Assembly (NCBI GenBank): GCA_947258795.1
Contig: CAMYJU010000006.1
Location: 22,294-86,293 of the forward strand
From: an uncultured Gammaproteobacteria bacterium
GTDB lineage: Bacteria; Pseudomonadota; Gammaproteobacteria; DRJJ01
Length of the DNA: 64,000 nucleotides
Direction of reading: 5' to 3'
In this document: positions 1 to 64,000 of the stretch, piece by piece
Layout: each line of letters starts with the position of its first letter
Numbering within the stretch: the stretch's first letter is position 1
The notes under the pieces: model-generated
Told to the model about the DNA's origin: nothing
Databases searched by the model: none
What the model saw: only the letters and a program-made list of their open reading frames with translations
Made by a program: the position numbers and the translations under genes

Positions 1-237
1 CTAAAGCTTGCATCCACAAATGCCTGGCCCTGACGCCACATTGCAGCTTTTTTTAAAAATTTGTGGTATCATAGCTTTGCTTACACAGGTGCACTTCGGT
101 CTGCACCTCATTTAACCGCGGTAATCCTTCCCGATTCACCACGAAATACATAGTTAAGTTTCCGCCTAGACCGTACCGATCCATTTGTCCATGACATGTG
201 TATTCAGAGTAGGCCGATCCCTGGAGAACATCCACGC
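1..237 (+). promoter_or_regulatory. Leader region upstream of rhlE
   Basis: No convincing gene is seen here. Bases 3-12 and 42-50 can pair imperfectly (AAAGC-TTGCA with TGCA-GCTTT, one bulge, long loop) just before a T-run at 48-54, so a weak terminator of an upstream plus-strand gene is possible. A GGAG-type ribosome binding site lies about ten bases before the ATG at 238. I could not fix a promoter. Confidence 0.3.
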
Positions 238-1530
238 ATGTCATTTGAATCACTCGGCCTGATGGCCGAATTAGTCCATGCTGTATCCGAAAAAGGCTAT
301 AGCGTCCCCTCACCAATCCAGCAGCAGGCAATTCCTCTGGTCCTCGAGGGCCGGGACATCATGGCTGGTGCCCAGACAGGCACCGGCAAAACCGCCGGTT
401 TCACCTTGCCGCTGTTACAGCGATTAATGGTATCTTCCAAGCCGGGAAAAGGCCGTCGCCCTGTCCGTGCCCTGGTGCTGACCCCTACCCGTGAGCTGGC
501 TGCACAGGTACACGACAGCGTACAGACATATGGCAAACACCTGCCATTAAGGTCCACCGTGGTGTTTGGTGGTGTCAGCATCAATCCACAAAAACAGAAA
601 CTCATCAAGGGTGTCGACATCCTGGTCGCTACCCCGGGCCGATTACTTGACCACATCAGCCAGCGCTCGGTCGACCTGTCCAGCGTCGATATCCTGGTAC
701 TTGACGAAGCCGACCGCATGCTCGATATGGGCTTTATCCGCGATATCCGCAAGGTGCTGTCCCTGCTACCCAGGGAAAAGCAGACATTATTATTCTCTGC
801 CACCTTCTCGAAAGAGATCAAGCAACTGGCCAACGGCCTGTTAAGGTCGCCTGCCCTGATTGAAGTTGCACGGCAAAACACCGCTGCAGAGAGTGTCACC
901 CAGGTAGTCCACCCTGTAGACAAAAAACGCAAACGCGAACTGCTTTCAGCCCTGATTGGCGGCAACAACTGGAAGCAGGTACTGGTCTTCACCCGTACCA
1001 AGCATGGAGCCAACCGCCTGGCTGAACAGCTGAATACCGATGGCATCAGTTCAGCCGCGATCCATGGCAACAAGAGCCAGGGCGCACGGACCCGGGCATT
1101 GGCCGATTTCAAAGCCGGGCAGGTGCGAGTACTGGTTGCCACCGATATCGCCGCGCGCGGGATCGACATTAACCAGCTGCCGCATGTTGTCAACTACGAG
1201 TTACCGAACGTTGCCGAAGATTATGTTCACCGCATAGGCCGCACCGGGCGTGCCGGCAATGAAGGGGAAGCCATGTCTCTGGTGTGTGTCGATGAGTTAA
1301 CATTATTAAAAGATATCGAGCGCCTGATAAAACGCAAGATCCCACAGGTAATGTTCGAAGGCTATGAACCTGATCCTTCCATCAAGGCGGAGCCTATTAA
1401 CAAGGGACGTGGCAATAAACAACGCAACACCAAGAAGCGCGTGCACAAGCCGGCATCTTCGAAACGCCGGGACGGACAATTGCCAGCGCGTAATACGCAA
1501 AAGAGAGACAGAAAACGCAATGCAGGATAA
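238..1530 (+). CDS. rhlE: DEAD-box ATP-dependent RNA helicase, RhlE type
   Basis: An ATP-dependent RNA-unwinding enzyme of 430 residues; RhlE proteins act in ribosome assembly, RNA turnover and cold adaptation. The core motifs are visible in order: a Q motif ending PIQQQ (about 26-30), Walker A AQTGTGKT (45-52), PTRELA (83-88), DEAD (156-159), SAT (187-189) and the [10 protein letters not shown] motif VI near 330. The tail after about 375 is rich in Lys, Arg and Asn, as in RhlE RNA-binding tails. I chose the ATG at 238 because MSFESLGL matches the usual RhlE N-terminus and a GGAG site precedes it; an in-frame ATG at 196 would add 14 residues unlike the family. A small gene follows after 24 bases and may be cotranscribed. 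Confidence 0.93.
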
Positions 1531-1554
1531 GTTCAGCTACCAGGATGTTAACTC

Positions 1555-1800
1555 ATGAAAGAACAGGCAAATATCAGGCCCATATATCGCGTAATCTCGG
1601 TTGAGAAGATATCCACCCCGGAAGGCATGACCGGTGATAACTGGCATCATTACGTGGTAGGACATGACAACGCACAAATAGAAGGTAAAAGAACCGGCAC
1701 TCTAAAGTCGGTTAGCGCACATGCCGAAACCTTTGCCGAAGACCTTAACTCACGCAGAGGTTTAGGTGGATCGACCTACGCTCCACGCAAGAAGAAATAA
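1555..1800 (+). CDS. Small conserved-looking hypothetical protein
   Basis: An 81-residue soluble protein that I do not recognise. It starts 24 bases after rhlE, with an AGGA-type ribosome site, and has a basic C-terminus ending in Arg-Lys-Lys-Lys. There is no signal peptide, membrane segment or Cys motif. The basic tail and position behind an RNA helicase would fit an RNA-associated accessory protein, but that is inference from context only. Confidence 0.6.
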   Translation: MKEQANIRPIYRVISVEKISTPEGMTGDNWHHYVVGHDNAQIEGKRTGTLKSVSAHAETFAEDLNSRRGLGGSTYAPRKKK

Positions 1801-1806
1801 ACTTTT

Positions 1807-1830
1807 CTGTATTATTTATGAATACAGTTT
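1807..1830. terminator. Small hairpin after the rhlE unit
   Basis: CTGTATT (1807-1813) pairs with AATACAG (1821-1827) and is followed by TTT. It sits between the convergent rhlE unit and the patatin gene. The stem is short and AT-rich, so the terminator call is tentative. Confidence 0.45.
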
Positions 1831-1860
1831 AGGTTCATATAATTAATGAGGGCCGATTAC

Positions 1861-2757
1861 TTATATCTGATAGTAGCGCAGCGTACGTTTTAGTTTCTTT
1901 TGTGCAGGCATGGCCTGGGTATAGATATCTTCAAAGCGGTGGAAATCCAACACCCGGATATTATTGAGATCCGGGTGGATATAGACATGCGGTGGACGAT
2001 TCTTTATCTTCTCGCGCATTATACTGGCCTGCATGATTTGCATAGTGTTAAAGGTATTCTCGATATAACTCGGGCCGTCATCAGAAACCGGGGTGCGATT
2101 ACCCAATACATCGATAGCGATTACCACCTCACATTCATCAAATAGCAGATCATAGGGTACCGGGTTAACAAGGCCACCATCGACCAGCACCTTGCCGTTG
2201 TGATGTATCGGACTGAACAGACCTGGTATGGCAATACTGGCCTGTATCGCCGGAAACAAATCACCGCTTTCAAAAACAACCTGTTTGCGCGCCCAAAAAT
2301 CCGTCGACACCACCTTCAGTGGTATCTTCAGTTCTCTAAACCGGGACACGGTAATAATCTCCTTAAGAAAACTGACCAGCCCTTTGGTATCCATCAAGCC
2401 GCCACGTCCCAGCTGAATCTCGATGATATCCCACCATTTGCTTACATCCTGCTCAAACAAGGCACTAAACCAGGATTCATCCTTTGAAACAGTAAGTCGA
2501 TCGATAAGCTGTTCTATCTGCTGTCCAGACATGCCTGACGCGTACAGGACACCCATGATCGCACCGATGCTGGTACCAGCGATTCGATGAGGGCGTAAAT
2601 TCAACTCATCCATTACCTGTAGCATCAGGATATGCGCCAGTCCTCTGGCACCGCCTCCACCAAGGGCCAGTCCAATCCTACCCTTCGCTTTCCAGCGATC
2701 GCAGGCCGCCAACAGACTAGAGGCAATACTGAGCTTGAGAAAATCGCGTCGTTTCAT
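1861..2757 (-). CDS. Patatin-like phospholipase, predicted Tat lipoprotein
   Basis: A serine phospholipase/esterase of the patatin family (RssA-like), 298 residues. The N-terminus combines a twin-arginine-like RRDFLK with a lipobox (LLAAC, Cys19), which points to export through Tat and lipid anchoring. The oxyanion loop GGGGARG lies at 33-39, the nucleophile elbow GTSIG at 61-65 (Ser63), and the catalytic Asp is in the DGG motif near residue 190. All catalytic elements are present. The gene is convergent with the rhlE unit and stands alone. The substrate cannot be read from the sequence; membrane phospholipids are the family default. Confidence 0.88.
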   Translation of the reverse strand: MKRRDFLKLSIASSLLAACDRWKAKGRIGLALGGGGARGLAHILMLQVMDELNLRPHRIAGTSIGAIMGVLYASGMSGQQIEQLIDRLTVSKDESWFSALFEQDVSKWWDIIEIQLGRGGLMDTKGLVSFLKEIITVSRFRELKIPLKVVSTDFWARKQVVFESGDLFPAIQASIAIPGLFSPIHHNGKVLVDGGLVNPVPYDLLFDECEVVIAIDVLGNRTPVSDDGPSYIENTFNTMQIMQASIMREKIKNRPPHVYIHPDLNNIRVLDFHRFEDIYTQAMPAQKKLKRTLRYYQI

Positions 2758-2897
2758 CTATTCACTAACTACTCTGTGCATACGAGTATACTTAAATAGT
2801 GACTGTGCTTGAATATAATAATTATAAATCAACATATATTAAAAATTCGAGGAAGCGTGTACATACCGAAAAATTGCTATATCACGGGACCATTAGA

Positions 2898-3497
2898 TTA
2901 ATCCAATAATATATTGATAGCCGTATTAATTGCTTGCAAGCGTTCCTTATCACCTCCCCGGTCCGGGTGATGCTCCATTGCCAGACGTCGGTAGGCTTGC
3001 TTGATCGTTATATCATCAATCGGATCTTTAAGACCCAGCGTCTGGAGTGCATCATCGCGTTTATCACATTTGCTAAGCTTGTTCCAGAAAGACGCAATCA
3101 GTTCGCAGACATCATCCTCGGTAGTATTATCGATATGATTCAAGTCAAGGTAGTATGCGCGCAGTTTATCACCTGTCGTCAATGCCTCTTTGCCTTCCAG
3201 ATAAGGATGAAGTTGTATTTTTAATGGGCTGATTTCCAGCCAGGACTGCTTTTCCTGTAGTAAACGATCACGCAATAGATATAACGCATGGAACAACATG
3301 AAATGAATATGGAAGAGATCATGTGGAGGCATAGGCGATTTTGCAGACGATTCAAAATACCCGTGGCCTTGCAATGCCTGTATCAGGTCATACTCCTTTA
3401 TCCCACCAGGTTGCTGGCTTAGCTCGGTCTCAATGGCTGAAAATAATGCACCTGGAAGCCGGGGTTTCGAGTTGCTGGATTTAACCATAATTGCCAT
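2898..3497 (-). CDS. DNA-J-related protein with C-terminal J domain
   Basis: A 199-residue protein with a J domain at its C-terminus (about 145-199), recognisable by the HPD tripeptide in EHHPDRGG and the preceding helix with YRRLA. The first 140 residues match the general layout of the gammaproteobacterial DNA-J-related N-terminal domain. J domains stimulate the ATPase of DnaK-type Hsp70s, so a co-chaperone role is likely; the client is unknown. An internal start at residue 4 (base 3488) is equally possible. The gene stands alone on the minus strand. Confidence 0.82.
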   Translation of the reverse strand: MAIMVKSSNSKPRLPGALFSAIETELSQQPGGIKEYDLIQALQGHGYFESSAKSPMPPHDLFHIHFMLFHALYLLRDRLLQEKQSWLEISPLKIQLHPYLEGKEALTTGDKLRAYYLDLNHIDNTTEDDVCELIASFWNKLSKCDKRDDALQTLGLKDPIDDITIKQAYRRLAMEHHPDRGGDKERLQAINTAINILLD

Positions 3498-3814
3498 TAT
3501 AGCTGTAAATCAGGCCTAAAATATTGATGTCTGAACACAGCCTTCCTAAGTTAAGCGCTAAAGATGCTCTTTTTTACCAGAATAAATGACTACTACACCT
3601 ATAGCTGTAAGGCTTCATCAGCCTCTATATTATACCATACAACCTGCGGCATCTTTATCTCCGGCAAGTATACACATATATAGCTGTTATCATATTAACT
3701 ATTGGATCAGGAATACGATCTATTGATAGCAGGTAATTGACATATAGACTATTAATTAATATATCTTTACTCTATATATTATAAATAGATGAATAATAAT
3801 CACAGGGGAAGCAT
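3498..3814. promoter_or_regulatory. Divergent intergenic region with promoter for the channel unit
   Basis: A strongly AT-rich gap between the DNA-J-related gene and the membrane-protein/channel pair. On the plus strand TTGACA (3737-3742) is separated by 17 bases from TATATC (3760-3765), a good sigma-70-like pair, with an AGGGGAA ribosome site just before the ATG at 3815. I see no small gene here. Confidence 0.55.
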
Positions 3815-4198
3815 ATGAACCTCGAGAAAGTAATATTTGCCTTTTTTATCGTCCTGGCACTGACACTCAACTTTGGATTTTTTATTGGCGATATCGCCGA
3901 TCCCGTTCATCATAATGTATACGAGCTTTTTGCAGCCATCGTAGTCAGCCTGATTGCAACCATCCTGAAGTTCGGTGACCGCACACATATCGGCGCAGTT
4001 TTGCTTGCGACCAGCCTGGTGGCTGACTTGCAACTGATTGTTGCAGCCATTGTCTGGGGCATTGTTGAGCACGTCAGCCAGGGCGGCATGACCCCGCATG
4101 CAATGGCTGGGATAGTATCGCTGTCAGGCGGTGCAGTGCTGGCAAATGTCACCTCGGTCATACTGCTGGTGACCGAAACCGTCATGGTTCGTCGCTAG
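3815..4198 (+). CDS. Small inner-membrane protein, DUF6394-like
   Basis: A 127-residue, almost wholly hydrophobic protein with about four membrane segments. It resembles the DUF6394 family, which I know only as small membrane proteins of unknown function, by its length and the SLVADL segment in the middle. It ends ten bases before the potassium channel gene and shares its promoter, so the two probably work together. A role as a partner or regulator of the channel is inference. Its start is well supported by the AGGGGAA site. Confidence 0.7.
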   Translation: MNLEKVIFAFFIVLALTLNFGFFIGDIADPVHHNVYELFAAIVVSLIATILKFGDRTHIGAVLLATSLVADLQLIVAAIVWGIVEHVSQGGMTPHAMAGIVSLSGGAVLANVTSVILLVTETVMVRR

Positions 4199-4208
4199 GC
4201 CTGGCTGC

Positions 4209-5939
4209 ATGGGTTCACACAACATCGTTTTTGTATTATTAAGGCGATTACATTCGCCTTTGATTGCACTCATTTGCGTTTACGCGGTTTCCATACTTGG
4301 TTTTGTCCTGATTCCCGGTGTCGACGACAAGGGACAGGCTTGGCATATGGATTTTTTCCATGCTTTTTATTTCGTCAGCTTTATGGGTACCACGATCGGT
4401 TTTGGAGAAATCCCCTACCCCTTTACCGATGCACAGCGTATGTGGGCAACATTATCCATTTATGCAACCGTTATAGTCTGGTTATACGGGATCGGCTTCC
4501 TGTTGACCATATTACAGGAACCAGGCTTCAAACAACTGCTCGGTCAGAACTCGTTTCGGCGTAATATCAAACGACTTCGCGACCCCTTCTTTCTGATATG
4601 TGGATATGGTGATACCGGTAGTAAACTGGTCAAAGCCCTGACCGAGTCTGATATCACTGCTGTAGTTGTAGAAATCGATGCTGACCGAATTAACATACTG
4701 GAGCTGGAAGATCATCGTATCTATGTGCCCGGACTATGTGCAGATGCCTCTATTCCTGAAAGCCTGATCACGGCGGGACTGAAGCAGCGTAACTGTGCCG
4801 GTGTTGTTGCGCTGACCAATGATGATGCCGTCAATCTCAGGGTGGCCATTACCAGTGCACTGCTCAGCCCGGGTGTTCGCGTTATTGCCCGTGCCGAGAC
4901 CAGGGATGCCGAAAAAAACATTGCTTCATTCGGAACCTCGGAGGTTATCAATCCGTTCGAAACCTTTGCCGGTCGCCTGGCCATGGCCCTGCATTCACCA
5001 GGAACCTTCCTGTTGCATGAGTGGTTAACCAGCGTGCCGCATGAAAAGCTGACCGAACCCATTTTCCCACCTCATGGCAAATGGATATTGTGCGGCTTTG
5101 GTCGATTTGGCAAGGCCGTACACAAACGCATGGTCGCCGAGGGTCTCGACGTTACCATCATTGAAGCCACCCCTGAAATGACCGATGCACCAGAGGATGT
5201 CATTACCGGGCGCGGAACCGAGGCTGAAACCCTGGAGAAAGCCGGTATTGAAGATGCGGTGGGTATTGTTGCTGGTACTGATGATGATGCCAACAACCTG
5301 TCCATACTGATAACCGCTGGTGAACTGAACCCGGACCTGTTCATGGTTGCCAGGCAGAACCTGCGCAGTAACGATGCACTGGTCGCGGCCGCCGACCTCG
5401 ATCTGATAATGCGACGCGGAAGTATTATCGCACATAAGATTTTTGCTTTACTACGCACCCCCTTGCTTGCCACATTTCTCGACCTTGCCAGAGAGAAAGA
5501 CGAAACATGGACCAACCTGCTTATTAGTCGTATTGGCGGGATTATCACCGATAGTCCACCACTAACCTGGGAAGTGGATATCAATGAAGATGACGCACCC
5601 GCTATTCATGGGCACCTGATAGAGGGTGAACAGATAACCGTCAGGAATCTTTACCAGGATCCTCAGGACCGTAGCCTTGATCTGCCCTGCATTCCGATCC
5701 TGATCCGACGCTGGAATAATCAGTATATCCTGTTACCCGATGAACAGACCTCGCTGGAGTCCAGGGATCAGGTCCTGTTCTGTGGCATACGCAAGGCACA
5801 GGAAATGATCAAATGGTTGACCAATGATCCACAGGTACTGAACTATGTACTTACTGGCGAAGAGCATCCCAGTGGCTACCTATGGCTCCTGATAACACAC
5901 CGGAGTCAGAAGAAACAGGCTCATCTGGAGAGCGAGTAA
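4209..5939 (+). CDS. Potassium channel protein with two RCK (TrkA-N-like) modules
   Basis: A 576-residue two-helix potassium channel with regulatory domains. Membrane segments lie near 10-32 and 77-100, and between them the pore loop carries the filter TTIGFGE, a variant of TVGYG. Two Rossmann-type RCK domains follow, with nucleotide-binding starts at FLICGYGDTG (near 130) and WILCGFGRFG (near 295), each with its acidic strand end. RCK domains gate channels in response to nucleotides or ions. The gene follows the small membrane protein by ten bases. Its last 89 bases overlap the convergent end of the broken thioredoxin gene on the other strand. Confidence 0.9.
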   Translation: MGSHNIVFVLLRRLHSPLIALICVYAVSILGFVLIPGVDDKGQAWHMDFFHAFYFVSFMGTTIGFGEIPYPFTDAQRMWATLSIYATVIVWLYGIGFLLTILQEPGFKQLLGQNSFRRNIKRLRDPFFLICGYGDTGSKLVKALTESDITAVVVEIDADRINILELEDHRIYVPGLCADASIPESLITAGLKQRNCAGVVALTNDDAVNLRVAITSALLSPGVRVIARAETRDAEKNIASFGTSEVINPFETFAGRLAMALHSPGTFLLHEWLTSVPHEKLTEPIFPPHGKWILCGFGRFGKAVHKRMVAEGLDVTIIEATPEMTDAPEDVITGRGTEAETLEKAGIEDAVGIVAGTDDDANNLSILITAGELNPDLFMVARQNLRSNDALVAAADLDLIMRRGSIIAHKIFALLRTPLLATFLDLAREKDETWTNLLISRIGGIITDSPPLTWEVDINEDDAPAIHGHLIEGEQITVRNLYQDPQDRSLDLPCIPILIRRWNNQYILLPDEQTSLESRDQVLFCGIRKAQEMIKWLTNDPQVLNYVLTGEEHPSGYLWLLITHRSQKKQAHLESE

Positions 5940-6223
5940 TACGGTTTTTTATCTGATCCCGGATTTCAAATACGAGTTTGGAGGGATCTTTCTGAATTTC
6001 CTGGGTTAACAGCATGTTTGCTTCCCGTGTATAACCTGCCATGTGTTTGTTACGCGCCTGCTCACGTAACTCATCTGATTCACGAAATACACCCAGGCCT
6101 TTCAGTAGAACCCGCAATTCATTTTCCTGCATCTGTCCTTGTTGGGTGAACTCTACATTTCCGTCCTTGAAAACCAGCAAGCTCGGAATCCCTTACCTCA
6201 ATTACCAGTGCTTCTTTAATCAT
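5851..6223 (-). pseudogene. Thioredoxin-TPR (YbbN-like) gene with internal deletion
   Basis: The start and end of a thioredoxin-fold protein survive but the middle is gone. From the ATG at 6223 the frame gives MIKEALVIEV, a typical N-terminus of this group. Within about 35 bases the other frame picks up GIPSLLVFKDG, the cis-proline strand and loop near the end of a thioredoxin domain, followed by a TPR-like tail rich in Glu, Arg and Ala. Everything between, including the CxxC active site, is missing, and the two halves are in different frames. The ATG lies one base after the stop of the SnoaL-like gene, so the pair was probably one operon. The 3' end overlaps the convergent channel gene. Confidence 0.7.
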
Positions 6224-6224
6224 A

Positions 6225-6635
6225 CTATTGCAAAGTCTCGTTTGTCTGTGCTGTTTGTACCAGTGACCCTTGATGCTCGACCATCAGCCATCCATTTGCA
6301 AATTTCCTGTAAACATTGGTTGCTATGACCACGGCCATGACCATACCATTACCCATTATTTCTTCAGAGACGACATGTACCGCACAATCGTCTGATTCGA
6401 TCTTGTTGGCAACAGTATAACGAATCTCACCCGGATGGCTGTCAGCCAGTATATGATCCCAGCTCCTTACTACCGCATCCCGGCCGATAATGGCGCCGGA
6501 TCCCGGGTGGATACAGATCACATCACCTTCTGCCCATAACGCCGCCATTACCTCCCTGTCCCCACGCATAAAAGCTTCATAGAAGACGGTTTCGGCTTCA
6601 TCGGGAGATTTGATATGGAGAGATGATTTGGGCAT
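6225..6635 (-). CDS. SnoaL-like / NTF2-fold protein
   Basis: A 136-residue protein with the pattern of the SnoaL/DUF4440 NTF2-like fold: an N-terminal helix with AETVFYEAFMRGD, then VICIHPGSGAIIGRDAV and a run of alternating beta strands ending in WLMVEHQGS. Members include small hydrolases, isomerases and ligand-binding proteins, and the product cannot be assigned a reaction. There is no signal peptide, so it is cytoplasmic. It is followed one base later by the broken thioredoxin gene. Confidence 0.78.
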   Translation of the reverse strand: MPKSSLHIKSPDEAETVFYEAFMRGDREVMAALWAEGDVICIHPGSGAIIGRDAVVRSWDHILADSHPGEIRYTVANKIESDDCAVHVVSEEIMGNGMVMAVVIATNVYRKFANGWLMVEHQGSLVQTAQTNETLQ

Positions 6636-6947
6636 TTGTTATAAATATATGTGTGTAATATATAAATACAAGTGTCATTTTGTATAGCATAGAAATAACA
6701 AGAATTTGTCAAAATCCCGGCCGATACACGGATATATTACCTACAGTTACCCGGTCGAACAGCCGATAGAACTTGTTGTATTCAGGGTATCCATGATCAT
6801 ATTCTAAATTTATATTTTATAACATATTGTTTTATTTAGTTTTTATATTATTTGCACTAACAATCATCGTGGCAAATATCTATTCAGTTTGTGTTCAGCC
6901 AAGTTCTGTTTTAATTACTCTGCAACATTCTGAAAGAGGGTAACGCT
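6636..6947. promoter_or_regulatory. Divergent AT-rich intergenic region
   Basis: Upstream of both the SnoaL-like gene (minus) and the repeat lipoprotein (plus). On the minus strand TTGACA (6712-6707) precedes a weak -10 candidate TGCTAT (6689-6684) at 17 bases. On the plus side GAGGG lies just before the ATG at 6948. No gene is apparent. Confidence 0.3.
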
Positions 6948-7772
6948 ATGCACAGTCGTATTCATAAACGGTTCCAATTATCACAACACAGCATCATTAG
7001 ATTAGGTCTGATATCGCTTGTCATAATCAGTATAGGCGGCTGTGTCACCAATACGCGGCATGGCGATGACTACGGATATTACAGCGGATATTCTCCTGCC
7101 CCTGTTACCAGGTATTATGAGTACTACTACTATCCGGAACAGAATATCTATTACGATATCCATCATCATGTATACCATTACTATCACTATGACAGGGGAT
7201 GGATAATCGTAAAACAGCTGCCAAGACACATTCACCTGTCCCACAGGTACAATAAGAAACTGAAGTACCGTCACAGCCGGCCATGGACTGAGTCACATGG
7301 ACATAAACAGCACCATATGCACCATGATAAACCTCATGCTCACCGCCCGCACGGTGATCGTCCCCATGCCGATCGTCCACACAACCGGCCGCACGGTGAT
7401 CGTCCCCATGCCGATCGTCCACACAACCGGCCACACGGTGATCGTCCCCATGCCGATCGTCCGCACAACCGGCCGCAGGGTGATCGTCCCCATGCCGATC
7501 GTCCGCACAACCGGCCACAGGGTGATCGTCCCCATGCCGATCGTCCACACAACCGGCCGCACGGCGAGCGTCCCCATGCCGATCGTCCGCCTAATCGCCC
7601 AAATGGCGAAGAAACCATAAACTACCGTGTCAAAAAAGAAGCCAGGCAAGACAAATCAGGCAAACAGAAAGGGAAGAATCGTAAAGAGCATCGGAATTCA
7701 CACCGGAATGCCGATAAAAAGGAATACAATTTGAACGAAAAAGAGCGAAAAGAGCGAAAAGAAGAAGACTAG
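6948..7772 (+). CDS. Lipoprotein with His/Tyr-rich region and tandem Arg-Pro-His repeats
   Basis: A 274-residue predicted outer-envelope lipoprotein. The signal peptide ends in a lipobox (SIGGC, Cys near residue 32). Next comes a Tyr/His-rich stretch (about 40-85), then six copies of a 14-residue repeat of the type RPHGDRPHADRPHN (about 134-217), and finally a very basic Lys/Glu/Arg tail. The His density suggests metal binding or charge-based adhesion; this is inference. It is not a recognised family. The gene is followed by a bidirectional hairpin. The tail contains its own short run (AAGAGCGA-type) at 7740-7770. Confidence 0.75.
   Translation: MHSRIHKRFQLSQHSIIRLGLISLVIISIGGCVTNTRHGDDYGYYSGYSPAPVTRYYEYYYYPEQNIYYDIHHHVYHYYHYDRGWIIVKQLPRHIHLSHRYNKKLKYRHSRPWTESHGHKQHHMHHDKPHAHRPHGDRPHADRPHNRPHGDRPHADRPHNRPHGDRPHADRPHNRPQGDRPHADRPHNRPQGDRPHADRPHNRPHGERPHADRPPNRPNGEETINYRVKKEARQDKSGKQKGKNRKEHRNSHRNADKKEYNLNEKERKERKEED
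7348..7599 (+). repeat. Six tandem 42-bp repeats inside the lipoprotein gene
   Basis: The unit starts CGCACGGTGATCG and repeats at 7348, 7390, 7432, 7474, 7516 and 7558 without spacers. Copies differ by a few substitutions (for example CACAC/CGCAC and GGGTG/CGGTG) and the last copy is the most diverged. Because 42 is a multiple of three the array stays in frame, so copy number can vary without breaking the protein. The array also leaves long antisense frames open. Confidence 0.93.
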
Positions 7773-7780
7773 CTCCGTAG

Positions 7781-7824
7781 TACAGGGTCAGGGAACTTTC
7801 CTAGGATGAGTTCTCTGACCTGTA
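7781..7824. terminator. Bidirectional GGGTCA-type hairpin
   Basis: TACAGGGTCAGGGAACT (7781-7797) pairs almost fully with AGTTCTCTGACCTGTA (7809-7824). It lies between two convergent genes and overlaps the stop of the DUF1499 gene. It is one of several related GGGTCA hairpins in this window. Confidence 0.65.
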
Positions 7825-8265
7825 ACTTGATCGTATACGCTCCACACGCTGCCGGTTAGCCCCCAGGTCCGACTTACCTACCCGGGATGCTGATCGAATA
7901 TGGATAAGACTGCTTTCACTGTCCAGTCGTAACTCAACATCATCAACAAAGCGCATCAATGGTGTCACATATTGAGCGTGCAGATAACCTTCATTCTCTG
8001 CCGTAATTTTGCCGCCTGTTTCGATAATAATCAGCTTTAGGCGATGCCAGGCATCCTCTGCTGTTGTGCTATACGCTAGCGGCTCAATAAAAGCCTTTTC
8101 ATCAGGTCGTTCACTGCATACACAATTCGTAGATTGCGGACATGCACGCAACTGTTGTTCGATCAGCCCAAGCACAGGCTGTTTACGGGAAGCAACAGAC
8201 AGCATGATCAATGCAACAATAATAATCAGAGCAAGACTGATAATGATATAAAACAGTATTTTCAT
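7801..8265 (-). CDS. DUF1499 family membrane-anchored protein
   Basis: A DUF1499 protein of about 154 residues with one N-terminal membrane helix (about 2-23), followed by the CPQSTNCVCS segment and the later pattern with RFVDDVELRLD and IRSASRVGKSDLGANR that marks this family. The conserved function is unknown. I placed the start at base 8265, where the hydrophobic helix begins (MKILFY); an upstream in-frame ATG at 8346 would add a short Lys/Cys-rich stretch and lacks a clear ribosome site. It is convergent with the repeat lipoprotein. Confidence 0.75.
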   Translation of the reverse strand: MKILFYIIISLALIIIVALIMLSVASRKQPVLGLIEQQLRACPQSTNCVCSERPDEKAFIEPLAYSTTAEDAWHRLKLIIIETGGKITAENEGYLHAQYVTPLMRFVDDVELRLDSESSLIHIRSASRVGKSDLGANRQRVERIRSSYRSENSS

Positions 8266-8454
8266 ACCAATATTTTCAATAATTTCCCAGGCAGTTGCCA
8301 GTATATCAACACAATTATTCTTACATTTTTTAAGCCTCACCATCACATCACATACACCATGCCCGGTGTATGGTTATTATCTGATCATCACGCTTGATCG
8401 TAGTATCTATTAATTCTAGACTGTCATTAACAACAAAAAGCAGAGGGATAAGCA

Positions 8455-9423
8455 ATGAGCATACAGCGTGCAGCATTCACCAGTATTGTTTCTCTACTCC
8501 TGACCACTCTGGCAATGCCGGTCAGTGTACAGGCCAAGGAACGTGTAGTATTCAGCGGTGGCCCGGCGGGTGGCACCTTCCAGGTGGTCGCCAATGCGAT
8601 CCAGGTCTATAAGCCCATTAAGAAGTCGAAGGATTTCAGGGTCAAGGCCCAGTCTTCAGCCGGTTCGGTGGAAAACCTGCGCAAGGTTAACTCCAGCAAG
8701 GCACAAATGGGCGTGGTTTACTCCGGTCATGTTTACCTGGGTCGAAACGGCAAGATGAAAAATGACACGCGCAAGTATGAAAATGTCATGGCCGTCGCCT
8801 GGCTGTATGGCGCGCCAGCACAGTTAATCGTACGCAAGGGGTCGGGTATCAAGTCCGTCAAGGACCTGGTTGGTAAAAAGGTTGGTGTCGGCAATGCCGG
8901 CTCCGGTGCCTTTGCAAACTGTGAATTGTTTTTCACCCACCTCGGCATCTGGGACAAGATCGAGCGTAATGCAATGGGCTACAACGATGCCGCGCAGGCC
9001 TTCGGTAACAATCAGCTGGATGCATTCTGGCTGTTCACCGCGTTTCCCAGTGGTGCTGTGATCATGGCGGCCCAGACCAACGATATTGATATGATCAACC
9101 TCGGCAAGGACGCGACCGATTCCGGCTTTTTCGACCAGTATCCATACTTCTCTAAAATCACGGTACCAGCTGAAACCTATCGTGGTGTCGGCTATGAAAG
9201 CCCGTCATTCCAGGATTCCGCCCTGTGGGTGGCCAACTCAAAAGTCTCCGCCGATACCGTCTATAAGATGCTGTCTGCCATCTACACGGATGAAGGCCTG
9301 GCTCATATGAGAGCACAGAAAAAGACGTTCAAGAACATGAGCCTGAAGACCGGCACTCAGGGCGTCGTCACGCCCTGGCATCCTGGTGCAATCAAATTCT
9401 GGAAAGAAAAAGGCATGATGTAA
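8455..9423 (+). CDS. TAXI-type TRAP transporter solute-binding protein
   Basis: A periplasmic binding protein of 322 residues. A signal peptide ends near residue 27 (SVQA). The mature start carries FSGGPAGGTFQ, the signature of the TAXI branch of TRAP binding proteins, followed by the SAGSVENLR segment. It delivers a small, usually anionic substrate to the membrane subunits; the ligand cannot be read from sequence. The fused permease follows 90 bases later, with a terminator-like hairpin in between that would keep binding protein in excess over permease. The start has the purine-rich AGAGGGATAAGCA site. Confidence 0.9.
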   Translation: MSIQRAAFTSIVSLLLTTLAMPVSVQAKERVVFSGGPAGGTFQVVANAIQVYKPIKKSKDFRVKAQSSAGSVENLRKVNSSKAQMGVVYSGHVYLGRNGKMKNDTRKYENVMAVAWLYGAPAQLIVRKGSGIKSVKDLVGKKVGVGNAGSGAFANCELFFTHLGIWDKIERNAMGYNDAAQAFGNNQLDAFWLFTAFPSGAVIMAAQTNDIDMINLGKDATDSGFFDQYPYFSKITVPAETYRGVGYESPSFQDSALWVANSKVSADTVYKMLSAIYTDEGLAHMRAQKKTFKNMSLKTGTQGVVTPWHPGAIKFWKEKGMM

Positions 9424-9436
9424 GCATTAGCAGGCG

Positions 9437-9463
9437 GGCCCGGATGATAAAACCGGGCCTTTT
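9437..9463 (+). terminator. Intra-operon terminator or attenuator
   Basis: GGCCCGG (9437-9443) pairs with CCGGGCC (9453-9459), followed by TTTT. It separates the binding-protein gene from the permease gene and probably gives partial termination or protects the upstream message. Confidence 0.75.
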
Positions 9464-9512
9464 GGTTGAACTGGCCTGACAGGTTCTGAAAACAACAACC
9501 CAGAGGAATCAC

Positions 9513-11234
9513 GTGCGCGCAGAGCAATTGAATAAAATCGAACTGCTGCTGTTCGATCTGCTAGCTCTGGCACTGGTATTATTCTATTCCTATTCGGCGG
9601 TCATTGCTCCGGCCGCCACCCAGTGGCATCGCGGCATTTACGTCGTCATTACCTACGTACTGGTATTCCTGCTGTATCGCTCACCGGGCCAGCTTGGCCG
9701 TGTCTGGGATTATTGTCTAATGGTGGTATCAGTTATCACACTAGGCTACTGGATACTGAACTTTGAGGCGATCAACTATCGCGTCGGTGCAGAAACCCCA
9801 GTCGACCAGTGGATTGCTATGGCTGGTGTACTGGTTGGCATTGAGGTCGCACGCCGGGTAGTCGGTAATGTCTTCGTGATTATTGGCACGATCATGCTGC
9901 TGTATGGTGTATTCGGTGAGTATGCCCCTGAACTGATCTCCCATGCCGGCGACACCTTTCCATATCTATGCACCAGTATCTTCTATAAAAGTGACGGCGT
10001 GTTCGGCATCATGGCCAATGTACTGGCTACCTATATTATCCTGTTTGTGATTTTTGGTGCCTTTCTTGAAAAAAGTGGCGCCCAGCGCTTTTTCATCGAC
10101 TTTCCGCTGGCCGCCGTCGGACATAAGATCGGCGGACCGGCCAAGGTCTCGGTTATTGCCAGCGGGCTGTTCGGGTCCATTTCCGGTAGTGCCATTGCCA
10201 ACACTGTCTCAACCGGTGCGTTTACCATCCCAATGATGAAAAAGGCCGGCTTCAAGCCGCATGTCGCCGGCGGGATCGAACCTGCCTCTTCCATAGGCGG
10301 GATGTTCATGCCCCCGATCATGGGTGCTGGTGGTTTCATTATGGCTGAGATGACCGGTCTGCCCTACTCACACATCATGCTGGTCGCGATATTCCCGGCG
10401 CTGATGTATTTCTTCAGCGTATTCATGATGGTGCATTACCATGCGAAAAAGCACCAGATAGTCGGTGAAAGAAGCGGCGAAAATGCCATGGATATCCTGC
10501 GCACGGAATGGTTCTATGTCTTGCCATTGGTGGTTATTACCATCCTGATGTTGATGGGCTACTCTCCGGGTTATTCCGCGATCCTCGGTATCGTAACCTG
10601 TATTGTTGTCAGCTGGTTCAAAAAAGACACACGTATCGGCCTGAAAGAATTTGTAATGGCCTCACGTGCAGGTGCCGAGTCCAGTCTGAAAATCGGTGCA
10701 ACCGTCGGTGTAATCGGGATTATTATCGGTGTGCTGACCTACAGCGGGCTGGTGCTGACCTTCGCCGACATCGTCATAGAACTGGCCGATGGCGAACTGT
10801 ACCTGACCATAATCCTGATTGCACTGGCCTCCTTGATCCTGGGCATGGGCGTTCCGGTAACCGCCGCCTATTTGATTACTGCCGTGGTCGCCGTACCGGC
10901 CCTGACCCACCTGGGTGTCAACGAAATCGCCGCTCACATGATCGTATACTGGCTGTCGCAGGACTCCAATATCACCCCACCGGTGTGTATCGCTGCCTTC
11001 GCCGGCGCAACAATCGCCAAGGCCAATATGTGGGCCACCGCCTGGGTGGCATTCAAGTTTGCCAAATTCCTGTACCTGGCACCGTTTATTTTCGGTTATG
11101 TCCCGGCATTTTCACTCAATGGCAGCGCCACCGATATTCTCACCACCTTCGTATTGGTGTTCTTCGGCACCTGGGCCTATAGCTATCTGTTAAGTGGTAT
11201 CTGGTTGAAGTGGTTCAGAAAAGCAACAGCATGA
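9513..11234 (+). CDS. TRAP transporter fused permease (DctQ-DctM)
   Basis: A 573-residue inner-membrane protein in which the small 4-helix and large 12-helix TRAP subunits are fused, as is usual for TAXI systems. The N-terminal 110 residues form about four helices; the rest is the large transport subunit with the GLFGSISGSAIANT and GMFMPPIMGAGGF loops and later LGMGVPVTAAYL. It uses an ion gradient (commonly sodium) to import the ligand carried by the TAXI protein. It is preceded by AGAGG, and its TGA overlaps the next ATG as ATGA, so translation of the thioredoxin-like gene is coupled to it. Confidence 0.93.
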   Translation: MRAEQLNKIELLLFDLLALALVLFYSYSAVIAPAATQWHRGIYVVITYVLVFLLYRSPGQLGRVWDYCLMVVSVITLGYWILNFEAINYRVGAETPVDQWIAMAGVLVGIEVARRVVGNVFVIIGTIMLLYGVFGEYAPELISHAGDTFPYLCTSIFYKSDGVFGIMANVLATYIILFVIFGAFLEKSGAQRFFIDFPLAAVGHKIGGPAKVSVIASGLFGSISGSAIANTVSTGAFTIPMMKKAGFKPHVAGGIEPASSIGGMFMPPIMGAGGFIMAEMTGLPYSHIMLVAIFPALMYFFSVFMMVHYHAKKHQIVGERSGENAMDILRTEWFYVLPLVVITILMLMGYSPGYSAILGIVTCIVVSWFKKDTRIGLKEFVMASRAGAESSLKIGATVGVIGIIIGVLTYSGLVLTFADIVIELADGELYLTIILIALASLILGMGVPVTAAYLITAVVAVPALTHLGVNEIAAHMIVYWLSQDSNITPPVCIAAFAGATIAKANMWATAWVAFKFAKFLYLAPFIFGYVPAFSLNGSATDILTTFVLVFFGTWAYSYLLSGIWLKWFRKATA

Positions 11235-11686
11235 TGAAAACCCGGTTCAATATAAAACCGTATATATTACCGACGCTGATTATCATATTACTGGCGATAT
11301 TCTCGAGACAATATTCACCATACAACATCCCAGAGGAAATACTAACACTAAAGGAAGACAGCATTCTCAATGAGATAAAGAATTCCAATGGCTACCTGCT
11401 GGTTCATTTCAGTTCTTACGACCCAAACTGCGGCTACTGTGCGCGCTCCAATCCATACATAGACAAACTGGCCAAGCAGTATGTTTCCAGACTCAAGGTT
11501 GCGCGCCTGACCTGGGAACCGTGGACTGACTACGTTAAATCTGTCGAAATCGAAACACAGTTCAGAATACGCGGCATCCCGTTGTACATACTCTATCAAG
11601 ATGGTCAGGAACTCTGGCATGGCCACGGTTTTACCGAGGCAACACTAGAAAAACTGGAGTCGCTGTTGGTGCAATGTTGCAGCTAG
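11231..11686 (+). CDS. Membrane-anchored thioredoxin-like protein (CGYC)
   Basis: A 151-residue protein with an N-terminal anchor (about 10-26) and a thioredoxin fold: LLVHFSSYDPNCGYCARS carries the redox pair CGYC, and IRGIPLYILYQDG carries the cis-proline strand. It should face the periplasm and carry out thiol-disulfide chemistry. The C-terminus has an extra Cys pair (QCCS). Its start overlaps the permease stop by four bases, so it belongs to the TRAP operon. Why a carrier operon needs a thiol protein is unknown; maturation of a transporter component or of the substrate is speculation. Confidence 0.8.
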   Translation: MMKTRFNIKPYILPTLIIILLAIFSRQYSPYNIPEEILTLKEDSILNEIKNSNGYLLVHFSSYDPNCGYCARSNPYIDKLAKQYVSRLKVARLTWEPWTDYVKSVEIETQFRIRGIPLYILYQDGQELWHGHGFTEATLEKLESLLVQCCS

Positions 11687-11787
11687 CTATACACCTGAAG
11701 AACTGAACACAATAGTGACACCCTGGTCACACATGACGCAATCATTATCGTAGCAAGCAGTGTCCTGTTTATTCGCAGCCAGATCAA

Positions 11788-12753
11788 TCAGTAGCGACAA
11801 GGCTGACACAGGCTTTGATGGCCTGGTAAAGATCGTACTGGCGGTTGCCAGCTGACTGTCGATCTGTAAACACCCACTTTTCTACGTTTTACTGTTCTTC
11901 GCTTTGATACACGTTCAGATTCCTGATCCAGCTCGTTACTGGCAAGGCCGGCGACCTTGCGATTCGGCCAGTAGTCGCCATGGTCGGCATTTTCCAGCAA
12001 GATGTTGCGCAGCCTGAGCCGATTTGGGTCCTGATAGCCCGTGCCTTTCAGGCCGATTGCGCGATGCTCCGACCAGCTCAACCAATAGCGCGGATTTCTG
12101 GCCCTCTCGAATAATTGCCCGGGGCGGAAAAACAGGCGTAAGGTTTTATCCTGGTCGGAGAACAGAAAATATAGCTTCCTGGGTATCCGGGCCCCGACTT
12201 CCAGCTCCTCACCAGGGCGAATCATATATCTGGGTACAGCCGCGGCCATGAGCATGACCAGTGAAATCCTGGGGCGCCTGGCTGGATCCTGGTTTGCAAG
12301 TACCGTTAAGGCTTCCAGTGTCAGTCGACAACCCAGTGAATGGGCGATGATACTAATATCCGGCTTCAATCCCGGGCGTGCTGATAACATTGATAAAAAT
12401 TCGGCTAACCGGTATGCACTGTTACGCGCAGAGTTGATTTGAGCTGGATACGACAGGGCTGAGAATCCTGACTCTATCGGTGAGCGCTTTGTCCGTACAC
12501 GCTGACTGAACAGGCGGTAAGTACCATCTCCGGGCCAGAAGAACCGCCCTGTCTGAGGAACACCCAGGCTTATATGTGTTGTGAACTTCAGATAGCTTTC
12601 GCATGCCGCACACAGCGCCACATTAAAACCATGGATCAGGATCAGTAGACGTGGAAAATAACGCGTCCAGTATCTGGGAACCTCTTGTACCGTCCGGGTT
12701 ACAGGGCCACCCACATATCGCTCACGTACCGACAGGTCACCGGACGATTTCAT
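11788..12753 (-). CDS. DUF900-like alpha/beta hydrolase
   Basis: A 321-residue alpha/beta hydrolase. LILIHGF near residue 38 is the oxyanion strand, and IIAHSLGCRLTLEAL near residue 135 is the nucleophile elbow with Ser in AHSLGC. The arrangement resembles DUF900-type hydrolases of unknown substrate. There is no signal peptide. Its ATG lies three bases after the stop of the membrane protein upstream, so the two form an operon. The C-terminal ~60 residues are basic and do not look enzymatic. Confidence 0.75.
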   Translation of the reverse strand: MKSSGDLSVRERYVGGPVTRTVQEVPRYWTRYFPRLLILIHGFNVALCAACESYLKFTTHISLGVPQTGRFFWPGDGTYRLFSQRVRTKRSPIESGFSALSYPAQINSARNSAYRLAEFLSMLSARPGLKPDISIIAHSLGCRLTLEALTVLANQDPARRPRISLVMLMAAAVPRYMIRPGEELEVGARIPRKLYFLFSDQDKTLRLFFRPGQLFERARNPRYWLSWSEHRAIGLKGTGYQDPNRLRLRNILLENADHGDYWPNRKVAGLASNELDQESERVSKRRTVKRRKVGVYRSTVSWQPPVRSLPGHQSLCQPCRY

Positions 12754-12756
12754 CTA

Positions 12757-13659
12757 TCAATCCCTGGAACGTAGTGACTGCATCGCGACAAACAGGTCAC
12801 GTAACACGGTTGCAACATAACCACCCAGCACACCAATCACAATCAATACCAATAACTCACCCGGTTCGTCAGTTAGCTTGGGAACCTGCTGACGACCAAT
12901 CAGTGTCACGATCACTATCCCGGATATGACAGCCATAAACCGCTGGATATAGGCCCATGCACCGCTTAATCGATAATGAATCTCGTCGATATTCTCTTCT
13001 ATTCGGGATGCCACCGCTTCTCTTGCACTAATGGTATTAGCAATTAGCTGTTCCAGAGTGTCTTTATGAATTTCACCACCTCTGGCAGCTTCTGATTCGA
13101 TGACACTTCCGATCACCGCGTACATCTGATCCTGTGGTCTGGCACCTGCGGACAGGGTCAGAAAAAGTTCCAGTTTCTCGAGGGGGTTCTCCAACACACC
13201 CTGGACTGCGGCACCGAGCTGACCGGTAAAACGCTCAGCAGGAAGGTTCAGATAGCTGGCGCGGCCCTTGCTGAGCGTTGCACGAGACAGCCTGCTGACG
13301 ATTTCCCTGTTTTTTATTGCTTGAGATCCATATTTCAGGTCTTTAAGCTGCTTCTCGGTGCTAAACAAAACTGATTCAACCTCACTGGGTTGTTTCTGAG
13401 CATACTGTGACCAGTGTAGTTCTGTCTGCTTGAAAAAAAGCGTCATGGAATCTGTGTAGTGAGCCCACACCCAAAACCACATACGGATATACTGGTACAG
13501 ACGGCGAAGTGGAAGTAATTCCTTGAGTACCTGGATAATGATCATCACTACCAACGCCACCAGAACCAGGCCGCCGAACATTAGCCACATGATGTCGACC
13601 AACTCATCCAGCCGGCCAGCCAGATGCACCAATGCGCTCATTTCGCTCGCCACAGCCAC
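12757..13659 (-). CDS. Membrane protein, partner of the adjacent hydrolase
   Basis: A 300-residue protein I do not recognise as a named family. One strong helix lies near residues 25-47, a long soluble region (about 55-230) is rich in charged helices, and two helices lie near 238-255 and 265-290. The topology suggests a cytoplasmic or periplasmic domain held between membrane segments. It precedes the hydrolase gene by three bases, so the two products probably act together, with this protein as anchor or regulator. That role is inferred from gene order alone. Confidence 0.65.
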   Translation of the reverse strand: MAVASEMSALVHLAGRLDELVDIMWLMFGGLVLVALVVMIIIQVLKELLPLRRLYQYIRMWFWVWAHYTDSMTLFFKQTELHWSQYAQKQPSEVESVLFSTEKQLKDLKYGSQAIKNREIVSRLSRATLSKGRASYLNLPAERFTGQLGAAVQGVLENPLEKLELFLTLSAGARPQDQMYAVIGSVIESEAARGGEIHKDTLEQLIANTISAREAVASRIEENIDEIHYRLSGAWAYIQRFMAVISGIVIVTLIGRQQVPKLTDEPGELLVLIVIGVLGGYVATVLRDLFVAMQSLRSRD

Positions 13660-13760
13660 CCTCCCTTATGAAATACTGGTTAAGTCTAGCGCGTAACCCA
13701 ATGATTCGGAATCCAGGTGCGGCGCGCAGAGAATGGCTGGATCCCTCACTGGTCCGAATT

Positions 13761-15905
13761 TCAAGCAGAACGCAAGTCTACCCCCTTTAACGGGAACGAG
13801 CGGATGCGTTTACCGGTAGCCGCAAAGATCGCATTTAATACGGCCGGTGCGGCTACGGCGATGGTTGGCTCGCCTATGCCTCCCCAGAATCCGCCTGACG
13901 GCATGACAATGACCTCGACCTTGGGCATTTCCTTGATCAGCATCGATGGGTAATCATGGTAGTTACTCTGTACAAAGGATCCTTCCACCTGGGCCTCGAT
14001 CTGTTGCGGGTTGACCGCATAACCGGGATCGGTTGCCGCGACGATACGGTGGATTGTTAACTGCCCCTTACCATCGACCGATACTTCCGCACAAGCGGCG
14101 ACATGCGACGCAAAGGCCTTGCACACGGCCAGACCACGATGTACACCCTTCGGTGCCGGCTTGCCCCAGCCGGCCTTTTTCGCCACGGCATTCAGAACCG
14201 CAAGACTTTTTGGGTGCTTGGCCATCAGCTTGCGCCGGAACGCCAGCGGATCCTTGCCCGCCGCATGGGCCAGCTCATCCAGAAACGACTCCATATAGAT
14301 CGCATTCTGGTTAATGTTCACGCCACGCCAGAAGCCCGGAGGTACCGGTGGATTGCGCATTGCGTGCTCAACCAGCAGATTCGGTACCGTATAGCTGACC
14401 GCATGATCACCCTCAGGTAGCAAGCCCTGGAAGGTGAACGGGTCCATTCCATTCTGCAACCAGGCAGTGTTCACTGCGGCCAGTATGGATTGTCCCGATA
14501 TCCGAATATGCAGACCGGTCAGGTCACCGCTCTTGTCCAGGCCACCGACCAGTTTACACTTGGTGACCGGGTGATAATGACCCTGCTGCATATCCTCTTC
14601 CCTTGACCATAACAACTTGACCGGTGTGCCCGGTAGTTGTTTCGCAATCAGCACTGCCTGGGTGACATAATCCTGAAATGCACCACGCCGGCCAAAGCCA
14701 CCGCCGAGGTGAATTTTATAAACGTCGCATTTTGACGCGGGGAGCCCGGCCGCCTCAATCGCGGCCTCCAGTGAAGCCTCACCATTCTGGGTTGGACACC
14801 AGACCTCACAGCGGTCTTTGCTCCAGCGTGCGGTCGCGTTCATCGGCTCCATCGTCGCATGGTTCTGGAACGGATAGCTGTAAATGGCTTCGACGGTTTT
14901 CACTGCTCCCTTGATGGCCTGTTTTGCATCGCCATTCTGATTGCCGACAAACACATCTTTCGCAGTCAGACCTTCATCCAGCATTTTGGCAATCGAATCA
15001 CTGCTTAGCTTCGCATTTGGACCCTTGTCCCAGGTGATCGGTAACGCATCCAGCGCTGTTTTCGCCTGCCACCAGGTTTGGGCGACCACCGCGACCGCGT
15101 TGTCCCCAACCCGCACGACCTTGCGTACACCAGGCATCTTGAGGACATTACCTTCATCGAATGATTTAAGCGTACCACCAAACACCGGGCAGGCCTTGAT
15201 CGCGGCGTTCAACATTCCGGGTAATTGCAGGTCCGCCCCAAACACCTGCTTGCCATTGAGCTTGTCATCAGTATCCAGGCGCTTGACCGGCTGTCCGATA
15301 AGTTTCCAGTCCTTCGGGTCCTTCAGCACCACCTGTTCGGGAGGGAACATCTCGGCTGCTGCTGCGGCAACCTTGCCAAAGCTTGTGGTTCGTCCGCTGG
15401 GTTTATGCGTGATAACACTGTTGGCGACCTTGCATTCCGCGACCGGTACGCCCCATTGTTCAGCCGCGGCCTCGATCAGCATATGCCGTGCAACCGCACC
15501 GCCTTTACGAACATACTGGTGACTCCCCCTTATACCCTGGCTGCCACCGGTCGCAAAACTGCGCCACACCCGGCCACGGGCAAGATTCTGACCCGGAGTC
15601 GGGTACTCGGTTGTAACCCTGTCCCAGTCGCACTCGAGTTCCTCGGCTACCATTTGCGCCAGGCCGGTCAGCGTGCCCTGGCCCATTTCGGAACGTGCAA
15701 TACGTACGATCACGGTATCGTCAGGTTTGATCACCACCCAGGCATTGATCTCGGCAACCCCGGCGGTACCCGATTCGGCCGCGATAGCTTCATTCCTGCT
15801 GACCGGCAGGTACAAGCCCAGTGAAAAACCGGCGCCCAGACCGACACCGACAGTGGTGCTGCGTATCAGGAAATCACGACGCGAGACATTGATGGACTCT
15901 GTCAT
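13761..15905 (-). CDS. Periplasmic molybdopterin hydroxylase, large subunit (IorB-like)
   Basis: A 714-residue member of the xanthine dehydrogenase/aldehyde oxidoreductase family, closest in layout to isoquinoline 1-oxidoreductase beta subunits. It starts with a Tat signal (SRRDFLIRS, then a hydrophobic stretch), so the folded cofactor enzyme is exported. Cofactor-binding segments include MGQGTLTGLAQMVAEELE near 75-92, GGGFGRRG near 402-409, and GEPTIAVAAPAVLNAIFAATG near the C-terminus. The substrate is probably an N-heterocycle or aldehyde but cannot be read. It overlaps the 2Fe-2S subunit gene by four bases. No FAD subunit is adjacent, as expected for this branch, which passes electrons to a periplasmic acceptor. 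Confidence 0.9.
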   Translation of the reverse strand: MTESINVSRRDFLIRSTTVGVGLGAGFSLGLYLPVSRNEAIAAESGTAGVAEINAWVVIKPDDTVIVRIARSEMGQGTLTGLAQMVAEELECDWDRVTTEYPTPGQNLARGRVWRSFATGGSQGIRGSHQYVRKGGAVARHMLIEAAAEQWGVPVAECKVANSVITHKPSGRTTSFGKVAAAAAEMFPPEQVVLKDPKDWKLIGQPVKRLDTDDKLNGKQVFGADLQLPGMLNAAIKACPVFGGTLKSFDEGNVLKMPGVRKVVRVGDNAVAVVAQTWWQAKTALDALPITWDKGPNAKLSSDSIAKMLDEGLTAKDVFVGNQNGDAKQAIKGAVKTVEAIYSYPFQNHATMEPMNATARWSKDRCEVWCPTQNGEASLEAAIEAAGLPASKCDVYKIHLGGGFGRRGAFQDYVTQAVLIAKQLPGTPVKLLWSREEDMQQGHYHPVTKCKLVGGLDKSGDLTGLHIRISGQSILAAVNTAWLQNGMDPFTFQGLLPEGDHAVSYTVPNLLVEHAMRNPPVPPGFWRGVNINQNAIYMESFLDELAHAAGKDPLAFRRKLMAKHPKSLAVLNAVAKKAGWGKPAPKGVHRGLAVCKAFASHVAACAEVSVDGKGQLTIHRIVAATDPGYAVNPQQIEAQVEGSFVQSNYHDYPSMLIKEMPKVEVIVMPSGGFWGGIGEPTIAVAAPAVLNAIFAATGKRIRSFPLKGVDLRSA

Positions 15906-16375
15906 GAGCTTGCCCCCTTGCGCCTGCCAATCTCAACCGCCAGATGGATACCGCTACGTACCCGGTTAAACGTCCCGCAACGGCAGATATTGGTGACCTG
16001 CGTATCAATATCGGCGTCACTGGGTTCGGGGTTTTTGCGCAGTAGCGCCGCAGCGCTCATGATGATGCCAGGCTGGCAGTATCCGCATTGCGGCACGTCC
16101 AGTTGTTTCCAAGCCAGTTGTAACGGATGACGGTTATCGGTAGACAGCCCTTCGATAGTGACGATATCCTGAGATGCATCGAGAGACGACAAGAGTACAG
16201 TACATGAACGTATCGCTTCACCATTGATATGTACCGTACAGGAACCGCATGTTCCGATACCACAGCTATACTTGGTACCGGTCAGCCCCAACTGCTCACG
16301 CAGCACCCATAACAAGGGTGTTGAGCCATCGGCGTCGATGTCGACAAGTTTCCCGTTGATCCTGAGTTTTGCCAT
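15902..16375 (-). CDS. 2Fe-2S subunit of the molybdenum hydroxylase (IorA-like)
   Basis: A 157-residue electron-transfer subunit with the two expected iron-sulfur modules: a ferredoxin-like cluster site CGIGTCGSC plus a later Cys (about 38-60), and the second site CGYCQPG with CRCG (about 97-135). It has no signal peptide and is probably co-exported with the Tat-bearing large subunit. Its TGA overlaps the next ATG (ATGA), so the subunits are made together. The gene is transcribed first in the pair. Confidence 0.93.
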   Translation of the reverse strand: MAKLRINGKLVDIDADGSTPLLWVLREQLGLTGTKYSCGIGTCGSCTVHINGEAIRSCTVLLSSLDASQDIVTIEGLSTDNRHPLQLAWKQLDVPQCGYCQPGIIMSAAALLRKNPEPSDADIDTQVTNICRCGTFNRVRSGIHLAVEIGRRKGASS

Positions 16376-16470
16376 AAGAGCTCCTCCGAAAAACCTGATA
16401 GCAGTCTAACGCTGCTGAAGGTTTTACTCAACGCACATAAATCCATACTTTTTGTGCATTAGTGTGCGTA

Positions 16471-17814
16471 CTAACTGGTTATCTGTATCACAATCAACGT
16501 CTGGTCATCATTGGCTGGTGTCATGGCCTGGTGGCTCTTGACCGCGCTGTGTATCGATTGCATGCAGGCATCAGCTTCAGCTGGTGATTCGGCAATACAT
16601 TTCTTTAGACGTTCAATGCCAAATTCTTCACCGACTGGAGACTTGGCCTCGGTCATGCCATCAGTGTATAAAACCAGCAAATCGCCTTTATCCATCGGTT
16701 CACTGGAACTATCCCAACTCGCAGACTGGTCTACACCCAGGGGGATCCCGGTCTGGCATTCCAGCATGACCAGATCCGTACTGCCAGCACGCCTGATAAC
16801 AGGCGATAGATGACCGGCATTTGCATAGCTCAAAGTACGTGTTTCCGGATCATAGCTACTGACAAATGCGGTGATAAAGCTGCCACGTAACATACGCGTG
16901 AAAAAATACCGGTTTGCATAGGTCAATACATCACCGGGACCGCTAGCCTGGCCAGGATCATAGGTGCGCAGAATCGCATCAAACATCGCAATCTCGACAG
17001 CAGCGGCTGCACCATGTCCGGATGCATCTGCAATCATAAAACCCCATATTTCCAGATCTGTCTCATGGTACTCCTGCTTCAGGAATGCAGACAGCGGGGT
17101 GATCTCATAGTAGTCACCACCAACATAGGTATGAGGCTGAAACAGTCTGGCAACCTTGATACCTGGAGTATCTTCCAGGCTTTGCGGTAACAATAGCTGC
17201 TGAATACGCGCAACAGACTTCAATTCTCCCTGAATCCAGGCATTGGCTTCAGCCAGACGCCGGGCATCTTCAATGCTGAACACATAGTTTATTGCCAGTG
17301 TTGCCATCACCAGTCCACGCTCAATGTCCACCTGGTCAACCTTGCCTGACTCGGTAAATAGCAACAGTAACCATCGATATACCCCACCATGCTGAAACAT
17401 AGGCAGACTAATAACATCGATATAGTTTCCGAAGAGTTCACCGAACATGGGGTCAATACCATACTCTGTACCACGTCGTATAACCGGCTGTGATGGATTC
17501 AGCAGTGTGCGGCGATTTTCGCTTTGCAGTACGCTTGCCTGATCCGGACTGGCGGAAAAATCCAGGCTCTCAACAACAGACCTTCCGTGATCGTCTGAAA
17601 ATGACAGAATACGAAATTCATTCTGAGCCAAGCCCTCCGTACAAACCAATGCCATCGCACAGGCGCCAAAACGCTCGCGTATATACCCGGAAAACATATT
17701 AAACAGCTGTGAAGCGTGCGTTTCTGAGTCGCGCAACTCAGAGATCAGCTTTAGTAATTTATCCATATCTGTGTCTGTACCAGGTTCGGGGTCTGAATAC
17801 ATCGAAACCAGCAT
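16471..17814 (-). CDS. GAF-like / SpoIIE-family PP2C phosphatase
   Basis: A 447-residue signalling phosphatase of the RsbU/SpoIIE type. The first ~175 residues look like a GAF-type sensor domain, a short linker helix follows, and the PPM-type catalytic domain starts near 200. Metal-binding motifs are present: YVGGDYYE, ADASGHGAAAA, GHLSPVI, LYTDGMTEA and the final NDDQTL. Such enzymes dephosphorylate anti-sigma-factor antagonists. No partner antagonist or anti-sigma gene is adjacent, so the target lies elsewhere. An alternative start at residue 5 is possible. Confidence 0.85.
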   Translation of the reverse strand: MLVSMYSDPEPGTDTDMDKLLKLISELRDSETHASQLFNMFSGYIRERFGACAMALVCTEGLAQNEFRILSFSDDHGRSVVESLDFSASPDQASVLQSENRRTLLNPSQPVIRRGTEYGIDPMFGELFGNYIDVISLPMFQHGGVYRWLLLLFTESGKVDQVDIERGLVMATLAINYVFSIEDARRLAEANAWIQGELKSVARIQQLLLPQSLEDTPGIKVARLFQPHTYVGGDYYEITPLSAFLKQEYHETDLEIWGFMIADASGHGAAAAVEIAMFDAILRTYDPGQASGPGDVLTYANRYFFTRMLRGSFITAFVSSYDPETRTLSYANAGHLSPVIRRAGSTDLVMLECQTGIPLGVDQSASWDSSSEPMDKGDLLVLYTDGMTEAKSPVGEEFGIERLKKCIAESPAEADACMQSIHSAVKSHQAMTPANDDQTLIVIQITS

Positions 17815-17896
17815 AGTGTGTTCTCAGTATTAATATCAGACCTGATTATTCCTGAATATGTCCGGTCATATTTGATTGTTATAATTAATTGTCATT

Positions 17897-19102
17897 TTAC
17901 AGCCATCGTAGCAGAAAATAATTATCCTTTCGCGTTTCGATGCTGCTGTTAAATGCTTTGCCTTCCCTGTTCAATATATCCTGCATCCAGCGACTGTCTA
18001 CTTTGGACGCACGATGTAGCTGAAAACGCCTGATTTGCATCGGCACCATCTGCAGGTCTATCAGTCTGCCATTGGCTGGATCAATGTACACAAAATACAT
18101 TAAACCCAGATCGCCCCTGTATTCTTTATGTCCGCCAATACCTTCGTAATCCGTGAGCAAATCACCACAGCCGTAAAGAACCAGCTTGTCGTGATAAACC
18201 TCAATGCCTTTAAAATGGTGAGATGAGTGCCCATGAATGATATCAACGCCCGCGGTGTCGATCAGCCGGCGGGCAAACCAGACCTGCTCTTCGGGAATCT
18301 CATAACCCCAGTTTCCACCCCAGTGTATCGAGACAACCACAATATCACCTGCACGTTTTTGGGTCAGAACCTGTTGCCTGATTTGTCGAATAGATCTTTC
18401 TGACAGATCGGATAGGAAATTGATACCTGGTTTTTCCCTTGTTGCGGCCATTGCAGAGTATACGCCGCTGGACTCCATGCCAAACGCAAATACCAGCACC
18501 CTGCCCTTGTCCGCTATCGCCAGTTCCGCCGGTGCCAAGGCCATATCCAGATTATGTCCGGCGCCGGCGGTTTTGATATTGGCCTCAGTTAATGTTTGCA
18601 GCGTCTCCTCAAGACCGCTGACACCCCAGTCCAGCACATGATTGTTGGCCAGTACGCAACAATCTACACCTGCTTCCGTAAGGCACCGGATATTCCCGGG
18701 GTGCATGCGGTAGTGTATGCCCTTTCCCGGCCAGTCATCATCGCTGGTAGTTACACTGGTCTCCAGGTTAATGATACGTGCGTCTGGAGAAACATGCTGA
18801 AACACATCCAGTGCATCGCCCCAGATGTAGGCAAAATCCACCGGTTTGTTAATCGGCCCATTGACCTCTTCTGCCAGCTGCACATAGCGTTTTGCATTGC
18901 GGACATAATGCTCATATAAAACAGGATCATTTGAGAACGGCAAAACCTGATCGATACCCCGGCCTGTCATCACATCTCCACAGAGAAACAGGCAAATCGT
19001 TTCACTTCCCCTTGTCCGACCAGTTTTTGACATGATCACCTTCGGGACGGTCGACAAGGATAATGCACCAAGAACATGACGTAAAAATTGTCGTCGTTTC
19101 AT
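17897..19102 (-). CDS. CapA/PgsA family metallophosphoesterase-like protein
   Basis: A 401-residue CapA-family protein. It begins with a twin-arginine-like MKRRQFLRHVLG and a hydrophobic stretch, so it is probably exported by Tat. The calcineurin-like fold is marked by CGDVMTGRGID (near 40-50), INLETSVT (near 117), LANNHVLDWG (near 152-161), SIHWGGNWGYE and IIHGHSSHHFKG (near 285). CapA proteins take part in poly-gamma-glutamate or capsule export in other bacteria, but the family is broad and no ligase or export genes lie nearby. The function here is open. Confidence 0.85.
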   Translation of the reverse strand: MKRRQFLRHVLGALSLSTVPKVIMSKTGRTRGSETICLFLCGDVMTGRGIDQVLPFSNDPVLYEHYVRNAKRYVQLAEEVNGPINKPVDFAYIWGDALDVFQHVSPDARIINLETSVTTSDDDWPGKGIHYRMHPGNIRCLTEAGVDCCVLANNHVLDWGVSGLEETLQTLTEANIKTAGAGHNLDMALAPAELAIADKGRVLVFAFGMESSGVYSAMAATREKPGINFLSDLSERSIRQIRQQVLTQKRAGDIVVVSIHWGGNWGYEIPEEQVWFARRLIDTAGVDIIHGHSSHHFKGIEVYHDKLVLYGCGDLLTDYEGIGGHKEYRGDLGLMYFVYIDPANGRLIDLQMVPMQIRRFQLHRASKVDSRWMQDILNREGKAFNSSIETRKDNYFLLRWL

Positions 19103-19209
19103 CGCCAGTACTATCCCATGAGCATAGGATCTTGAGACTGTATATTCTATGTTCTAGTCAGAAAAAACGAGTGTGTCAAACAGGATGACAACACTCAGGA
19201 CCGGTATAT

Positions 19210-20058
19210 TCATTCTGTATGGGCGTAATATTCCCGGCATTCATTCTCACGACCGCGAACCACACGATTACCGGTCAAAGAACCATGTGTTTCCGTCACA
19301 ACGGTATGCTGATTCTCGTGATGATGATCGTCGTAAAAATAGACAACCACCCAGTCATGGGTACGCTGCAGTTGATGGGCCCTCGCGGTATTCGAGAACA
19401 GCGTCGTGAAATGCCAACCACTCCTGCTTGCATGCATGACGGGTAGCCAGGCTTTACCATCAGGGTTAAAACGCTTTGGTGCAATGGTTGGCAATTCATC
19501 GGCATCCGCCTTCTGTCTGTAACGTCTGTCGATCTCGAGTATCAATGCCACTGAAGGCTCGATAAATTTCTCATCGCTACGCCTTCTCGGTCGATGTTGA
19601 CCCAGTACATAGGAAAGCCATAACTGAATCATTGCCACTTTTTTTGCACTAAAGCCCGGTATAGCCTCCAGGCGTTTGTTACAGGCAGCCACTTCCAGCG
19701 CTTCCAGTGTATCAATATGCAGATTTTCAATAATACGATGTGCCAACTTGGTACCGATTCCAGGTATGGATTCGAACAGTGCAACCGGATCATGGCCACC
19801 TTTCAGACTTTCCAGGCGACTCATTCGACCAATCGCAACATATTCGTAGATAGAGCGTGCGATCCCTTCACCTATATCGGGCAAATCAACGAGCCCCTGG
19901 ATACCTTCCCGTTCAACGATCTCGCTGACCGGACCGGGCAAACCTGATACTTCTGCAGCCGCATGACGATAGGCATTGACGCGAAAAGAATTCGCGCCTT
20001 GCTCTTCAAGCAAATCGGCTATTTCCTGCAATTTATCAGCTATTTCCTGATTGATCAC
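19210..20058 (-). CDS. Helix-hairpin-helix protein, DNA polymerase X N-terminal-like
   Basis: A 282-residue protein whose first ~155 residues match the DNA-binding N-terminal part of family X polymerases: a helical start (NQEIADKLQEIADLLEEQGAN), then HhH motifs with DLPDIGEGIA and SIPGIGTKLAHRI, and a third near IPGFSAKK. No polymerase catalytic Asp motif or PHP domain follows. Instead there is a linker with RRRSDEKF and a separate C-terminal domain (about 185-282) with WLPVMHASRSGWHFTTLFSNT and a His-rich loop. DNA binding is likely; the activity of the C-terminal domain is unknown. It begins 11 bases after the broken HAD gene. Confidence 0.75.
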   Translation of the reverse strand: MINQEIADKLQEIADLLEEQGANSFRVNAYRHAAAEVSGLPGPVSEIVEREGIQGLVDLPDIGEGIARSIYEYVAIGRMSRLESLKGGHDPVALFESIPGIGTKLAHRIIENLHIDTLEALEVAACNKRLEAIPGFSAKKVAMIQLWLSYVLGQHRPRRRSDEKFIEPSVALILEIDRRYRQKADADELPTIAPKRFNPDGKAWLPVMHASRSGWHFTTLFSNTARAHQLQRTHDWVVVYFYDDHHHENQHTVVTETHGSLTGNRVVRGRENECREYYAHTE

Positions 20059-20068
20059 TGGCCTTTCC

Positions 20069-20390
20069 TTATACCAATGGATTGATTTCTGAAAGATAAC
20101 TTTCCTTGCTTACATAATGTATCGTCTGCCAGCCAGTAATGCATGCGTATTCAATATAGGACATACTGTCATCTATGAATAGAATCTCGGTCGGCGATAA
20201 CCCGAGATCCCGTGCAATATCGTCAAATAATCCCGTGTCTCGTTTGCCCTTGCCCAGGTAAAAACTTTTGAAGATATGATCGAAATCATTGCTCTTTTAC
20301 CAAAGCCACCAGGCCGTCACGAAACCCTTCATCCGCAATAACGCCGCCATAATCGAACAGGATTGCCTTGACTGGAAACTGGATCATCAT
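20069..20390 (-). pseudogene. HAD-family hydrolase with internal deletion
   Basis: The first frame from the ATG at 20390 gives AILFDYGGVIADEGFRDGL, the motif I region of a haloacid dehalogenase-like phosphatase, and stops after 34 codons. A second frame, joined near 20287, gives DHIFKSFYLGKGKRD and then ILFIDDSMSYIEYA with GWQTIHY, which are the motif III/IV end of the same family, and stops at 20069. The central cap and motif II are missing and the halves are in different frames. The deletion has therefore inactivated the gene. It lies directly upstream of the HhH gene and was probably its operon partner. Confidence 0.75.
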
Positions 20391-20438
20391 TAATACGGTC
20401 TGCCGGATAAAGACAATGTACCATTACCCAGGTGTTGT

Positions 20439-21434
20439 TCAGGACAACATCTCATCACGAGGATAACGTACAATCGTCACCACACGTTTCAGGACATTAG
20501 CAATATCCAGTTCGACAATCTGGATGGTATTACATGCCTCTTTGCATTCTCCAGGTACCTTGATACCCATCCTTGTTAATTGCATTGTAATAATTTTCTG
20601 CTTCAAAAATGTTTCAGGGTGCTCAAGGATTCTTTTTACTTCATTCAGATAGGCAAGCGGCGCGTTGTGAGTGACGGGCATCTCCTTGAGCTGTTTTTCT
20701 GCATCGGCAAGCTGCGTTTCGACCTCGGCAAGGTCACTCTCCTCAACCTGGTTCCCATATGCAGTAGCTAATAACGCATTCATTCCGGATCCCTGTGACA
20801 ATCGGTGTCTCAGCCTTGCATGAAGAATACGCCTTTGGTCCTCCAGTTCAGTCTTCTGGAGTTTCATGGATGAGATTCCTTGCAAAGCGTAGGTAATTAA
20901 ACCGTCAAAGATACAATGTTTAAGCCCCTCACGGATATCGGCTTCACTTTTTGCGGGAGATATGATCTCGCGTTCAGAGAAATTGACAGCGGTTTTGATG
21001 ACGTCACGTCTGATCATGCTGTTATTTACATCCACCCCCAGGACCCGCTTTTCACTCATTTTCATACACAGCATGGCATAGGCTTCATCAATACGACTAT
21101 CGCTCAAACCATCAAAGAAGGCTCTCAGCTCTGAACTTCTGCTGAATATCTCATGGAGATCCTCGATTGAGGAGAAATAGGCATTCACCTGCGGGTTACT
21201 GATAAATGTCTTGCGACTGACTTCTATGGGTTCCGGTATGGACTCAACCAGCTGGTCAATATAGGCCAGAGACCTACTCACAGCATCCTGTAACTTCTTC
21301 CGATACCCATAAACAAGACGTATTTTAGGCTCTGTTCCATCCACGACCTGATCTACCGCATCCAGGATTACCGCATTCGAGTTCCTGGCGGTCTTGTTTT
21401 TAAAATTACTAAATAGACTGAGTATATTTTTCAA
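20439..21434 (-). CDS. Conserved-looking hypothetical protein behind a Fur-like site
   Basis: A 331-residue soluble protein that I do not recognise. It is mostly helical by composition, with charged heptad-like stretches near 195-215 (EDQRRILHARLRHRL) and 228-250 (ESDLAEVETQLADAEKQLKE) that could form coiled coils. The C-terminus contains a Cys pair (GECKEACN) and two beta-like segments. There is no signal peptide. A Fur-like box lies about 120 bases upstream of its ATG, so iron-dependent regulation is plausible. Confidence 0.6.
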   Translation of the reverse strand: MKNILSLFSNFKNKTARNSNAVILDAVDQVVDGTEPKIRLVYGYRKKLQDAVSRSLAYIDQLVESIPEPIEVSRKTFISNPQVNAYFSSIEDLHEIFSRSSELRAFFDGLSDSRIDEAYAMLCMKMSEKRVLGVDVNNSMIRRDVIKTAVNFSEREIISPAKSEADIREGLKHCIFDGLITYALQGISSMKLQKTELEDQRRILHARLRHRLSQGSGMNALLATAYGNQVEESDLAEVETQLADAEKQLKEMPVTHNAPLAYLNEVKRILEHPETFLKQKIITMQLTRMGIKVPGECKEACNTIQIVELDIANVLKRVVTIVRYPRDEMLS

Positions 21435-21554
21435 AGGAGTGCCCAGATTAAAACGCCCACGTAAATATTAGCAATAAAGTGATCAGAACGGGATCAACAG
21501 CGTTGTCTTGTTGACTGAAAATAGCTGAAGTTTTGATATAGGACAAATAATATT

Positions 21555-21573
21555 GAGAATGATTATCATTTGC
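21555..21573. promoter_or_regulatory. Fur-like box
   Basis: GAGAATGATTATCATTTGC matches the 19-base Fur consensus (GATAATGATAATCATTATC) at 15 positions by direct comparison. It lies just beyond the stop of the RND gene and upstream of the 331-residue unknown gene on the minus strand, which is the likely target. Confidence 0.6.
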
Positions 21574-23897
21574 TAGCGACTATTATACCTGCCGATTTTT
21601 TCCTTGAATTTATCAGCCGTAATCAGCAAAGGTGGTAGGAACAGAAAATCCGTGGCCAATGCAAACGTAATCGCCATGACTGTTAATACGCCCATCGAGA
21701 AGTTCACATAAAATCCGGAAAATGCCAGTGCCGCAAATCCGGCCGCGAGCGCTACTGATGTAATGACTATGGCCGGTCCAACGGTATTGAATGAATAGCG
21801 CACTGCCTGCTCAGAGCGCATATTGTTTTCTTTTTTAGCACGCAGGTACTTGGTCAAAAAGTGCACCGTGTCATCAACCACAATACCAAGCGAAATGGCG
21901 GCGACCACAGCCACGGCCAGTCCGACCTGTGATTCGACATAACCCCACAAGCCAAACGCAAGAAATGCAGGAAAAAGATTGGGTAACAGGCTTAGCAAGC
22001 CATATTTGAAACTCTTTAACGCGATGATCAATACCAGGGATATCAGTACCAGAGCCGCAGCGATACCTTTTAGCATGCTGTTGATATTTCTTTTTGAGAT
22101 ATGTGCGAACACAACAGACAAACCACTACCATAGCTGTACATGCTTTCCGGAAGATGCTGTTTCATCCATGCCCTGGCACGTTCATCCAGGTCCCTGAGC
22201 GTATGTGCCGACGTGCGTTTCATGATCACGGTCAGCCTGGTTTTGGATTTATCAATATCAATACGATTATTCAGATCAAGACCATAAGGGAGTGACAATT
22301 CATACAACAATAAATACTGGGCAGCCAGTTCGGCATTCTCGGGTGGTCGATAATAGGCCGGGTCATCATCATTCATTTTCTGATTCAGTCGCTTCATTAC
22401 ATCCGCAAACGTAGCCACTGTCAAAACCTCTGGTTGATCCTCAAACCATTTTCCAAGTTTATCGAGATTGGCCAGGTATTCCGGTGTTGAAATACCGCCG
22501 GATTGACCTGAACTGATGGAATACTCAATCAGGTCCAGTCCGGTGACCGCCTCACCTGAAATCAATTCTGTATGCCAGCGGATAGGATAACTGATATCCA
22601 GGTATTCAATGAAATTGTCATTAAGCTCTATCCTGAACATACCCAGCATCAGTACCGCCATGGCAACACAAGTACCGACAAGTAATAATATCCTGTGACG
22701 TATCACATAACCGGCCAGATGATCACTCAACATCAACTCACCGGGCGGCTTCGGCTTTACCTTGACAGGCAGTACGGCAACCATCGCGGGCAGTAATACC
22801 ACCGAAAACACAAATGCAGCCAAAACACCAATCGCAACAATATTACCCAGCTCCCTGAATGGCGGCACATCGCTGGTGTTCATGCTGATGAAGCCGATAG
22901 CAGTGGTTAGACTGGTTACGAAAACCGGCTTGAAGTTGATTTGCAATGCCCTGATGATGGCTGATGCCTTATCCAGCCCATGTCGCATTTCGTTGTACAT
23001 GGACGACATAATATGTACGCTGTCCGCTATAGCCAGGGTCATGATAATGATTGGCGCAACGGCGGTTGCCGAGGTAATTCTCATACCAAGATAACCCATG
23101 ATACCCATAGCCACCACAGTTGATAGCCCAATAATCACCAGCGTAATCAGTGAGGCAGAGTAGGAACGTAATAACAGCCCTACCCCGAGAATAATGATTA
23201 CATACATCAATGGCACCAGTGTCGAACTGTCATCCTGACTGACCTGGCTAAAGGCCTGATCAAATGGTATGGCGCCGGTTAAATAAATTTCGTGCTGTGG
23301 ATATTTTTCTCTGAACCGCTCCAGCATATCCTTGACATAAGTGACGACCGTTGGAACTTCCTGCAATGATTCTCCGGGCTTCAGTAAATTCACATTGATC
23401 CCGGTCATCGTCCCGGCAGGATTGATCAGGTGATTTACCAGGGCGTGTTCATTCAGGGCAACATCCCGAATCGTCTGAATTTCTGTATTAGTCAGCTTTT
23501 CCGGATCAATAACCAGGTCAGCCACGCTCAACTCATCTCCATTGACTTTCATATGCTGAAAGTTGGAAATGGAGTCAACCCGGTTTGAGAACGGAATCTG
23601 CCAGCATGCCTTCGTCAGCTCAGTTACCAGCGCAAGTGTTTTACGGTTGAAGATATCGCCCTGCTTGCTACGGACGGCAATGTAGACATTCTCATTCTTG
23701 GTATAGGTGTTTTCCAGTTCTTCCAGCGCAATCAGTTGCGGATTCTGTTTACTGAAAAACACCCGACTATCCGGATTAAAGGCAAGGTTCTGCATCCCTT
23801 TTGCCATCACGACCGACAGCAGAATACTGAATAGTATGATTAGCCAGCGAAAGCGGATCAGAAAATAGACATGTCTGGTATTTTTTATTTCGTCCAT
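21573..23897 (-). CDS. RND superfamily exporter (MMPL-type)
   Basis: A 774-residue inner-membrane transporter with the duplicated RND plan: a first helix near 15-32, a periplasmic domain to about 215, a bundle of five helices (about 222-375), helix seven near 400, a second periplasmic domain, and a second bundle from about 625 to 765. The pairs IIIMTLAIADSVHIM and AISLGIVVDDTVHFL carry the conserved membrane Asp residues used for proton coupling. This single-gene type, without an adaptor or outer-membrane partner, often moves lipids or hydrophobic molecules. The substrate is unknown. Confidence 0.88.
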   Translation of the reverse strand: MDEIKNTRHVYFLIRFRWLIILFSILLSVVMAKGMQNLAFNPDSRVFFSKQNPQLIALEELENTYTKNENVYIAVRSKQGDIFNRKTLALVTELTKACWQIPFSNRVDSISNFQHMKVNGDELSVADLVIDPEKLTNTEIQTIRDVALNEHALVNHLINPAGTMTGINVNLLKPGESLQEVPTVVTYVKDMLERFREKYPQHEIYLTGAIPFDQAFSQVSQDDSSTLVPLMYVIIILGVGLLLRSYSASLITLVIIGLSTVVAMGIMGYLGMRITSATAVAPIIIMTLAIADSVHIMSSMYNEMRHGLDKASAIIRALQINFKPVFVTSLTTAIGFISMNTSDVPPFRELGNIVAIGVLAAFVFSVVLLPAMVAVLPVKVKPKPPGELMLSDHLAGYVIRHRILLLVGTCVAMAVLMLGMFRIELNDNFIEYLDISYPIRWHTELISGEAVTGLDLIEYSISSGQSGGISTPEYLANLDKLGKWFEDQPEVLTVATFADVMKRLNQKMNDDDPAYYRPPENAELAAQYLLLYELSLPYGLDLNNRIDIDKSKTRLTVIMKRTSAHTLRDLDERARAWMKQHLPESMYSYGSGLSVVFAHISKRNINSMLKGIAAALVLISLVLIIALKSFKYGLLSLLPNLFPAFLAFGLWGYVESQVGLAVAVVAAISLGIVVDDTVHFLTKYLRAKKENNMRSEQAVRYSFNTVGPAIVITSVALAAGFAALAFSGFYVNFSMGVLTVMAITFALATDFLFLPPLLITADKFKEKIGRYNSR

Positions 23898-23960
23898 GGT
23901 ACGGGCATCATCAATCTATGATTGCCCCTATATTACTTTAATTAACAAATGTTTCAATTA

Positions 23961-23996
23961 TAGCCGTACCGGCCAGTACGGCAGCCGGTACAGCTA
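23961..23996. terminator. GC-rich hairpin between azoR and the RND gene
   Basis: GTACCGGC (23966-23973) pairs with GCCGGTAC (23984-23991), extended by flanking TAGC/AGCTA. It lies downstream of azoR on the minus strand and upstream of the RND gene. The lack of a clear U-run on the minus strand lowers confidence. Confidence 0.45.
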
Positions 23997-24010
23997 TTAC
24001 TATAGCTGAA

Positions 24011-24646
24011 TCATGCCACCTCTTTTGCAAACAGGTCTGCAATCTCTGCCAGGCTCTTCTCTCTGCTCAGTGCCAGCTGGTTTTCATCCATAGAGGTGCT
24101 TTCCACGGAAAAGATTTTCACCTGTTCAAATCCGATGAAACCAAACAGGGATTTAAGATAAGGCCGTAGAAAATCCATTGCCACAAGTGGCGTACCTGTA
24201 AATTGAGCACCAATCGCCGTGGTGATATAGGCTGTTTTACCCTTCACCAAACCCTGCAGGTCACCGTCTTCGTTAAACCCGAATGTCCTATTGATACGTA
24301 CTACCTGATCGATCCAGGCCTTCAGTACTGCCGGCACCGAAAAATTATACATTGGAGTGGAGATCAACAAGGCATCTGCGCCCAGGAGTTCATCGATCAA
24401 CATGTCTGACTGCGCAGTGGCTTGCCGGAGCGGATCGGTCATATCCCCTTCCGGCGTGTAATAACCCACGATGGTGTCATTTTCGATAGGTCCGATGGGC
24501 TCCTTCGCCAGGTCCCGCAGTTGTACCTGGGCGCCTGGATGGGCATCCAACCACCTGGCCTGTAGTTCATCAGCCAGACTGCGGCTATGAGAATTGTCGG
24601 CTCGGGGGCTGGCATCAATCCGTAATAAGGTAGGCATGGTTTTCAT
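24011..24646 (-). CDS. azoR: FMN-dependent NADH:quinone/azo reductase
   Basis: A 211-residue flavodoxin-like NADH oxidoreductase of the AzoR family. The FMN phosphate loop near the start contains RIDASPRADNSHSRSLAD, and MYNFSVPAVLKAWIDQVVR near 98-116 is the FMN-binding signature, with TAIGAQFTG as the third contact. It reduces quinones and azo dyes by two electrons and protects from thiol and quinone stress. It is divergent from a LysR gene across a palindromic operator, the usual arrangement for a LysR-controlled quinone reductase. Confidence 0.92.
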   Translation of the reverse strand: MKTMPTLLRIDASPRADNSHSRSLADELQARWLDAHPGAQVQLRDLAKEPIGPIENDTIVGYYTPEGDMTDPLRQATAQSDMLIDELLGADALLISTPMYNFSVPAVLKAWIDQVVRINRTFGFNEDGDLQGLVKGKTAYITTAIGAQFTGTPLVAMDFLRPYLKSLFGFIGFEQVKIFSVESTSMDENQLALSREKSLAEIADLFAKEVA

Positions 24647-24678
24647 TCTCCTTGGTCAGATATAAGATGAAACAAGCC

Positions 24679-24714
24679 TAGTTCATGAACTAATTTCATT
24701 AAATCACTTATAAT
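24679..24714. promoter_or_regulatory. Operator and promoter between azoR and lysR
   Basis: TAGTTCATGAACTA (24679-24692) is a perfect 14-base palindrome in the divergent spacer. A consensus -10 TATAAT lies at 24709-24714 for rightward transcription. The palindrome is the likely binding site of the adjacent LysR regulator. Confidence 0.65.
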
Positions 24715-24742
24715 GAATAACATTATTGCGTATTATGCATCA

Positions 24743-25660
24743 ATGGATCTGGAGAATCTCGCCATATTTGTCGATGTCATGAACAAGGGCAGCTATGCGG
24801 CTGTGGCTCGGGATAGAAACCTGGCCCCTTCTACCATTTCCCGCGCGATATCCAGCCTGGAAGATGAATTAGGAATACGGCTGCTAAACCGCACTACCCG
24901 CCGCATTAAACCCACCGAGGCCGGACAGGTCTATTTTCAGCAGGTCGAGGCCATAGTGGATGAACTGGAGCGGGCCAAATCCGTCACGGTAGACCTGGGC
25001 AATAACCCCACCGGTGAATTACGCGTAAGCGCCTCCATGACTTTTGGCAACCTCAACATTGTGCCCCTGCTGCCTGAGTTTATGACCACCTATCCACGAC
25101 TGGATGTTTATCTCGATCTGTCTGACTCTCTGGTCGACCTGGTGGACGACGGCATCGATATCGCTGTCAGGCTGGGTAAGCTCCCCGATACCGGCCTGGT
25201 TGCAACCCGGCTGACCAACCTGGACTTCGTCATCGTGGCCAGCCCTGAGTATTTACAACAACATGGCACGCCTGAAAAACCGGTCGATATAAAATCTCAT
25301 CTATGCATGATTTTTCCGATGCCCGGATTTAATACCGACTGGTTATTCCGCGATTCCACCGGCGCCATAACCGCCATTAAACCCGAAGGCCGCTTACAAC
25401 TGACCAATGCCCTCGCACACAAACAGTGCGCCCTGAATCATATGGGTATCACCATGTGCAGCAAATGGGGTGTCTGGGAAGAACTGAAAAACGGATCGTT
25501 GGTCCAGTTATTCAGGCAATACGATATCGCGATGGTCGATTTCGACAGTGCGGCATGGCTGGTTTATCCATCGCGTAAGTACCTGCCGCTAAAGGTACGC
25601 GTGTTCATCGACTTTATGAAAAGCAAATTCCAATATGGGGCGCCGTGGGACCAGGTTTGA
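24743..25660 (+). CDS. LysR-family transcriptional regulator
   Basis: A 305-residue LysR regulator. The winged helix-turn-helix covers about residues 1-60 (NKGSYAAVARDRNLAPSTIS and SRAISSLEDELGIRLLNRT), followed by the linker helix and a periplasmic-binding-like effector domain with ELRVSASMTFG. I chose the ATG at 24743 because MDLENLAIFVDV is the standard start; an upstream ATG at 24713 would overlap the -10 box. It is divergent from azoR and probably controls it in response to quinones or electrophiles. Confidence 0.88.
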   Translation: MDLENLAIFVDVMNKGSYAAVARDRNLAPSTISRAISSLEDELGIRLLNRTTRRIKPTEAGQVYFQQVEAIVDELERAKSVTVDLGNNPTGELRVSASMTFGNLNIVPLLPEFMTTYPRLDVYLDLSDSLVDLVDDGIDIAVRLGKLPDTGLVATRLTNLDFVIVASPEYLQQHGTPEKPVDIKSHLCMIFPMPGFNTDWLFRDSTGAITAIKPEGRLQLTNALAHKQCALNHMGITMCSKWGVWEELKNGSLVQLFRQYDIAMVDFDSAAWLVYPSRKYLPLKVRVFIDFMKSKFQYGAPWDQV

Positions 25661-25695
25661 TGTAAACTGGCTAGGTGTAACCTGAGAAGCTCAGC

Positions 25696-28600
25696 ATGGA
25701 AGTCCAATACGTTCCAGATCAACCAGGCAGACCGATTTCATTATGGGTAATCAGTTTAATCTGTAGTCTGTGCCTGTTTCATTCAGCAGGCAACGCACAG
25801 CTTCATCATGATCTCAATATTACCCTGGTCCCCGGGGATCATCGCCTGACGGTCACTGATACCATTACCCTGCCGAAAAACCATCCGCATGAATTCAGGT
25901 TTCAGTTACACCAGGGTCTTGAACCGACTGTCATGGATGCCGGAATTTCACTGAAAAGGCTTTCAGACAAGCAATCCGGGCAACACACTGATATGGATCC
26001 GGCCTTACGTGCCCATACCGTGCCGGTCGAGGAGTATCTGGTCAGACTGCCGGAGGGGTCACGTACAGTCACCCTGCAATACAGTGGAGCCATCCATCAC
26101 CCGATTGAACAGCATAGCGAGGAATACGCACGTAGCTTCAGTATCTCACCGGGACTGATCTCACCTGATGGTGTATTTCTGGCGGCATCGAGTTACTGGT
26201 ATCCCACGATCGACAAGCAATTACTGAGCTTTACCATGAAAGTAATGGCACCCGACGGCTGGCGCGCGATCTCCCAGGGCAAGCGCCTGAATCATGCTAA
26301 CCGGGCCAATCAGCATCAGGTCACCTGGTCCGAAGAACACCCACAGGAAGAAATCTACCTGGTCGCCGCCAGCTTCATTGAATATCAACAGGAGATTGGT
26401 GATAAACAGGCCATGGTGTTTTTGCGTAATCCGGACCCGGCACTGGCACAAAAATACCTGGATACCACCCATCGCTATCTGGATATGTATCAGCGTTTAC
26501 TGGGCGAGTATCCGTATCAGAAGTTTGCACTAGTCGAGAACTTCTGGGAGACCGGCTATGGTATGCCATCCTTTACCCTGCTCGGTCCGAAGGTCATCCG
26601 TTTTCCGTTTATCCTGCATTCCTCATATCCGCATGAGGTACTGCACAACTGGTGGGGTAACGGCGTCTATGTCGATTATGACACCGGTAATTGGGCCGAG
26701 GGCCTGACCACCTACCTGGCCGACCACCTGATCAAGGAACAACGTCAACAGGCCAGCGCATACCGTCGTAGCACCCTGCTGGCTTATAGCAATTATGTCC
26801 GTGAGCAATCCGATTTTCCGTTGACCGAATTCCGGGGTCGGCACAGCTCTGTGACCCAGGCAGTCGGGTACGGCAAGACCCTGTTCCTGTTTCATATGTT
26901 ACGCCGTCACCTGGGAGACCAGGCCTTTATCGAGACCCTGCGTAAGTTCTACCAGGCATATCGCTACAGCAAGGCCAGTTTCGCAGATATCGAAAAAGCC
27001 TTTGGTCAATACAGCAAAGTCCCGTTGACGACCTTTTTCCAACAATGGATCAGGCGGGCTGGCGCCCCTGCCCTGCGCATCATGCAGGCCAGTACCAAAG
27101 CCACCGGTAATGGCTACCAGCTTGAATTCGACATCGAGCAAATCCAAACCGGTGAACCTTATCATCTGCGTGTCCCGGTCGCCGTGCACATGCAGGATGC
27201 CGGCCAGGCCTATCAGACCGAAGTCAGGCTGACCACTAAACAACAGTCATTTACCCTGCAATTGCCAGCACGACCAGTACAGCTTGATGTCGATCCTCAA
27301 TTCGATGTATTTCGCCGATTGCATTACAAGGAGGTCCCGGCCACCCTGAGTCAGGCCTTCGGCGCCGAGCGCGCCCTGATCGTGATCCCGGCCGGTGCAT
27401 CAAGCACACAACAGCAGGCCTATCGGGAAGTTGCAAAATCCTGGCAACAAGGCCGTGATAGTGAAATCGAGATTCGCCTGGACAACAGTCTGAAGAGCCT
27501 GCCGAGTGACCAGATGATCTGGTTGTTCGGGTGGAACAACCGTTTCCGCACGGTAGTGGACAAGGCACTTGGCGACTTTGATTATAAAAGCACGGGAAAT
27601 AATATTATCCTGGATGGCAAAACCTTACAGCGCAAACAACACAGCGTAGCCCTGATGGCCCGCAATCCCGCAAATGCACAACAGGCCATTGCCTGGCTGG
27701 CCACTGAAAACCCCAAGGCCCTGCCGGGACTGGCTCGCAAACTGCCGCATTATGGCAAATACAGCTACCTCGGTTTTCAGGGGGATGAGCCGACCAATGT
27801 CGCCAAAGGACAATGGCCGGTTATTGACTCGCCTATGTCTATTGTCGTGCAACAGGGTGATAAATCCAGGGTAAAGCCGACCAGAGCCAGATTAATGCCT
27901 CGAGTTCCCCTGATCCAGTCATCTGCTCAATTCTCCAGCGAACGACTGCTACAGGATATAGCAACGCTCGCTGATCCTGAAATGGGCGGTCGTGGCCTCG
28001 GCAGCCCCGACATAGACCGTTCGGCAGATTATATAGCCCGGCAGTTTCAGCGAGCCGGCCTGCAACCCGGTGGTGATACTGAAAACAGCTACTATCAGGC
28101 CTGGTCTATGCAACTGCCGGATCGTCCACACAGGGACTACCTGAAAAACGTGATCGCTGTCTTGCCTGGCTCAAACCCGGATTTTTCCAGGCAGAGCGTC
28201 GTCATCACCGCCCATTATGATCACCTCGGTCATGGTTGGCCGGATGTACATCAAGGCGATGAAGGCAAGATTCATCCGGGCGCGGACGATAATGCCAGCG
28301 GGGTCGCGGTATTACTGGAACTGGCCCGACATTTCGCCAGGCGCACGCCCCTGCAGCGCAGCATCGTATTTATCGCATTTACCGGCGAAGAGGCAGGCCG
28401 GCTCGGTTCAAAGCACTATGTCCGGCATGCCCTAAACTACCCGACAGACCAGATCACCGGTGTAATCAACCTGGATACCGTAGGCAGACTGCATGACCGC
28501 CACCTGCTGGTACTGGGCAGCGGCACTGCCTACGAATGGCCACATATTTTTCGTGGTGCTGGCTACGTGACCGGTGTACCGATCAAAGCCGTGGCCAATG

Positions 28601-29112
28601 ATGTCGGTGGTAGTGACCAGGTCAGTTTTCAGGATGCCGGTGTACCGGCCGTGCAACTGTTTGCCGGTGCCCATGCCGATTATCATCGACCAGGTGACAC
28701 CGTGGACAAGATCGACAGCAAAGGACTGCTCAAGATCACCGCCGTGGTAAAAGAAGCCGCCGAATACCTGGCCGAACGACCAGAACCGATGCGCGTCACG
28801 CTGGGTAATCGAAAAGGTCAGGCAGTCCCATCAGCCAGTGCTCAGGGTCGTCGTGTACGACTGGGTACTGTACCCGATTTCGCATTTGCCGGACCCGGTG
28901 TAAAGCTGACGGAAGTCAGTCCTGACACCCCTGCCGCACGTGCGGGCCTGCAAGCCGATGACGTGATTGTACAGATCAATAACACCCGTATCGGCAACCT
29001 GAAAGACTATGGTAAAGTACTGCGTAAGCTTAACCCCGGAGATACCGTGTCGATTCATTTTCTACGCAACAATCAACAACAATCGGTAGACACAACAGCA
29101 GAAGCCCGTTAG
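25696..29112 (+). CDS. Multidomain secreted peptidase: M1-like, M28 and PDZ
   Basis: A 1138-residue exported protein with two different zinc-peptidase domains. A signal peptide covers about residues 1-35. An M1-type N-terminal beta domain precedes the gluzincin motif HEVLHNWW (313-320) with its Glu ligand in AEGL near 335. A linker of about 350 residues is followed by an M28 aminopeptidase: AHYDHLGHG near 838, HPGADDNASG near 860, GEEAGRLGS near 897, NLDTVG, and ADYHRPGDT near 995. A PDZ domain closes the protein (about 1060-1130, PAARAGLQADDVI). All zinc ligands of both domains appear intact. The products of one domain could feed the other. The TolB-like lipoprotein follows 13 bases later. 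Confidence 0.85.
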   Translation: MEVQYVPDQPGRPISLWVISLICSLCLFHSAGNAQLHHDLNITLVPGDHRLTVTDTITLPKNHPHEFRFQLHQGLEPTVMDAGISLKRLSDKQSGQHTDMDPALRAHTVPVEEYLVRLPEGSRTVTLQYSGAIHHPIEQHSEEYARSFSISPGLISPDGVFLAASSYWYPTIDKQLLSFTMKVMAPDGWRAISQGKRLNHANRANQHQVTWSEEHPQEEIYLVAASFIEYQQEIGDKQAMVFLRNPDPALAQKYLDTTHRYLDMYQRLLGEYPYQKFALVENFWETGYGMPSFTLLGPKVIRFPFILHSSYPHEVLHNWWGNGVYVDYDTGNWAEGLTTYLADHLIKEQRQQASAYRRSTLLAYSNYVREQSDFPLTEFRGRHSSVTQAVGYGKTLFLFHMLRRHLGDQAFIETLRKFYQAYRYSKASFADIEKAFGQYSKVPLTTFFQQWIRRAGAPALRIMQASTKATGNGYQLEFDIEQIQTGEPYHLRVPVAVHMQDAGQAYQTEVRLTTKQQSFTLQLPARPVQLDVDPQFDVFRRLHYKEVPATLSQAFGAERALIVIPAGASSTQQQAYREVAKSWQQGRDSEIEIRLDNSLKSLPSDQMIWLFGWNNRFRTVVDKALGDFDYKSTGNNIILDGKTLQRKQHSVALMARNPANAQQAIAWLATENPKALPGLARKLPHYGKYSYLGFQGDEPTNVAKGQWPVIDSPMSIVVQQGDKSRVKPTRARLMPRVPLIQSSAQFSSERLLQDIATLADPEMGGRGLGSPDIDRSADYIARQFQRAGLQPGGDTENSYYQAWSMQLPDRPHRDYLKNVIAVLPGSNPDFSRQSVVITAHYDHLGHGWPDVHQGDEGKIHPGADDNASGVAVLLELARHFARRTPLQRSIVFIAFTGEEAGRLGSKHYVRHALNYPTDQITGVINLDTVGRLHDRHLLVLGSGTAYEWPHIFRGAGYVTGVPIKAVANDVGGSDQVSFQDAGVPAVQLFAGAHADYHRPGDTVDKIDSKGLLKITAVVKEAAEYLAERPEPMRVTLGNRKGQAVPSASAQGRRVRLGTVPDFAFAGPGVKLTEVSPDTPAARAGLQADDVIVQINNTRIGNLKDYGKVLRKLNPGDTVSIHFLRNNQQQSVDTTAEAR

Positions 29113-29125
29113 GGCAACACATACA

Positions 29126-30205
29126 ATGAACATCCATATGAAAATATCACTGTTAGCCATAATCTCACTTGCAACGTTAACTGCGTGCAGTGAACCCGTA
29201 GATGACAGACAAAAGGACGCAACACTTGCTGGGAAACCAGATTTAGTACTGCCTGCTGAAACACGTATCACCAACATAAAACAACTGAGCTTCGGCGGTC
29301 AGAATGCCGAGGCCTATTTTTCCTATGACGGCAGTGAACTGATTTTCCAGTCCACCCGCGACAAGCTGCAATGTGACGCCATCTTTCGCATGAAAGCAGA
29401 TGGAACCAATGTGCGTCAGGTCTCATCGGGTGAAGGTGCCACCACCTGTGCGTTCATCGCCCCGGATAACCACTCGATTATCTACGCCTCTACCCATTTG
29501 GGCGGCAGAATCTGTCCACCGAAACCCGACCACTCTCGCGGCTATGTATGGCCGCTATATGACAGCTACGATATCTTCCGCGCCGATCCGGAGGGCGGTA
29601 ATGTCGTAAATCTAACCAATACCCCTGGCTATGACGCCGAGGCAGTATACTCACCTAAAGGTGACAAAATCGTGTTCACCTCAGTGCGTAACGGTGACCT
29701 GGAGCTGTATTTAATGAACCCGGATGGAAGTGGTGTTGAACAATTAACCAATGACACCGGTTATGATGGCGGTGCATTTTTTTCACTGGATGGGGCATGG
29801 ATAGTCTGGCGCGCATCACGCCCGACCGGCAAAGCCCTTTCTGATTACCAGGCACTCCTGGCAGACAAGCTGATACGACCCGGTAAACTCAACCTCTATA
29901 TTATGAGCCTGAAGGACCGTAAGCCGATCCAGCTAACCGATAACCAGGCTGCCAACTTCGGCCCCTACTGGCACCCGGATGGCGAACATATTATCTTCTC
30001 GTCTAACCTGGCCGACCCGAAGGGTCGCAATTTCGATCTGTACCTGATCAATATCAACACCCGTAAGATAGAACAAATCACCCACTATGAAGGCTTTGAC
30101 GGATTCCCGATGTTCTCTCACGATGGCAAAAAACTAGTATTCGCCTCTAATCGTAATGGCAAAGTTAAAGGCGAAACCAATGTATTTATTGCGGACTGGA
30201 AGTAG
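29126..30205 (+). CDS. TolB-like beta-propeller lipoprotein
   Basis: A 359-residue lipoprotein with a lipobox (LTAC, Cys near residue 21). The rest consists of repeated WD40-like PD40 blades, seen as recurring motifs of the type AEAVYSPKGDKIVFTSVR, GGAFFSLDGAWIVWRAS and FPMFSHDGKKLVFASNR. Such propellers bind peptides or proteins. The gene starts 13 bases after the M1-M28-PDZ peptidase and is probably cotranscribed, so a scaffold or substrate-binding role for that peptidase is reasonable inference. Confidence 0.82.
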   Translation: MNIHMKISLLAIISLATLTACSEPVDDRQKDATLAGKPDLVLPAETRITNIKQLSFGGQNAEAYFSYDGSELIFQSTRDKLQCDAIFRMKADGTNVRQVSSGEGATTCAFIAPDNHSIIYASTHLGGRICPPKPDHSRGYVWPLYDSYDIFRADPEGGNVVNLTNTPGYDAEAVYSPKGDKIVFTSVRNGDLELYLMNPDGSGVEQLTNDTGYDGGAFFSLDGAWIVWRASRPTGKALSDYQALLADKLIRPGKLNLYIMSLKDRKPIQLTDNQAANFGPYWHPDGEHIIFSSNLADPKGRNFDLYLININTRKIEQITHYEGFDGFPMFSHDGKKLVFASNRNGKVKGETNVFIADWK

Positions 30206-30301
30206 AAACAGATCTGCAGAGTGAGATTGCCGCGCTCCGCTCGCCATGATTCGCATTCTTGTATTAATCAGAGGCTCCTTAATTGCTCCGCTTAACACAG
30301 G

Positions 30302-30868
30302 TTATTTAGGCGTATAACTGAACTTCTGTCCCCCGATGCTTGCTTCATACATTAAACCGCCTTTCGCTACGGTGAATGTTGCCATTCCTTTGTAATATTT
30401 ACCAACGGTAGTAGCGTCATGCTTTCCACCGCTTGCACTGGCAGAACTGCCTGTAGTCGTGGCAGCGGCCGAGGCGCCAGCTGTAATTGCCACAGCAGAT
30501 GCCTGAGCAGCAAATTCAAAATTACCGCTGGTAAATTCATTGAATGAGCGCTTGTCTTCAAAAAAGATTATCTGGCTAAACGCCTGACCACCCAACTGAA
30601 AACCAACGGTTAGCTGGGTAACATTGGTGTCACCAACGTAATTGCCATTGGCATACACCCGGCCTTCACCATGCGCACCACCAATACCAATTCCACCCTT
30701 ACCGATAGTGGGGAAGACCGCATAGCCATAACAATTCTTAAAGAACCCCCCACTCTCACCGGCGTCTTTGAAAACCTTGATCGTGTCCTGATATTCACCT
30801 GCCCAACCACTGGAAAAGGGAAAAACCAGCAGCATAAAAAATAGACAAAAATATTTTCTGATCAGCAT
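30302..30868 (-). CDS. SYLF-domain (Ysc84-like) secreted protein
   Basis: A 188-residue protein with a cleavable signal peptide (about 1-23) and a SYLF-type lipid-binding fold: FKNCYGYAVFPTIGKGGIGIGG and LTVGFQLGGQAFSQIIFFED are the diagnostic segments. Bacterial members are periplasmic or surface proteins thought to bind phosphoinositide-like or anionic lipids. A low-complexity Ala/Ser/Thr/Gly stretch (near 128-150) interrupts the domain. It is convergent with the TolB-like gene and stands alone. Confidence 0.85.
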   Translation of the reverse strand: MLIRKYFCLFFMLLVFPFSSGWAGEYQDTIKVFKDAGESGGFFKNCYGYAVFPTIGKGGIGIGGAHGEGRVYANGNYVGDTNVTQLTVGFQLGGQAFSQIIFFEDKRSFNEFTSGNFEFAAQASAVAITAGASAAATTTGSSASASGGKHDATTVGKYYKGMATFTVAKGGLMYEASIGGQKFSYTPK

Positions 30869-31471
30869 CGTAACCTCCTGTGCCTGGATTGTACTTTTAG
30901 TATAAGAGCAAACTACTAAACCCGCCTTATACTATTCAATAAACTCCATCACAAAAACTTACTGAATAGTAATCCTGAAATATACCAATCAGACTAAGGT
31001 AATTATTCAAACCTGCGTCATCCGTCTCGTTTTAGTTGTCGCCGAAAGATCAAACTGCACATATGAAGCTTGAATGGCTGATGACTTGTCAATGTTTTCC
31101 CAGAATAACCATTCGTTTCATCTTTATATAAAAGAACCGGTATTTGTATCTGAGTCTTTTGGATAAAAATGATTGAACTTGATCCTCAGTACAATTCACT
31201 ATTTGTTTAACACTCTTTTAGTAATTACGATTAAACGAGATTTGATAAAACTTGACCTGTATCATGAAACCGGCAATCTGCAGTTACAACGCTTGATGGC
31301 CAAATAACCAGGTACTATATAAATAATAGCTAAGGAATATAAAGCTGGTTATTAGGAATTAAGCGCTCGCTAATAATATACGGAAGAAAAAGACCACTGT
31401 TCATATGTAAATACGACAGTAGGTACACATCAATAATTACTACAAAGAGCGCGTCAAAAGGACATGCAAAG
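30869..31471. promoter_or_regulatory. 600-bp AT-rich divergent spacer
   Basis: Between the SYLF gene and the radical-SAM gene. I searched both strands for a precursor peptide. The best plus-strand frame is 22 codons (ATG at 31062), without the Cys, Gly or leader pattern expected of a modified peptide. TTGACCTGTATCAT at 31252 is a weak FNR-like site without a matching -10. An AGGA site precedes the ATG at 31472. Confidence 0.35.
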
Positions 31472-32605
31472 ATGAAATGCACTTTGCTACTAACGCGTCA
31501 ATGCAATCTCCAGTGCAAATATTGCTATGTGGGTAAAAATAACGCTTCCATGCCGATAGAGCATGCTCGTCAGATAGTTGACCTGGTCTATCAGCGTGCA
31601 CCAGATGATGAGCATATTGACTTTGCATTTTTTGGTGGTGAACCACTTATTGAGTTTGAAAAACTCAGGCTCATCACAGAGATCATCGAGCAACATCCGA
31701 AATATGACCCTGACCAGGTACGATTGACGCTGGTTACCAATGGTACGATTTTTAATGATGCAATCGCTGAATTCGTCAGTGCGCACCAGATAGCCTTGGG
31801 TATCAGTTGTGACGGCCCGGAAGATGTACATGACATGTTCCGGCAGTACCCCGGTGGTAAAGGCTCATCAAAAAAGGTCGAGAACACTATACGAAATGCA
31901 CTTGATTCACTTCCAAACGTAATGGTGAATGCTGTATACCGGCCTGAGACAATACATGCCCTGCCGAAGACTATCGATTATTTTTCAGAACTTGGTGTTA
32001 AGCAGATTTATCTGAGTCCGGATTTTTCCGCACCTTGGACGGAACAGCACGCATCGAATCTCGAGGATATCTATAGCGAAATTGGTGATCGTTATGTGGA
32101 GTTTTATAAGCACAATGACTCGCATTTTATTAGCCTGATTGACAGTAAAATCGCGGTTATCCTGCGTGGCGGTTACGCGCCACAGGAACGTTGCCGTATG
32201 GGAACCGGTGAACTCGCCTTTACGCCGGATGGCGCCATATACCCTTGCGAGCGATTGGTAGGCAATACCGATCAGGATACACGCCACTGTATTGGCCATA
32301 TCGACGACCATACCGCGATGATACCGGTTGAAAGTCTTGGTTTAAATGGTGACAGCCAGCCTGGTTGTGCAATCTGTAGTCTTAAGGACTATTGCATGAA
32401 CTGGTGCGGGTGTACGAATTATTTTGGAACAGGGTCATACAAACGCGTTAGCCCGTTCCTGTGCGCCTCAGAACGCGCATCTATACATGTAGCTATGAAC
32501 GTATTTCAGAAACTTGAAAATGAGATGGAGGGTATCTTCTACGATCATGCAAGTAGCTCACCACTAATCAACAGTGCATGTGCTATGGCCTGTCAATCGC
32601 AGTAG
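31472..32605 (+). CDS. Radical SAM/SPASM enzyme, peptide-maturase type
   Basis: A 377-residue radical S-adenosylmethionine enzyme. The SAM cluster motif CNLQCKYC lies at about 11-18, and FGGEP near 54 binds SAM. The C-terminal third is a SPASM domain for auxiliary 4Fe-4S clusters: CRMGTGELAFTPDG with YPCE (about 235-256), then CAICSLKDYC, CGC and a final Cys at FLCASER (about 301-335). This architecture is typical of sulfatase maturases and of enzymes that modify ribosomal peptides. The last residues form an unusual Cys-containing tail (NSACAMACQSQ). No sulfatase or obvious precursor lies nearby; two uncharacterised genes follow on the same strand. Confidence 0.9.
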   Translation: MKCTLLLTRQCNLQCKYCYVGKNNASMPIEHARQIVDLVYQRAPDDEHIDFAFFGGEPLIEFEKLRLITEIIEQHPKYDPDQVRLTLVTNGTIFNDAIAEFVSAHQIALGISCDGPEDVHDMFRQYPGGKGSSKKVENTIRNALDSLPNVMVNAVYRPETIHALPKTIDYFSELGVKQIYLSPDFSAPWTEQHASNLEDIYSEIGDRYVEFYKHNDSHFISLIDSKIAVILRGGYAPQERCRMGTGELAFTPDGAIYPCERLVGNTDQDTRHCIGHIDDHTAMIPVESLGLNGDSQPGCAICSLKDYCMNWCGCTNYFGTGSYKRVSPFLCASERASIHVAMNVFQKLENEMEGIFYDHASSSPLINSACAMACQSQ

Positions 32606-32692
32606 TACCTTGGTTTGTCACCAGGGGTCAATTATGGAAAGCCCCATACTGGGTTCTGGTGATATGGAGTAAACATAAAAGGAGTAGCGATC

Positions 32693-33121
32693 ATGCCAAA
32701 TTACACTTTACAGCAAATTGACCCTACAAAATTACGCGTCTGGATTGCGGGACGACCAGCTGAAATCTGGCTGGGATATCGTGACATCGTTGGAAATTTT
32801 GTAAAAAAAAACAAGCTTAAACCACCAAAGCCCGAGGAATATCCTTATTTACCTACGTCCGGGGAAATTGGTGAATTTGAAGGAATGGTAAGCAGATCCA
32901 AGACCAAACTGGCAATTCGCTGGCCCTTTCCGTTTCCTGGCGGTATCCGCGCAGCGCATGTCCATTACGGCCCTGATGTCTACCTGCTGAATCAGAAGCA
33001 GTGGAATAGCTTCACGAAGCAGGTTATGAAGGATGTCCAGAACAGGATCAGCAAGACCGAACAGGTCAGCTTTGAAGAGGCATTGCAGATTACAGAGGCT
33101 GTCGTACCACTCAACCGCTGA
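32693..33121 (+). CDS. Unknown protein downstream of the radical-SAM gene
   Basis: A 142-residue soluble protein I do not recognise. It has no signal peptide and no Cys. The centre carries an aromatic/Pro/Gly stretch (WPFPFPGGIRAAHVHYGPD, about 82-100) and the ends are helical and charged. It starts 87 bases after the radical-SAM gene, with a good AAAGGAG site. It could be the substrate, a leader-binding partner or unrelated; gene order is the only hint. Confidence 0.7.
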   Translation: MPNYTLQQIDPTKLRVWIAGRPAEIWLGYRDIVGNFVKKNKLKPPKPEEYPYLPTSGEIGEFEGMVSRSKTKLAIRWPFPFPGGIRAAHVHYGPDVYLLNQKQWNSFTKQVMKDVQNRISKTEQVSFEEALQITEAVVPLNR

Positions 33122-33194
33122 ATGTGCCGACATACTGCGATTATCTGTAAGGATATGCTGTTTTAAATGGTGCCACGTTATGGAGGATATGATC

Positions 33195-34118
33195 ATGAGC
33201 AAGATACTATATATTTTCACACTGATCCTGGCACTACTGATGCTGACAGGATGTGCTGACCTGGTTGTAAAGGAAGTTACCGTAAACTGGGATTCTGCAA
33301 ACAAACAGGCCACAGCAACAATTGCCAATGAGGGATTGCGTGATGCAGGGAACTTTATGGTCTATTTTAACGCAGATGAGAGCCCGGTATCGCATAACCA
33401 TCGACCCCAGGTAAGGCATAATGTACCCGGCCTGGATCGTGGCGACTCAATCGTACTGTCCGCCGATTTCGCGCCTCTGGCACATCCGGATAATAGCCAC
33501 TTGGGAAATGTCTACCAGGTCACAGTACTGGCTGATCCCAAAAGCATGGTGCGGGAATCTAATGAAAACAACAATAACAAAACAGTCCCGCTCGGAGCGG
33601 GAGGCGGTTATGCCTGTGTTGATTTCGGTCCACCTCCGGCTGCGGGCTCTCAGTACGGCAACCCCGCCGGACATACATCCGGAACCGTTGTACTGCTTGC
33701 AGCAAACGGTACTGAAATGTCTGTCCACAATTTCAGATGGGCTGGCGGAGGTGGCACCTTCAGTTCCGGACGGATAGAAATGCCGCCAGTGCCATTTGGT
33801 TCAGGGCAAACACTTCGTTCAAACAACCTGAATTTCGAATTCAATTTTACCAATATCGGGTTCACGGTATCAAAGGTTACGTTCGACTACCTGGATATGG
33901 GTGGCTTTGAAAACCTGAGCGTTAATGGTCAGCCGGTACCAGTCTATGCCGGTGAATTAACCAGTACACCCACACCGATCGGCGGTGCGACGGTTGCAGT
34001 AACATCGAGCCCCGTACCCGGAGGAAAACTCGGAACAGTTACGCTGACAGGCTCCATACAAAAGATCCGTGTAGGCGGGCAGGAACTGTGGCTCGACAAT
34101 GTGTGCGCCAGACATTGA
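33195..34118 (+). CDS. CARDB-like lipoprotein of unknown function
   Basis: A 307-residue lipoprotein (lipobox LTGC near residue 20). Residues ~25-125 look like a CARDB-type beta-sandwich (ATATIANEGLRDAGNFMVYF, then LADPKSMVRESNENNNNKT), used in cell-surface adhesion. The remaining ~180 residues are Gly-rich and beta-like, with two Cys that could pair. I chose the ATG at 33195 because GGAGG lies eight bases before it; upstream in-frame ATGs overlap that site. It is the third plus-strand gene after the radical-SAM enzyme and ends at a strong terminator. Confidence 0.75.
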   Translation: MSKILYIFTLILALLMLTGCADLVVKEVTVNWDSANKQATATIANEGLRDAGNFMVYFNADESPVSHNHRPQVRHNVPGLDRGDSIVLSADFAPLAHPDNSHLGNVYQVTVLADPKSMVRESNENNNNKTVPLGAGGGYACVDFGPPPAAGSQYGNPAGHTSGTVVLLAANGTEMSVHNFRWAGGGGTFSSGRIEMPPVPFGSGQTLRSNNLNFEFNFTNIGFTVSKVTFDYLDMGGFENLSVNGQPVPVYAGELTSTPTPIGGATVAVTSSPVPGGKLGTVTLTGSIQKIRVGGQELWLDNVCARH

Positions 34119-34132
34119 AGTTCATAATTAAC

Positions 34133-34170
34133 GGGGTCATAGAATGTACCATCTATGACCCCGGTGTTTT
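34133..34170. terminator. Strong GGGGTCA-type terminator
   Basis: GGGGTCATAGA (34133-34143) pairs perfectly with TCTATGACCCC (34152-34162), followed by a T-rich stretch. It ends the radical-SAM/lipoprotein unit. Confidence 0.85.
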
Positions 34171-34238
34171 TACTAGCAATGACTATTCAGATTACAAATC
34201 TGTTATTGCGCCACAGTTATAGACAGAAATAGTGATTT

Positions 34239-35305
34239 TTAATTTTCAGTATAATCAATACTAAGCCTGTCGCCGGCAATTGGCCTGAACAATTTATCCG
34301 CAAACGCAACATGATCCGGGTGGTCGCGATAACTATCGATCACACTTTCATGCACAAACTCTATCAACCAGGTGAATTTGTATTTTTCATTCTCCTGTAC
34401 CGCGTTACCGGTGACCACACGGCGAACCCCCGGGATCCTGCTTAATATCTTTTGCCCTTCACTCAGGACATGCGCTACCTGTGCGTCATCAGCATCAGTG
34501 TTAAAGATAATCACGTGATGGACCGGTTGCCAGGCTTCCGATACAGCCAGCACCTCATCCGCCTGCCCTGCCGAACCCCAGTTCACCATGCAGCGCTCGA
34601 CCTCGGCACGGATCGCGTCCTGTATGCCACTTACAATCCCGGTATATCCGCAGCGATCATCTGCGTCGACATTCGCACGCATCTTTGAACCGGCCGCGTC
34701 TGCCAGTGCAGTATAGTAATTAATCTTGGAAACACCATTAGCGATCAGTTTACTGAACTGTTCGTCTGATAGCCCGGTACCACCATGAATCACCAGCGGG
34801 ATATTCAGGGCTTCATTGATTTGTTGCAGACGATCAAAATCCAGCACCGGCTTACCCTTCATGCGCCCGTGTACCGTACCAACCGATACCGCCAGGAAAT
34901 CAACCCGTGTCTGATCGACATAGGCCTTTGCCTCATCCACCGAGGTATAGATCACCTCACCGGGATGCTTTTCTGCATCTTCACCTTCCACGCCGGCGAC
35001 ATAACCCAGCTCCCCCTCAACCGGCACACCGCAGGCATGGGCCATGTCAACGATCTTTCGGGTTATAGCCACATTGCCATCAAACGCCTCATGCGAGGCA
35101 TCCACCATTACACCGTTACAACCAACGTTAATCGCTTCTACGGCTGATTCAAATGAGGGAGTGACAGAATCAGCGGGGACCTTTTCGCCTCTGCAGCGGA
35201 CATGATGGCCTCCAGAAAATCCAGGCTGACCAGGTCAAAACCACCCACCGCATAACCATTACGGTAAGCGTGTTTCAGCATATCTCGCAAATTGACTAAA
35301 GGCAC
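34239..35305 (-). pseudogene. Class II aldolase-Dabb fusion with internal deletion
   Basis: The N-terminal part (from a GTG at 35305, seven bases after AGGAGG) reads VPLVNLRDMLKHAY, YAVGGFDLVSLDFLEA and ends near SPLILSL. The other frame then begins PSFESAVEAINVGCNGVMVDASH and runs through the class II aldolase core (GELGYVAGVEGEDAEKHPGE, VSVGTVHGRMKG, VIHGGTGLS) into a C-terminal Dabb-type stress-responsive barrel (about the last 95 residues). The junction near 35165 has lost the stretch that normally carries the first zinc His and catalytic Asp, and shifts frame. The 289-codon downstream frame has its own ATG at 35108 but would lack catalysis. Confidence 0.8.
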
Positions 35306-35656
35306 ACGCAATCCTCCTGAGGACCCAAATTCTGAATACAAACCGCCATAAGAATAGGTGAATTGCTATCTATAAGTAAATTGATATTTAATTATTGTTG
35401 CCATAAGGAGTTACATATCTATTCACTTTCTAGATTATGCTTGAGGTATATGACATATCTTGCTGTTATTATTAATTTTTAAAATATTATCTCAAATATT
35501 ATGTGTTTACGAACTATAGCATCCGTAGTGGTCATTAATTGACCAGCCTCGCTTTATTCGCCGTAGACCTGTACGTTTACTTTTCGCTGCCGCGGACCAT
35601 CCAGTTCTTACAACATCACTGACTGATACTGCCCGAGCAATGAGTATACCTAACCT
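35306..35656. promoter_or_regulatory. AT-rich spacer with one inverted repeat
   Basis: No gene is seen. TGGTCA and TGACCA form an inverted repeat around TTAAT at 35529-35545, which could be an operator or a small hairpin. The stretch 35340-35520 is very AT-rich. Confidence 0.35.
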
Positions 35657-36241
35657 CTATTGAACAAATGTTCGCTTGAGCAAAGCCTTCATATACTGAA
35701 CGTATTGCCTGGTAGACCATCCGCATTCGATCGTTAATTGCTCCCAGTTAGGTATGGATATCATCGTCCAGAGCATGTCCGTGGCTTCATCCTGAGTCCA
35801 CTCAGTGTTCAGTCTACCTTCCCGATCCAGCATTTCGATTGTTGTCCGGCAGACATCCCGCAGACAGCCCATACTGTTGTTCCAGGCCGCAGCCATGGCC
35901 TCATCCGTGTCTTTGGCCAGCATGATTGCCCTGGCCAGACCGTCTATTTCAGGGATGTAATTTCCCCAGACCTCGACACAGGCCTCCAGATGCTCGGCAC
36001 CAGAGCGCACAGACTGCAGTCGTTCCAGGCGTTCGTCTAGTCCTTTAACTTGATCCACATAACTCAATGTGGCGATCATCAATTCGGTTCTGGAGGCAAA
36101 ATGCAAATACACCGCCTGCCTGGAAATACCCACCTCACTGGCGATATCGCTCATGCTCACGCCCTGCCCCTGTTGCGCTTCCAGCAGACGCCAGGTCGCT
36201 TCCAGAATTCGGGATTTTGTATCGATTTCGTTTCTTGACAT
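35657..36241 (-). CDS. TetR-family transcriptional regulator
   Basis: A 194-residue TetR repressor. The helix-turn-helix is clear at about 22-50 (MSDIASEVGISRQAVYLHFAS), and the rest is the helical ligand-binding domain. It is divergent from a NAD(P)H-binding protein across two tandem palindromes at 36263-36292, so it most likely represses that gene and itself. The inducer is unknown. Confidence 0.9.
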   Translation of the reverse strand: MSRNEIDTKSRILEATWRLLEAQQGQGVSMSDIASEVGISRQAVYLHFASRTELMIATLSYVDQVKGLDERLERLQSVRSGAEHLEACVEVWGNYIPEIDGLARAIMLAKDTDEAMAAAWNNSMGCLRDVCRTTIEMLDREGRLNTEWTQDEATDMLWTMISIPNWEQLTIECGWSTRQYVQYMKALLKRTFVQ

Positions 36242-36262
36242 ACTGTCAAGTCTATCCTACGC

Positions 36263-36292
36263 TTGACATAGTGTCAATTGACACGCTGTCAA
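36263..36292. promoter_or_regulatory. Two tandem TetR-type operators
   Basis: TTGACATAGTGTCAA (36263-36277) is followed without a gap by TTGACACGCTGTCAA (36278-36292). Both have perfect TTGACA/TGTCAA arms with a three-base centre. A further half-site TGTCAAG lies at 36244. The arms double as -35-like sequences, so binding would block transcription both ways. Confidence 0.8.
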
Positions 36293-36322
36293 GTTAATAG
36301 CTTTTAGATAAGGAGGCTTATG

Positions 36323-36946
36323 ATGAACATACTGGTATTTGGAGCAACAGGCAGTATCGGACGTGAGGTCGTCAGGCAGGCGCTGGGGCAGGATCATGGC
36401 GTTAGCGCATTCGTAAGAGATGTTGCAAAACTGGGTATACAGCATGAAAACCTGCGTTTAGTCAGCGGTGACGTGATGGATCCCGGTTCTGTGGAAAATG
36501 CACTCCCGGGCCATGATGCCGTGCTTGTGTCTATTGGTGCCGGACGTAATGGCACGGTACGTTCGGCAGGTACCCAGAATATCATCAAGGCAATGGAAAA
36601 ACTGGGGATACGGCGCCTGATCTGTCAATCCAGCCTTGGTGTCGGCGACAGCAGGGACAATCTGAATGCGTTCTGGAAATACTTTATGTTCGGCCTGCTG
36701 TTGCGTCCGGCTTACGCAGACCACGAATTGCAGGAAGACCATGTCAGGCAAAGTGATCTGGACTGGACCATTGTGCGCCCTGGCGCGTTTACTGATGGAG
36801 AGCGTACCGGTCATTACCGGCATGGCTTTGCAGGTACAGACAAGACCACACAACTGAAAATCTCACGCGCAGATGTGGCAGATTTCATGTTGAAGCAGTT
36901 GTCTGATCAATCCTATTTGCATATGTCGCCGGGTTTGTCTTACTGA
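36323..36946 (+). CDS. NAD(P)H-binding protein (atypical short-chain dehydrogenase)
   Basis: A 207-residue Rossmann-fold protein of the NmrA/NAD(P)H-binding type. The dinucleotide loop is GATGSIG near residues 7-13, VSIGAG follows strand four, and WTIVRPGAFTDGE is the usual substrate-side segment. It probably reduces or senses a small electrophile or quinone. I chose the second of two adjacent ATGs because AGGAGG lies six bases before it. It is controlled by the divergent TetR through the tandem operators. A GGGGACA-type hairpin ends the gene. Confidence 0.82.
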   Translation: MNILVFGATGSIGREVVRQALGQDHGVSAFVRDVAKLGIQHENLRLVSGDVMDPGSVENALPGHDAVLVSIGAGRNGTVRSAGTQNIIKAMEKLGIRRLICQSSLGVGDSRDNLNAFWKYFMFGLLLRPAYADHELQEDHVRQSDLDWTIVRPGAFTDGERTGHYRHGFAGTDKTTQLKISRADVADFMLKQLSDQSYLHMSPGLSY

Positions 36947-36955
36947 ATGATGGAT

Positions 36956-36989
36956 CAGGGGACAGGGTACAATACCTGGCCCCTGTTTT
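36956..36989. terminator. GGGGACA/GGCCCC hairpin terminator
   Basis: CAGGGGACAGGGTA (36956-36969) pairs with TACCTGGCCCCTG (36973-36985), followed by TTTT. It ends the NAD(P)H-binding gene. Confidence 0.8.
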
Positions 36990-37013
36990 CCTGTTATAAA
37001 ATGTAAACAGAAC

Positions 37014-37335
37014 TCACGCTACTCTGGCATTGCGTCTGACTGCCCCCGGCTCTGTACCGATAATCTTTTTAAATGCCTTCGCAACCGTATCACAGATATT
37101 TCTGAACCTTGAACTTATTGGAGGGTTCGATGATCTGGTGGCAGCAATACGAAGCGTCACATTAAAATAATCTGGTCTTATTGGAGAATCAACCGCAAGC
37201 CAAGTGCGAGATCTTCCTCTTGCTAATCGGCTAATGCGCGACAGATTATTTCTGAATGATATCGGTTATTTCACCAATATTGTCCAGCAAAACATTGACC
37301 AGTGCGGAATCAAAATGCTTATTCTTATTATGACG
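37014..37335 (-). pseudogene. Remnants of two regulatory genes
   Basis: No intact gene lies between 36947 and 37370, but two minus-strand frames look like old coding sequence. One frame ending at 37246 gives NKHFDSALVNVLLDNIGEI, resembling the C-terminus of an HD-GYP response regulator. Another frame ending at 37014 gives RPDYFNVTLRIAATRSSNPP and then AFKKIIGTEPGAVRRNARVA, resembling the C-terminus of a LysR- or AraC-type regulator. Both lack starts. The identification is by eye from short segments. Confidence 0.35.
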
Positions 37336-37370
37336 GTTACAGGACCTAGTAAATATGTATCAAATAACCA

Positions 37371-38384
37371 TCAAAACCCTTCCAGCACTATCTTACCGAT
37401 CGATTGGCCACTTTCAATCATCGCATGAGCCCTTTTCAGATTTTCCGCATTGATAGTGCCATAGTGCTGATGAAAGGTTGTTTTAATCAGGCCTGCGTCA
37501 ACCAGCTCAGAAACCTCATCAAGCAAATGATGTTGTTCAATCATATCCGGCGTCTGATACAGTGAACGCGTGTACATCAGTTCCCAGTGAAGAGAAATAC
37601 TCTTGGTTTTCATTTTGGTGAAATCCAGCTGACCAGGATCATCGATTATCGCGATTTTGCCAAATGGTGCAATCAGTTCGATTACATTATAAAAATGTAA
37701 ATCAGAACGGGTAATACAGGCCACATGCGTGACCTGATCGATACCGGCTCTTTTCAGTCCATCAATCAGCGATTGCTTGTGGTCGATAACATAGTCAGCA
37801 CCAAGTTCAGTCACCCATTCACGTGTTTCAGATCGTGATGACGTACCCACTACAGTCAGACCGGTAAGGCGACTGGCCAGCTGGGTCAGCATTGACCCTA
37901 CTCCCCCTGCGGCACCAATGATCAACAGCGTCTCCCCGCTATGTCGCTTACCCGGGTTCACCTGTAGTCGCTCGAACAACAGCTCCCATGCGGTGATCGT
38001 GGTCAGTGGCATCGCTGCTGCCCTGGCAAAATCAAGACTGGCCGGTTTTTTACCCACGATACGTTCATCCACCAGGTGCAACTCGGCATTACAACCCGGC
38101 CGGTCAATCGCTCCGGCATACCAGATTTCATCGCCAGGCCTGAATAACTGACACTCTTCTCCGACTGCCTCAACCACACCTGATGCATCCCAGCCCAGTA
38201 CTTTATACCCCCCTGATTCCGGCTCGGCGCGTTTACGAATCTTGGTGTCGACCGGGTTAACCGCAATCGCCCTGACTCGTACCAACAGATCACACCCGCG
38301 TGGTTCAGGTGCCGGCAGTTCGATATCCTGCAGTGCATCCTGATCATTTATATCCAGTGACTTCTGATAACCGACTGCCTTCAT
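37371..38384 (-). CDS. Zinc-type alcohol dehydrogenase / quinone oxidoreductase family protein
   Basis: A 337-residue medium-chain dehydrogenase/reductase. The catalytic-domain start (MKAVGYQKSLDI, then VNPVDTKIR) and GWDASGVVEAVG are typical of the quinone-oxidoreductase-like subgroup, and IIGAAGGVGSMLTQLA near 155 is the NADP(H) loop. The structural zinc Cys cluster is absent, as in quinone reductases. It probably reduces an enone or quinone. It stands alone on the minus strand. Confidence 0.87.
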   Translation of the reverse strand: MKAVGYQKSLDINDQDALQDIELPAPEPRGCDLLVRVRAIAVNPVDTKIRKRAEPESGGYKVLGWDASGVVEAVGEECQLFRPGDEIWYAGAIDRPGCNAELHLVDERIVGKKPASLDFARAAAMPLTTITAWELLFERLQVNPGKRHSGETLLIIGAAGGVGSMLTQLASRLTGLTVVGTSSRSETREWVTELGADYVIDHKQSLIDGLKRAGIDQVTHVACITRSDLHFYNVIELIAPFGKIAIIDDPGQLDFTKMKTKSISLHWELMYTRSLYQTPDMIEQHHLLDEVSELVDAGLIKTTFHQHYGTINAENLKRAHAMIESGQSIGKIVLEGF

Positions 38385-38474
38385 GTCACACTCCTTGTAT
38401 AACTAAAATTCGATAGTATGCACTGTGCTGGTTTAATAATTAGCTGGCTGATTCGATATATTTCGGACTAGCTT

Positions 38475-38943
38475 TCAGGCAGGTGCCAGACTGCGTACAG
38501 TAATCGGCTGCTCAAAACCCTTGATTTCAATGATTTGCTCAGGGGAATAGTGAAAGCGTGGGTTGCCTTTCGTTTCTGAGTAAACGAACTCTGGCACAAT
38601 AATAGACATCGGACCTGCAAACCCGCATAAACGCGCGGCCAGGTTCACGGCTTCCCCGACTATCGAGTAGTCCAGGTGCTCGGGAGAACCGATATTACCA
38701 ATCACGGCCGGACCCTGACTGATCCAGCAATACACCGTCAAAGTGAGCTTCCCGAGAAAGCCTGATGGCCTGCTCACCACTCTCTGCCTCAACGACCCGA
38801 TATCCATCTTTCTCCAGGTATCGCCGGAGTAACACGCACATGATTGACTGGTCATCAACAACCAGAATGGTTTTGTGTTGCTGTTTTATCACTTTATCAA
38901 TGGGACTTGTACGCCATTTCCTCAATAATATTAAATAATTCAA
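38475..38943 (-). pseudogene. Response regulator / class III cyclase with internal deletion
   Basis: The frame from 38943 gives a receiver-domain start, KTILVVDDQSIMCVLLRRYL, up to FDGVLLD (the phosphoacceptor strand), and then breaks. The other frame gives GPAVIGNIGSPEHLDYSIVG and EAVNLAARLCGFA, the end of a class III adenylate/guanylate cyclase catalytic domain, to the stop at 38475. The rest of the receiver, any linker and most of the cyclase are missing. The two halves are fused near 38705 and out of frame. Such receiver-cyclase proteins are normally several hundred residues long. Confidence 0.8.
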
Positions 38944-38949
38944 TCGAAA

Positions 38950-39198
38950 TTAATTCATTTTATTCTTGTTTGCCTTTATACAAAAAATAATAAAAAACGA
39001 ATTCCAGTTATCATAGTTTTCAACATCGTCTATATTACTTAGCCCAGTTTCATTCTTTAAGTAATCAAGTGTCTTTGCTATTTGCTCTTCATTAATACCA
39101 TTTAACTTTATCAGGTTGATTGTCGCCTCCGAGGGACTCCAATCGCTTAATAATTTACACATAGCTATTAAATCTCTTGTGTTAACGGGGCTATACAT
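38950..39198 (-). CDS. Short AT-rich hypothetical protein
   Basis: An 82-residue frame seven bases upstream of the broken receiver-cyclase gene. It reads as a helical, acidic protein (GINEEQIAKTLDYLKNETG) with an Asn/Lys-rich hydrophobic end. I do not recognise it. The composition differs from its neighbours and it could be a fragment. Confidence 0.4.
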   Translation of the reverse strand: MYSPVNTRDLIAMCKLLSDWSPSEATINLIKLNGINEEQIAKTLDYLKNETGLSNIDDVENYDNWNSFFIIFCIKANKNKMN

Positions 39199-39434
39199 AC
39201 AAAGCCCGGATTAAACCTGGTCTATTTATCGCGCTCCGAACAAGCACTCCAGGAACGTACCTCGCAGGATAATCATATTAGCAAAAACCACCTCTCTGTT
39301 GCACTATTTGATGCCTGTATTTACACCTGATTTCAACCACTTATCTTCATAGTTTCGGATTGTACGTCCGTTCAGATTAGGTTCAGCCGGCTCATCATAA
39401 GATGGCTACATGTTCGGCAACATGAGCGTGCAAA

Positions 39435-39800
39435 ATGATGACTAAAAACTGCCCAAAAATTACTGGATTTCATCTCAGTCATGACAAACTGTCACGGGAA
39501 AACATGTGTTACTCAGGCACTGGCGGTGTCAGTAATGAAAACCGTTCACTCGGTTTTATACCCGCTTTTTGTGATACCGATAGCGGAAAGATTTATCTGT
39601 CCTGTCACAAAGATGGCACGCAGGCGGCTATCCATATGCTGGATGGATTACCTGACAAACTGGTTACCGCAAGAGATGCACAACACAGGATCATCGCGAT
39701 CAAACCATCGGTCATACCAGGTTTTGTCAAAGAAGGCCATTTCTACACTAGGGAACAAGCCGCTGAAAAAGTGATTAGTAAATCAGAAGACACCAATTGA
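39435..39800 (+). CDS. Hypothetical protein
   Basis: A 121-residue protein without a signal peptide or membrane segment. It contains GFIPAFCDTDSGKIYLSCHKDG, HMLDGLPDKLV and KPSVIPGFVKEGHFYTREQA, which look like ordinary folded-protein segments. I do not recognise the family. It stands alone; the second ATG at 39438 is an equal start. Confidence 0.55.
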   Translation: MMTKNCPKITGFHLSHDKLSRENMCYSGTGGVSNENRSLGFIPAFCDTDSGKIYLSCHKDGTQAAIHMLDGLPDKLVTARDAQHRIIAIKPSVIPGFVKEGHFYTREQAAEKVISKSEDTN

Positions 39801-39970
39801 TTCTATCTGATCGGGTATTAGTATTTTAAGCCAACTTGTCTGTCAGTCGTTTAGCTAATCTGCTTCCATAGCCCCATTTCGGAACGTCTATTCGCTCCTG
39901 TATTCTATATACGATTCTGTTGCTATAATATAAAGATATTCATTCTGACCCGTTTTTGAGGAAAAACGTC

Positions 39971-40762
39971 ATGAAAATTTTATCGCTGCTAAAGGCGAGC
40001 TCAATGCTTGTAACAATATTGACGACGTGCAATCTGCACGCTTCAGATGTAGACAAGGAGAAACGCTGGGCAGACCAGATCATCGATACCCTCATGGTCG
40101 GTGATGCAGAATGGTTAACTGCTGAAAAACATAAATTCCTGGGTATCTATACTGAAAGCGAAAATGACAAACCTGCTGGTGCAGTTATCGTCTTGCATGG
40201 TATTGGCGTTCACCCAAACTGGGAGGATGTGGTTCAACCACTACGCAGTGAATTACCCGAATCTGGCTGGCATACCATTGCTGTGCAAATGCCGGTGTTG
40301 CGCAATGAGGCCAAAACAGAAGACTATATTCCCCTGTTCCCGGAAGTGGCTCCGCGTTTAGATGCCACTATCGCTTTTTTGAAAGGTAAAGGGGTCCGGA
40401 ATATTATCATTGCAGCTCATAGCCTTGGAGCCAGCATGGCAGCGTATTTTATGGCCGGCAAACCCGACCCGGCAGTCAAGGCCATGATAGTCGTCGGGGT
40501 TTCTGGCAGATTAGCTCCAGGTGCCAATGTGAATTTTCTGCAATCCTTACAAACCATTCAGATACCTGTTCTGGATATTTATGGTAGCGAAGATCTGAAA
40601 GCTGTATTGGACACGGCCAGCAAACGGGCAAGTACTGCGGAAAAAGCAGGTAACAAACATTACCAGCAAACCATGGTTCCTGATGCCGATCATTTCTTTA
40701 AAGGCAAGTCAGACATACTTGTCAAGCAGGTTGTAAACTGGATCAAGCAGTATCGTCAATAA
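39971..40762 (+). CDS. DUF3530-like exported alpha/beta hydrolase
   Basis: A 263-residue protein with a signal peptide (about 1-24) and an alpha/beta hydrolase fold of the DUF3530 type: VIVLHGIGVHPNWE forms the oxyanion strand, IIAAHSLGASMAAYF the nucleophile elbow (Ser in HSLGA), DIYGSEDL carries the acid, and PDADHFF the catalytic His. It is probably a periplasmic esterase of unknown substrate. The ATG at 39971 is preceded by GAGGAAA; an upstream TTG would be needed for a longer form. A GGGGTCA hairpin follows the stop. Confidence 0.83.
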   Translation: MKILSLLKASSMLVTILTTCNLHASDVDKEKRWADQIIDTLMVGDAEWLTAEKHKFLGIYTESENDKPAGAVIVLHGIGVHPNWEDVVQPLRSELPESGWHTIAVQMPVLRNEAKTEDYIPLFPEVAPRLDATIAFLKGKGVRNIIIAAHSLGASMAAYFMAGKPDPAVKAMIVVGVSGRLAPGANVNFLQSLQTIQIPVLDIYGSEDLKAVLDTASKRASTAEKAGNKHYQQTMVPDADHFFKGKSDILVKQVVNWIKQYRQ

Positions 40763-40794
40763 CCAGCCCGGCTAACTGCCTGGCAACCAGGGAT

Positions 40795-40847
40795 AACGGG
40801 GTCAGAAATGTATAATTAGTGAATGCCTTCGCTCTGACCTCCGTTTT
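40795..40847. terminator. GGGGTCAGA-type hairpin
   Basis: AACGGGGTCAGA (40795-40806) pairs with TCTGACCTCCGTT (40833-40845) with one bulge, followed by TTT. It ends the DUF3530 gene and overlaps the end of a possible small frame on the other strand. Confidence 0.7.
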
Positions 40848-40971
40848 ATTTCACAACATGAATATCGTTACCTAGTTCCGCAATCAGCTTCTGCTTATCC
40901 TGATGACCCTGGCTTTTTTTGACATCCAGGTTTGACTCTACCATTTGGCAGCCGCTCTCCACGATAATCAT
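40846..40971 (-). other. Possible 41-codon gene or gene end
   Basis: On the minus strand an ATG at 40971 opens a 41-codon frame with one Cys and a plausible protein-like C-terminus (KLIAELGNDIHVVK). It lacks a strong ribosome site and lies in a gap otherwise without genes. Given the other broken genes nearby it may be the last part of a lost gene. Confidence 0.25.
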
Positions 40972-41077
40972 TATTATTTGACCAATAGTATAGCCACTGG
41001 CATAAACTTTTATACAGAACTACCGGTTGATCCATCCATTTACTGTATAAATATAAAGGTATTCAGCTTTTTTGTAT

Positions 41078-41653
41078 CTAGTCTGTGCTCGCTTGCTTGT
41101 TCGTTTCCAATAACTTTGCCGCCTGCCGGTAACTCAAACCCTGTATACCACTTTTTATCATTGAGGTTCTTAAAGAGGCCGCAAGACCTGATGCCAGGGC
41201 ACGTTGATAGAAAGGCAATGACGCAACATAAAACGGCAATGCCTCGTCTATCAACTGCCTTGATTCCAGAAGTTGTTCCATTACTTTTTTCTGTTGTCTA
41301 ATCAGACCCATCAATATTGGGTCACGGGCCGCTGCCTCATCGATATTCAGCGTCCAGGTAACATCCTTCTGCAACATACATTGACCCACATATTGACCAA
41401 ATGAATCGCCTCCCCATTCATCGGGAGATATGAGCGATAGCCTGAACAATGATGCTTGTTTGTACAAATAATAGTGCTTGCCAATTACCGGCCTGAAGCC
41501 AAAACTGCTGTGCAGAACAAACAGGGAGGTAAACAACTCATTACTGATTTGCTGTATATCCTTGGCTGGTACAGGTACCATCGCCCGACTATCCGTCAGG
41601 CTATCCAATACAGGTGTTAATCCCTTGCCTTGTGGGTTAGGATTTATGCTCAT
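41078..41653 (-). CDS. DUF2452-like protein
   Basis: A 191-residue soluble protein. The start (NPNPQGKGLTPVLDSL) and the segment with KHYYLYKQASLFRLSLISPDEW fit the DUF2452 family, whose function is unknown to me. It starts six bases after the stop of the thioredoxin-HEAT gene, so both are on one transcript. No catalytic motif is visible. Confidence 0.65.
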   Translation of the reverse strand: MSINPNPQGKGLTPVLDSLTDSRAMVPVPAKDIQQISNELFTSLFVLHSSFGFRPVIGKHYYLYKQASLFRLSLISPDEWGGDSFGQYVGQCMLQKDVTWTLNIDEAAARDPILMGLIRQQKKVMEQLLESRQLIDEALPFYVASLPFYQRALASGLAASLRTSMIKSGIQGLSYRQAAKLLETNKQASTD

Positions 41654-41659
41654 ACTTGC

Positions 41660-42298
41660 TTATTTCAGATCTTCCAGACTTTCCTTTGCAGTCTGTCTTA
41701 CCTGTGCATCTTCATCATCCAGCATCGCTGTGAGCGGCTCAATCACAGTATCCGCATAAGTCAGAGAAAGATAATGACAGACATCGATACGGATTGGCGG
41801 ATGTTCATGCTGGATCAAACCAATCAGACCAGGAATGATTTCCCTGATCTCATCCGTGTCCTCAAAATGCTCCATCACTGCACCAATACCGAGCCGAACA
41901 TTGATTTTGGCATTAGGGTCTGCCAGTAAAGGTAGAATATCCTCAAGCCTGGCCCTGCCCTGTTCGAGCCAGTCGATTACTTTGGCCAACTTGCCGTTTT
42001 CGAGCAGGTATGCAAAATAATGACTGATTCCCGTGTCGGATGAAAACTCATTGATCCAGTAATCCAGCTCGCCTGGTGTCAATGCCCCGTCAAATACAAA
42101 CTCGCCCAGTTGCAGCCAGGGTACCGATCGCACCTGGTATTTTTCAGCTATTTCGGGAGATTGCTCGATATTGATTATATTCAGCTGCTCAAACTGACCA
42201 GCCTCATTGCGTTCATTCAGCAGGTTTTTCAATGCGCGGCAGTGCGGACAATGGGTCGATGTTAACAAAGTGACTACAGGCTTATTCATCTTGATCAA
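41660..42298 (-). CDS. Thioredoxin-fold protein with HEAT repeats
   Basis: A 212-residue cytoplasmic protein. Residues ~5-85 are a thioredoxin/glutaredoxin fold with the redox pair CPHC in TSTHCPHCRALK and a cis-proline strand in VRSVPWLQLG. Residues ~115-212 contain HEAT-like helical repeats (ARLEDILPLLADPNAKINVR, DEDAQVRQTAKESLEDL). Such fusions are seen in sulfur- and iron-oxidising proteobacteria, but the substrate is unknown. The DUF2452-like gene follows six bases later. Confidence 0.82.
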   Translation of the reverse strand: MIKMNKPVVTLLTSTHCPHCRALKNLLNERNEAGQFEQLNIINIEQSPEIAEKYQVRSVPWLQLGEFVFDGALTPGELDYWINEFSSDTGISHYFAYLLENGKLAKVIDWLEQGRARLEDILPLLADPNAKINVRLGIGAVMEHFEDTDEIREIIPGLIGLIQHEHPPIRIDVCHYLSLTYADTVIEPLTAMLDDEDAQVRQTAKESLEDLK

Positions 42299-42421
42299 TA
42301 CTTTCTTTTAATTCGCTCTACGCGCAGGTTTAACATCCGCGTAATAACTGGCACCCATCCATACTGCAGAGATGCAGGGTCGAGGCGCAATCAGAAACAA
42401 CTACGATTTTACCCTGTTTGA

Positions 42422-42823
42422 TTACATTGCCTGGGCAAGATAGGCTCCCAGTCTCATATCGGTGGTCAGGATATGTTCGGTTAACCAGCGCTCCAGAAAA
42501 ACGATATCGTCATCCACAACCTGTTTGCCTGCCGCAACAACCTTCTGTTGCAATCCCTTGGCACTTTCAATGAGTTCCCGGTGCTCTTCCTTATGCTCTG
42601 CGTAGCCGTCATAGCCGTATTTCACCATCAGGCGTTCTTCATGACTGAAGTGCCAAACCGTACAATTGATCAGTTCTTCCAGTACCGCAGCGAGGTAATC
42701 CGGATCTTCACCTTCCGTTACCGCATGATTAAGCATATTAAACAGCTTCACCAGTTTCTTGTGATCATCATCGATCTCATCGACCTCGACACTTAACACC
42801 TGGCGCCACACTAACTCTTTCAC
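42422..42823 (-). CDS. Bacteriohemerythrin
   Basis: A 133-residue single-domain hemerythrin, a four-helix bundle that binds oxygen at a di-iron site. The iron ligands are in place: His in DDDHKKL, the helix with WHFSHEERLM, the HKEEH pair and HILTTD near the C-terminus. It can carry or sense oxygen in microaerobic cells. It is divergent from the sulfur-globule-like gene, with an FNR-like box in between. Confidence 0.93.
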   Translation of the reverse strand: MKELVWRQVLSVEVDEIDDDHKKLVKLFNMLNHAVTEGEDPDYLAAVLEELINCTVWHFSHEERLMVKYGYDGYAEHKEEHRELIESAKGLQQKVVAAGKQVVDDDIVFLERWLTEHILTTDMRLGAYLAQAM

Positions 42824-42956
42824 AAGTATTCTCCCGGATTGTTATTAAACACTTCTCTCCACAGGCTGCTTAATCAATAGTTTACGCTTTTTGTAGTGCT
42901 AACAAAAATACTGAGTCCGTTGGTTTGACCAATCACTCAGCTTATTAGCGGCAAGT

Positions 42957-42998
42957 TTGATTCTGATCATTTTTTCATCAAAATTACCATTTTATTAT
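42957..42998 (+). promoter_or_regulatory. FNR-type box and -10 of the sulfur-globule-like gene
   Basis: TTGATTCTGATCAT (42957-42970) matches the FNR consensus TTGATNNNNATCAA at nine of ten fixed positions. TATTAT (42993-42998), a near-consensus -10, lies so that a start site about seven bases downstream (near 43005) would place the box centre at about -41.5, the classic class II activator position. Confidence 0.7.
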
Positions 42999-43068
42999 TT
43001 AGATCAGATTTGCTAGCGGGCATCACTTTGCTATGTCACTTAACCATGTAAGAAGAGAGGGAAATTCA

Positions 43069-43368
43069 ATGAAAAGTCTGAAGAAAATCCTTGTACTTGC
43101 CGGGTTGCTAGGCGCCTCTATCATGTCCATGTCATCAGCAAATGCATTCTGGTGGCCATGGGGTGGGCCTTGGGGTGGAGGTCCATGGGGAGGTTATCCA
43201 TATTATGGTGGCAATCCTTACTACGGAGGCCACCCTTACTATGGCGGTTATCCTTACCACGGCGGCTATCCGTACTATGGTGCTTATCCTCACTACGGCT
43301 ATCCCGCGTATACGCTGCCACCAGCACAACAGCCTGCCGCACCGGCAAAACCTGAAGAAAACAAATAG
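43069..43368 (+). CDS. Sulfur-globule-like secreted Gly/Tyr/Pro-rich protein
   Basis: A 99-residue protein with a signal peptide ending near SSANA (about residue 25). The mature part begins FWWPWGGPWGG, continues with repeats of the type YPYYGG and ends in a Pro/Ala/Lys-rich tail. This composition, repeat style and size match sulfur globule envelope proteins of gammaproteobacterial sulfur oxidisers; related low-complexity secreted proteins cannot be excluded. I chose the ATG at 43069, which has AGAGAGGG before it. The FNR-type promoter suggests induction when oxygen is low. A strong terminator follows at once. Confidence 0.72.
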   Translation: MKSLKKILVLAGLLGASIMSMSSANAFWWPWGGPWGGGPWGGYPYYGGNPYYGGHPYYGGYPYHGGYPYYGAYPHYGYPAYTLPPAQQPAAPAKPEENK

Positions 43369-43382
43369 TAATGCATCCACAC

Positions 43383-43411
43383 AAAGGGCGGAGTCATTGC
43401 TCTGCCCTTTT
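43383..43411 (+). terminator. Rho-independent terminator of the sulfur-globule-like gene
   Basis: AAAGGGCGGAG (43383-43393) pairs with CTCTGCCCTTT (43400-43410), one G-U pair, followed by T residues. Confidence 0.85.
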
Positions 43412-43457
43412 ACCCTATTGAAAAAGAGGTCAGCAACAAGGTAATAAATTTCTCACA

Positions 43458-43498
43458 GTGTGACCAACTCCCATTTATTGGATTGACCTTGGTCACAC
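43458..43498. promoter_or_regulatory. Inverted repeat upstream of the EF-hand gene
   Basis: GTGTGACCA (43458-43466) and TGGTCACAC (43490-43498) form a nine-base inverted repeat. Inside it TTGACCTTGGTCAC (43483-43496) is itself dyad-symmetric and distantly FNR-like. It is a candidate operator for the gene starting at 43590. Confidence 0.4.
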
Positions 43499-43589
43499 AT
43501 GATCTACCTTAGTAGAGCGATATAGAAGTCAATCTAGGTTGTAGTTATTAAATGTGTATAGCCAGATTCACGTCATGGAGGGTATGACT

Positions 43590-43913
43590 ATGAAATATGC
43601 TGTAATCACCACACTGTTAACATTCCTTTTCACAGGTGCGGCTATGGCCGGTGGTGCCACGGGATCGGGAAAAGGCGCAGAAAAAATGGGACTGGGCGCC
43701 GGGCAAAGTATGGAACAAATGCGTGCCACCCAGGAACTGCGTTTCCGAAATATCGATGGCAACCAGGATGGTTTTATTACCCGTAAAGAGGCAGAAAACC
43801 ATCAACGCCTGATCACTAACTGGGACAAGGCCGATGCAAATGCAGACGGCAAGCTGGACTCAGCCGAGTTCAGCGCCTTTGAGGAAGTCGTACCACCGGG
43901 ACGCAATCCTTAA
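43590..43913 (+). CDS. Secreted EF-hand protein
   Basis: A 107-residue protein with a signal peptide (about 1-20) and two EF-hand calcium loops: DGNQDGFITRKE and DANADGKLDSAE. It should bind calcium in the periplasm or outside the cell. The ATG at 43590 follows GGAGGG at the right distance; an upstream in-frame ATG overlaps that site. Its promoter region contains the 43458-43498 inverted repeat, and a GGGGTCAGA hairpin follows. Confidence 0.88.
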   Translation: MKYAVITTLLTFLFTGAAMAGGATGSGKGAEKMGLGAGQSMEQMRATQELRFRNIDGNQDGFITRKEAENHQRLITNWDKADANADGKLDSAEFSAFEEVVPPGRNP

Positions 43914-43931
43914 TCTATTATTTATATCTTC

Positions 43932-43981
43932 GGGGTCAGATAACATAACGCGCTACTCCAGGCCGTTGGGTATCTGGCCCC
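43932..43981. terminator. GGGGTCAGATA-type hairpin
   Basis: GGGGTCAGATA (43932-43942) pairs with TATCTGGCCCC (43971-43981) across a 28-base loop, between convergent genes. Confidence 0.65.
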
Positions 43982-43989
43982 ATCAACCC

Positions 43990-44907
43990 CTAATTGCTCT
44001 TCCCGTTATGTGACCACAGACTGGCCAGTACCGACCCAGACAAGTTGTGCCAGATACTGAAGATGGCACCTGGCAGCGCGGCCAGTACTGAAAAATACTT
44101 GATCGCCAGCGCAACACTGAGACCGGAATTTTGCATACCAACTTCGATCGCTAATGTACGGCAGGTCTGTTGATCATAACCCATCCATTTGCTTACCCAG
44201 TAACCGCCAAGCAAGCCTGTCAGATTATGCAGAATGACCGCGGTCATGATCACGAAGCTCAACTCACTGATACGAGCCTGGTTAACCGCTACGATAATGG
44301 CGATGATCAGCACAATCGCGATCACGGAGATCACCGGAAACAGTGGTTTGACGGGTTTTAATCTCGGTCCGGCCAGATGATTAATCAACACGCCTATCAA
44401 TACCGGTGCAATCACGATTTTCAGTACCGTTAACAGCATTCCCCATACCGGCACTGGAATTCGTTCACCGAGATAGAGCCAGGTAAGTGCCGGCATCGCC
44501 ACAACGGCCAGCAAGGTTGAACACAGCGTGAGTGTAATCGACAAGGCCACGTCGCCTCTGGCCAGATAACAGATCACGTTGGAGGCAGTGCCGCCTGAGC
44601 TGGCCCCGACCAGTACCATACCGATCAACAGTGGCAGCGGCAGTTTCAGCCCTATTGATATCATGTAGGCCGCCAAGGGCATGACCAGGAACTGCAAACA
44701 TACCCCGATCAGAATGATGCCAGGAGTTTGACCCACCCGTTTAAAGTCTTCCATGGTCAAGGTCATACCCATACCAAACATGATCACGGCCAGTAGCGGA
44801 ATGATGCCGGGTTTCAATGTGGTAAAGGGTTCCGGAAAATAATAAGCGATACCTGAAAGCAACAAGGCCCAAACGGGGAACAGATGGGTGATAAATTTAA
44901 CCAGCAT
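43990..44907 (-). CDS. Bile acid:sodium symporter (BASS) family transporter
   Basis: A 305-residue membrane protein with about nine to ten helices. The helix-breaking segments GASSGGTASNVICYLARGDVALS and the EVGMQNSGLSVALA stretch near the C-terminus are the crossover motifs of BASS carriers, which import small organic acids with sodium. The substrate cannot be read. A LysR gene lies just upstream on the same strand (31 bases). Confidence 0.9.
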   Translation of the reverse strand: MLVKFITHLFPVWALLLSGIAYYFPEPFTTLKPGIIPLLAVIMFGMGMTLTMEDFKRVGQTPGIILIGVCLQFLVMPLAAYMISIGLKLPLPLLIGMVLVGASSGGTASNVICYLARGDVALSITLTLCSTLLAVVAMPALTWLYLGERIPVPVWGMLLTVLKIVIAPVLIGVLINHLAGPRLKPVKPLFPVISVIAIVLIIAIIVAVNQARISELSFVIMTAVILHNLTGLLGGYWVSKWMGYDQQTCRTLAIEVGMQNSGLSVALAIKYFSVLAALPGAIFSIWHNLSGSVLASLWSHNGKSN

Positions 44908-44937
44908 TTACGTTTTTCCCCTCCACAATATTGATTA

Positions 44938-45846
44938 TTAATCCACGTCCTTACCAACAATAATTGCTTTCTGCTTCTGTAATTCCTCTACCAGGAAATC
45001 TCGAAAAATACGAACTCGTGCAGTTGTGCGCAAATCCACATGCGATAACACCCATAATCCCCAGCCACGTTCGACAAAGGCCGCCGGAATGCGGTGTAAA
45101 TCAGTCTCTAAATCACCAAATGCACATGGCATCTGGGCCATCCCCATACCCAGTTGCACCATTTTCAACATCAGGCCCAGCTCAGTGGTGCGATACACAC
45201 GTCTGGTGTTCGGGAAACTTTTCTCGATCCACGGCGGCCGGGTATGGCCATCGCCGATCCAGGTGATACAGGGTACATCCCCACTGTCGGGGTCTGACTG
45301 AATCCTTTCCAGGATGTCTTTGCTACCATACACGGCATAGGCGATGCGACCAATACGTTTACCAACCAGGTTGGACGGCGGGTTGTCAGTAGACCGGAGT
45401 GCGACATCGGCTTCACGAGACGCGAGGTTCAACTCATCACGGGTCGCGATAATCTCCAGGTCCACCTCCGGGTACTGTTCTGTAAAGGCCTTCAAGGCCG
45501 GTAACATCAGCGACTGGGTGCAGACATCGGCTACAGTAATGCGTAATAAACCACTGAGTTCCTGACTGTCAGCCATCACATGCCGTTGTATACTGTCAGC
45601 CTCTTCCGACATACGCTCTGCGGTACTCACCAGCTCCTCACCGATCGCAGTAATCATCCAGCGCTTGCCATCACGAACAAACAGACTTTTACCGAGATAT
45701 TGTTCCAGTGCAGCTATACGACGTGAAACCGTGGTCTGATTGACACCAAGTGTTTCTGCAGCAGCGGATACCGAACCAGCGCGAACGACTTCAAGGAAAT
45801 GCTTTACCCCATCCCAATCCAGTTTATGCATATTTGCATTATTCAT
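44938..45846 (-). CDS. LysR-family transcriptional regulator
   Basis: A LysR regulator of about 302 residues: winged helix-turn-helix near the start (AGSVSAAAETLGVNQTTVSR and RRIAALEQYLGKSLF), then an effector domain with SGLLRITVADVC. I place the start at 45846 or the ATG two codons earlier; a longer frame to 45927 is unlike the family. The BASS gene follows 31 bases after, so both may be transcribed together from the GCATTA-rich region upstream. The divergent gene upstream is the broken SRPBCC gene. Confidence 0.85.
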   Translation of the reverse strand: MNNANMHKLDWDGVKHFLEVVRAGSVSAAAETLGVNQTTVSRRIAALEQYLGKSLFVRDGKRWMITAIGEELVSTAERMSEEADSIQRHVMADSQELSGLLRITVADVCTQSLMLPALKAFTEQYPEVDLEIIATRDELNLASREADVALRSTDNPPSNLVGKRIGRIAYAVYGSKDILERIQSDPDSGDVPCITWIGDGHTRPPWIEKSFPNTRRVYRTTELGLMLKMVQLGMGMAQMPCAFGDLETDLHRIPAAFVERGWGLWVLSHVDLRTTARVRIFRDFLVEELQKQKAIIVGKDVD

Positions 45847-45878
45847 GTGCATTAATCTCAATATACAAGCATTAATGC
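45834..45878. promoter_or_regulatory. GCATTA-repeat region upstream of lysR
   Basis: The sequence TGCATTA recurs: GCATTA at 45835-45840 and 45849-45854, and as the perfect palindrome GCATTAATGC at 45869-45878. Spaced repeats of this type before a LysR gene suggest autoregulation. Confidence 0.45.
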
Positions 45879-45946
45879 ATATTATAACCTCTATTTCGTA
45901 AACCGCATCATGTACCCGATTAGCCAACCTACAGGAGTGTTACAAC

Positions 45947-46271
45947 ATGAAACTGAAGCGGATTCGGCAGGAATTGACTATCAATGTGGCGCCTGAGCGC
46001 ATGTGGGAACTGCTGTCGCAATATGGCTATGTCGCCCGATTTCACGCCGGCATGTTGGAATCACACTCAATAGCCAGCAGTAAAGACCAGGACGGACCTG
46101 GCTGTGATCGGCTCGGTCATATCTATGAAAAGTACGAATGGAAAAATTTCCCGATACACAAAATAGCTGGGCTACAAACATTATGCCGAAACCGGTGAAC
46201 GGCATGTCCCGATCAAGCAACTTAAAACCCGTTACAAAGACATGAAGCCTGTGGAGGTGCAATATGGATGA
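45947..46271 (+). pseudogene. SRPBCC-family gene with internal deletion
   Basis: The frame from 45947 gives a START-like/SRPBCC start (LTINVAPERMWELLSQYG, then VARFHAGMLESHS), continues to YEWKNFPIHK and stops. The other frame picks up GYKHYAETGERHVPIKQL and KDMKPVEVQYG and stops at 46271, overlapping the next gene. Most of the ligand-cavity strands between YEWKNF and GYKHY are missing, so the product would not fold. The next gene starts inside its end, which shows they were translationally linked. Confidence 0.72.
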
Positions 46272-46491
46272 TTATACTTTTTTGCAACGCCTGTTTGGCA
46301 AGTCCAGTCGCGCTGTGCGTCTGTTTTTATTCAATTCAACACTACTCATCATGATCGGCATCTGGTTGTCCGGGTTTGACAATGTCCATTGGTCTATTTA
46401 TTTCGTACCGGCCTTTTATACCTTTGCAGCCGTGCTTGGTATCTGCCCTGGTATGAATCTATGGCGAATCATTTTGAATGAAAGTGAATAA
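46264..46491 (+). CDS. DUF2892-like small membrane protein
   Basis: A 75-residue protein with two membrane helices (about 22-38 and 44-62) followed by ICPGMNLWR, the usual ending of DUF2892/YgaP-type membrane segments. Related domains occur with rhodanese or persulfide proteins, but none is adjacent. Its start overlaps the end of the broken SRPBCC gene, so it was part of that operon and remains intact. Confidence 0.75.
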   Translation: MDDYTFLQRLFGKSSRAVRLFLFNSTLLIMIGIWLSGFDNVHWSIYFVPAFYTFAAVLGICPGMNLWRIILNESE

Positions 46492-46499
46492 GGATAAAT

Positions 46500-46700
46500 A
46501 TGATGAACAACTACAAATCGCATAACAAACAAAAAGGTTTTTTTGATTTTGGGCTTGGCCTGGGCATACTCGCCGTTATTGGTGTAGCTACTGTACTCCT
46601 GAAACCGGACGATACAAATATAAAACAGGAAAAAGTCGCATATTGTCTGGACGAAAATAAAACCAGTAACAGGTACAATCATATTTGTACAGATACCTGA
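46500..46700 (+). CDS. Small single-helix membrane protein
   Basis: A 66-residue protein with one helix near 18-34 and a soluble tail with two Cys (YCLDEN and HICTDT). It begins eight bases after the DUF2892-like gene with an AGGA site and ends just before a strong terminator, so it is the last gene of that unit. I do not recognise it. Confidence 0.6.
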   Translation: MMNNYKSHNKQKGFFDFGLGLGILAVIGVATVLLKPDDTNIKQEKVAYCLDENKTSNRYNHICTDT

Positions 46701-46712
46701 CAAAAGCACATC

Positions 46713-46742
46713 ACTCCAGACAATGACATCTGGAGTTTTTTT
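46713..46742 (+). terminator. Rho-independent terminator
   Basis: ACTCCAGA (46713-46720) pairs with TCTGGAGT (46729-46736) followed by seven T residues. It ends the small-membrane-protein unit. Confidence 0.92.
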
Positions 46743-46757
46743 CTGAAAACTTGAACA

Positions 46758-46788
46758 AACAGGCATTCAACGCTGTTGAATGCCTGTT
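46758..46788. repeat. Perfect 14-bp inverted repeat
   Basis: AACAGGCATTCAAC (46758-46771) pairs with GTTGAATGCCTGTT (46775-46788) across three bases. It directly follows the terminator and could be a second, bidirectional terminator or a repeat element. Confidence 0.8.
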
Positions 46789-46987
46789 CATATCCACTTT
46801 TTCTGATTACTCGCATATCATTAATATATGTATTCAAAATGCACTATCCGCAATGCAGAATACAACTATTTTCCCGGATTTTGAATAATAAATCATCTCA
46901 TCCCAGAGTATTCCGTGAAGACTATATTGGCACCTAAATTGCATCGTTCTCTTAACATTAGTCTGTAATAACAATAAGGAGATTAGC

Positions 46988-47467
46988 ATGAGACGATTGT
47001 TTGCAATACTGGCCATAGTGTTTTCTACCTACACCCACGCAGAAGAACAGCTGACTATTAATACCCTCCAGCTGCAATACCACCTGGCTACACAGGCCGT
47101 CATTGCCGCTGTTTCTGAATGTACAAACCGCGGTTATAAGGTTTCTGCTGCACTGACAGGACGTGACGGCAATCTTCTTGCCTTTACCCGGCACCCGTTG
47201 GCAGGTCCGCATACAATAGCCACCAGCCAGAAAAAAGCCTATACCGCGGCTAGCCTGCAGTCGTCAACGGGGCAGCAACTGCAAAAGGAACGACCAGATC
47301 TGAATTTTGCACCCGGTATTATATTAATCCAGGGGGCACTGCCCATCAGTGTCGCCGGACGCTTTTATGGTGGTATTGCTGTAGCAGGCGCCGATACACT
47401 AACCGATGAAAACTGTGCCAAACATGGACTTGGTATTCTTACCGAGGCACTGGAGCTAGCAGACTAG
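46988..47467 (+). CDS. Secreted HbpS/GlcG-like (DUF336) protein
   Basis: A 159-residue protein with a signal peptide (about 1-18) and a GlcG/HbpS fold: VSECTNRGYKVSAALTGRDG, TSQKKAYTAASLQ, and GRFYGGIAVAG with an acidic loop after it. Family members bind heme or small acids in the periplasm. The ATG at 46988 follows AAGGAG. It stands alone; the spacer behind it holds a possible gene remnant. Confidence 0.82.
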   Translation: MRRLFAILAIVFSTYTHAEEQLTINTLQLQYHLATQAVIAAVSECTNRGYKVSAALTGRDGNLLAFTRHPLAGPHTIATSQKKAYTAASLQSSTGQQLQKERPDLNFAPGIILIQGALPISVAGRFYGGIAVAGADTLTDENCAKHGLGILTEALELAD

Positions 47468-47605
47468 TACTGAACGTAAGAAGGTGCTTACGGGAAGATC
47501 TTAATAAACCCACAGGCGTCAACAGGCCAACATCGCCCATGCCTAGCGCTTAACTGATTATGTCCTGTTTTGCCTTAAGCGGCTGACTTACCAGGTAATG
47601 CATGA

Positions 47606-47749
47606 GCCACCCTGCACCTGAATATAAACGCGGATGCGTATACACACACTGGTGGACTGGTTAGCACAGGATTTGAAACAAATCCTGAAAAGGCCGCCTG
47701 GTCCCGGGGCCAGTCTAACGAATTAGGCAATACAAACCTGGGGAGATAA
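47606..47749 (+). other. Possible coding remnant between GlcG-like gene and selO
   Basis: The 300-base spacer 47468-47768 contains a 47-codon open plus-strand frame without a start codon. Its end (YTHTGGLVSTGFETNPEKAA, then QSNELGNTNLGR) reads like real protein. It may be the tail of a lost gene. The identification is weak. Confidence 0.25.
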
Positions 47750-47768
47750 TATCCGACCCGGCATTTTT

Positions 47769-49256
47769 TCAGGTGCCACAAAACGTATATTGCACGACTT
47801 CCTCGGGTTCGGGCGGCAATTGATAACGTTCTTTGCCGGCCTGTTCCGTAAACGGGTTTTGCAACACTTCATGCAATTCATGAAAAACTGAAAAATCACC
47901 ATGATCTTCGGCAGCGCGGATAGCAGCCTCAATCTGGTGGTTGCGCGGGATATACACCGGGTTCACCGCACGCATGCTCGCCTGCCTTTGTTCATCACTG
48001 TGTGTTTCCAGGCTTAAACGCTCACGCCATTGCACTACCCAGTCATCAAACTCGTCTGGTCGGTCAAATAAAAGACGACAATCCCGGTCAGTCTCAGACG
48101 CTTGCGCATCCAGTTTAGACAAGTGATAAAACGTCAGGGTGAAATCCGCACGATTGGCTGCCATCACATTGAGCAGATCCTTGATCAACGCTTGATCGTC
48201 AGCATCCTTGTTCGCTACGGCCGTTATACCAAACTTGGTTCGCATCCCATCAAGCCAGGCGCGCTCGTATTCATCTGCGTAGCCTTGTAAAAGCGACTTG
48301 GCCAGCTCAATCGGGTCGTCTTCATTGTCGGCCAGCAACGGTAATATCGCTTCAGCTAGACGCGACAGGTTCCATATACCGATACCGGGCTGATTGTTAT
48401 AGGCATATCGACCCTGTTGGTCGATAGAACTGAACACCTGGTCATGGGCGTAGGCATCCATGAACGCGCACGGCCCATAATCGATGGTCTCACCAGCAAT
48501 GGACATGTTATCGGTATTCATCACGCCATGGATAAAGCCCAACTGCATCCACTTCGCGATAAGCCGGGCCTGGCGTTCAAGCACGCCCTGAAAAAACGCC
48601 ACATACGGGGTTTCTGCCTGCGCGGCATCAGGGTAGCTGCGTTCGATCATGTAGTCTGCCAGTTGCCTGACCGCATCGACATCCCTTCGTGATGAGAAAT
48701 ACTGAAACGTCCCGACACGCACAAAACTTTCGGCAACGCGTGTAATCACCCCGCCCGGCAATAGCTGTTCCCTGACCACCTGCTCACCGGTTGTCACCGC
48801 GGCCAACGCACGCGTGGTTGGTACGTTCAGATTGACCATTGCTTCGCTGACCAGGTACTCACGCAACACGGGGCCCAGGGCCGCACGGCCATCACCATTA
48901 CGGGAAAAAGCCGTGCGTCCGGAACCTTTCAGGTGCACATCAAAGCTAGTCCCATTCGCAGCGCGAAGCTCACCGAGTAATAGCGCACGGCCATCGCCAA
49001 GCTGGGGACTGAAATGAGCAAACTGATGTCCCGCATAGGCCATCGCCAGAGGCTCGGCACCGTCCGGTATCACGTTACCTGAGAACACCGCGGCAAGGTC
49101 AATTTCACTGAGGTCAGTAGCTGAAATTCCCAGCACCTGCGCAAGCTCATCATTAAACCTGATCAACGAGGGGCTGGCCACCGGTGCTGGTTTTATCAGC
49201 TCGTAAAACCGGTCACCCAGGTTCACATAACGGTTTTCAAAAGGAATCTGTAGCAC
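47769..49256 (-). CDS. selO: Protein adenylyltransferase SelO
   Basis: A pseudokinase-fold AMP transferase of about 495 residues that AMPylates Ser/Thr/Tyr on proteins, linked to oxidative stress in other bacteria. Typical segments are present: FAHFSPQLGDGRALLLGEL, KGSGRTAFSRNGDGRAALGP, and the catalytic region HGVMNTDNMSIAG with IDYGPCAFMD. The C-terminus ends in CGT, the position of the Cys (or Sec in some homologs). The frame remains open upstream to 49550, but the first ~98 codons are unlike SelO and overlap the end of lhr, so I chose a GTG at 49256 close to LQIPFENRY. A start slightly upstream cannot be excluded. Confidence 0.87.
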   Translation of the reverse strand: MLQIPFENRYVNLGDRFYELIKPAPVASPSLIRFNDELAQVLGISATDLSEIDLAAVFSGNVIPDGAEPLAMAYAGHQFAHFSPQLGDGRALLLGELRAANGTSFDVHLKGSGRTAFSRNGDGRAALGPVLREYLVSEAMVNLNVPTTRALAAVTTGEQVVREQLLPGGVITRVAESFVRVGTFQYFSSRRDVDAVRQLADYMIERSYPDAAQAETPYVAFFQGVLERQARLIAKWMQLGFIHGVMNTDNMSIAGETIDYGPCAFMDAYAHDQVFSSIDQQGRYAYNNQPGIGIWNLSRLAEAILPLLADNEDDPIELAKSLLQGYADEYERAWLDGMRTKFGITAVANKDADDQALIKDLLNVMAANRADFTLTFYHLSKLDAQASETDRDCRLLFDRPDEFDDWVVQWRERLSLETHSDEQRQASMRAVNPVYIPRNHQIEAAIRAAEDHGDFSVFHELHEVLQNPFTEQAGKERYQLPPEPEEVVQYTFCGT

Positions 49257-49365
49257 GCTTTTCTCTATACAATCTGGAAACAGGGATATTTTACCGTAGT
49301 CTTTGCATAACAAAGACTGGGAATCTCTAAGGGTATAGACAATAAAAGATCGGTTATATTCGCCA

Positions 49366-52300
49366 CTAAAATGAACGTGGCGGTGACGGATGGAACTGCG
49401 CCGGTTTGGCTTGCCTGACCAGCGTGGTCTTGATCTCCCATTGCATCTCCGGCGGAATCGATTCCAGAAAGTTGATTTCACCGGCGATACTGGTCGCGAT
49501 CGGTACACCATCGCGATACAGGATACGGTTTTTCGGCTGGCGGGTAACACGATCCCCGGCGGTAACGGAACCGGTCAGGTTGAGCGGATCGGTAGCAGCG
49601 ATCGCAACCAGTTTACCGTCCTTCGCCTGGTTGCGGATCTTGCGCAGGGACTGCATAGCCTGCGGTAACGCGAATTGTTCACCGGCAAAACCCTGTACGA
49701 AGCGACCACCTCGTAGTTCACCACGTGCCTCCATACGCCTGTAAACATAAAGCAGGTCACGCCAGGGTGGCAGACCGGTTTCGTTTTCGAGCAGTTTACG
49801 GAACACCACACCGTAACGGTTCAGTAAAACCCGCGCAATATGCTCAACCGCATCTAAATGATGCTGTAGATCCGGTGACGGTCTGGCCGGTCGTAACAAT
49901 GACCAACGTCCGGCCTGGGCCAGCGGTTTGTAACCCGGTCGACGCTTGGCCCGACGACGCAGGATCGGTTGCGGCGTAATAAGGGTGCGCAGGCCACTGA
50001 AACTGTCCGAGGTAATCAGGCCCCAGGCCACCAGTTCACCCAGCGCGGTTTCCAATTGTACCGGTAACAGGCGGGTGTCATCCTGAAGGTCCTGGAAAAA
50101 ACTGGCACCCCACTGACGCAGACTGTCGAGCACTTTGCCCGCATTGCTCGATAAGTTGATATCTGTGGTATTCAGCAGCGCATTGTCACTGCGCCAGTCA
50201 GCCAGGTGCTCTCGGCGAATAAAACTGATCGGTGTGCTCTTCACGGCCGGGTTCTTCTGTTTGGCTCCTTTATTCACCGGTGGTGCTTGCAAACGCAGCC
50301 AGACCAGCTTGCCGGACTGGCACAGGCCATCCAGTTGCGATGCGCTGAAGTCGCGAATACGCATTGGCAGGATATCCTGCTCCCAACTGGCGGCTGCCAG
50401 AGGTATCCCTTCCAGTTGTTGCAGGCTGCGTTCCAGCGCGGCCTCCCCTTCACTCGGATCATCGAAGCCGTGCCAGTGGAATAGATAGCGCATGAAGTCC
50501 GCCGGACTGACCGGATCGATCTCATTACGCAATTGCTTGATAGTGTACCGATTGATACGTGCCAGTAAACCACGTTCACACCATTCGGTTTCGTCCGATT
50601 GGGTGAATTGCCCCTGGATTACAAAGCCTTCCTGTTGCAGCGCCAGCAGGCTGATCTCCACTTCATTCAACGGTAAGGACAACGGTTTATTCAATAGCGA
50701 TAGTGTGATCGGACCAAGACCTTCCAGGCGACTGCGTAACAGTTCGGTCAGTGCCAGAGTTTGATCTTCGGGGATCGGCTCAGTTGGTTCTATCACTGGA
50801 TTCATGGGTACATCCGCAAATAGTGCCCGCACATGATGCAGGCGTTCCGCTGCGGTCCATAGCTTTGTCTGATCAAGTGTTACTACCGTCGCACGTTGCT
50901 GTTCTTGCAGACCTTGCATCAGGGTCTGCCAGTTCTCATTCCGGCCTTCCACCTCGGTAACAAAACCCAGTACCATCAGTGCATCATGTAACTCATCAGC
51001 ATTACCGGCCTCAGGCCAGGCCTCCTGTTTGACCCGGATAATAGCATCACTGTCGAGTTTACCGATTCCGGCAGCATCGACCGGGTCAAGATGACGTTGC
51101 TGGTTAATCGCCAGCGTGCGACGCTCTTCGGCGGCACCGTCATCGAGAAACGCGTACGGCCGCGCGTTGATGATTTCCAGTGCCATCGGTGACGGGGTGG
51201 CCAGATCGCGCGTGGTAATGGTGATGCGTTGTTCCTCGATAGCTTTTAACAGCCGGATCAGTCCATCGATATCCATCAGTTCATGCAGGCAATCGACCAG
51301 GGTCTGGTCGACCAGCGGATGCTCAGGAACTTCCCGGTCCCCTGCGATATTTTCAAAGCAGGCGAGTTGATCCGGAAAGATCACCGCGATCAGGTCTTCG
51401 GCATTGTTGCGCTGGAACGGGGCCGGAACCTTCTTGCCCCCACGGTTGCGTGGCACCGCCAATGCGGTATTGGTTACCCAGCGCCAGCGCACCGGGAACA
51501 TCGGCGCGGCCAGCAGGGCCTGGACCAGGATGTCGGTAACACTGGTGGATTTCAGATAGTGTGCCGGTTCGTCCAGCGGAAAACTGTGGGTCGGCCCGAG
51601 CGACAGAATCAGGTTGTCTTCCATTGCCGCGGCCTGTAATTCAAAATTAAAGCGGCGGCAAAAACGTTTGCGCAAGGCCAGTCCCCATGCGCGATTAATG
51701 CGCGAGCCATACGGCGAATGGATGACAAAATGCATATCGCCGGTCTCATCGAAGAAGCGTTCGAATACCAGGTGTTGCTGGGTCGGTATCACGCCCAAGG
51801 CTGCCTTTACCGCGGCCAGGTAGTTCACCAGTTGCTCAGCCGCGCTTGGTGGCAAGGCCAGTGTGTCCATCACATAGTGGATCGTCGTCTCCTGGCCCTG
51901 CTCCAGTTTTACGTCCAGGTCGTTGCGCAAACGCGATACCGCAAAAGACAACTCGTCCGTGCGCCCGGGTGCCTCACCAAACCAGAACGGGATATTCGGT
52001 GGCTGGCCATTTGCATCCTCGACAAACACCCTGCCCTGTTCGATTTTTAACATGCGATATGACTGATTGCCTAGCTGAAAGATATCGCCGGGCAGGCTCT
52101 CAAACGCGAAATCTTCATTCAGGGTGCCGACGAACACGCCCTGTGGTTGCATGATCACATCGTAATCAAACTGATCGGGTATCGCACCGCCGTTGAGCAG
52201 TGCTGTCAGGCGGGCGCCCTTGCGTGGCCGCAACTGGCCATGCACTGCGTCACGATGCAAATAGGCGCTGCGCCGGCCACGTCGAGTATGAAAACCATCA

Positions 52301-53670
52301 CTGAGCATTTTCACTGTCGCCGCAAACTGCTCATGACTTAGCTGCCGATACGGCCAGGCGCGGACAAAGCACTGGTACAGCTCCTGCTCTTGCCACTCAC
52401 GACTGGCCACCTCGGCAACAATCTGTTGTGCGAGCACATCCAGCGGATGGTCAGGTATATGTATCAGATCCAGCTCATCACGGCGGATCGCGTCGAGCAG
52501 TGCCGTGCATTCGACCAGGTCATCGCGTGATAACGGAAACAGCCGCCCCTTAGGTGTGGCATGAACGGCATGACCCGAGCGTCCGACCCGCTGCAGGAAC
52601 GTCGCAATCGCGCCGGGTGATCCGATCTGGCAGACCAGGTCCACATCACCGATATCGATACCCAGTTCCAGCGACGCGGTGGCCACCAGCGCACGTAACT
52701 CACCTTGCTTTAAACGTTGTTCCGCATCGAGCCGGTGTTCCTTGGCCAGGCTGCCGTGATGGGCGGTCACTGCATCCTCACCCAGACGTTCGGCCAGTGC
52801 CGCAGCAGCCCGTTCGGCGAGGCGGCGTGTGTTCACGAAGATCAGCGTGGTGCGGTGATCCTCGGCCAGTTGCGTCAAACGATCGTAGATCTCGGCCCAG
52901 ACTTCGTTGGCCATCACCGCTTCCAGCGGGGAGCCGGTGACTTCGAGCTGGATTTCCCGTTCACGCACGTGGCCGGTATCAATAATATGACAGGGGCTGT
53001 TGCTATCATCATGCTTATGCCCGGTCAAAAACGCGGCCATGCCAGTTACCGGCTTTTGTGTTGCAGACAGGCCGATACGCACCGGTGGCTGGTCACACAA
53101 TGCCTCTAGGCGTTGCAACGACAGGCTCAGGTGGGCGCCACGCTTGTTCCCGGCCAGCGCGTGGATCTCGTCGACGATCACCGAGCGCACCGTGCGCAGC
53201 ATGTCGCGCCCGGATGCCGAGGTCAGCAGGATATAGAGAGACTCCGGTGTGGTGACCAGGATATGCGGCGGGTTGCGCTTCATCGCCTCCCGTTCAGCAG
53301 GTAAGGTATCGCCACTGCGCACCCGGGCCGTGATGGGCACATCATCCAGGCCCATTTCCAGCAACTGGTCTCGAATGCCATTCAGCGGCAGCTCGAGGTT
53401 TTTGTGTATATCGTTGGACAGGGCCTTCAGCGGCGACACATACAACACCCGGGTTTCATCCGGCAGCGGCTCAGTCAGGCCTTCGACCAGTAATTGATCG
53501 ATCGCAGCCAGAAACGCGGCCAGGGTTTTGCCCGATCCGGTCGGTGCCGCAATCAGGCTCGACTTCCCCGCCCGGATCAGCGGCCAGGCCTGGGCCTGTA
53601 CCTCCGTCGGCTGGTCAAAATGGGACGTGAACCAGTTGGTCACGGCAGAATGGAATCGGGTTAGTGGCAT
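49366..53670 (-). CDS. lhr: Lhr family large helicase
   Basis: A 1434-residue superfamily 2 DNA helicase. The Lhr core occupies the first ~860 residues: Walker A AAPTGSGKT, DEIH in VIVDEIHALAG, the SAT-type motif in GLSATQKPV, and motif VI in QRVGRSGH. The rest is the long Lhr C-terminal extension. Lhr enzymes unwind RNA-DNA hybrids and act in repair. I chose the ATG at 53670 (MPLTRFHSAV); the frame stays open to 53796 but that extension reads through a palindromic repeat. selO follows downstream, about 110 bases away. Confidence 0.92.
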   Translation of the reverse strand: MPLTRFHSAVTNWFTSHFDQPTEVQAQAWPLIRAGKSSLIAAPTGSGKTLAAFLAAIDQLLVEGLTEPLPDETRVLYVSPLKALSNDIHKNLELPLNGIRDQLLEMGLDDVPITARVRSGDTLPAEREAMKRNPPHILVTTPESLYILLTSASGRDMLRTVRSVIVDEIHALAGNKRGAHLSLSLQRLEALCDQPPVRIGLSATQKPVTGMAAFLTGHKHDDSNSPCHIIDTGHVREREIQLEVTGSPLEAVMANEVWAEIYDRLTQLAEDHRTTLIFVNTRRLAERAAAALAERLGEDAVTAHHGSLAKEHRLDAEQRLKQGELRALVATASLELGIDIGDVDLVCQIGSPGAIATFLQRVGRSGHAVHATPKGRLFPLSRDDLVECTALLDAIRRDELDLIHIPDHPLDVLAQQIVAEVASREWQEQELYQCFVRAWPYRQLSHEQFAATVKMLSDGFHTRRGRRSAYLHRDAVHGQLRPRKGARLTALLNGGAIPDQFDYDVIMQPQGVFVGTLNEDFAFESLPGDIFQLGNQSYRMLKIEQGRVFVEDANGQPPNIPFWFGEAPGRTDELSFAVSRLRNDLDVKLEQGQETTIHYVMDTLALPPSAAEQLVNYLAAVKAALGVIPTQQHLVFERFFDETGDMHFVIHSPYGSRINRAWGLALRKRFCRRFNFELQAAAMEDNLILSLGPTHSFPLDEPAHYLKSTSVTDILVQALLAAPMFPVRWRWVTNTALAVPRNRGGKKVPAPFQRNNAEDLIAVIFPDQLACFENIAGDREVPEHPLVDQTLVDCLHELMDIDGLIRLLKAIEEQRITITTRDLATPSPMALEIINARPYAFLDDGAAEERRTLAINQQRHLDPVDAAGIGKLDSDAIIRVKQEAWPEAGNADELHDALMVLGFVTEVEGRNENWQTLMQGLQEQQRATVVTLDQTKLWTAAERLHHVRALFADVPMNPVIEPTEPIPEDQTLALTELLRSRLEGLGPITLSLLNKPLSLPLNEVEISLLALQQEGFVIQGQFTQSDETEWCERGLLARINRYTIKQLRNEIDPVSPADFMRYLFHWHGFDDPSEGEAALERSLQQLEGIPLAAASWEQDILPMRIRDFSASQLDGLCQSGKLVWLRLQAPPVNKGAKQKNPAVKSTPISFIRREHLADWRSDNALLNTTDINLSSNAGKVLDSLRQWGASFFQDLQDDTRLLPVQLETALGELVAWGLITSDSFSGLRTLITPQPILRRRAKRRPGYKPLAQAGRWSLLRPARPSPDLQHHLDAVEHIARVLLNRYGVVFRKLLENETGLPPWRDLLYVYRRMEARGELRGGRFVQGFAGEQFALPQAMQSLRKIRNQAKDGKLVAIAATDPLNLTGSVTAGDRVTRQPKNRILYRDGVPIATSIAGEINFLESIPPEMQWEIKTTLVRQAKPAQFHPSPPRSF

Positions 53671-53790
53671 AAGAAGATCATAGATATTAAGGCAGAATGA
53701 AGCAATGGTCTGAGGGATTATATAGAGTCTGAATCTGGGTCTCTCCACACATCTTCTTACGTTATCATTGCTGCAACTTTTAAAAAGTGC

Positions 53791-53850
53791 CGTCATTGCG
53801 ATGTGTTATTGAAAAACCAAAAATTTTTCAATAACACCGTGGCAATCCAG
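53791..53850. repeat. Palindromic repeat element with 14-bp perfect stem
   Basis: GTGTTATTGAAAAA (53803-53816) pairs perfectly with TTTTTCAATAACAC (53824-53837), flanked by an outer ATTGC/GCAAT pair (53795-53799 and 53842-53846). The ends CGTCATTGCGA and GTGGCAATCC resemble the ends of palindromic repeats dispersed in many bacterial genomes. It lies just upstream of lhr. Confidence 0.75.
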
Positions 53851-53936
53851 CCTTTTCTCGTAAAAGAACGTAGCCAGATTGCAATTGTTCTTAAATACAA
53901 GAAAAATCTACCCAATCATCGTCTCAATCTTATTCT

Positions 53937-54209
53937 CTATTGAGTTGATTCTCCACGCATTGCACGCCACGTAAATATTATCCCTATTATCATTCCCAAG
54001 ACAATCGGCGTAAAAACAAGATACCCAGGCTGGATATTTGCGAGACATGCATTGCTACCAGGCTGATATCGCGTTATCGGCCAGCAGTCATACATAAAAT
54101 ATACAATAACACCGGCAACCAAAATAGATACAAGACAGGCTACAAAAGAATAAGCCAGCCATGTAAAGACGGCTTTCTCCGAAATAACCTGACGGTAGGA
54201 GATAGACAT
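53937..54209 (-). CDS. Small two-helix membrane protein of the LysM operon
   Basis: A 90-residue protein with helices near 14-40 and 63-82, joined by a periplasmic loop with two Cys (YDCWPITRY and NACLANI) that may pair. It is the third gene of an AT-rich minus-strand operon, 19 bases after the LolA-like gene. I do not recognise the family. In a toxin-type operon it would be a natural immunity or anchor candidate, but this is speculation. Confidence 0.65.
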   Translation of the reverse strand: MSISYRQVISEKAVFTWLAYSFVACLVSILVAGVIVYFMYDCWPITRYQPGSNACLANIQPGYLVFTPIVLGMIIGIIFTWRAMRGESTQ

Positions 54210-54228
54210 TGCTTACATTACAAGCAGA

Positions 54229-54936
54229 TTATCTGTCAGATTGATTAATACTATTCACCTGAAATATTGCATCCAGTTTCATTTTTAATCTGGATGGCCC
54301 CATTGAATAACCATTTACCATGTTGCTCTTGGAATCAACCTCAATGTTGATAAATCCGAATAATCCAATAAATTGATCAATAGAACCGGAACTGCTCTTC
54401 CTTTTTTTGATCACATATTGTTTAAACAAATTCTTATCAATTGGACCAGACAGTAGAATATGCTCTTTAGAGCAGGATGCAGTTAGATCATAGAATGAGA
54501 GTAAATTAACCAGTGTCCCGGAGTAATCCTCCCCGCTTAACAAACCCGTTCCATATATATTGAATGAAGTATCGAATGGCCTACCAGGCTTTGTTACCTT
54601 GTTTAACTTTATCTTGTATATTTGTCGTTTATCATCACTTCTTATATCAACCCACTGATAATTTCCATCAAACACTGTTATGGTTCTAGCTTCACCACGC
54701 GGGGTGTACAGTATCTGTTTCAAGTACATTTTATCTGGCATCACCCCTGAAACAAGCGAGGATGACTTCATATGCTCATAGGTTGAAGTGATTTTTACAT
54801 CATAACTTTTTATTTCATCAATTTTTTGGAGTATTTTAGTTATAACCTGTTTCGTTTCGCATGTTTCTGGCATGGCATTGACAGGAGAACCAATCAACAG
54901 CGATATAATTGCTATAAACCACCTACGGTTTAACAT
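54229..54936 (-). CDS. Secreted LolA-like beta-rich protein
   Basis: A 235-residue exported protein (signal peptide about 1-21, VNAMPETCE). The body has long alternating strands of the type KSYDVKITSTYEHM, KMYLKQILYTPRGEARTITVFDG and YQWVDIRSDDKRQIYKIKLN, which resemble the LolA/DUF1571 lipid-carrier fold. Two Cys lie in the mature part. It begins two bases after the LysM gene and is part of the same AT-rich operon. A lipid- or hydrophobe-binding role is inferred from the fold impression only. Confidence 0.65.
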   Translation of the reverse strand: MLNRRWFIAIISLLIGSPVNAMPETCETKQVITKILQKIDEIKSYDVKITSTYEHMKSSSLVSGVMPDKMYLKQILYTPRGEARTITVFDGNYQWVDIRSDDKRQIYKIKLNKVTKPGRPFDTSFNIYGTGLLSGEDYSGTLVNLLSFYDLTASCSKEHILLSGPIDKNLFKQYVIKKRKSSSGSIDQFIGLFGFINIEVDSKSNMVNGYSMGPSRLKMKLDAIFQVNSINQSDR

Positions 54937-54938
54937 AT

Positions 54939-55766
54939 CTAGTAAATCCCTTTTCCTTGTCTGAATATTCGTACTTTACCGAATTTATAGCCAACCCATG
55001 CGTGTATTCCTGCACCTGCCAACGGGATGGGAATGGTATAGATACCTTTATTGGTAATTCCAAGGTTCTTGATCACATTTTCCGTAAGATAACGCATTTT
55101 CTTATATTTCTGAATTGTATCAACAGCCTTACCAACGCCTCGAATACCTTTAAAAAATGAGTCCAGCTTCGCTGCAATAGAAAGATCGAAATCCCAACTG
55201 TCTGAATCACCGCGCATTTGATCAGGCGAATCATAACCATGTGCAAGAACAAATACAGCACTAATACTACCACCCAGCCCTGGACCTACCTTAACGCCAT
55301 TAATATTTAAAGTAGCATTACGCACATCTGGCAACACGTCTCCAAGATTATATATCATCCCTGTTAGATCATGAGCGCCTACAACAAACAAATCTCCTGA
55401 ATGTGCTTTAGCAACGCCAGCCCAAACTCTTTTAAGAGCAGGTATTGATTTTTCTGTACTATTTGATATGGGAATACTTTGAACGCGTTCCGGTACATAG
55501 ATACGGCCAGGCCTGGCACTACTACTGAATATCCAGTTAGCATGGTTTGTTGTGGTATCTAGACAACCCACGTAATTTCTCAAATACCAGTTTATTTCAG
55601 CCACATCCTTTGTTCTGAAATTCTCATACATCAATTCCCAGACATCTATACCATATAATTTGGCAACTGATCTCCAGCTATCACCATCTTTTACTACATA
55701 AGGTCTGAAGCCCGATGGTATATAACCACGTTTAACTGGTTTGGCGGGTGTTCTTTCGATTGGCAT
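54939..55766 (-). CDS. LysM-domain protein of unknown function
   Basis: A 275-residue protein, first in an AT-rich three-gene operon. Residues ~22-90 resemble LysM: PYVVKDGDSWRSVAKLYGID with VWELMYENF. A middle region has VAKAHSGDLFVVGAHDLTG and a Gly-rich AGGSISAVFVLAHG-like stretch, and the end has a hydrophobic segment (YTIPIPLAGAGIHAWVGYKFG). There is no signal peptide, although LysM domains bind peptidoglycan or chitin outside the cell. The protein may therefore be exported by a dedicated secretion system. Base composition is clearly lower in G+C than neighbouring genes, which suggests transfer. Confidence 0.65.
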   Translation of the reverse strand: MPIERTPAKPVKRGYIPSGFRPYVVKDGDSWRSVAKLYGIDVWELMYENFRTKDVAEINWYLRNYVGCLDTTTNHANWIFSSSARPGRIYVPERVQSIPISNSTEKSIPALKRVWAGVAKAHSGDLFVVGAHDLTGMIYNLGDVLPDVRNATLNINGVKVGPGLGGSISAVFVLAHGYDSPDQMRGDSDSWDFDLSIAAKLDSFFKGIRGVGKAVDTIQKYKKMRYLTENVIKNLGITNKGIYTIPIPLAGAGIHAWVGYKFGKVRIFRQGKGIY

Positions 55767-56002
55767 TGATCTCTATCCTTGTAGTCAATGTAAAAATGAT
55801 TAACGATTTGTTCTAGGCAAGGTCCATTAGCCACAAAATAAATACTACAATATTTGCTCTCCGAAATACAAGTCAATCTCTGAAGTGCAAGCACATATGG
55901 GCCAATTATCACAAAATATCATATGGTTACGATCCTGATAAAGACTTTATCGTTATACCTTTTATCTCCCAAACCAGATACACCAGCAGTAAAAAAATAC
56001 CA

Positions 56003-56172
56003 CTACCAGCAGGACAAACGAAAGTGATTATTGATATAGTCCTGACGTTTCGCCGTAGCCTCAAAATTCGTGTTCAGAAATAGCAAGCGCGAGTCACCAA
56101 TGTCGGCACCATAAGGTAGCGTGTCAGTTGAAATATCAGTATCGAAATACCCCAGCTTCCATGGTGCTGGAC
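56003..56172 (-). pseudogene. Tail of an unrelated gene fused to the hydrolase
   Basis: In the frame next to the hydrolase end, a 56-codon segment reads SPAPWKLGYFDTDISTDTLP, GADIGDSRLLFLNTNFEATA and ends NNHFRLSCW before a TAG at 56003. It has no start codon and does not resemble an alpha/beta hydrolase C-terminus. I take it as the surviving end of another gene after a deletion that joined it to the hydrolase. I do not recognise its family. Confidence 0.4.
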
Positions 56173-56820
56173 TATTGCATCATGAGGCGGAATGAAACTG
56201 TCATGGCGACCGGCCAGTACATAGGTGGGTGGCTCTGGTTGTCCGTCGAGCTGCTCTACATGCAGCCGATGCAAATTGGCGTCAAATCGCTCGAGCTGGT
56301 AATGCTGGGTTACGGCAGTCGCAAACGCCCGCTTCCTGTCCTGGTGCAACAACCAGGCAAAGGCCTGTGCATAGCGATAGGCAGAGTCTGGCAGGCGCGG
56401 CGCAACCCCGACCAGTACCAGTTTCTCTACACGCTCCGGGTGTAGCACAGCAAATCGATGCACTATCGCAGCCCCATAGGACAGGCCAACAGGCAGTACT
56501 TTATCCAGCCCCAGGTGATCGAGTAGTTGCGCCAACAAATTGACCAATTCGGTGAAACCGAATTCGGCACATACCTGTGTATTACCGCCCTGCCCAGGCA
56601 GCTCGACCAGCAGGATTGGACGAAGATCGATCAGACCAGAGATTTCAGACCGGAACGACCAGGCATTCTGGAATGCACCACCGATAAACACCACCGGAGG
56701 CAAGTTTTGGGTTTCAGGAAGCGCAAAACTGAGGTGATGGGTATGAAATGGCCCGAACTGGAGCTCGATATGCTTACCGAAGAAATTGCTGCGCCTGCAG
56801 TTGGAATACTGGTACTCCAT
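56074..56820 (-). CDS. Alpha/beta hydrolase with damaged C-terminus
   Basis: A 248-residue frame whose first ~215 residues are a good alpha/beta hydrolase: VVFIGGAFQNAWSF (oxyanion strand), LVELPGQGGN, LPVGLSYGAAIVHRFA (nucleophile Ser in GLSYGA), VLVGVAPRLP and YVLAGRHDSFIPPHD (acid strand). After that the sequence becomes unlike the family and the catalytic His that normally follows the acid is not found. The other frame at this point encodes an unrelated C-terminal fragment, so a deletion probably fused two genes. The open frame may still be translated but is unlikely to be active. Confidence 0.6.
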   Translation of the reverse strand: MEYQYSNCRRSNFFGKHIELQFGPFHTHHLSFALPETQNLPPVVFIGGAFQNAWSFRSEISGLIDLRPILLVELPGQGGNTQVCAEFGFTELVNLLAQLLDHLGLDKVLPVGLSYGAAIVHRFAVLHPERVEKLVLVGVAPRLPDSAYRYAQAFAWLLHQDRKRAFATAVTQHYQLERFDANLHRLHVEQLDGQPEPPTYVLAGRHDSFIPPHDAIVQHHGSWGISILIFQLTRYLMVPTLVTRACYF

Positions 56821-57062
56821 TGCAGTACTCCCAGTAACAAATGTGGGATATTACTGGATAACCGTACTAAAAACTCTGTATTTATAATGTTTTGTCTTCT
56901 ATTTATAAATTAAAGCACAGACAATCGATGTGTTTTTTGATTTAGCTCAATTAGCATTTACTTAGATTGATTCAAGTCAATTTTACCTGAGGCCAGTAAG
57001 AAATATTCACCAGCAACCAGCGTTTCAGCCATGGTCCTAAGCAGATTGGCTTTCAGGCACCT

Positions 57063-58163
57063 TTACAATTTGTATCCTGATAGCAGTTTGAGCTTTAACT
57101 CACGCAATGCCGCTTTTAGAGGCAACACAATACTCTTATTCCGTTCACCGGCAATGACAATACCCACTACCTTCTCGGTCTTGTCAGGCTGATCGGTGAC
57201 AACAAGTGCGCCGGAGTCACCACCCAGTGAAAAAGGGGGCCCTACTGGTGTAATCTCATAGACTTCATCGTAATAAACCGTCCCCTTGAAGGTCTGCGAA
57301 TTCATCGGCCCATAATAACATGTCACGTTGTAGTCGATAGGTTCAGGCCGTTTGCTTTTTCCGACATATGTTATTTCTCCATGAGTCAGACCGGTTGACC
57401 TCCCCCATTTTTTCACAGGCAACCCAAGCTTGACGTCAGCATAAACCGTCGGTGTATCATAGGAATCTTTACCCGACCCTTGCAAAGAAGTGATTTTGAC
57501 TTTTCTCCGGATTTCAAAGCATGCCAGATCACGATTATCGTGGTACTTGGTTACACTGGGTAGTCCCTGTGCCATTTTAGCAGGTCTCAGATAATCACCA
57601 ATCACAACAATATTGTTATTTTCAACACTTACATCCTGGATACCGGGCGATACCACAGGAGTACCAGGCTGTGCAATACTGCATCCACCGATAACATGGT
57701 TGCAGGACAGGCCCAGCGTACGTCCATCTTCACTGCTTACGAGCGCGGTCAGTGTACCCGCATTTCTCTGGTTCCCAAGGCCAATTGAAGAACCACAACA
57801 AAGCGCTCCTTTGTGTTTGCGTATTGGCTCAAATCTTCCATAGGCCTGAACTGCCTGATCCACCTTGAATGGTTTAGAAGAATCAACTGTAAGTTTAAGC
57901 CTGTCAGCAGCATAGGCTTTCTCAAATACCTCCTTAAGTGCTTCCCTCTTTTTTACAGCAATTGGCAACCTGGAAAAAATGGAAATACGACGTCCATCCG
58001 CCTCTACACGTATGATCTTTCTCGTACGAAAGAATTCAGTCATCTCGCTATCGAATGGAACCAGCTTTAGGTCACCTTGCGCTTCAATCGGGACATTATC
58101 AGAGAGAATTCCGTTGTTACGCGCCCATGAGATTATCGCCAACCGAATTTCCTCACTCTTCAT
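57063..58163 (-). CDS. Trypsin-like serine protease, partner of the lipase
   Basis: A 366-residue cytoplasmic chymotrypsin-fold protease. The N-terminal ~110 residues form a separate helical domain (EEIRLAIISWARNNG). The catalytic triad is readable: His in LSCNHVIGG, Asp in NRDLACFEI, Ser in SLGGDSGALVV. I chose the ATG at 58163, preceded by GGGAG; a longer frame starts at 58205. It overlaps the end of the lipase gene by 11 bases, so translation is coupled. It has no signal peptide. Trypsin-like domains of this cytoplasmic kind occur in bacterial conflict systems, but no NTPase sensor is present here. Confidence 0.78.
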   Translation of the reverse strand: MKSEEIRLAIISWARNNGILSDNVPIEAQGDLKLVPFDSEMTEFFRTRKIIRVEADGRRISIFSRLPIAVKKREALKEVFEKAYAADRLKLTVDSSKPFKVDQAVQAYGRFEPIRKHKGALCCGSSIGLGNQRNAGTLTALVSSEDGRTLGLSCNHVIGGCSIAQPGTPVVSPGIQDVSVENNNIVVIGDYLRPAKMAQGLPSVTKYHDNRDLACFEIRRKVKITSLQGSGKDSYDTPTVYADVKLGLPVKKWGRSTGLTHGEITYVGKSKRPEPIDYNVTCYYGPMNSQTFKGTVYYDEVYEITPVGPPFSLGGDSGALVVTDQPDKTEKVVGIVIAGERNKSIVLPLKAALRELKLKLLSGYKL

Positions 58164-59517
58164 TAGGTTTCTCCCTGATATAGAAGGTGGTAGGCTCAGG
58201 ATCATCTATGGTTCTTTGACAACGCAGTTCATATAGACCTGGCTCAAGTTCGTTCGTAATAGAAAATCCGAACTCACTGACACTTACACCCTTCAATCTG
58301 ACACTAATATTGATTGATTCTTGTTCGAGTATCCTTTGACCCGTATCCAGGTCTATGCTCGCCAGTTCAAAATTTTCAAACGGGTCTGTCATGTTCTGAT
58401 TAAAACTGACTATCACCTCGATCTCCTCTCCCGGATCGTAAACTTCCTGGTTGACACTGATACCTACTGCATCAGAGGCGCCCACATCTGCTCTGTGATC
58501 AGCCGCCTGCGGATGTACGTTTGCTGGCGCATTCAGGATGCGATACAGATACTCACGGACCTGGCGATCTGTAAATATCGTACTGTGTTTCTTCTGCGAG
58601 AAGATATGGGGTATCCCGACTATACATGCGCTGGAGATAGGCACAGTTCCATCTCCTGCTGATTTTCGTTCAATAGGAAGAGGATCCTGTGATGCATTAA
58701 TCCATTCATTACGAATGTTTGTTTTTAAAGCGGAACCAACAATAAAGAAATACTCAATATCTTTTGGTCTATTACCAAGATCGAGCACCGACCAGAAATC
58801 ACGTGCCAGATTGATATTCTGTGCATTCATGTTCAAGCGGCTGGCAATCTGCGCATCAAAGGGATCCATCACACCCGGCAAATTACCGGGCATTGGCCGC
58901 TCGACGGTAAGCGCGGCCTTGGTCGGAGGGACTAATTCAAATGCCGAAGAATAACCCGGCTCATTTGCCAATCGCTTGATGTCTGGACCGGAAAGCCCCA
59001 CTGATTTATCGGTCCCGCGCAAACGGAATAATGCCAGCGAGGACCCAAAGTGCGGGGTGCCCATCGTAATCAGTCGAGTTATCTGTGAATACCAGGGTCT
59101 ATCTGCGTATTTACCGGATTCAAGCAAGTAACGCATCACTAGCCCACCCATCGAATGGCCTAAAAATGTAATACTGAGATCATCGATTGTATCCGGAAAC
59201 GTTGCATCCAGGAGCTTAGCCAGCTTGTCGGCAGATATCGCATTCGGTTGCCGCCAGTCATACGGAAAAGGAAGAAACCGTTTATTGCCGTCCCCTGTCG
59301 AGTATCCACAAACACTGATATCATCAAGTAAAGTTTTGTAAACACCCATAGGGCCAACACTTCTGATCGGCTCTGTTGGATCAAGGTCTTTTGCAAGGAG
59401 GTCCTGTATCCGCTTGTATCCAAATACAGCTTCCAGCGCAGTTGGTGGCCACACTGAACCTTCATCATTCCTTAAACCGGTACCCATGATTCCTGGTGCA
59501 AAAACAAGACACTTCAT
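58153..59517 (-). CDS. LCAT/PGAP1-like lipase with C-terminal Ig-like domain
   Basis: A 454-residue lecithin:cholesterol acyltransferase-like alpha/beta hydrolase. The oxyanion start FAPGIMGTGLRN lies near 6, the nucleophile elbow FLGHSMGGLVMRYLL near 118 (Ser in GHSMG), the acid in AGDGTVPISSA near 296, and the His in KKHSTIF. The last ~100 residues form a beta-sandwich-like domain (EEIEVIVSFNQNMTDPFENF). It has no signal peptide, unusual for this family. Its gene comes first and overlaps the trypsin gene by 11 bases. The pair looks like a single functional unit. Confidence 0.82.
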   Translation of the reverse strand: MKCLVFAPGIMGTGLRNDEGSVWPPTALEAVFGYKRIQDLLAKDLDPTEPIRSVGPMGVYKTLLDDISVCGYSTGDGNKRFLPFPYDWRQPNAISADKLAKLLDATFPDTIDDLSITFLGHSMGGLVMRYLLESGKYADRPWYSQITRLITMGTPHFGSSLALFRLRGTDKSVGLSGPDIKRLANEPGYSSAFELVPPTKAALTVERPMPGNLPGVMDPFDAQIASRLNMNAQNINLARDFWSVLDLGNRPKDIEYFFIVGSALKTNIRNEWINASQDPLPIERKSAGDGTVPISSACIVGIPHIFSQKKHSTIFTDRQVREYLYRILNAPANVHPQAADHRADVGASDAVGISVNQEVYDPGEEIEVIVSFNQNMTDPFENFELASIDLDTGQRILEQESINISVRLKGVSVSEFGFSITNELEPGLYELRCQRTIDDPEPTTFYIREKPNEE

Positions 59518-59683
59518 GATTACCTCCTTATAAATTATGATCCGTCAGGAATGCATCTGGAACCTGATGCATATTCAATACGCTGTTTGGCCACAGATAC
59601 ATCTGAATACTGGACCACTATCGCGATATATTCCAGATATGACCCTGATACTATGCCAACAGCATACACCTCATGCTCCACAC

Positions 59684-59717
59684 TTGACGGCCCGATTCTC
59701 TGATAAATATTATCAGA
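59684..59717 (+). promoter_or_regulatory. FeoB promoter overlapping a perfect palindrome
   Basis: TTGACG (59684-59689) and TATTAT (59708-59713) are spaced by 18 bases. The -10 lies inside the perfect palindrome TCTGATAAATATTATCAGA (59699-59717, eight-base arms). A repressor binding there would block the promoter. Confidence 0.65.
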
Positions 59718-59800
59718 TACAATAAGTTATCCTTTTCCGATCCGGCTGCCTGAATTAAATCCCGACTCAACGACCGCCAGCACACATGGTAAGATAAAAC

Positions 59801-61846
59801 ATGAGTAAAACCTACATCTCCATCCCTGACACACTCTATCGCGGCAAACATTCACTGCGCATCGCCCTGGTAGGCATGCCCAACAGCGGCAAATCCACCC
59901 TGTTCAACGCCGTCGCCAGCACGGCCGTGCAAACCGGTCAATTAACCGGTACCCACAAGGTCTATGGTGAATGCCGGGTACAGATTGGCCTGGATGAAGC
60001 CGACCTGATTGATTTGCCCAGTATCAGTTCATTACTGCATCTGCGTGATGAAGACCGGGTCACCCTGCAATACCTGCTCTGGGGTGATCAACCACCACCG
60101 ATATCAGCCCATGAGAAAGGCGAACCGCCCGCGCCGTTTTCACCACCCGATGTCATTATTCAGGTCATCGACGCCACCGCGCTGGATCGCCACCTGGAAC
60201 TGACGCTGGAACTATCCCAGCTCGGCCGCCCCGTGGTCATCGCCCTGAATATGATCGACCAGGCACAGGACAAGGGGCTGCATATTAACTACCAGCACCT
60301 GAGTAAACAACTTGGAATGCCGGTGGTACCCACTACGGCACTGATGGGCCAGGGCATAGCCGACCTTTTCGAAACAGCGGTAAAAGCCGTGCGTGATGAT
60401 TGTTGTCCCCTGCCGCAACCTGCCAGCAAATATATCTGCGACAGCGTACAGCCGGTCAGCCATGCCCTGAACCAGACAGACATCCATGAGGCCTTTGGTG
60501 TACCGCATCCTTTTCTGCTGATGCAGGTGGCCGCCGGTGACGCCTATTTCATAGATGAATTGCAGCATCACTTCCCTGATCGTATAACCGAAATTATGCG
60601 CCGGCGCGATGAGGCCGGCGCCCAACTGCCGCGTGATCTCAATGAGGAAATCCATGCCGATCGCCACCACCGCGCCGCCACCCTGTTCGAGGCCGTTACC
60701 CGCCTGGGCGACCCGGGCGCCGATCGCAACTGGCGTTACTGGCTGGACGAATTGTTTTTGCACCCGCACTGGGGGCTGGTAGGCAGCCTGTTTGTGTTTG
60801 CCACCGTGTTGTTCGTGGTATTTGAAGTCAGCGCCTGGCTGGATTCACTGACCGCCGCGCGCCTGATCGACCTGGCCGAGCAATGGCAACCGACCAGTAC
60901 CTCGGGCGTAGTCTGGCGCGCCGTGGTCGACGGCCTGATCGGACTGATCGGCATCGTCATACCCTATATGATTCCACTGGTGATGTTGCTCGTAGCCCTG
61001 GAAGAAAGCGGCATCATGCAACGCATCGCATTCGTGGTTGACCGCTGGTTCCATCACCTCGGATTGCATGGCGGTGTGGCCGTCCCGTTTCTGCTCGGAC
61101 TGGGCTGTAACGTGCCCGCGCTGTCGGCAGCCGCGGGTGCAACCAGTGGCCGCGAACGGGTGGTCGCCAGTGTATTGATTACCTTTGTGCCCTGCTCGGC
61201 CCGCTCCGCGGTGATCCTGGCACTGGCGGGCAAATACCTGGGCGGCCTGGGTATCTTTGCGATCTTCATAGTCACGCTGGTGGTGATCGCACTAATGGGG
61301 CAACTGTTCCGACGACACTTTCGCCAGGCCCAGGGCCCGGGCCAGGTGCAGGAAATCCCGGCCTATGCCATGCCCCACCTGGGCAGCATGTTACGCACCA
61401 CCTGGGAGCGCACCAGCGACATCCTGACTATCGTCACACCGTTACTGGTCGGAGGCAGCGTGATACTGGCACTACTGAGCCACGTCGGCGCCGATGACGT
61501 GATCAACACCCTGTTTATCCCCATTACCGACTGGTGGCTGGGCCTGCCGATGGTACTCGGCGTACCGATCCTGTTTGGCATATTACGCAAGGAATTATCG
61601 CTGCTGATGATCTACCAGGCCCTGGGCAGCTTTGAAGTGGGTAATTACCTGAACTGGATTCAGCTCAGTGTATTCCTGATCTTTCTGACGTTCTATTTCC
61701 CGTGCGTTTCCACCTTTGCGGTGATGTTAAAGACCATTGGCAAAAAATACGCGTTGATTGCAGTCGGTATCTCGGTGGGGGTCGCGCTGATCATCAGCGG
61801 TATCATCCGGTTGTTACTTGAAACCTCTCAGTACCTACTGACTTGA
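59801..61846 (+). CDS. feoB: FeoB-like ferrous iron transporter with a divergent G domain
   Basis: A 681-residue membrane protein that imports ferrous iron. The N-terminal GTPase has G1 GMPNSGKST (25-33) and G4 NMID, but G3 is DLPS where FeoB has DLPG, and the G2 Thr region (TGQLTGTHKVYG) is unlike FeoB. The transport part is intact, with two GATE modules and the LGLGCNVPALSAA motif. There is no FeoA or FeoC gene beside it. The changed switch motifs suggest weak GTP hydrolysis or altered gating. The promoter overlaps a palindrome at 59699. A Fur-like box lies next to the convergent YkgJ-like gene. Confidence 0.83.
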   Translation: MSKTYISIPDTLYRGKHSLRIALVGMPNSGKSTLFNAVASTAVQTGQLTGTHKVYGECRVQIGLDEADLIDLPSISSLLHLRDEDRVTLQYLLWGDQPPPISAHEKGEPPAPFSPPDVIIQVIDATALDRHLELTLELSQLGRPVVIALNMIDQAQDKGLHINYQHLSKQLGMPVVPTTALMGQGIADLFETAVKAVRDDCCPLPQPASKYICDSVQPVSHALNQTDIHEAFGVPHPFLLMQVAAGDAYFIDELQHHFPDRITEIMRRRDEAGAQLPRDLNEEIHADRHHRAATLFEAVTRLGDPGADRNWRYWLDELFLHPHWGLVGSLFVFATVLFVVFEVSAWLDSLTAARLIDLAEQWQPTSTSGVVWRAVVDGLIGLIGIVIPYMIPLVMLLVALEESGIMQRIAFVVDRWFHHLGLHGGVAVPFLLGLGCNVPALSAAAGATSGRERVVASVLITFVPCSARSAVILALAGKYLGGLGIFAIFIVTLVVIALMGQLFRRHFRQAQGPGQVQEIPAYAMPHLGSMLRTTWERTSDILTIVTPLLVGGSVILALLSHVGADDVINTLFIPITDWWLGLPMVLGVPILFGILRKELSLLMIYQALGSFEVGNYLNWIQLSVFLIFLTFYFPCVSTFAVMLKTIGKKYALIAVGISVGVALIISGIIRLLLETSQYLLT

Positions 61847-61898
61847 TAGCAGACCGACCAGGTTCTGCGGTCTGATTTGCCGCACATAAGCGCTGGCT

Positions 61899-62546
61899 CT
61901 ATTTTCTCTCGTCGAACGCCTGCATCTTGTCTGGCACTGTCTGCCAGCTCAGCTCACGCATTACCTTGGCCAGAGCATGCAAGGCCCCCTGTTCGATCAC
62001 CTCGCGACGCTTTTCCTTGTCCTGTACACCATAAAACGGCAACATCGTATCAAACGCCCTGTCGGTATAACTTTTTATCGGCACCAGCACGTCTTCCTTT
62101 CTGGTATGGAAGGCATCCTCACCTTCAGCACAGGGCTTGTCCAGTACATTGAATTGCCGACAGGCGACCGGACGCATAGGGTGAATACTGCAGGCATGAT
62201 CGATCAGGAACGGGCAGCCTTTGACCTGATCAATATCCCGTAAGTTCTGCTTCACTTGTTCCCGTAAGGGCGATTCCAGCTTTTCAACCACGTACCAGGT
62301 CATGCCCACCAGTTCCAGTGGATAAACCGGAATATCCTGATGGGTGGTACAACAACTGCTACAGCCTCGGGAACAGGCCAGTTCGCGCCCCTGTTGCTGT
62401 TCGCGCTGAATCGCTTCGCTAACGCCCTGATCGATAATCAGGTAGGCATCCAGCAGGATCGGCAACCAGTCATGCCGGATTTCATCTTCAGGAAAGGACA
62501 AACGCTGGGGTTGGCTATAACTGCTAACAGGAATCTCATTCATCAT
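61899..62546 (-). CDS. YkgJ-family cysteine-cluster protein
   Basis: A 215-residue cytoplasmic protein with the Cys pattern of the YkgJ (Fe/Zn-chelating) family: CSRGCSSCC (about 57-65), CPFLIDHACSIHPMRPVACR (about 108-127) and a further Cys in KPCAEG. It probably holds a metal cluster. A near-perfect Fur-like box lies about 60 bases upstream of its start, and it is convergent with FeoB, so a role in iron metabolism is likely. A second ATG at 62543 is an equal start. Confidence 0.85.
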   Translation of the reverse strand: MMNEIPVSSYSQPQRLSFPEDEIRHDWLPILLDAYLIIDQGVSEAIQREQQQGRELACSRGCSSCCTTHQDIPVYPLELVGMTWYVVEKLESPLREQVKQNLRDIDQVKGCPFLIDHACSIHPMRPVACRQFNVLDKPCAEGEDAFHTRKEDVLVPIKSYTDRAFDTMLPFYGVQDKEKRREVIEQGALHALAKVMRELSWQTVPDKMQAFDERK

Positions 62547-62585
62547 GCCATTTTAAACGATTTTATCCACAAACAAATAATAAAT

Positions 62586-62640
62586 GGGGTCGGCGACAAA
62601 CAACAATAAGAATAATTCTCATTTGCCGTCGGCCCAATAT
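62586..62640. repeat. GGGGTCGGC-type imperfect hairpin
   Basis: GGGGTCGGCGACAAA (62586-62600) and TTTGCCGTCGGCCC (62622-62635) form an imperfect stem of the same general type as the other GGGGTCA hairpins. The loop contains the Fur-like box. It also lies directly downstream of the metallopeptidase gene, so it may serve as its terminator. Confidence 0.5.
62605..62623. promoter_or_regulatory. Fur-like box upstream of the YkgJ-family gene
   Basis: AATAAGAATAATTCTCATT differs from the symmetric Fur-type sequence AATGAGAATAATTCTCATT at one position. It is about 60 bases before the YkgJ-family start on the minus strand. Confidence 0.75.
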
Positions 62641-62651
62641 TTAATGTGTGA

Positions 62652-63515
62652 TCACGACTTCTTTTTGGAGAGCGGCTGATCGTGCGGAACATTCTCCCAC
62701 AGATCCGTCTTCTCGAAGTGATCAAGATTAATGGCCTTTGCTTCTGACTGGCGTGAGAACATGACCTGTGCAAGTGCATCCATAAGCGTATTGAGATCAG
62801 TTTGCTGAGGCAAATCCTCAACAACCTGATGGCCCAACAATGCCATAGTCCTGATCGTTACGGGTAGAACATGTTCCGAACTGTTTTTGAAACCCGTCAT
62901 AAGCTCTTCGCCATGTCGTTGTTCGTCCCAGTGTGAGTAATGGGTACCCGGCCCATGATCCGTTTCGACACGCATGTCTTCCAAATCACTAAGGATACTG
63001 GTTGCCTCATCAGTAAATACGCCGTTGGAATCGAACAGATTCATCCATTTATCCCAACCAAAGCCAAGTGTGTGGCCAATTTCGTGAATAATTGTTCCCG
63101 AAATTTCATTACGGGTGAAGGAGGACAGATATTTGGTGTTAAACTCAACGACACCATAGACCACCCCTTCTCTCGTATAAGGCTGGTATGCCCTGGCAAT
63201 AGTAGTGGAGTTAGCAGTAAAAACACTCAAGCGAATCACAATTGAGGAATTTGGTACTACAAACCTGTTCCAGAAATTACATGCGACCCTCGCCGATTGC
63301 TTAAGCTTGCCGTCCTCATCTGAGACAATTTTGTATGTTACCAAGGTGGTTTCGATCTCAGCACTCAGAATATCGAGAGCCTGTTTTAGGTGCGGTAGCG
63401 CCTCATAGATCGCCTGAACGCGTGCTATTTCGTCAGGCCTTAGGGCACGACCTTGAATCTGAATTTCCGCAGCCTCTTGCGTGAGACTGTCTATAATGTT
63501 TTTTAATGCTTCCAT
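62652..63515 (-). CDS. Zinc metallopeptidase-like protein
   Basis: A 287-residue protein with the zinc motif HEIGHTLGFGWDKW (near 143-156), in the style of leishmanolysin-like or other zincins. An N-terminal helical stretch (about 1-70) precedes a beta region with VACNFWNRFVVPNSSIVIR and VVEFNTKYLSSF. A third zinc ligand may be one of the His residues in DHGPGTHYSHWDEQRHGEE. No signal peptide is present. It stands alone between the YkgJ-family gene and the start of a CbbQ/NorQ-like gene. Its target is unknown. Confidence 0.72.
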   Translation of the reverse strand: MEALKNIIDSLTQEAAEIQIQGRALRPDEIARVQAIYEALPHLKQALDILSAEIETTLVTYKIVSDEDGKLKQSARVACNFWNRFVVPNSSIVIRLSVFTANSTTIARAYQPYTREGVVYGVVEFNTKYLSSFTRNEISGTIIHEIGHTLGFGWDKWMNLFDSNGVFTDEATSILSDLEDMRVETDHGPGTHYSHWDEQRHGEELMTGFKNSSEHVLPVTIRTMALLGHQVVEDLPQQTDLNTLMDALAQVMFSRQSEAKAINLDHFEKTDLWENVPHDQPLSKKKS

Positions 63516-63936
63516 TCGCTTGTCCTCACAGGATTAACAAAAAGTATCGATAACTAAGGAGTTAAAGCTATTCATTACAAAATGAGACACGACAACCCCC
63601 TGTTATCCATGTCTATTAAAACTAAACTGGTCATCATTAATCGGTGGGCAATTCAAACTGCTATCAATATTACCAGACCTGCTTGCCTGCAAAGCGGGCA
63701 TGGTCAAGCATACTATCCGTTCAGGTTAATATCAGTGAATTAATAACATTTATGTATAAATTTAGTCCTAAATTGAAAAAGTTGTACCCTAAATAGACAG
63801 AATTCTTTGATCTGGATCACGGAGACCTTCCTGTGACCCCGTCACTGACTCAATGCACAGCCACTTCCCGTCTGGCCAGACAAGCTGATAGCGTTTATAG
63901 TGTATTGATCCACATATGGGTACTGGAGGTGACCTG
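63516..63936. promoter_or_regulatory. Upstream region of the last gene with FNR-like box
   Basis: No gene is seen in these 420 bases. TTGATCTGGATCAC (63807-63820) matches the FNR consensus at nine of ten fixed positions, 117 bases before the ATG at 63937. A small palindrome TTTAGTCCTAAA lies near 63762. GGAGGT precedes the start at a good distance. No clear -10 is seen. Confidence 0.55.
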
Positions 63937-64000
63937 ATGAGCACACCTGCCGTTCAAGCCGTATCTGATCGACTGTTCTATCTGCCACAGGGCAATGAAT
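63937..64000 (+). CDS. N-terminus of a CbbQ/NirQ/NorQ-like ATPase (partial)
   Basis: The window ends after 21 codons. The start, MSTPAVQAVSDRLFYLPQGN, resembles the opening of MoxR-type AAA+ activators such as NorQ/NirQ/CbbQ, which help load metals into nitric oxide reductase or activate Rubisco. The FNR-like box upstream would fit a denitrification setting. The Walker motifs lie beyond the window, so the assignment is provisional. The GGAGGT ribosome site supports the start. Confidence 0.45.
   Translation, partial: MSTPAVQAVSDRLFYLPQGNE

Follow-up and report, generated by a model that had tools for sequence, protein, structure and literature searches.

Missing internal blocks in six genes of an uncultured gammaproteobacterium, probably recent deletion pseudogenes

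Six genes within the window, a stretch of 64,000 bases, lack one or two internal blocks of 69 to ~617 bp each when measured between fixed anchors against intact homologues, and we favor, with some reserve, the reading that they are true pseudogenes, formed by recent deletions in genes whose functions are dispensable to the cell. Nine lesions were found over the six genes and every one was a block, with six of the eight measured blocks shifting the frame, more than one lesion in three of the six genes, and more than 30% of the gene lost in five. As expected of deletion pseudogenes, the intact homologues were longer and contained the missing block (one homologue only for SRPBCC). The original prediction had described five of these loci as the N-terminal and C-terminal parts of one family lying in different frames after the loss of a block, and both points agreed with the ORFs and homologues, the sizes of the losses coming from alignment to intact relatives. 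A suspected case at 56.0–56.2 kb turned out to be a sixth broken gene, an alpha/beta hydrolase of which the window keeps residues 1–245 and 353–407 in different frames, while comparison with local proteins gave no gene fragment at two other suspected places (37.0–37.3 and 47.6 kb).

Table 1. Remnants of the six broken genes in the window.
Feature	Position	Strand	Basis
Thioredoxin-TPR, N-terminal remnant MIKEALVIEV	6194..6223	-	matches MSEQALVFEV of L034
Thioredoxin-TPR, middle remnant, residues ~79–150 of 289, other frame	5980..6192	-	42–64% identity, six homologues (L034–L039)
HAD phosphatase, N-terminal remnant	20289..20387	-	homologues; 287 bp missing
HAD phosphatase, C-terminal remnant, other frame	20072..20281	-	homologues
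Aldolase-Dabb, N-terminal remnant	35159..35305	-	PF01116 profile 1–46
Aldolase-Dabb, C-terminal remnant, other frame, 305 codons	34242..35156	-	PF01116 85–277 and PF07876 (Dabb)
Receiver-cyclase, N-terminal (receiver) remnant	38722..38880	-	PF00072 (Response_reg) 1–50
Receiver-cyclase, C-terminal (cyclase) remnant, other frame	38478..38714	-	PF00211 (Guanylate_cyc) 101–175; L044–L046
SRPBCC, N-terminal remnant	45947..46123	+	G080 homologue L143, 172 aa
SRPBCC, short middle remnant EKYEWKNFPIHKI	46127..46165	+	frame kept after 69-bp loss; one homologue only
SRPBCC, C-terminal remnant, other frame after 134-bp loss	46167..46268	+	homologue comparison
Alpha/beta hydrolase, N-terminal remnant, 87-bp in-frame loss near 56293–56302	56173..56820	-	homologue comparison
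Alpha/beta hydrolase, C-terminal remnant, residues ~353–407 of 428, another frame	56012..56150	-	after 322–325 bp loss

The thioredoxin-TPR gene, presumably YbbN/CnoX-like, carried two lesions relative to six intact homologues of 289–290 aa, with 203 bp gone between the N-terminal and middle remnants and the 3′ half (~140 C-terminal residues) also gone. The loss in the HAD phosphatase was the same against each of three homologues (five intact homologues, 203–221 aa), and 106 bp were missing from the aldolase-Dabb gene against each of two, its C-terminal remnant being 84% identical to a protein of a Granulosicoccaceae MAG. The receiver-cyclase lacked 605–617 bp (three intact homologues of 340–363 aa and a fourth match of 515 aa), and the SRPBCC gene and the hydrolase each had two losses, one in frame. 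The final ~20 residues of the hydrolase were not continued in the frame of its C-terminal remnant and could conceal another small deletion. Pfam recognised both halves of the aldolase and of the receiver-cyclase but gave weak matches or none for the pieces of HAD, SRPBCC and thioredoxin-TPR, so that the identities of these three rest on homologues. A Pfam scan of fifty other window ORFs, the hydrolase among them, gave no further clear break; eleven or so of these had no Pfam match, and the window ORFs outside the scan include 3815–4198, 6948–7772, 59801–61846, 61899–62546 and 62652–63515. A Viterbi coding-potential scan marked only one of the six cases (the aldolase), and its counts elsewhere were therefore left unused.

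Such losses were also found beyond the window, where 800 kb of sampled sequence yielded three more block cases: atpC (77 bp missing; long form in all 119 AtpC relatives among the matches listed), a second glycogen phosphorylase (1834–1837 bp missing) and a cheR-cheB fusion. In a census based on genome G035, which covered 214 loci (210 kb; 11 loci inside the window), block lesions occurred in only two, the aldolase and atpC, whereas the rate in the window would predict 16.4 if taken as 5 per 64 kb (P = 1.1e-5) and 29.5 if taken as 9 per 64 kb (P = 7e-11). When the reduced genome G019 supplied the queries, none of the 57 that had a spanning best match showed a frame change. The lesions avoided conserved and essential genes, with the exception of atpC; that a core gene carries one lesion counts against pseudogenes of dispensable functions. 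No clear small frameshift of this genome's own was found in the 214 loci, and one at C3:287852, counted at first as a frame change, reads as a frameshift of G035. Internal stops appeared in 9 of 357 best matches, and none of the nine marks a clear nonsense pseudogene: four occurred next to a normal ORF, within the first 28 columns of the alignment, three lay on the strand opposite an ORF of this genome and two were beyond an ORF end. In-frame gaps of at least 8 residues were balanced between the two genomes (8 here vs 7 in G035) and so add nothing.

The families of the broken genes were patchily distributed. Among 142 other genomes, strong matches were found in six for thioredoxin-TPR (any match in 20), six for HAD (any match in 13) and one for SRPBCC, and the aldolase was matched over almost the full query in 4 of 55 genomes. 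In the single genus mate (81% complete), the thioredoxin-TPR, HAD and SRPBCC genes had no match, the aldolase matched only canonical-aldolase-like sequence and the receiver-cyclase only receiver domains; this genome was of no use for synteny, with a single 279-base match within 19.9 kb. In the genomes of named relatives, two loci were matched, one at 60% and the other at 72% identity. Some of the losses are covered, because paralogues exist for the aldolase (a canonical aldolase on C3), the phosphorylase (an 818-aa protein on C4) and ATP synthase epsilon (a second copy on C7).

Across seven genes, the 1141 codons retained between the anchors included no stop. Departures were found at 2 of 193 conserved columns in the aldolase and 0 of 67 in atpC, including the 305 and 30 codons, respectively, beyond the frameshift, and neither relaxed constraint nor small lesions were seen in the remains of these two genes or of thioredoxin-TPR. 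Hints of relaxation came from the hydrolase, with departures at 5 of 53 columns (1 of 19 homologues attains this level), and from HAD, with 5 of 34 (attained by 1 homologue of 5); the receiver-cyclase was mixed. On the whole the retained parts look alive, which counts against true pseudogenes, as does the expectation that genes with two deletions ought to show small lesions and relaxed substitution, at which only the hydrolase and HAD hint; relaxed constraint need not be visible if the deletions are very recent. With P0002 taken as the outgroup, the result for the aldolase (52 vs 0) was void, P0002 and P0003 being identical there. Read by eye, the atpC junction has a TCCG that fits the expected codons on both sides, with ~4–6 bp shared, a point in favor of real deletion.

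The causes named in the original prediction fared differently. Genome reduction was not apparent in a genome of 3.36 Mb with an ORF cover of 84% in the window and 86–94% in six sampled contigs, and a mismatch-repair mutator found no support, MutS being one 943-codon open frame and small indels showing no excess. No match to PF02735 (Ku) was obtained anywhere in the genome, which speaks against Ku/LigD end joining as the cause. RecC had no match in 38 of the 56 genomes searched, this one included, and its absence is tied to nothing because most relatives searched lack it too; no repair defect was seen among MutS, Ku and RecC. Assembly collapse, also proposed there, does not fit as an evenly spread fault, because conserved genes are nearly lesion-free, but a form limited to strain-variable, low-coverage genes remains the main rival.

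In that form, the cells' genes would be intact and the assembler or gap closer would have joined the flanks and dropped the middle, a possibility that we take seriously while holding it to be less probable than real deletions. It agrees with lesions that are blocks only with no clear small ones, with aldolase and atpC codons normally constrained on both sides of the frameshift, with two lesions per gene in three cases, and with a draft of 42 contigs with N-run joins. Local misassembly in draft assemblies produces missing blocks of comparable size without Ns, as here, but is expected to strike conserved genes too, and these are nearly unaffected; the fault would need to avoid them. Moreover, six sampled contigs of 155–357 kb would speak against heavy strain mixture, the ~1.83 kb phosphorylase lesion is long for a closed paired-end gap, and our reading by eye found no long overlap at the junctions. 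N runs of 44, 90 and 39 bp are still present (in 864 kb), and therefore gaps were not stripped wholesale. A mixed population, in which some cells carry the deletions and others intact genes and the assembly took the deleted allele, would account for undecayed retained parts together with spared conserved genes, yet appears quite unlikely: the protein matches listed for the aldolase, hydrolase and atpC held no intact allele at species-level identity, the nearest others being at 84%, 70% and 86–87% (over the N-part), respectively.

We consider it very improbable that the truncated products work as minimal proteins or that recoding across the frameshift allows their expression. Retained codons are still conserved, and Escherichia coli tolerates the loss of the C-terminal helices from its epsilon subunit, but core segments are gone in most of the genes (e.g., the receiver-cyclase lacks over half of its sequence and the thioredoxin fold is mostly missing), and missing codons cannot be restored by recoding. 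Among the matches listed, 112 of 119 aldolase relatives are long (at least 370 aa), as are 19 of the 25 other proteins found for the hydrolase (422–432 aa; one relative, P0141, has 244 aa but departs from the family at a different place); seven aldolase relatives are short, and three of them (P0010, P0081 and P0108; 289–290 aa, on contigs of 2245, 928 and 921 bp) have the same short C-part ORF, starting at the same internal Met as in the window, which counts against the aldolase being a pseudogene, although a contig end or a break may be what makes them short.

If the six genes are indeed deletion pseudogenes, the cells' own molecules would carry the losses and the genes would be dead. Illegitimate joining over short or no matching sequence would remove blocks of ~70–1800 bp at any chromosomal position, and purifying selection would purge almost every cell with a hit in a needed gene, so that surviving lesions would sit in accessory or duplicated genes. 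A bolder version seems doubtful: that an active deletion process independent of Ku outpaces all other inactivating mutation in this lineage, so that its spare genes are lost almost exclusively through repeated removal of blocks of ~70–1800 bp, with several blocks per gene and hardly any point lesions.

In the best reading, the genes are bacterial deletion pseudogenes, though unlike the usual ones in that their lesions are blocks and their retained parts have no stops, no clear small frameshift and mostly normal conservation. As in the Salmonella pseudogenes of Kuo and Ochman (2010, PMC2916853), genes without selective hold are inactivated by deletions. That study gives short deletions for 141 and stop codons for 131 of 346 single lesions, more than one lesion in 32 of 378 pseudogenes, and a loss of more than 20% of the length in a small fraction only, whereas the window has blocks alone, with multiple lesions in half of its broken genes and losses above 30% in most. 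Truncating deletions are also among the lesion types of early host-restricted genomes such as SOPE, in which, according to its report (PMC3914690), pseudogenes make up close to half of the gene set, IS elements have expanded, and stops and frameshifting indels occur; by contrast, nearly all of the conserved set here is intact, and the search turned up no clear small lesion. Should the deletions prove real, these freshly gutted genes form a clean set that shows the block-deletion step of bacterial gene loss before point decay blurs it, and they raise the question of what joins ends when Ku is absent; should they prove false, they are a warning that good-looking draft genomes may report living accessory genes as dead.

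Frame reading against intact homologues confirmed that all five loci of the original prediction (thioredoxin-TPR, HAD phosphatase, class II aldolase-Dabb, receiver-cyclase and SRPBCC) hold both ends of one family in differing frames, and the suspected case near 56 kb proved to be a sixth gutted gene, an alpha/beta hydrolase. The observation was correct, and a little bigger than claimed. Missing lengths were gauged against intact homologues, between fixed flanking peptide anchors. In all, the six genes carry nine lesions, of which eight were measured, two of these in frame. The thioredoxin-TPR gene was also without its 3′ half, as the match stopped near residue 150 for five of six homologues (289–290 aa) and reached 187, weakly, for the sixth. 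The intact hydrolase was 422–432 aa long in 19 of the 25 other proteins found; in the window the frame was not continued over the final ~20 residues, where an extra small deletion is possible. Elsewhere in the window (7300–7770), a His-rich ORF carried an RPHGDRPHAD-like unit in tandem repeats.

Broken genes in the window and elsewhere in the studied genome (G000)
Gene	Location	Lesion	Basis
Thioredoxin-TPR	window	internal block of 203 bp absent	agreement of two homologues
HAD phosphatase	window	287 bp absent	agreement of three homologues
Class II aldolase-Dabb	window	106 bp absent	agreement of two homologues
Receiver-cyclase	window	605–617 bp absent	three homologues
SRPBCC	window	69 bp in frame and 134 bp absent	single homologue
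Alpha/beta hydrolase	window, ORF 56074–56820	87 bp in frame absent; 322–325 bp with frameshift	
atpC (ATP synthase epsilon)	G000:C3:83937–84282 (L059)	77 bp gone, with frameshift in C-terminal domain	
Second glycogen phosphorylase	G000:C3:69898–70493 (L058)	1834–1837 bp internal loss; N-part and C-part frames differ	
cheR-cheB	G000:C2:89313–89614 (L101)	cheR front fused to cheB end in differing frame	

The aldolase relatives that bear names belong to Granulosicoccaceae, Gammaproteobacteria, Kaarinaea and Thioalkalispiraceae, and 7 of 119 were under 370 aa. Three of these, 289–290 aa long (P0010, P0081 and P0108) start at an internal Met that is the start of the window's C-part ORF; their contigs measure 2245, 928 and 921 bp, and they may be short through contig ends or broken in like manner. 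The hydrolase relative P0141 (244 aa) departs from its family at a different place than the window gene, and the AtpC relatives listed were 138–144 aa in 119 of 119.

The window (G000:C6:22294–86293) belongs to a draft genome of 42 contigs (3.36 Mb, 97% complete); a run of 39 N bases (G000:C6:86294–86332) lies directly beyond the window's right end. The genome set offered a single genus mate (G001), 81% complete, the rest being from the same class. Searches covered a sample of 864 kb (the window plus 800 kb elsewhere). Queries were 291 ORFs from a reduced genome (G019) and 1561 ORFs out of 1.6 Mb of a complete genome (G035). With the former, none of 57 queries with a spanning best match had a frame change. 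The latter gave 214 loci (210 kb, 11 within the window), three with a frame change: the aldolase, atpC and one other, which was rejected since it reads as a frameshift of G035 itself. A metal-ATPase-like gene (our presumed name; G000:C3:198621–201014) was without 11 residues in one stretch compared with G035, in frame. The reverse comparison found frame changes in 14 of 204 G035 loci, mostly of a few bases or inserts of 272–295 bp, indicating that the method detects small frameshifts where present. A repeat of ~285 bp on G035:C1 (e.g., 464397–464687) had at least 60 matches, query included, within the initial 800 kb at 94–100% identity; several copies sit within reading frames. Comparing 175 ORF-poor zones with local proteins added two block losses, in the second glycogen phosphorylase, flanked by what we take to be acetate-kinase-like and phosphoketolase-like ORFs, and at the cheR-cheB join. 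Block breakage extends beyond the window, and conserved loci are nearly clean; because references were limited, counts outside the window are lower bounds. Besides atpC, the genome carries another epsilon-type gene, at C7:186489.

Junctions were judged by eye from conserved codons, without ancestral DNA. Most shared 0–1 bases, the letters fitting one side or the other; the phosphorylase and receiver-cyclase junctions shared perhaps four, and at atpC four to six letters suited both sides. V-R is the most frequent residue pair at this point, occurring in 41 of the 118 relatives that have the motif. Ku was not found in the genome, nor was RecC, which was also not found in most relatives searched, and MutS is a single long open frame. 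Together, these features suggest Ku-independent illegitimate joining as the likely route.

The retained parts were mostly well preserved, with no stop between anchors in 1141 codons of seven genes. Departures at conserved columns in the aldolase (2/193) and atpC (0/67) were as few as in intact homologues, those in thioredoxin-TPR (2/21) and receiver-cyclase (8/43) fell inside the homologue range, and those in HAD (5/34) and the hydrolase (5/53) were high. Relative-rate counts, own changes first, were mixed among genes and outgroups: 26 vs 12 (p = 0.034) with one outgroup and 14 vs 11 and 11 vs 8 with two others for the hydrolase; 27 vs 5 and 18 vs 14 for receiver-cyclase; 10 vs 0, 9 vs 2 and 7 vs 2 for atpC; 24 vs 16 and 23 vs 17 for the aldolase; and no significant difference for HAD and thioredoxin-TPR. 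In a Salmonella study, 346 of 378 pseudogenes had a single lesion (141 short deletions and 131 stop codons among these), and the share shortened by over a fifth was small (PMC2916853). In contrast, every measured lesion here was a block, three of the six window genes had two lesions, and five of the six had lost >30%.

The well-kept remains and this contrast with Salmonella sit poorly with loss of dispensable genes. Two accounts would fit: very recent deletions, with block deletion as the chief type of lesion, or an assembly that lacks middles which the cells still carry. An assembly fault blind to gene content, one form of the collapse originally proposed, would predict 16.4 lesions in the 214 conserved loci at 5 per 64 kb, or 29.5 at 9 per 64 kb; two were observed (P = 1.1e-5 and 7e-11, respectively), so such a fault does not fit. 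Collapse confined to strain-variable genes escapes this objection and is the main rival, which we consider less likely than real deletion. N runs of 44, 90 and 39 bp were retained in the sample, so gaps were not simply stripped. The broken families are patchily distributed among the genomes compared, and none of the five originally predicted had an orthologue-like match in the 81% complete genus mate. The sparing of conserved genes, the retained N runs and the patchy families are consistent with loss of dispensable genes, and genuine recent deletions in spare genes are, on balance, the better reading.
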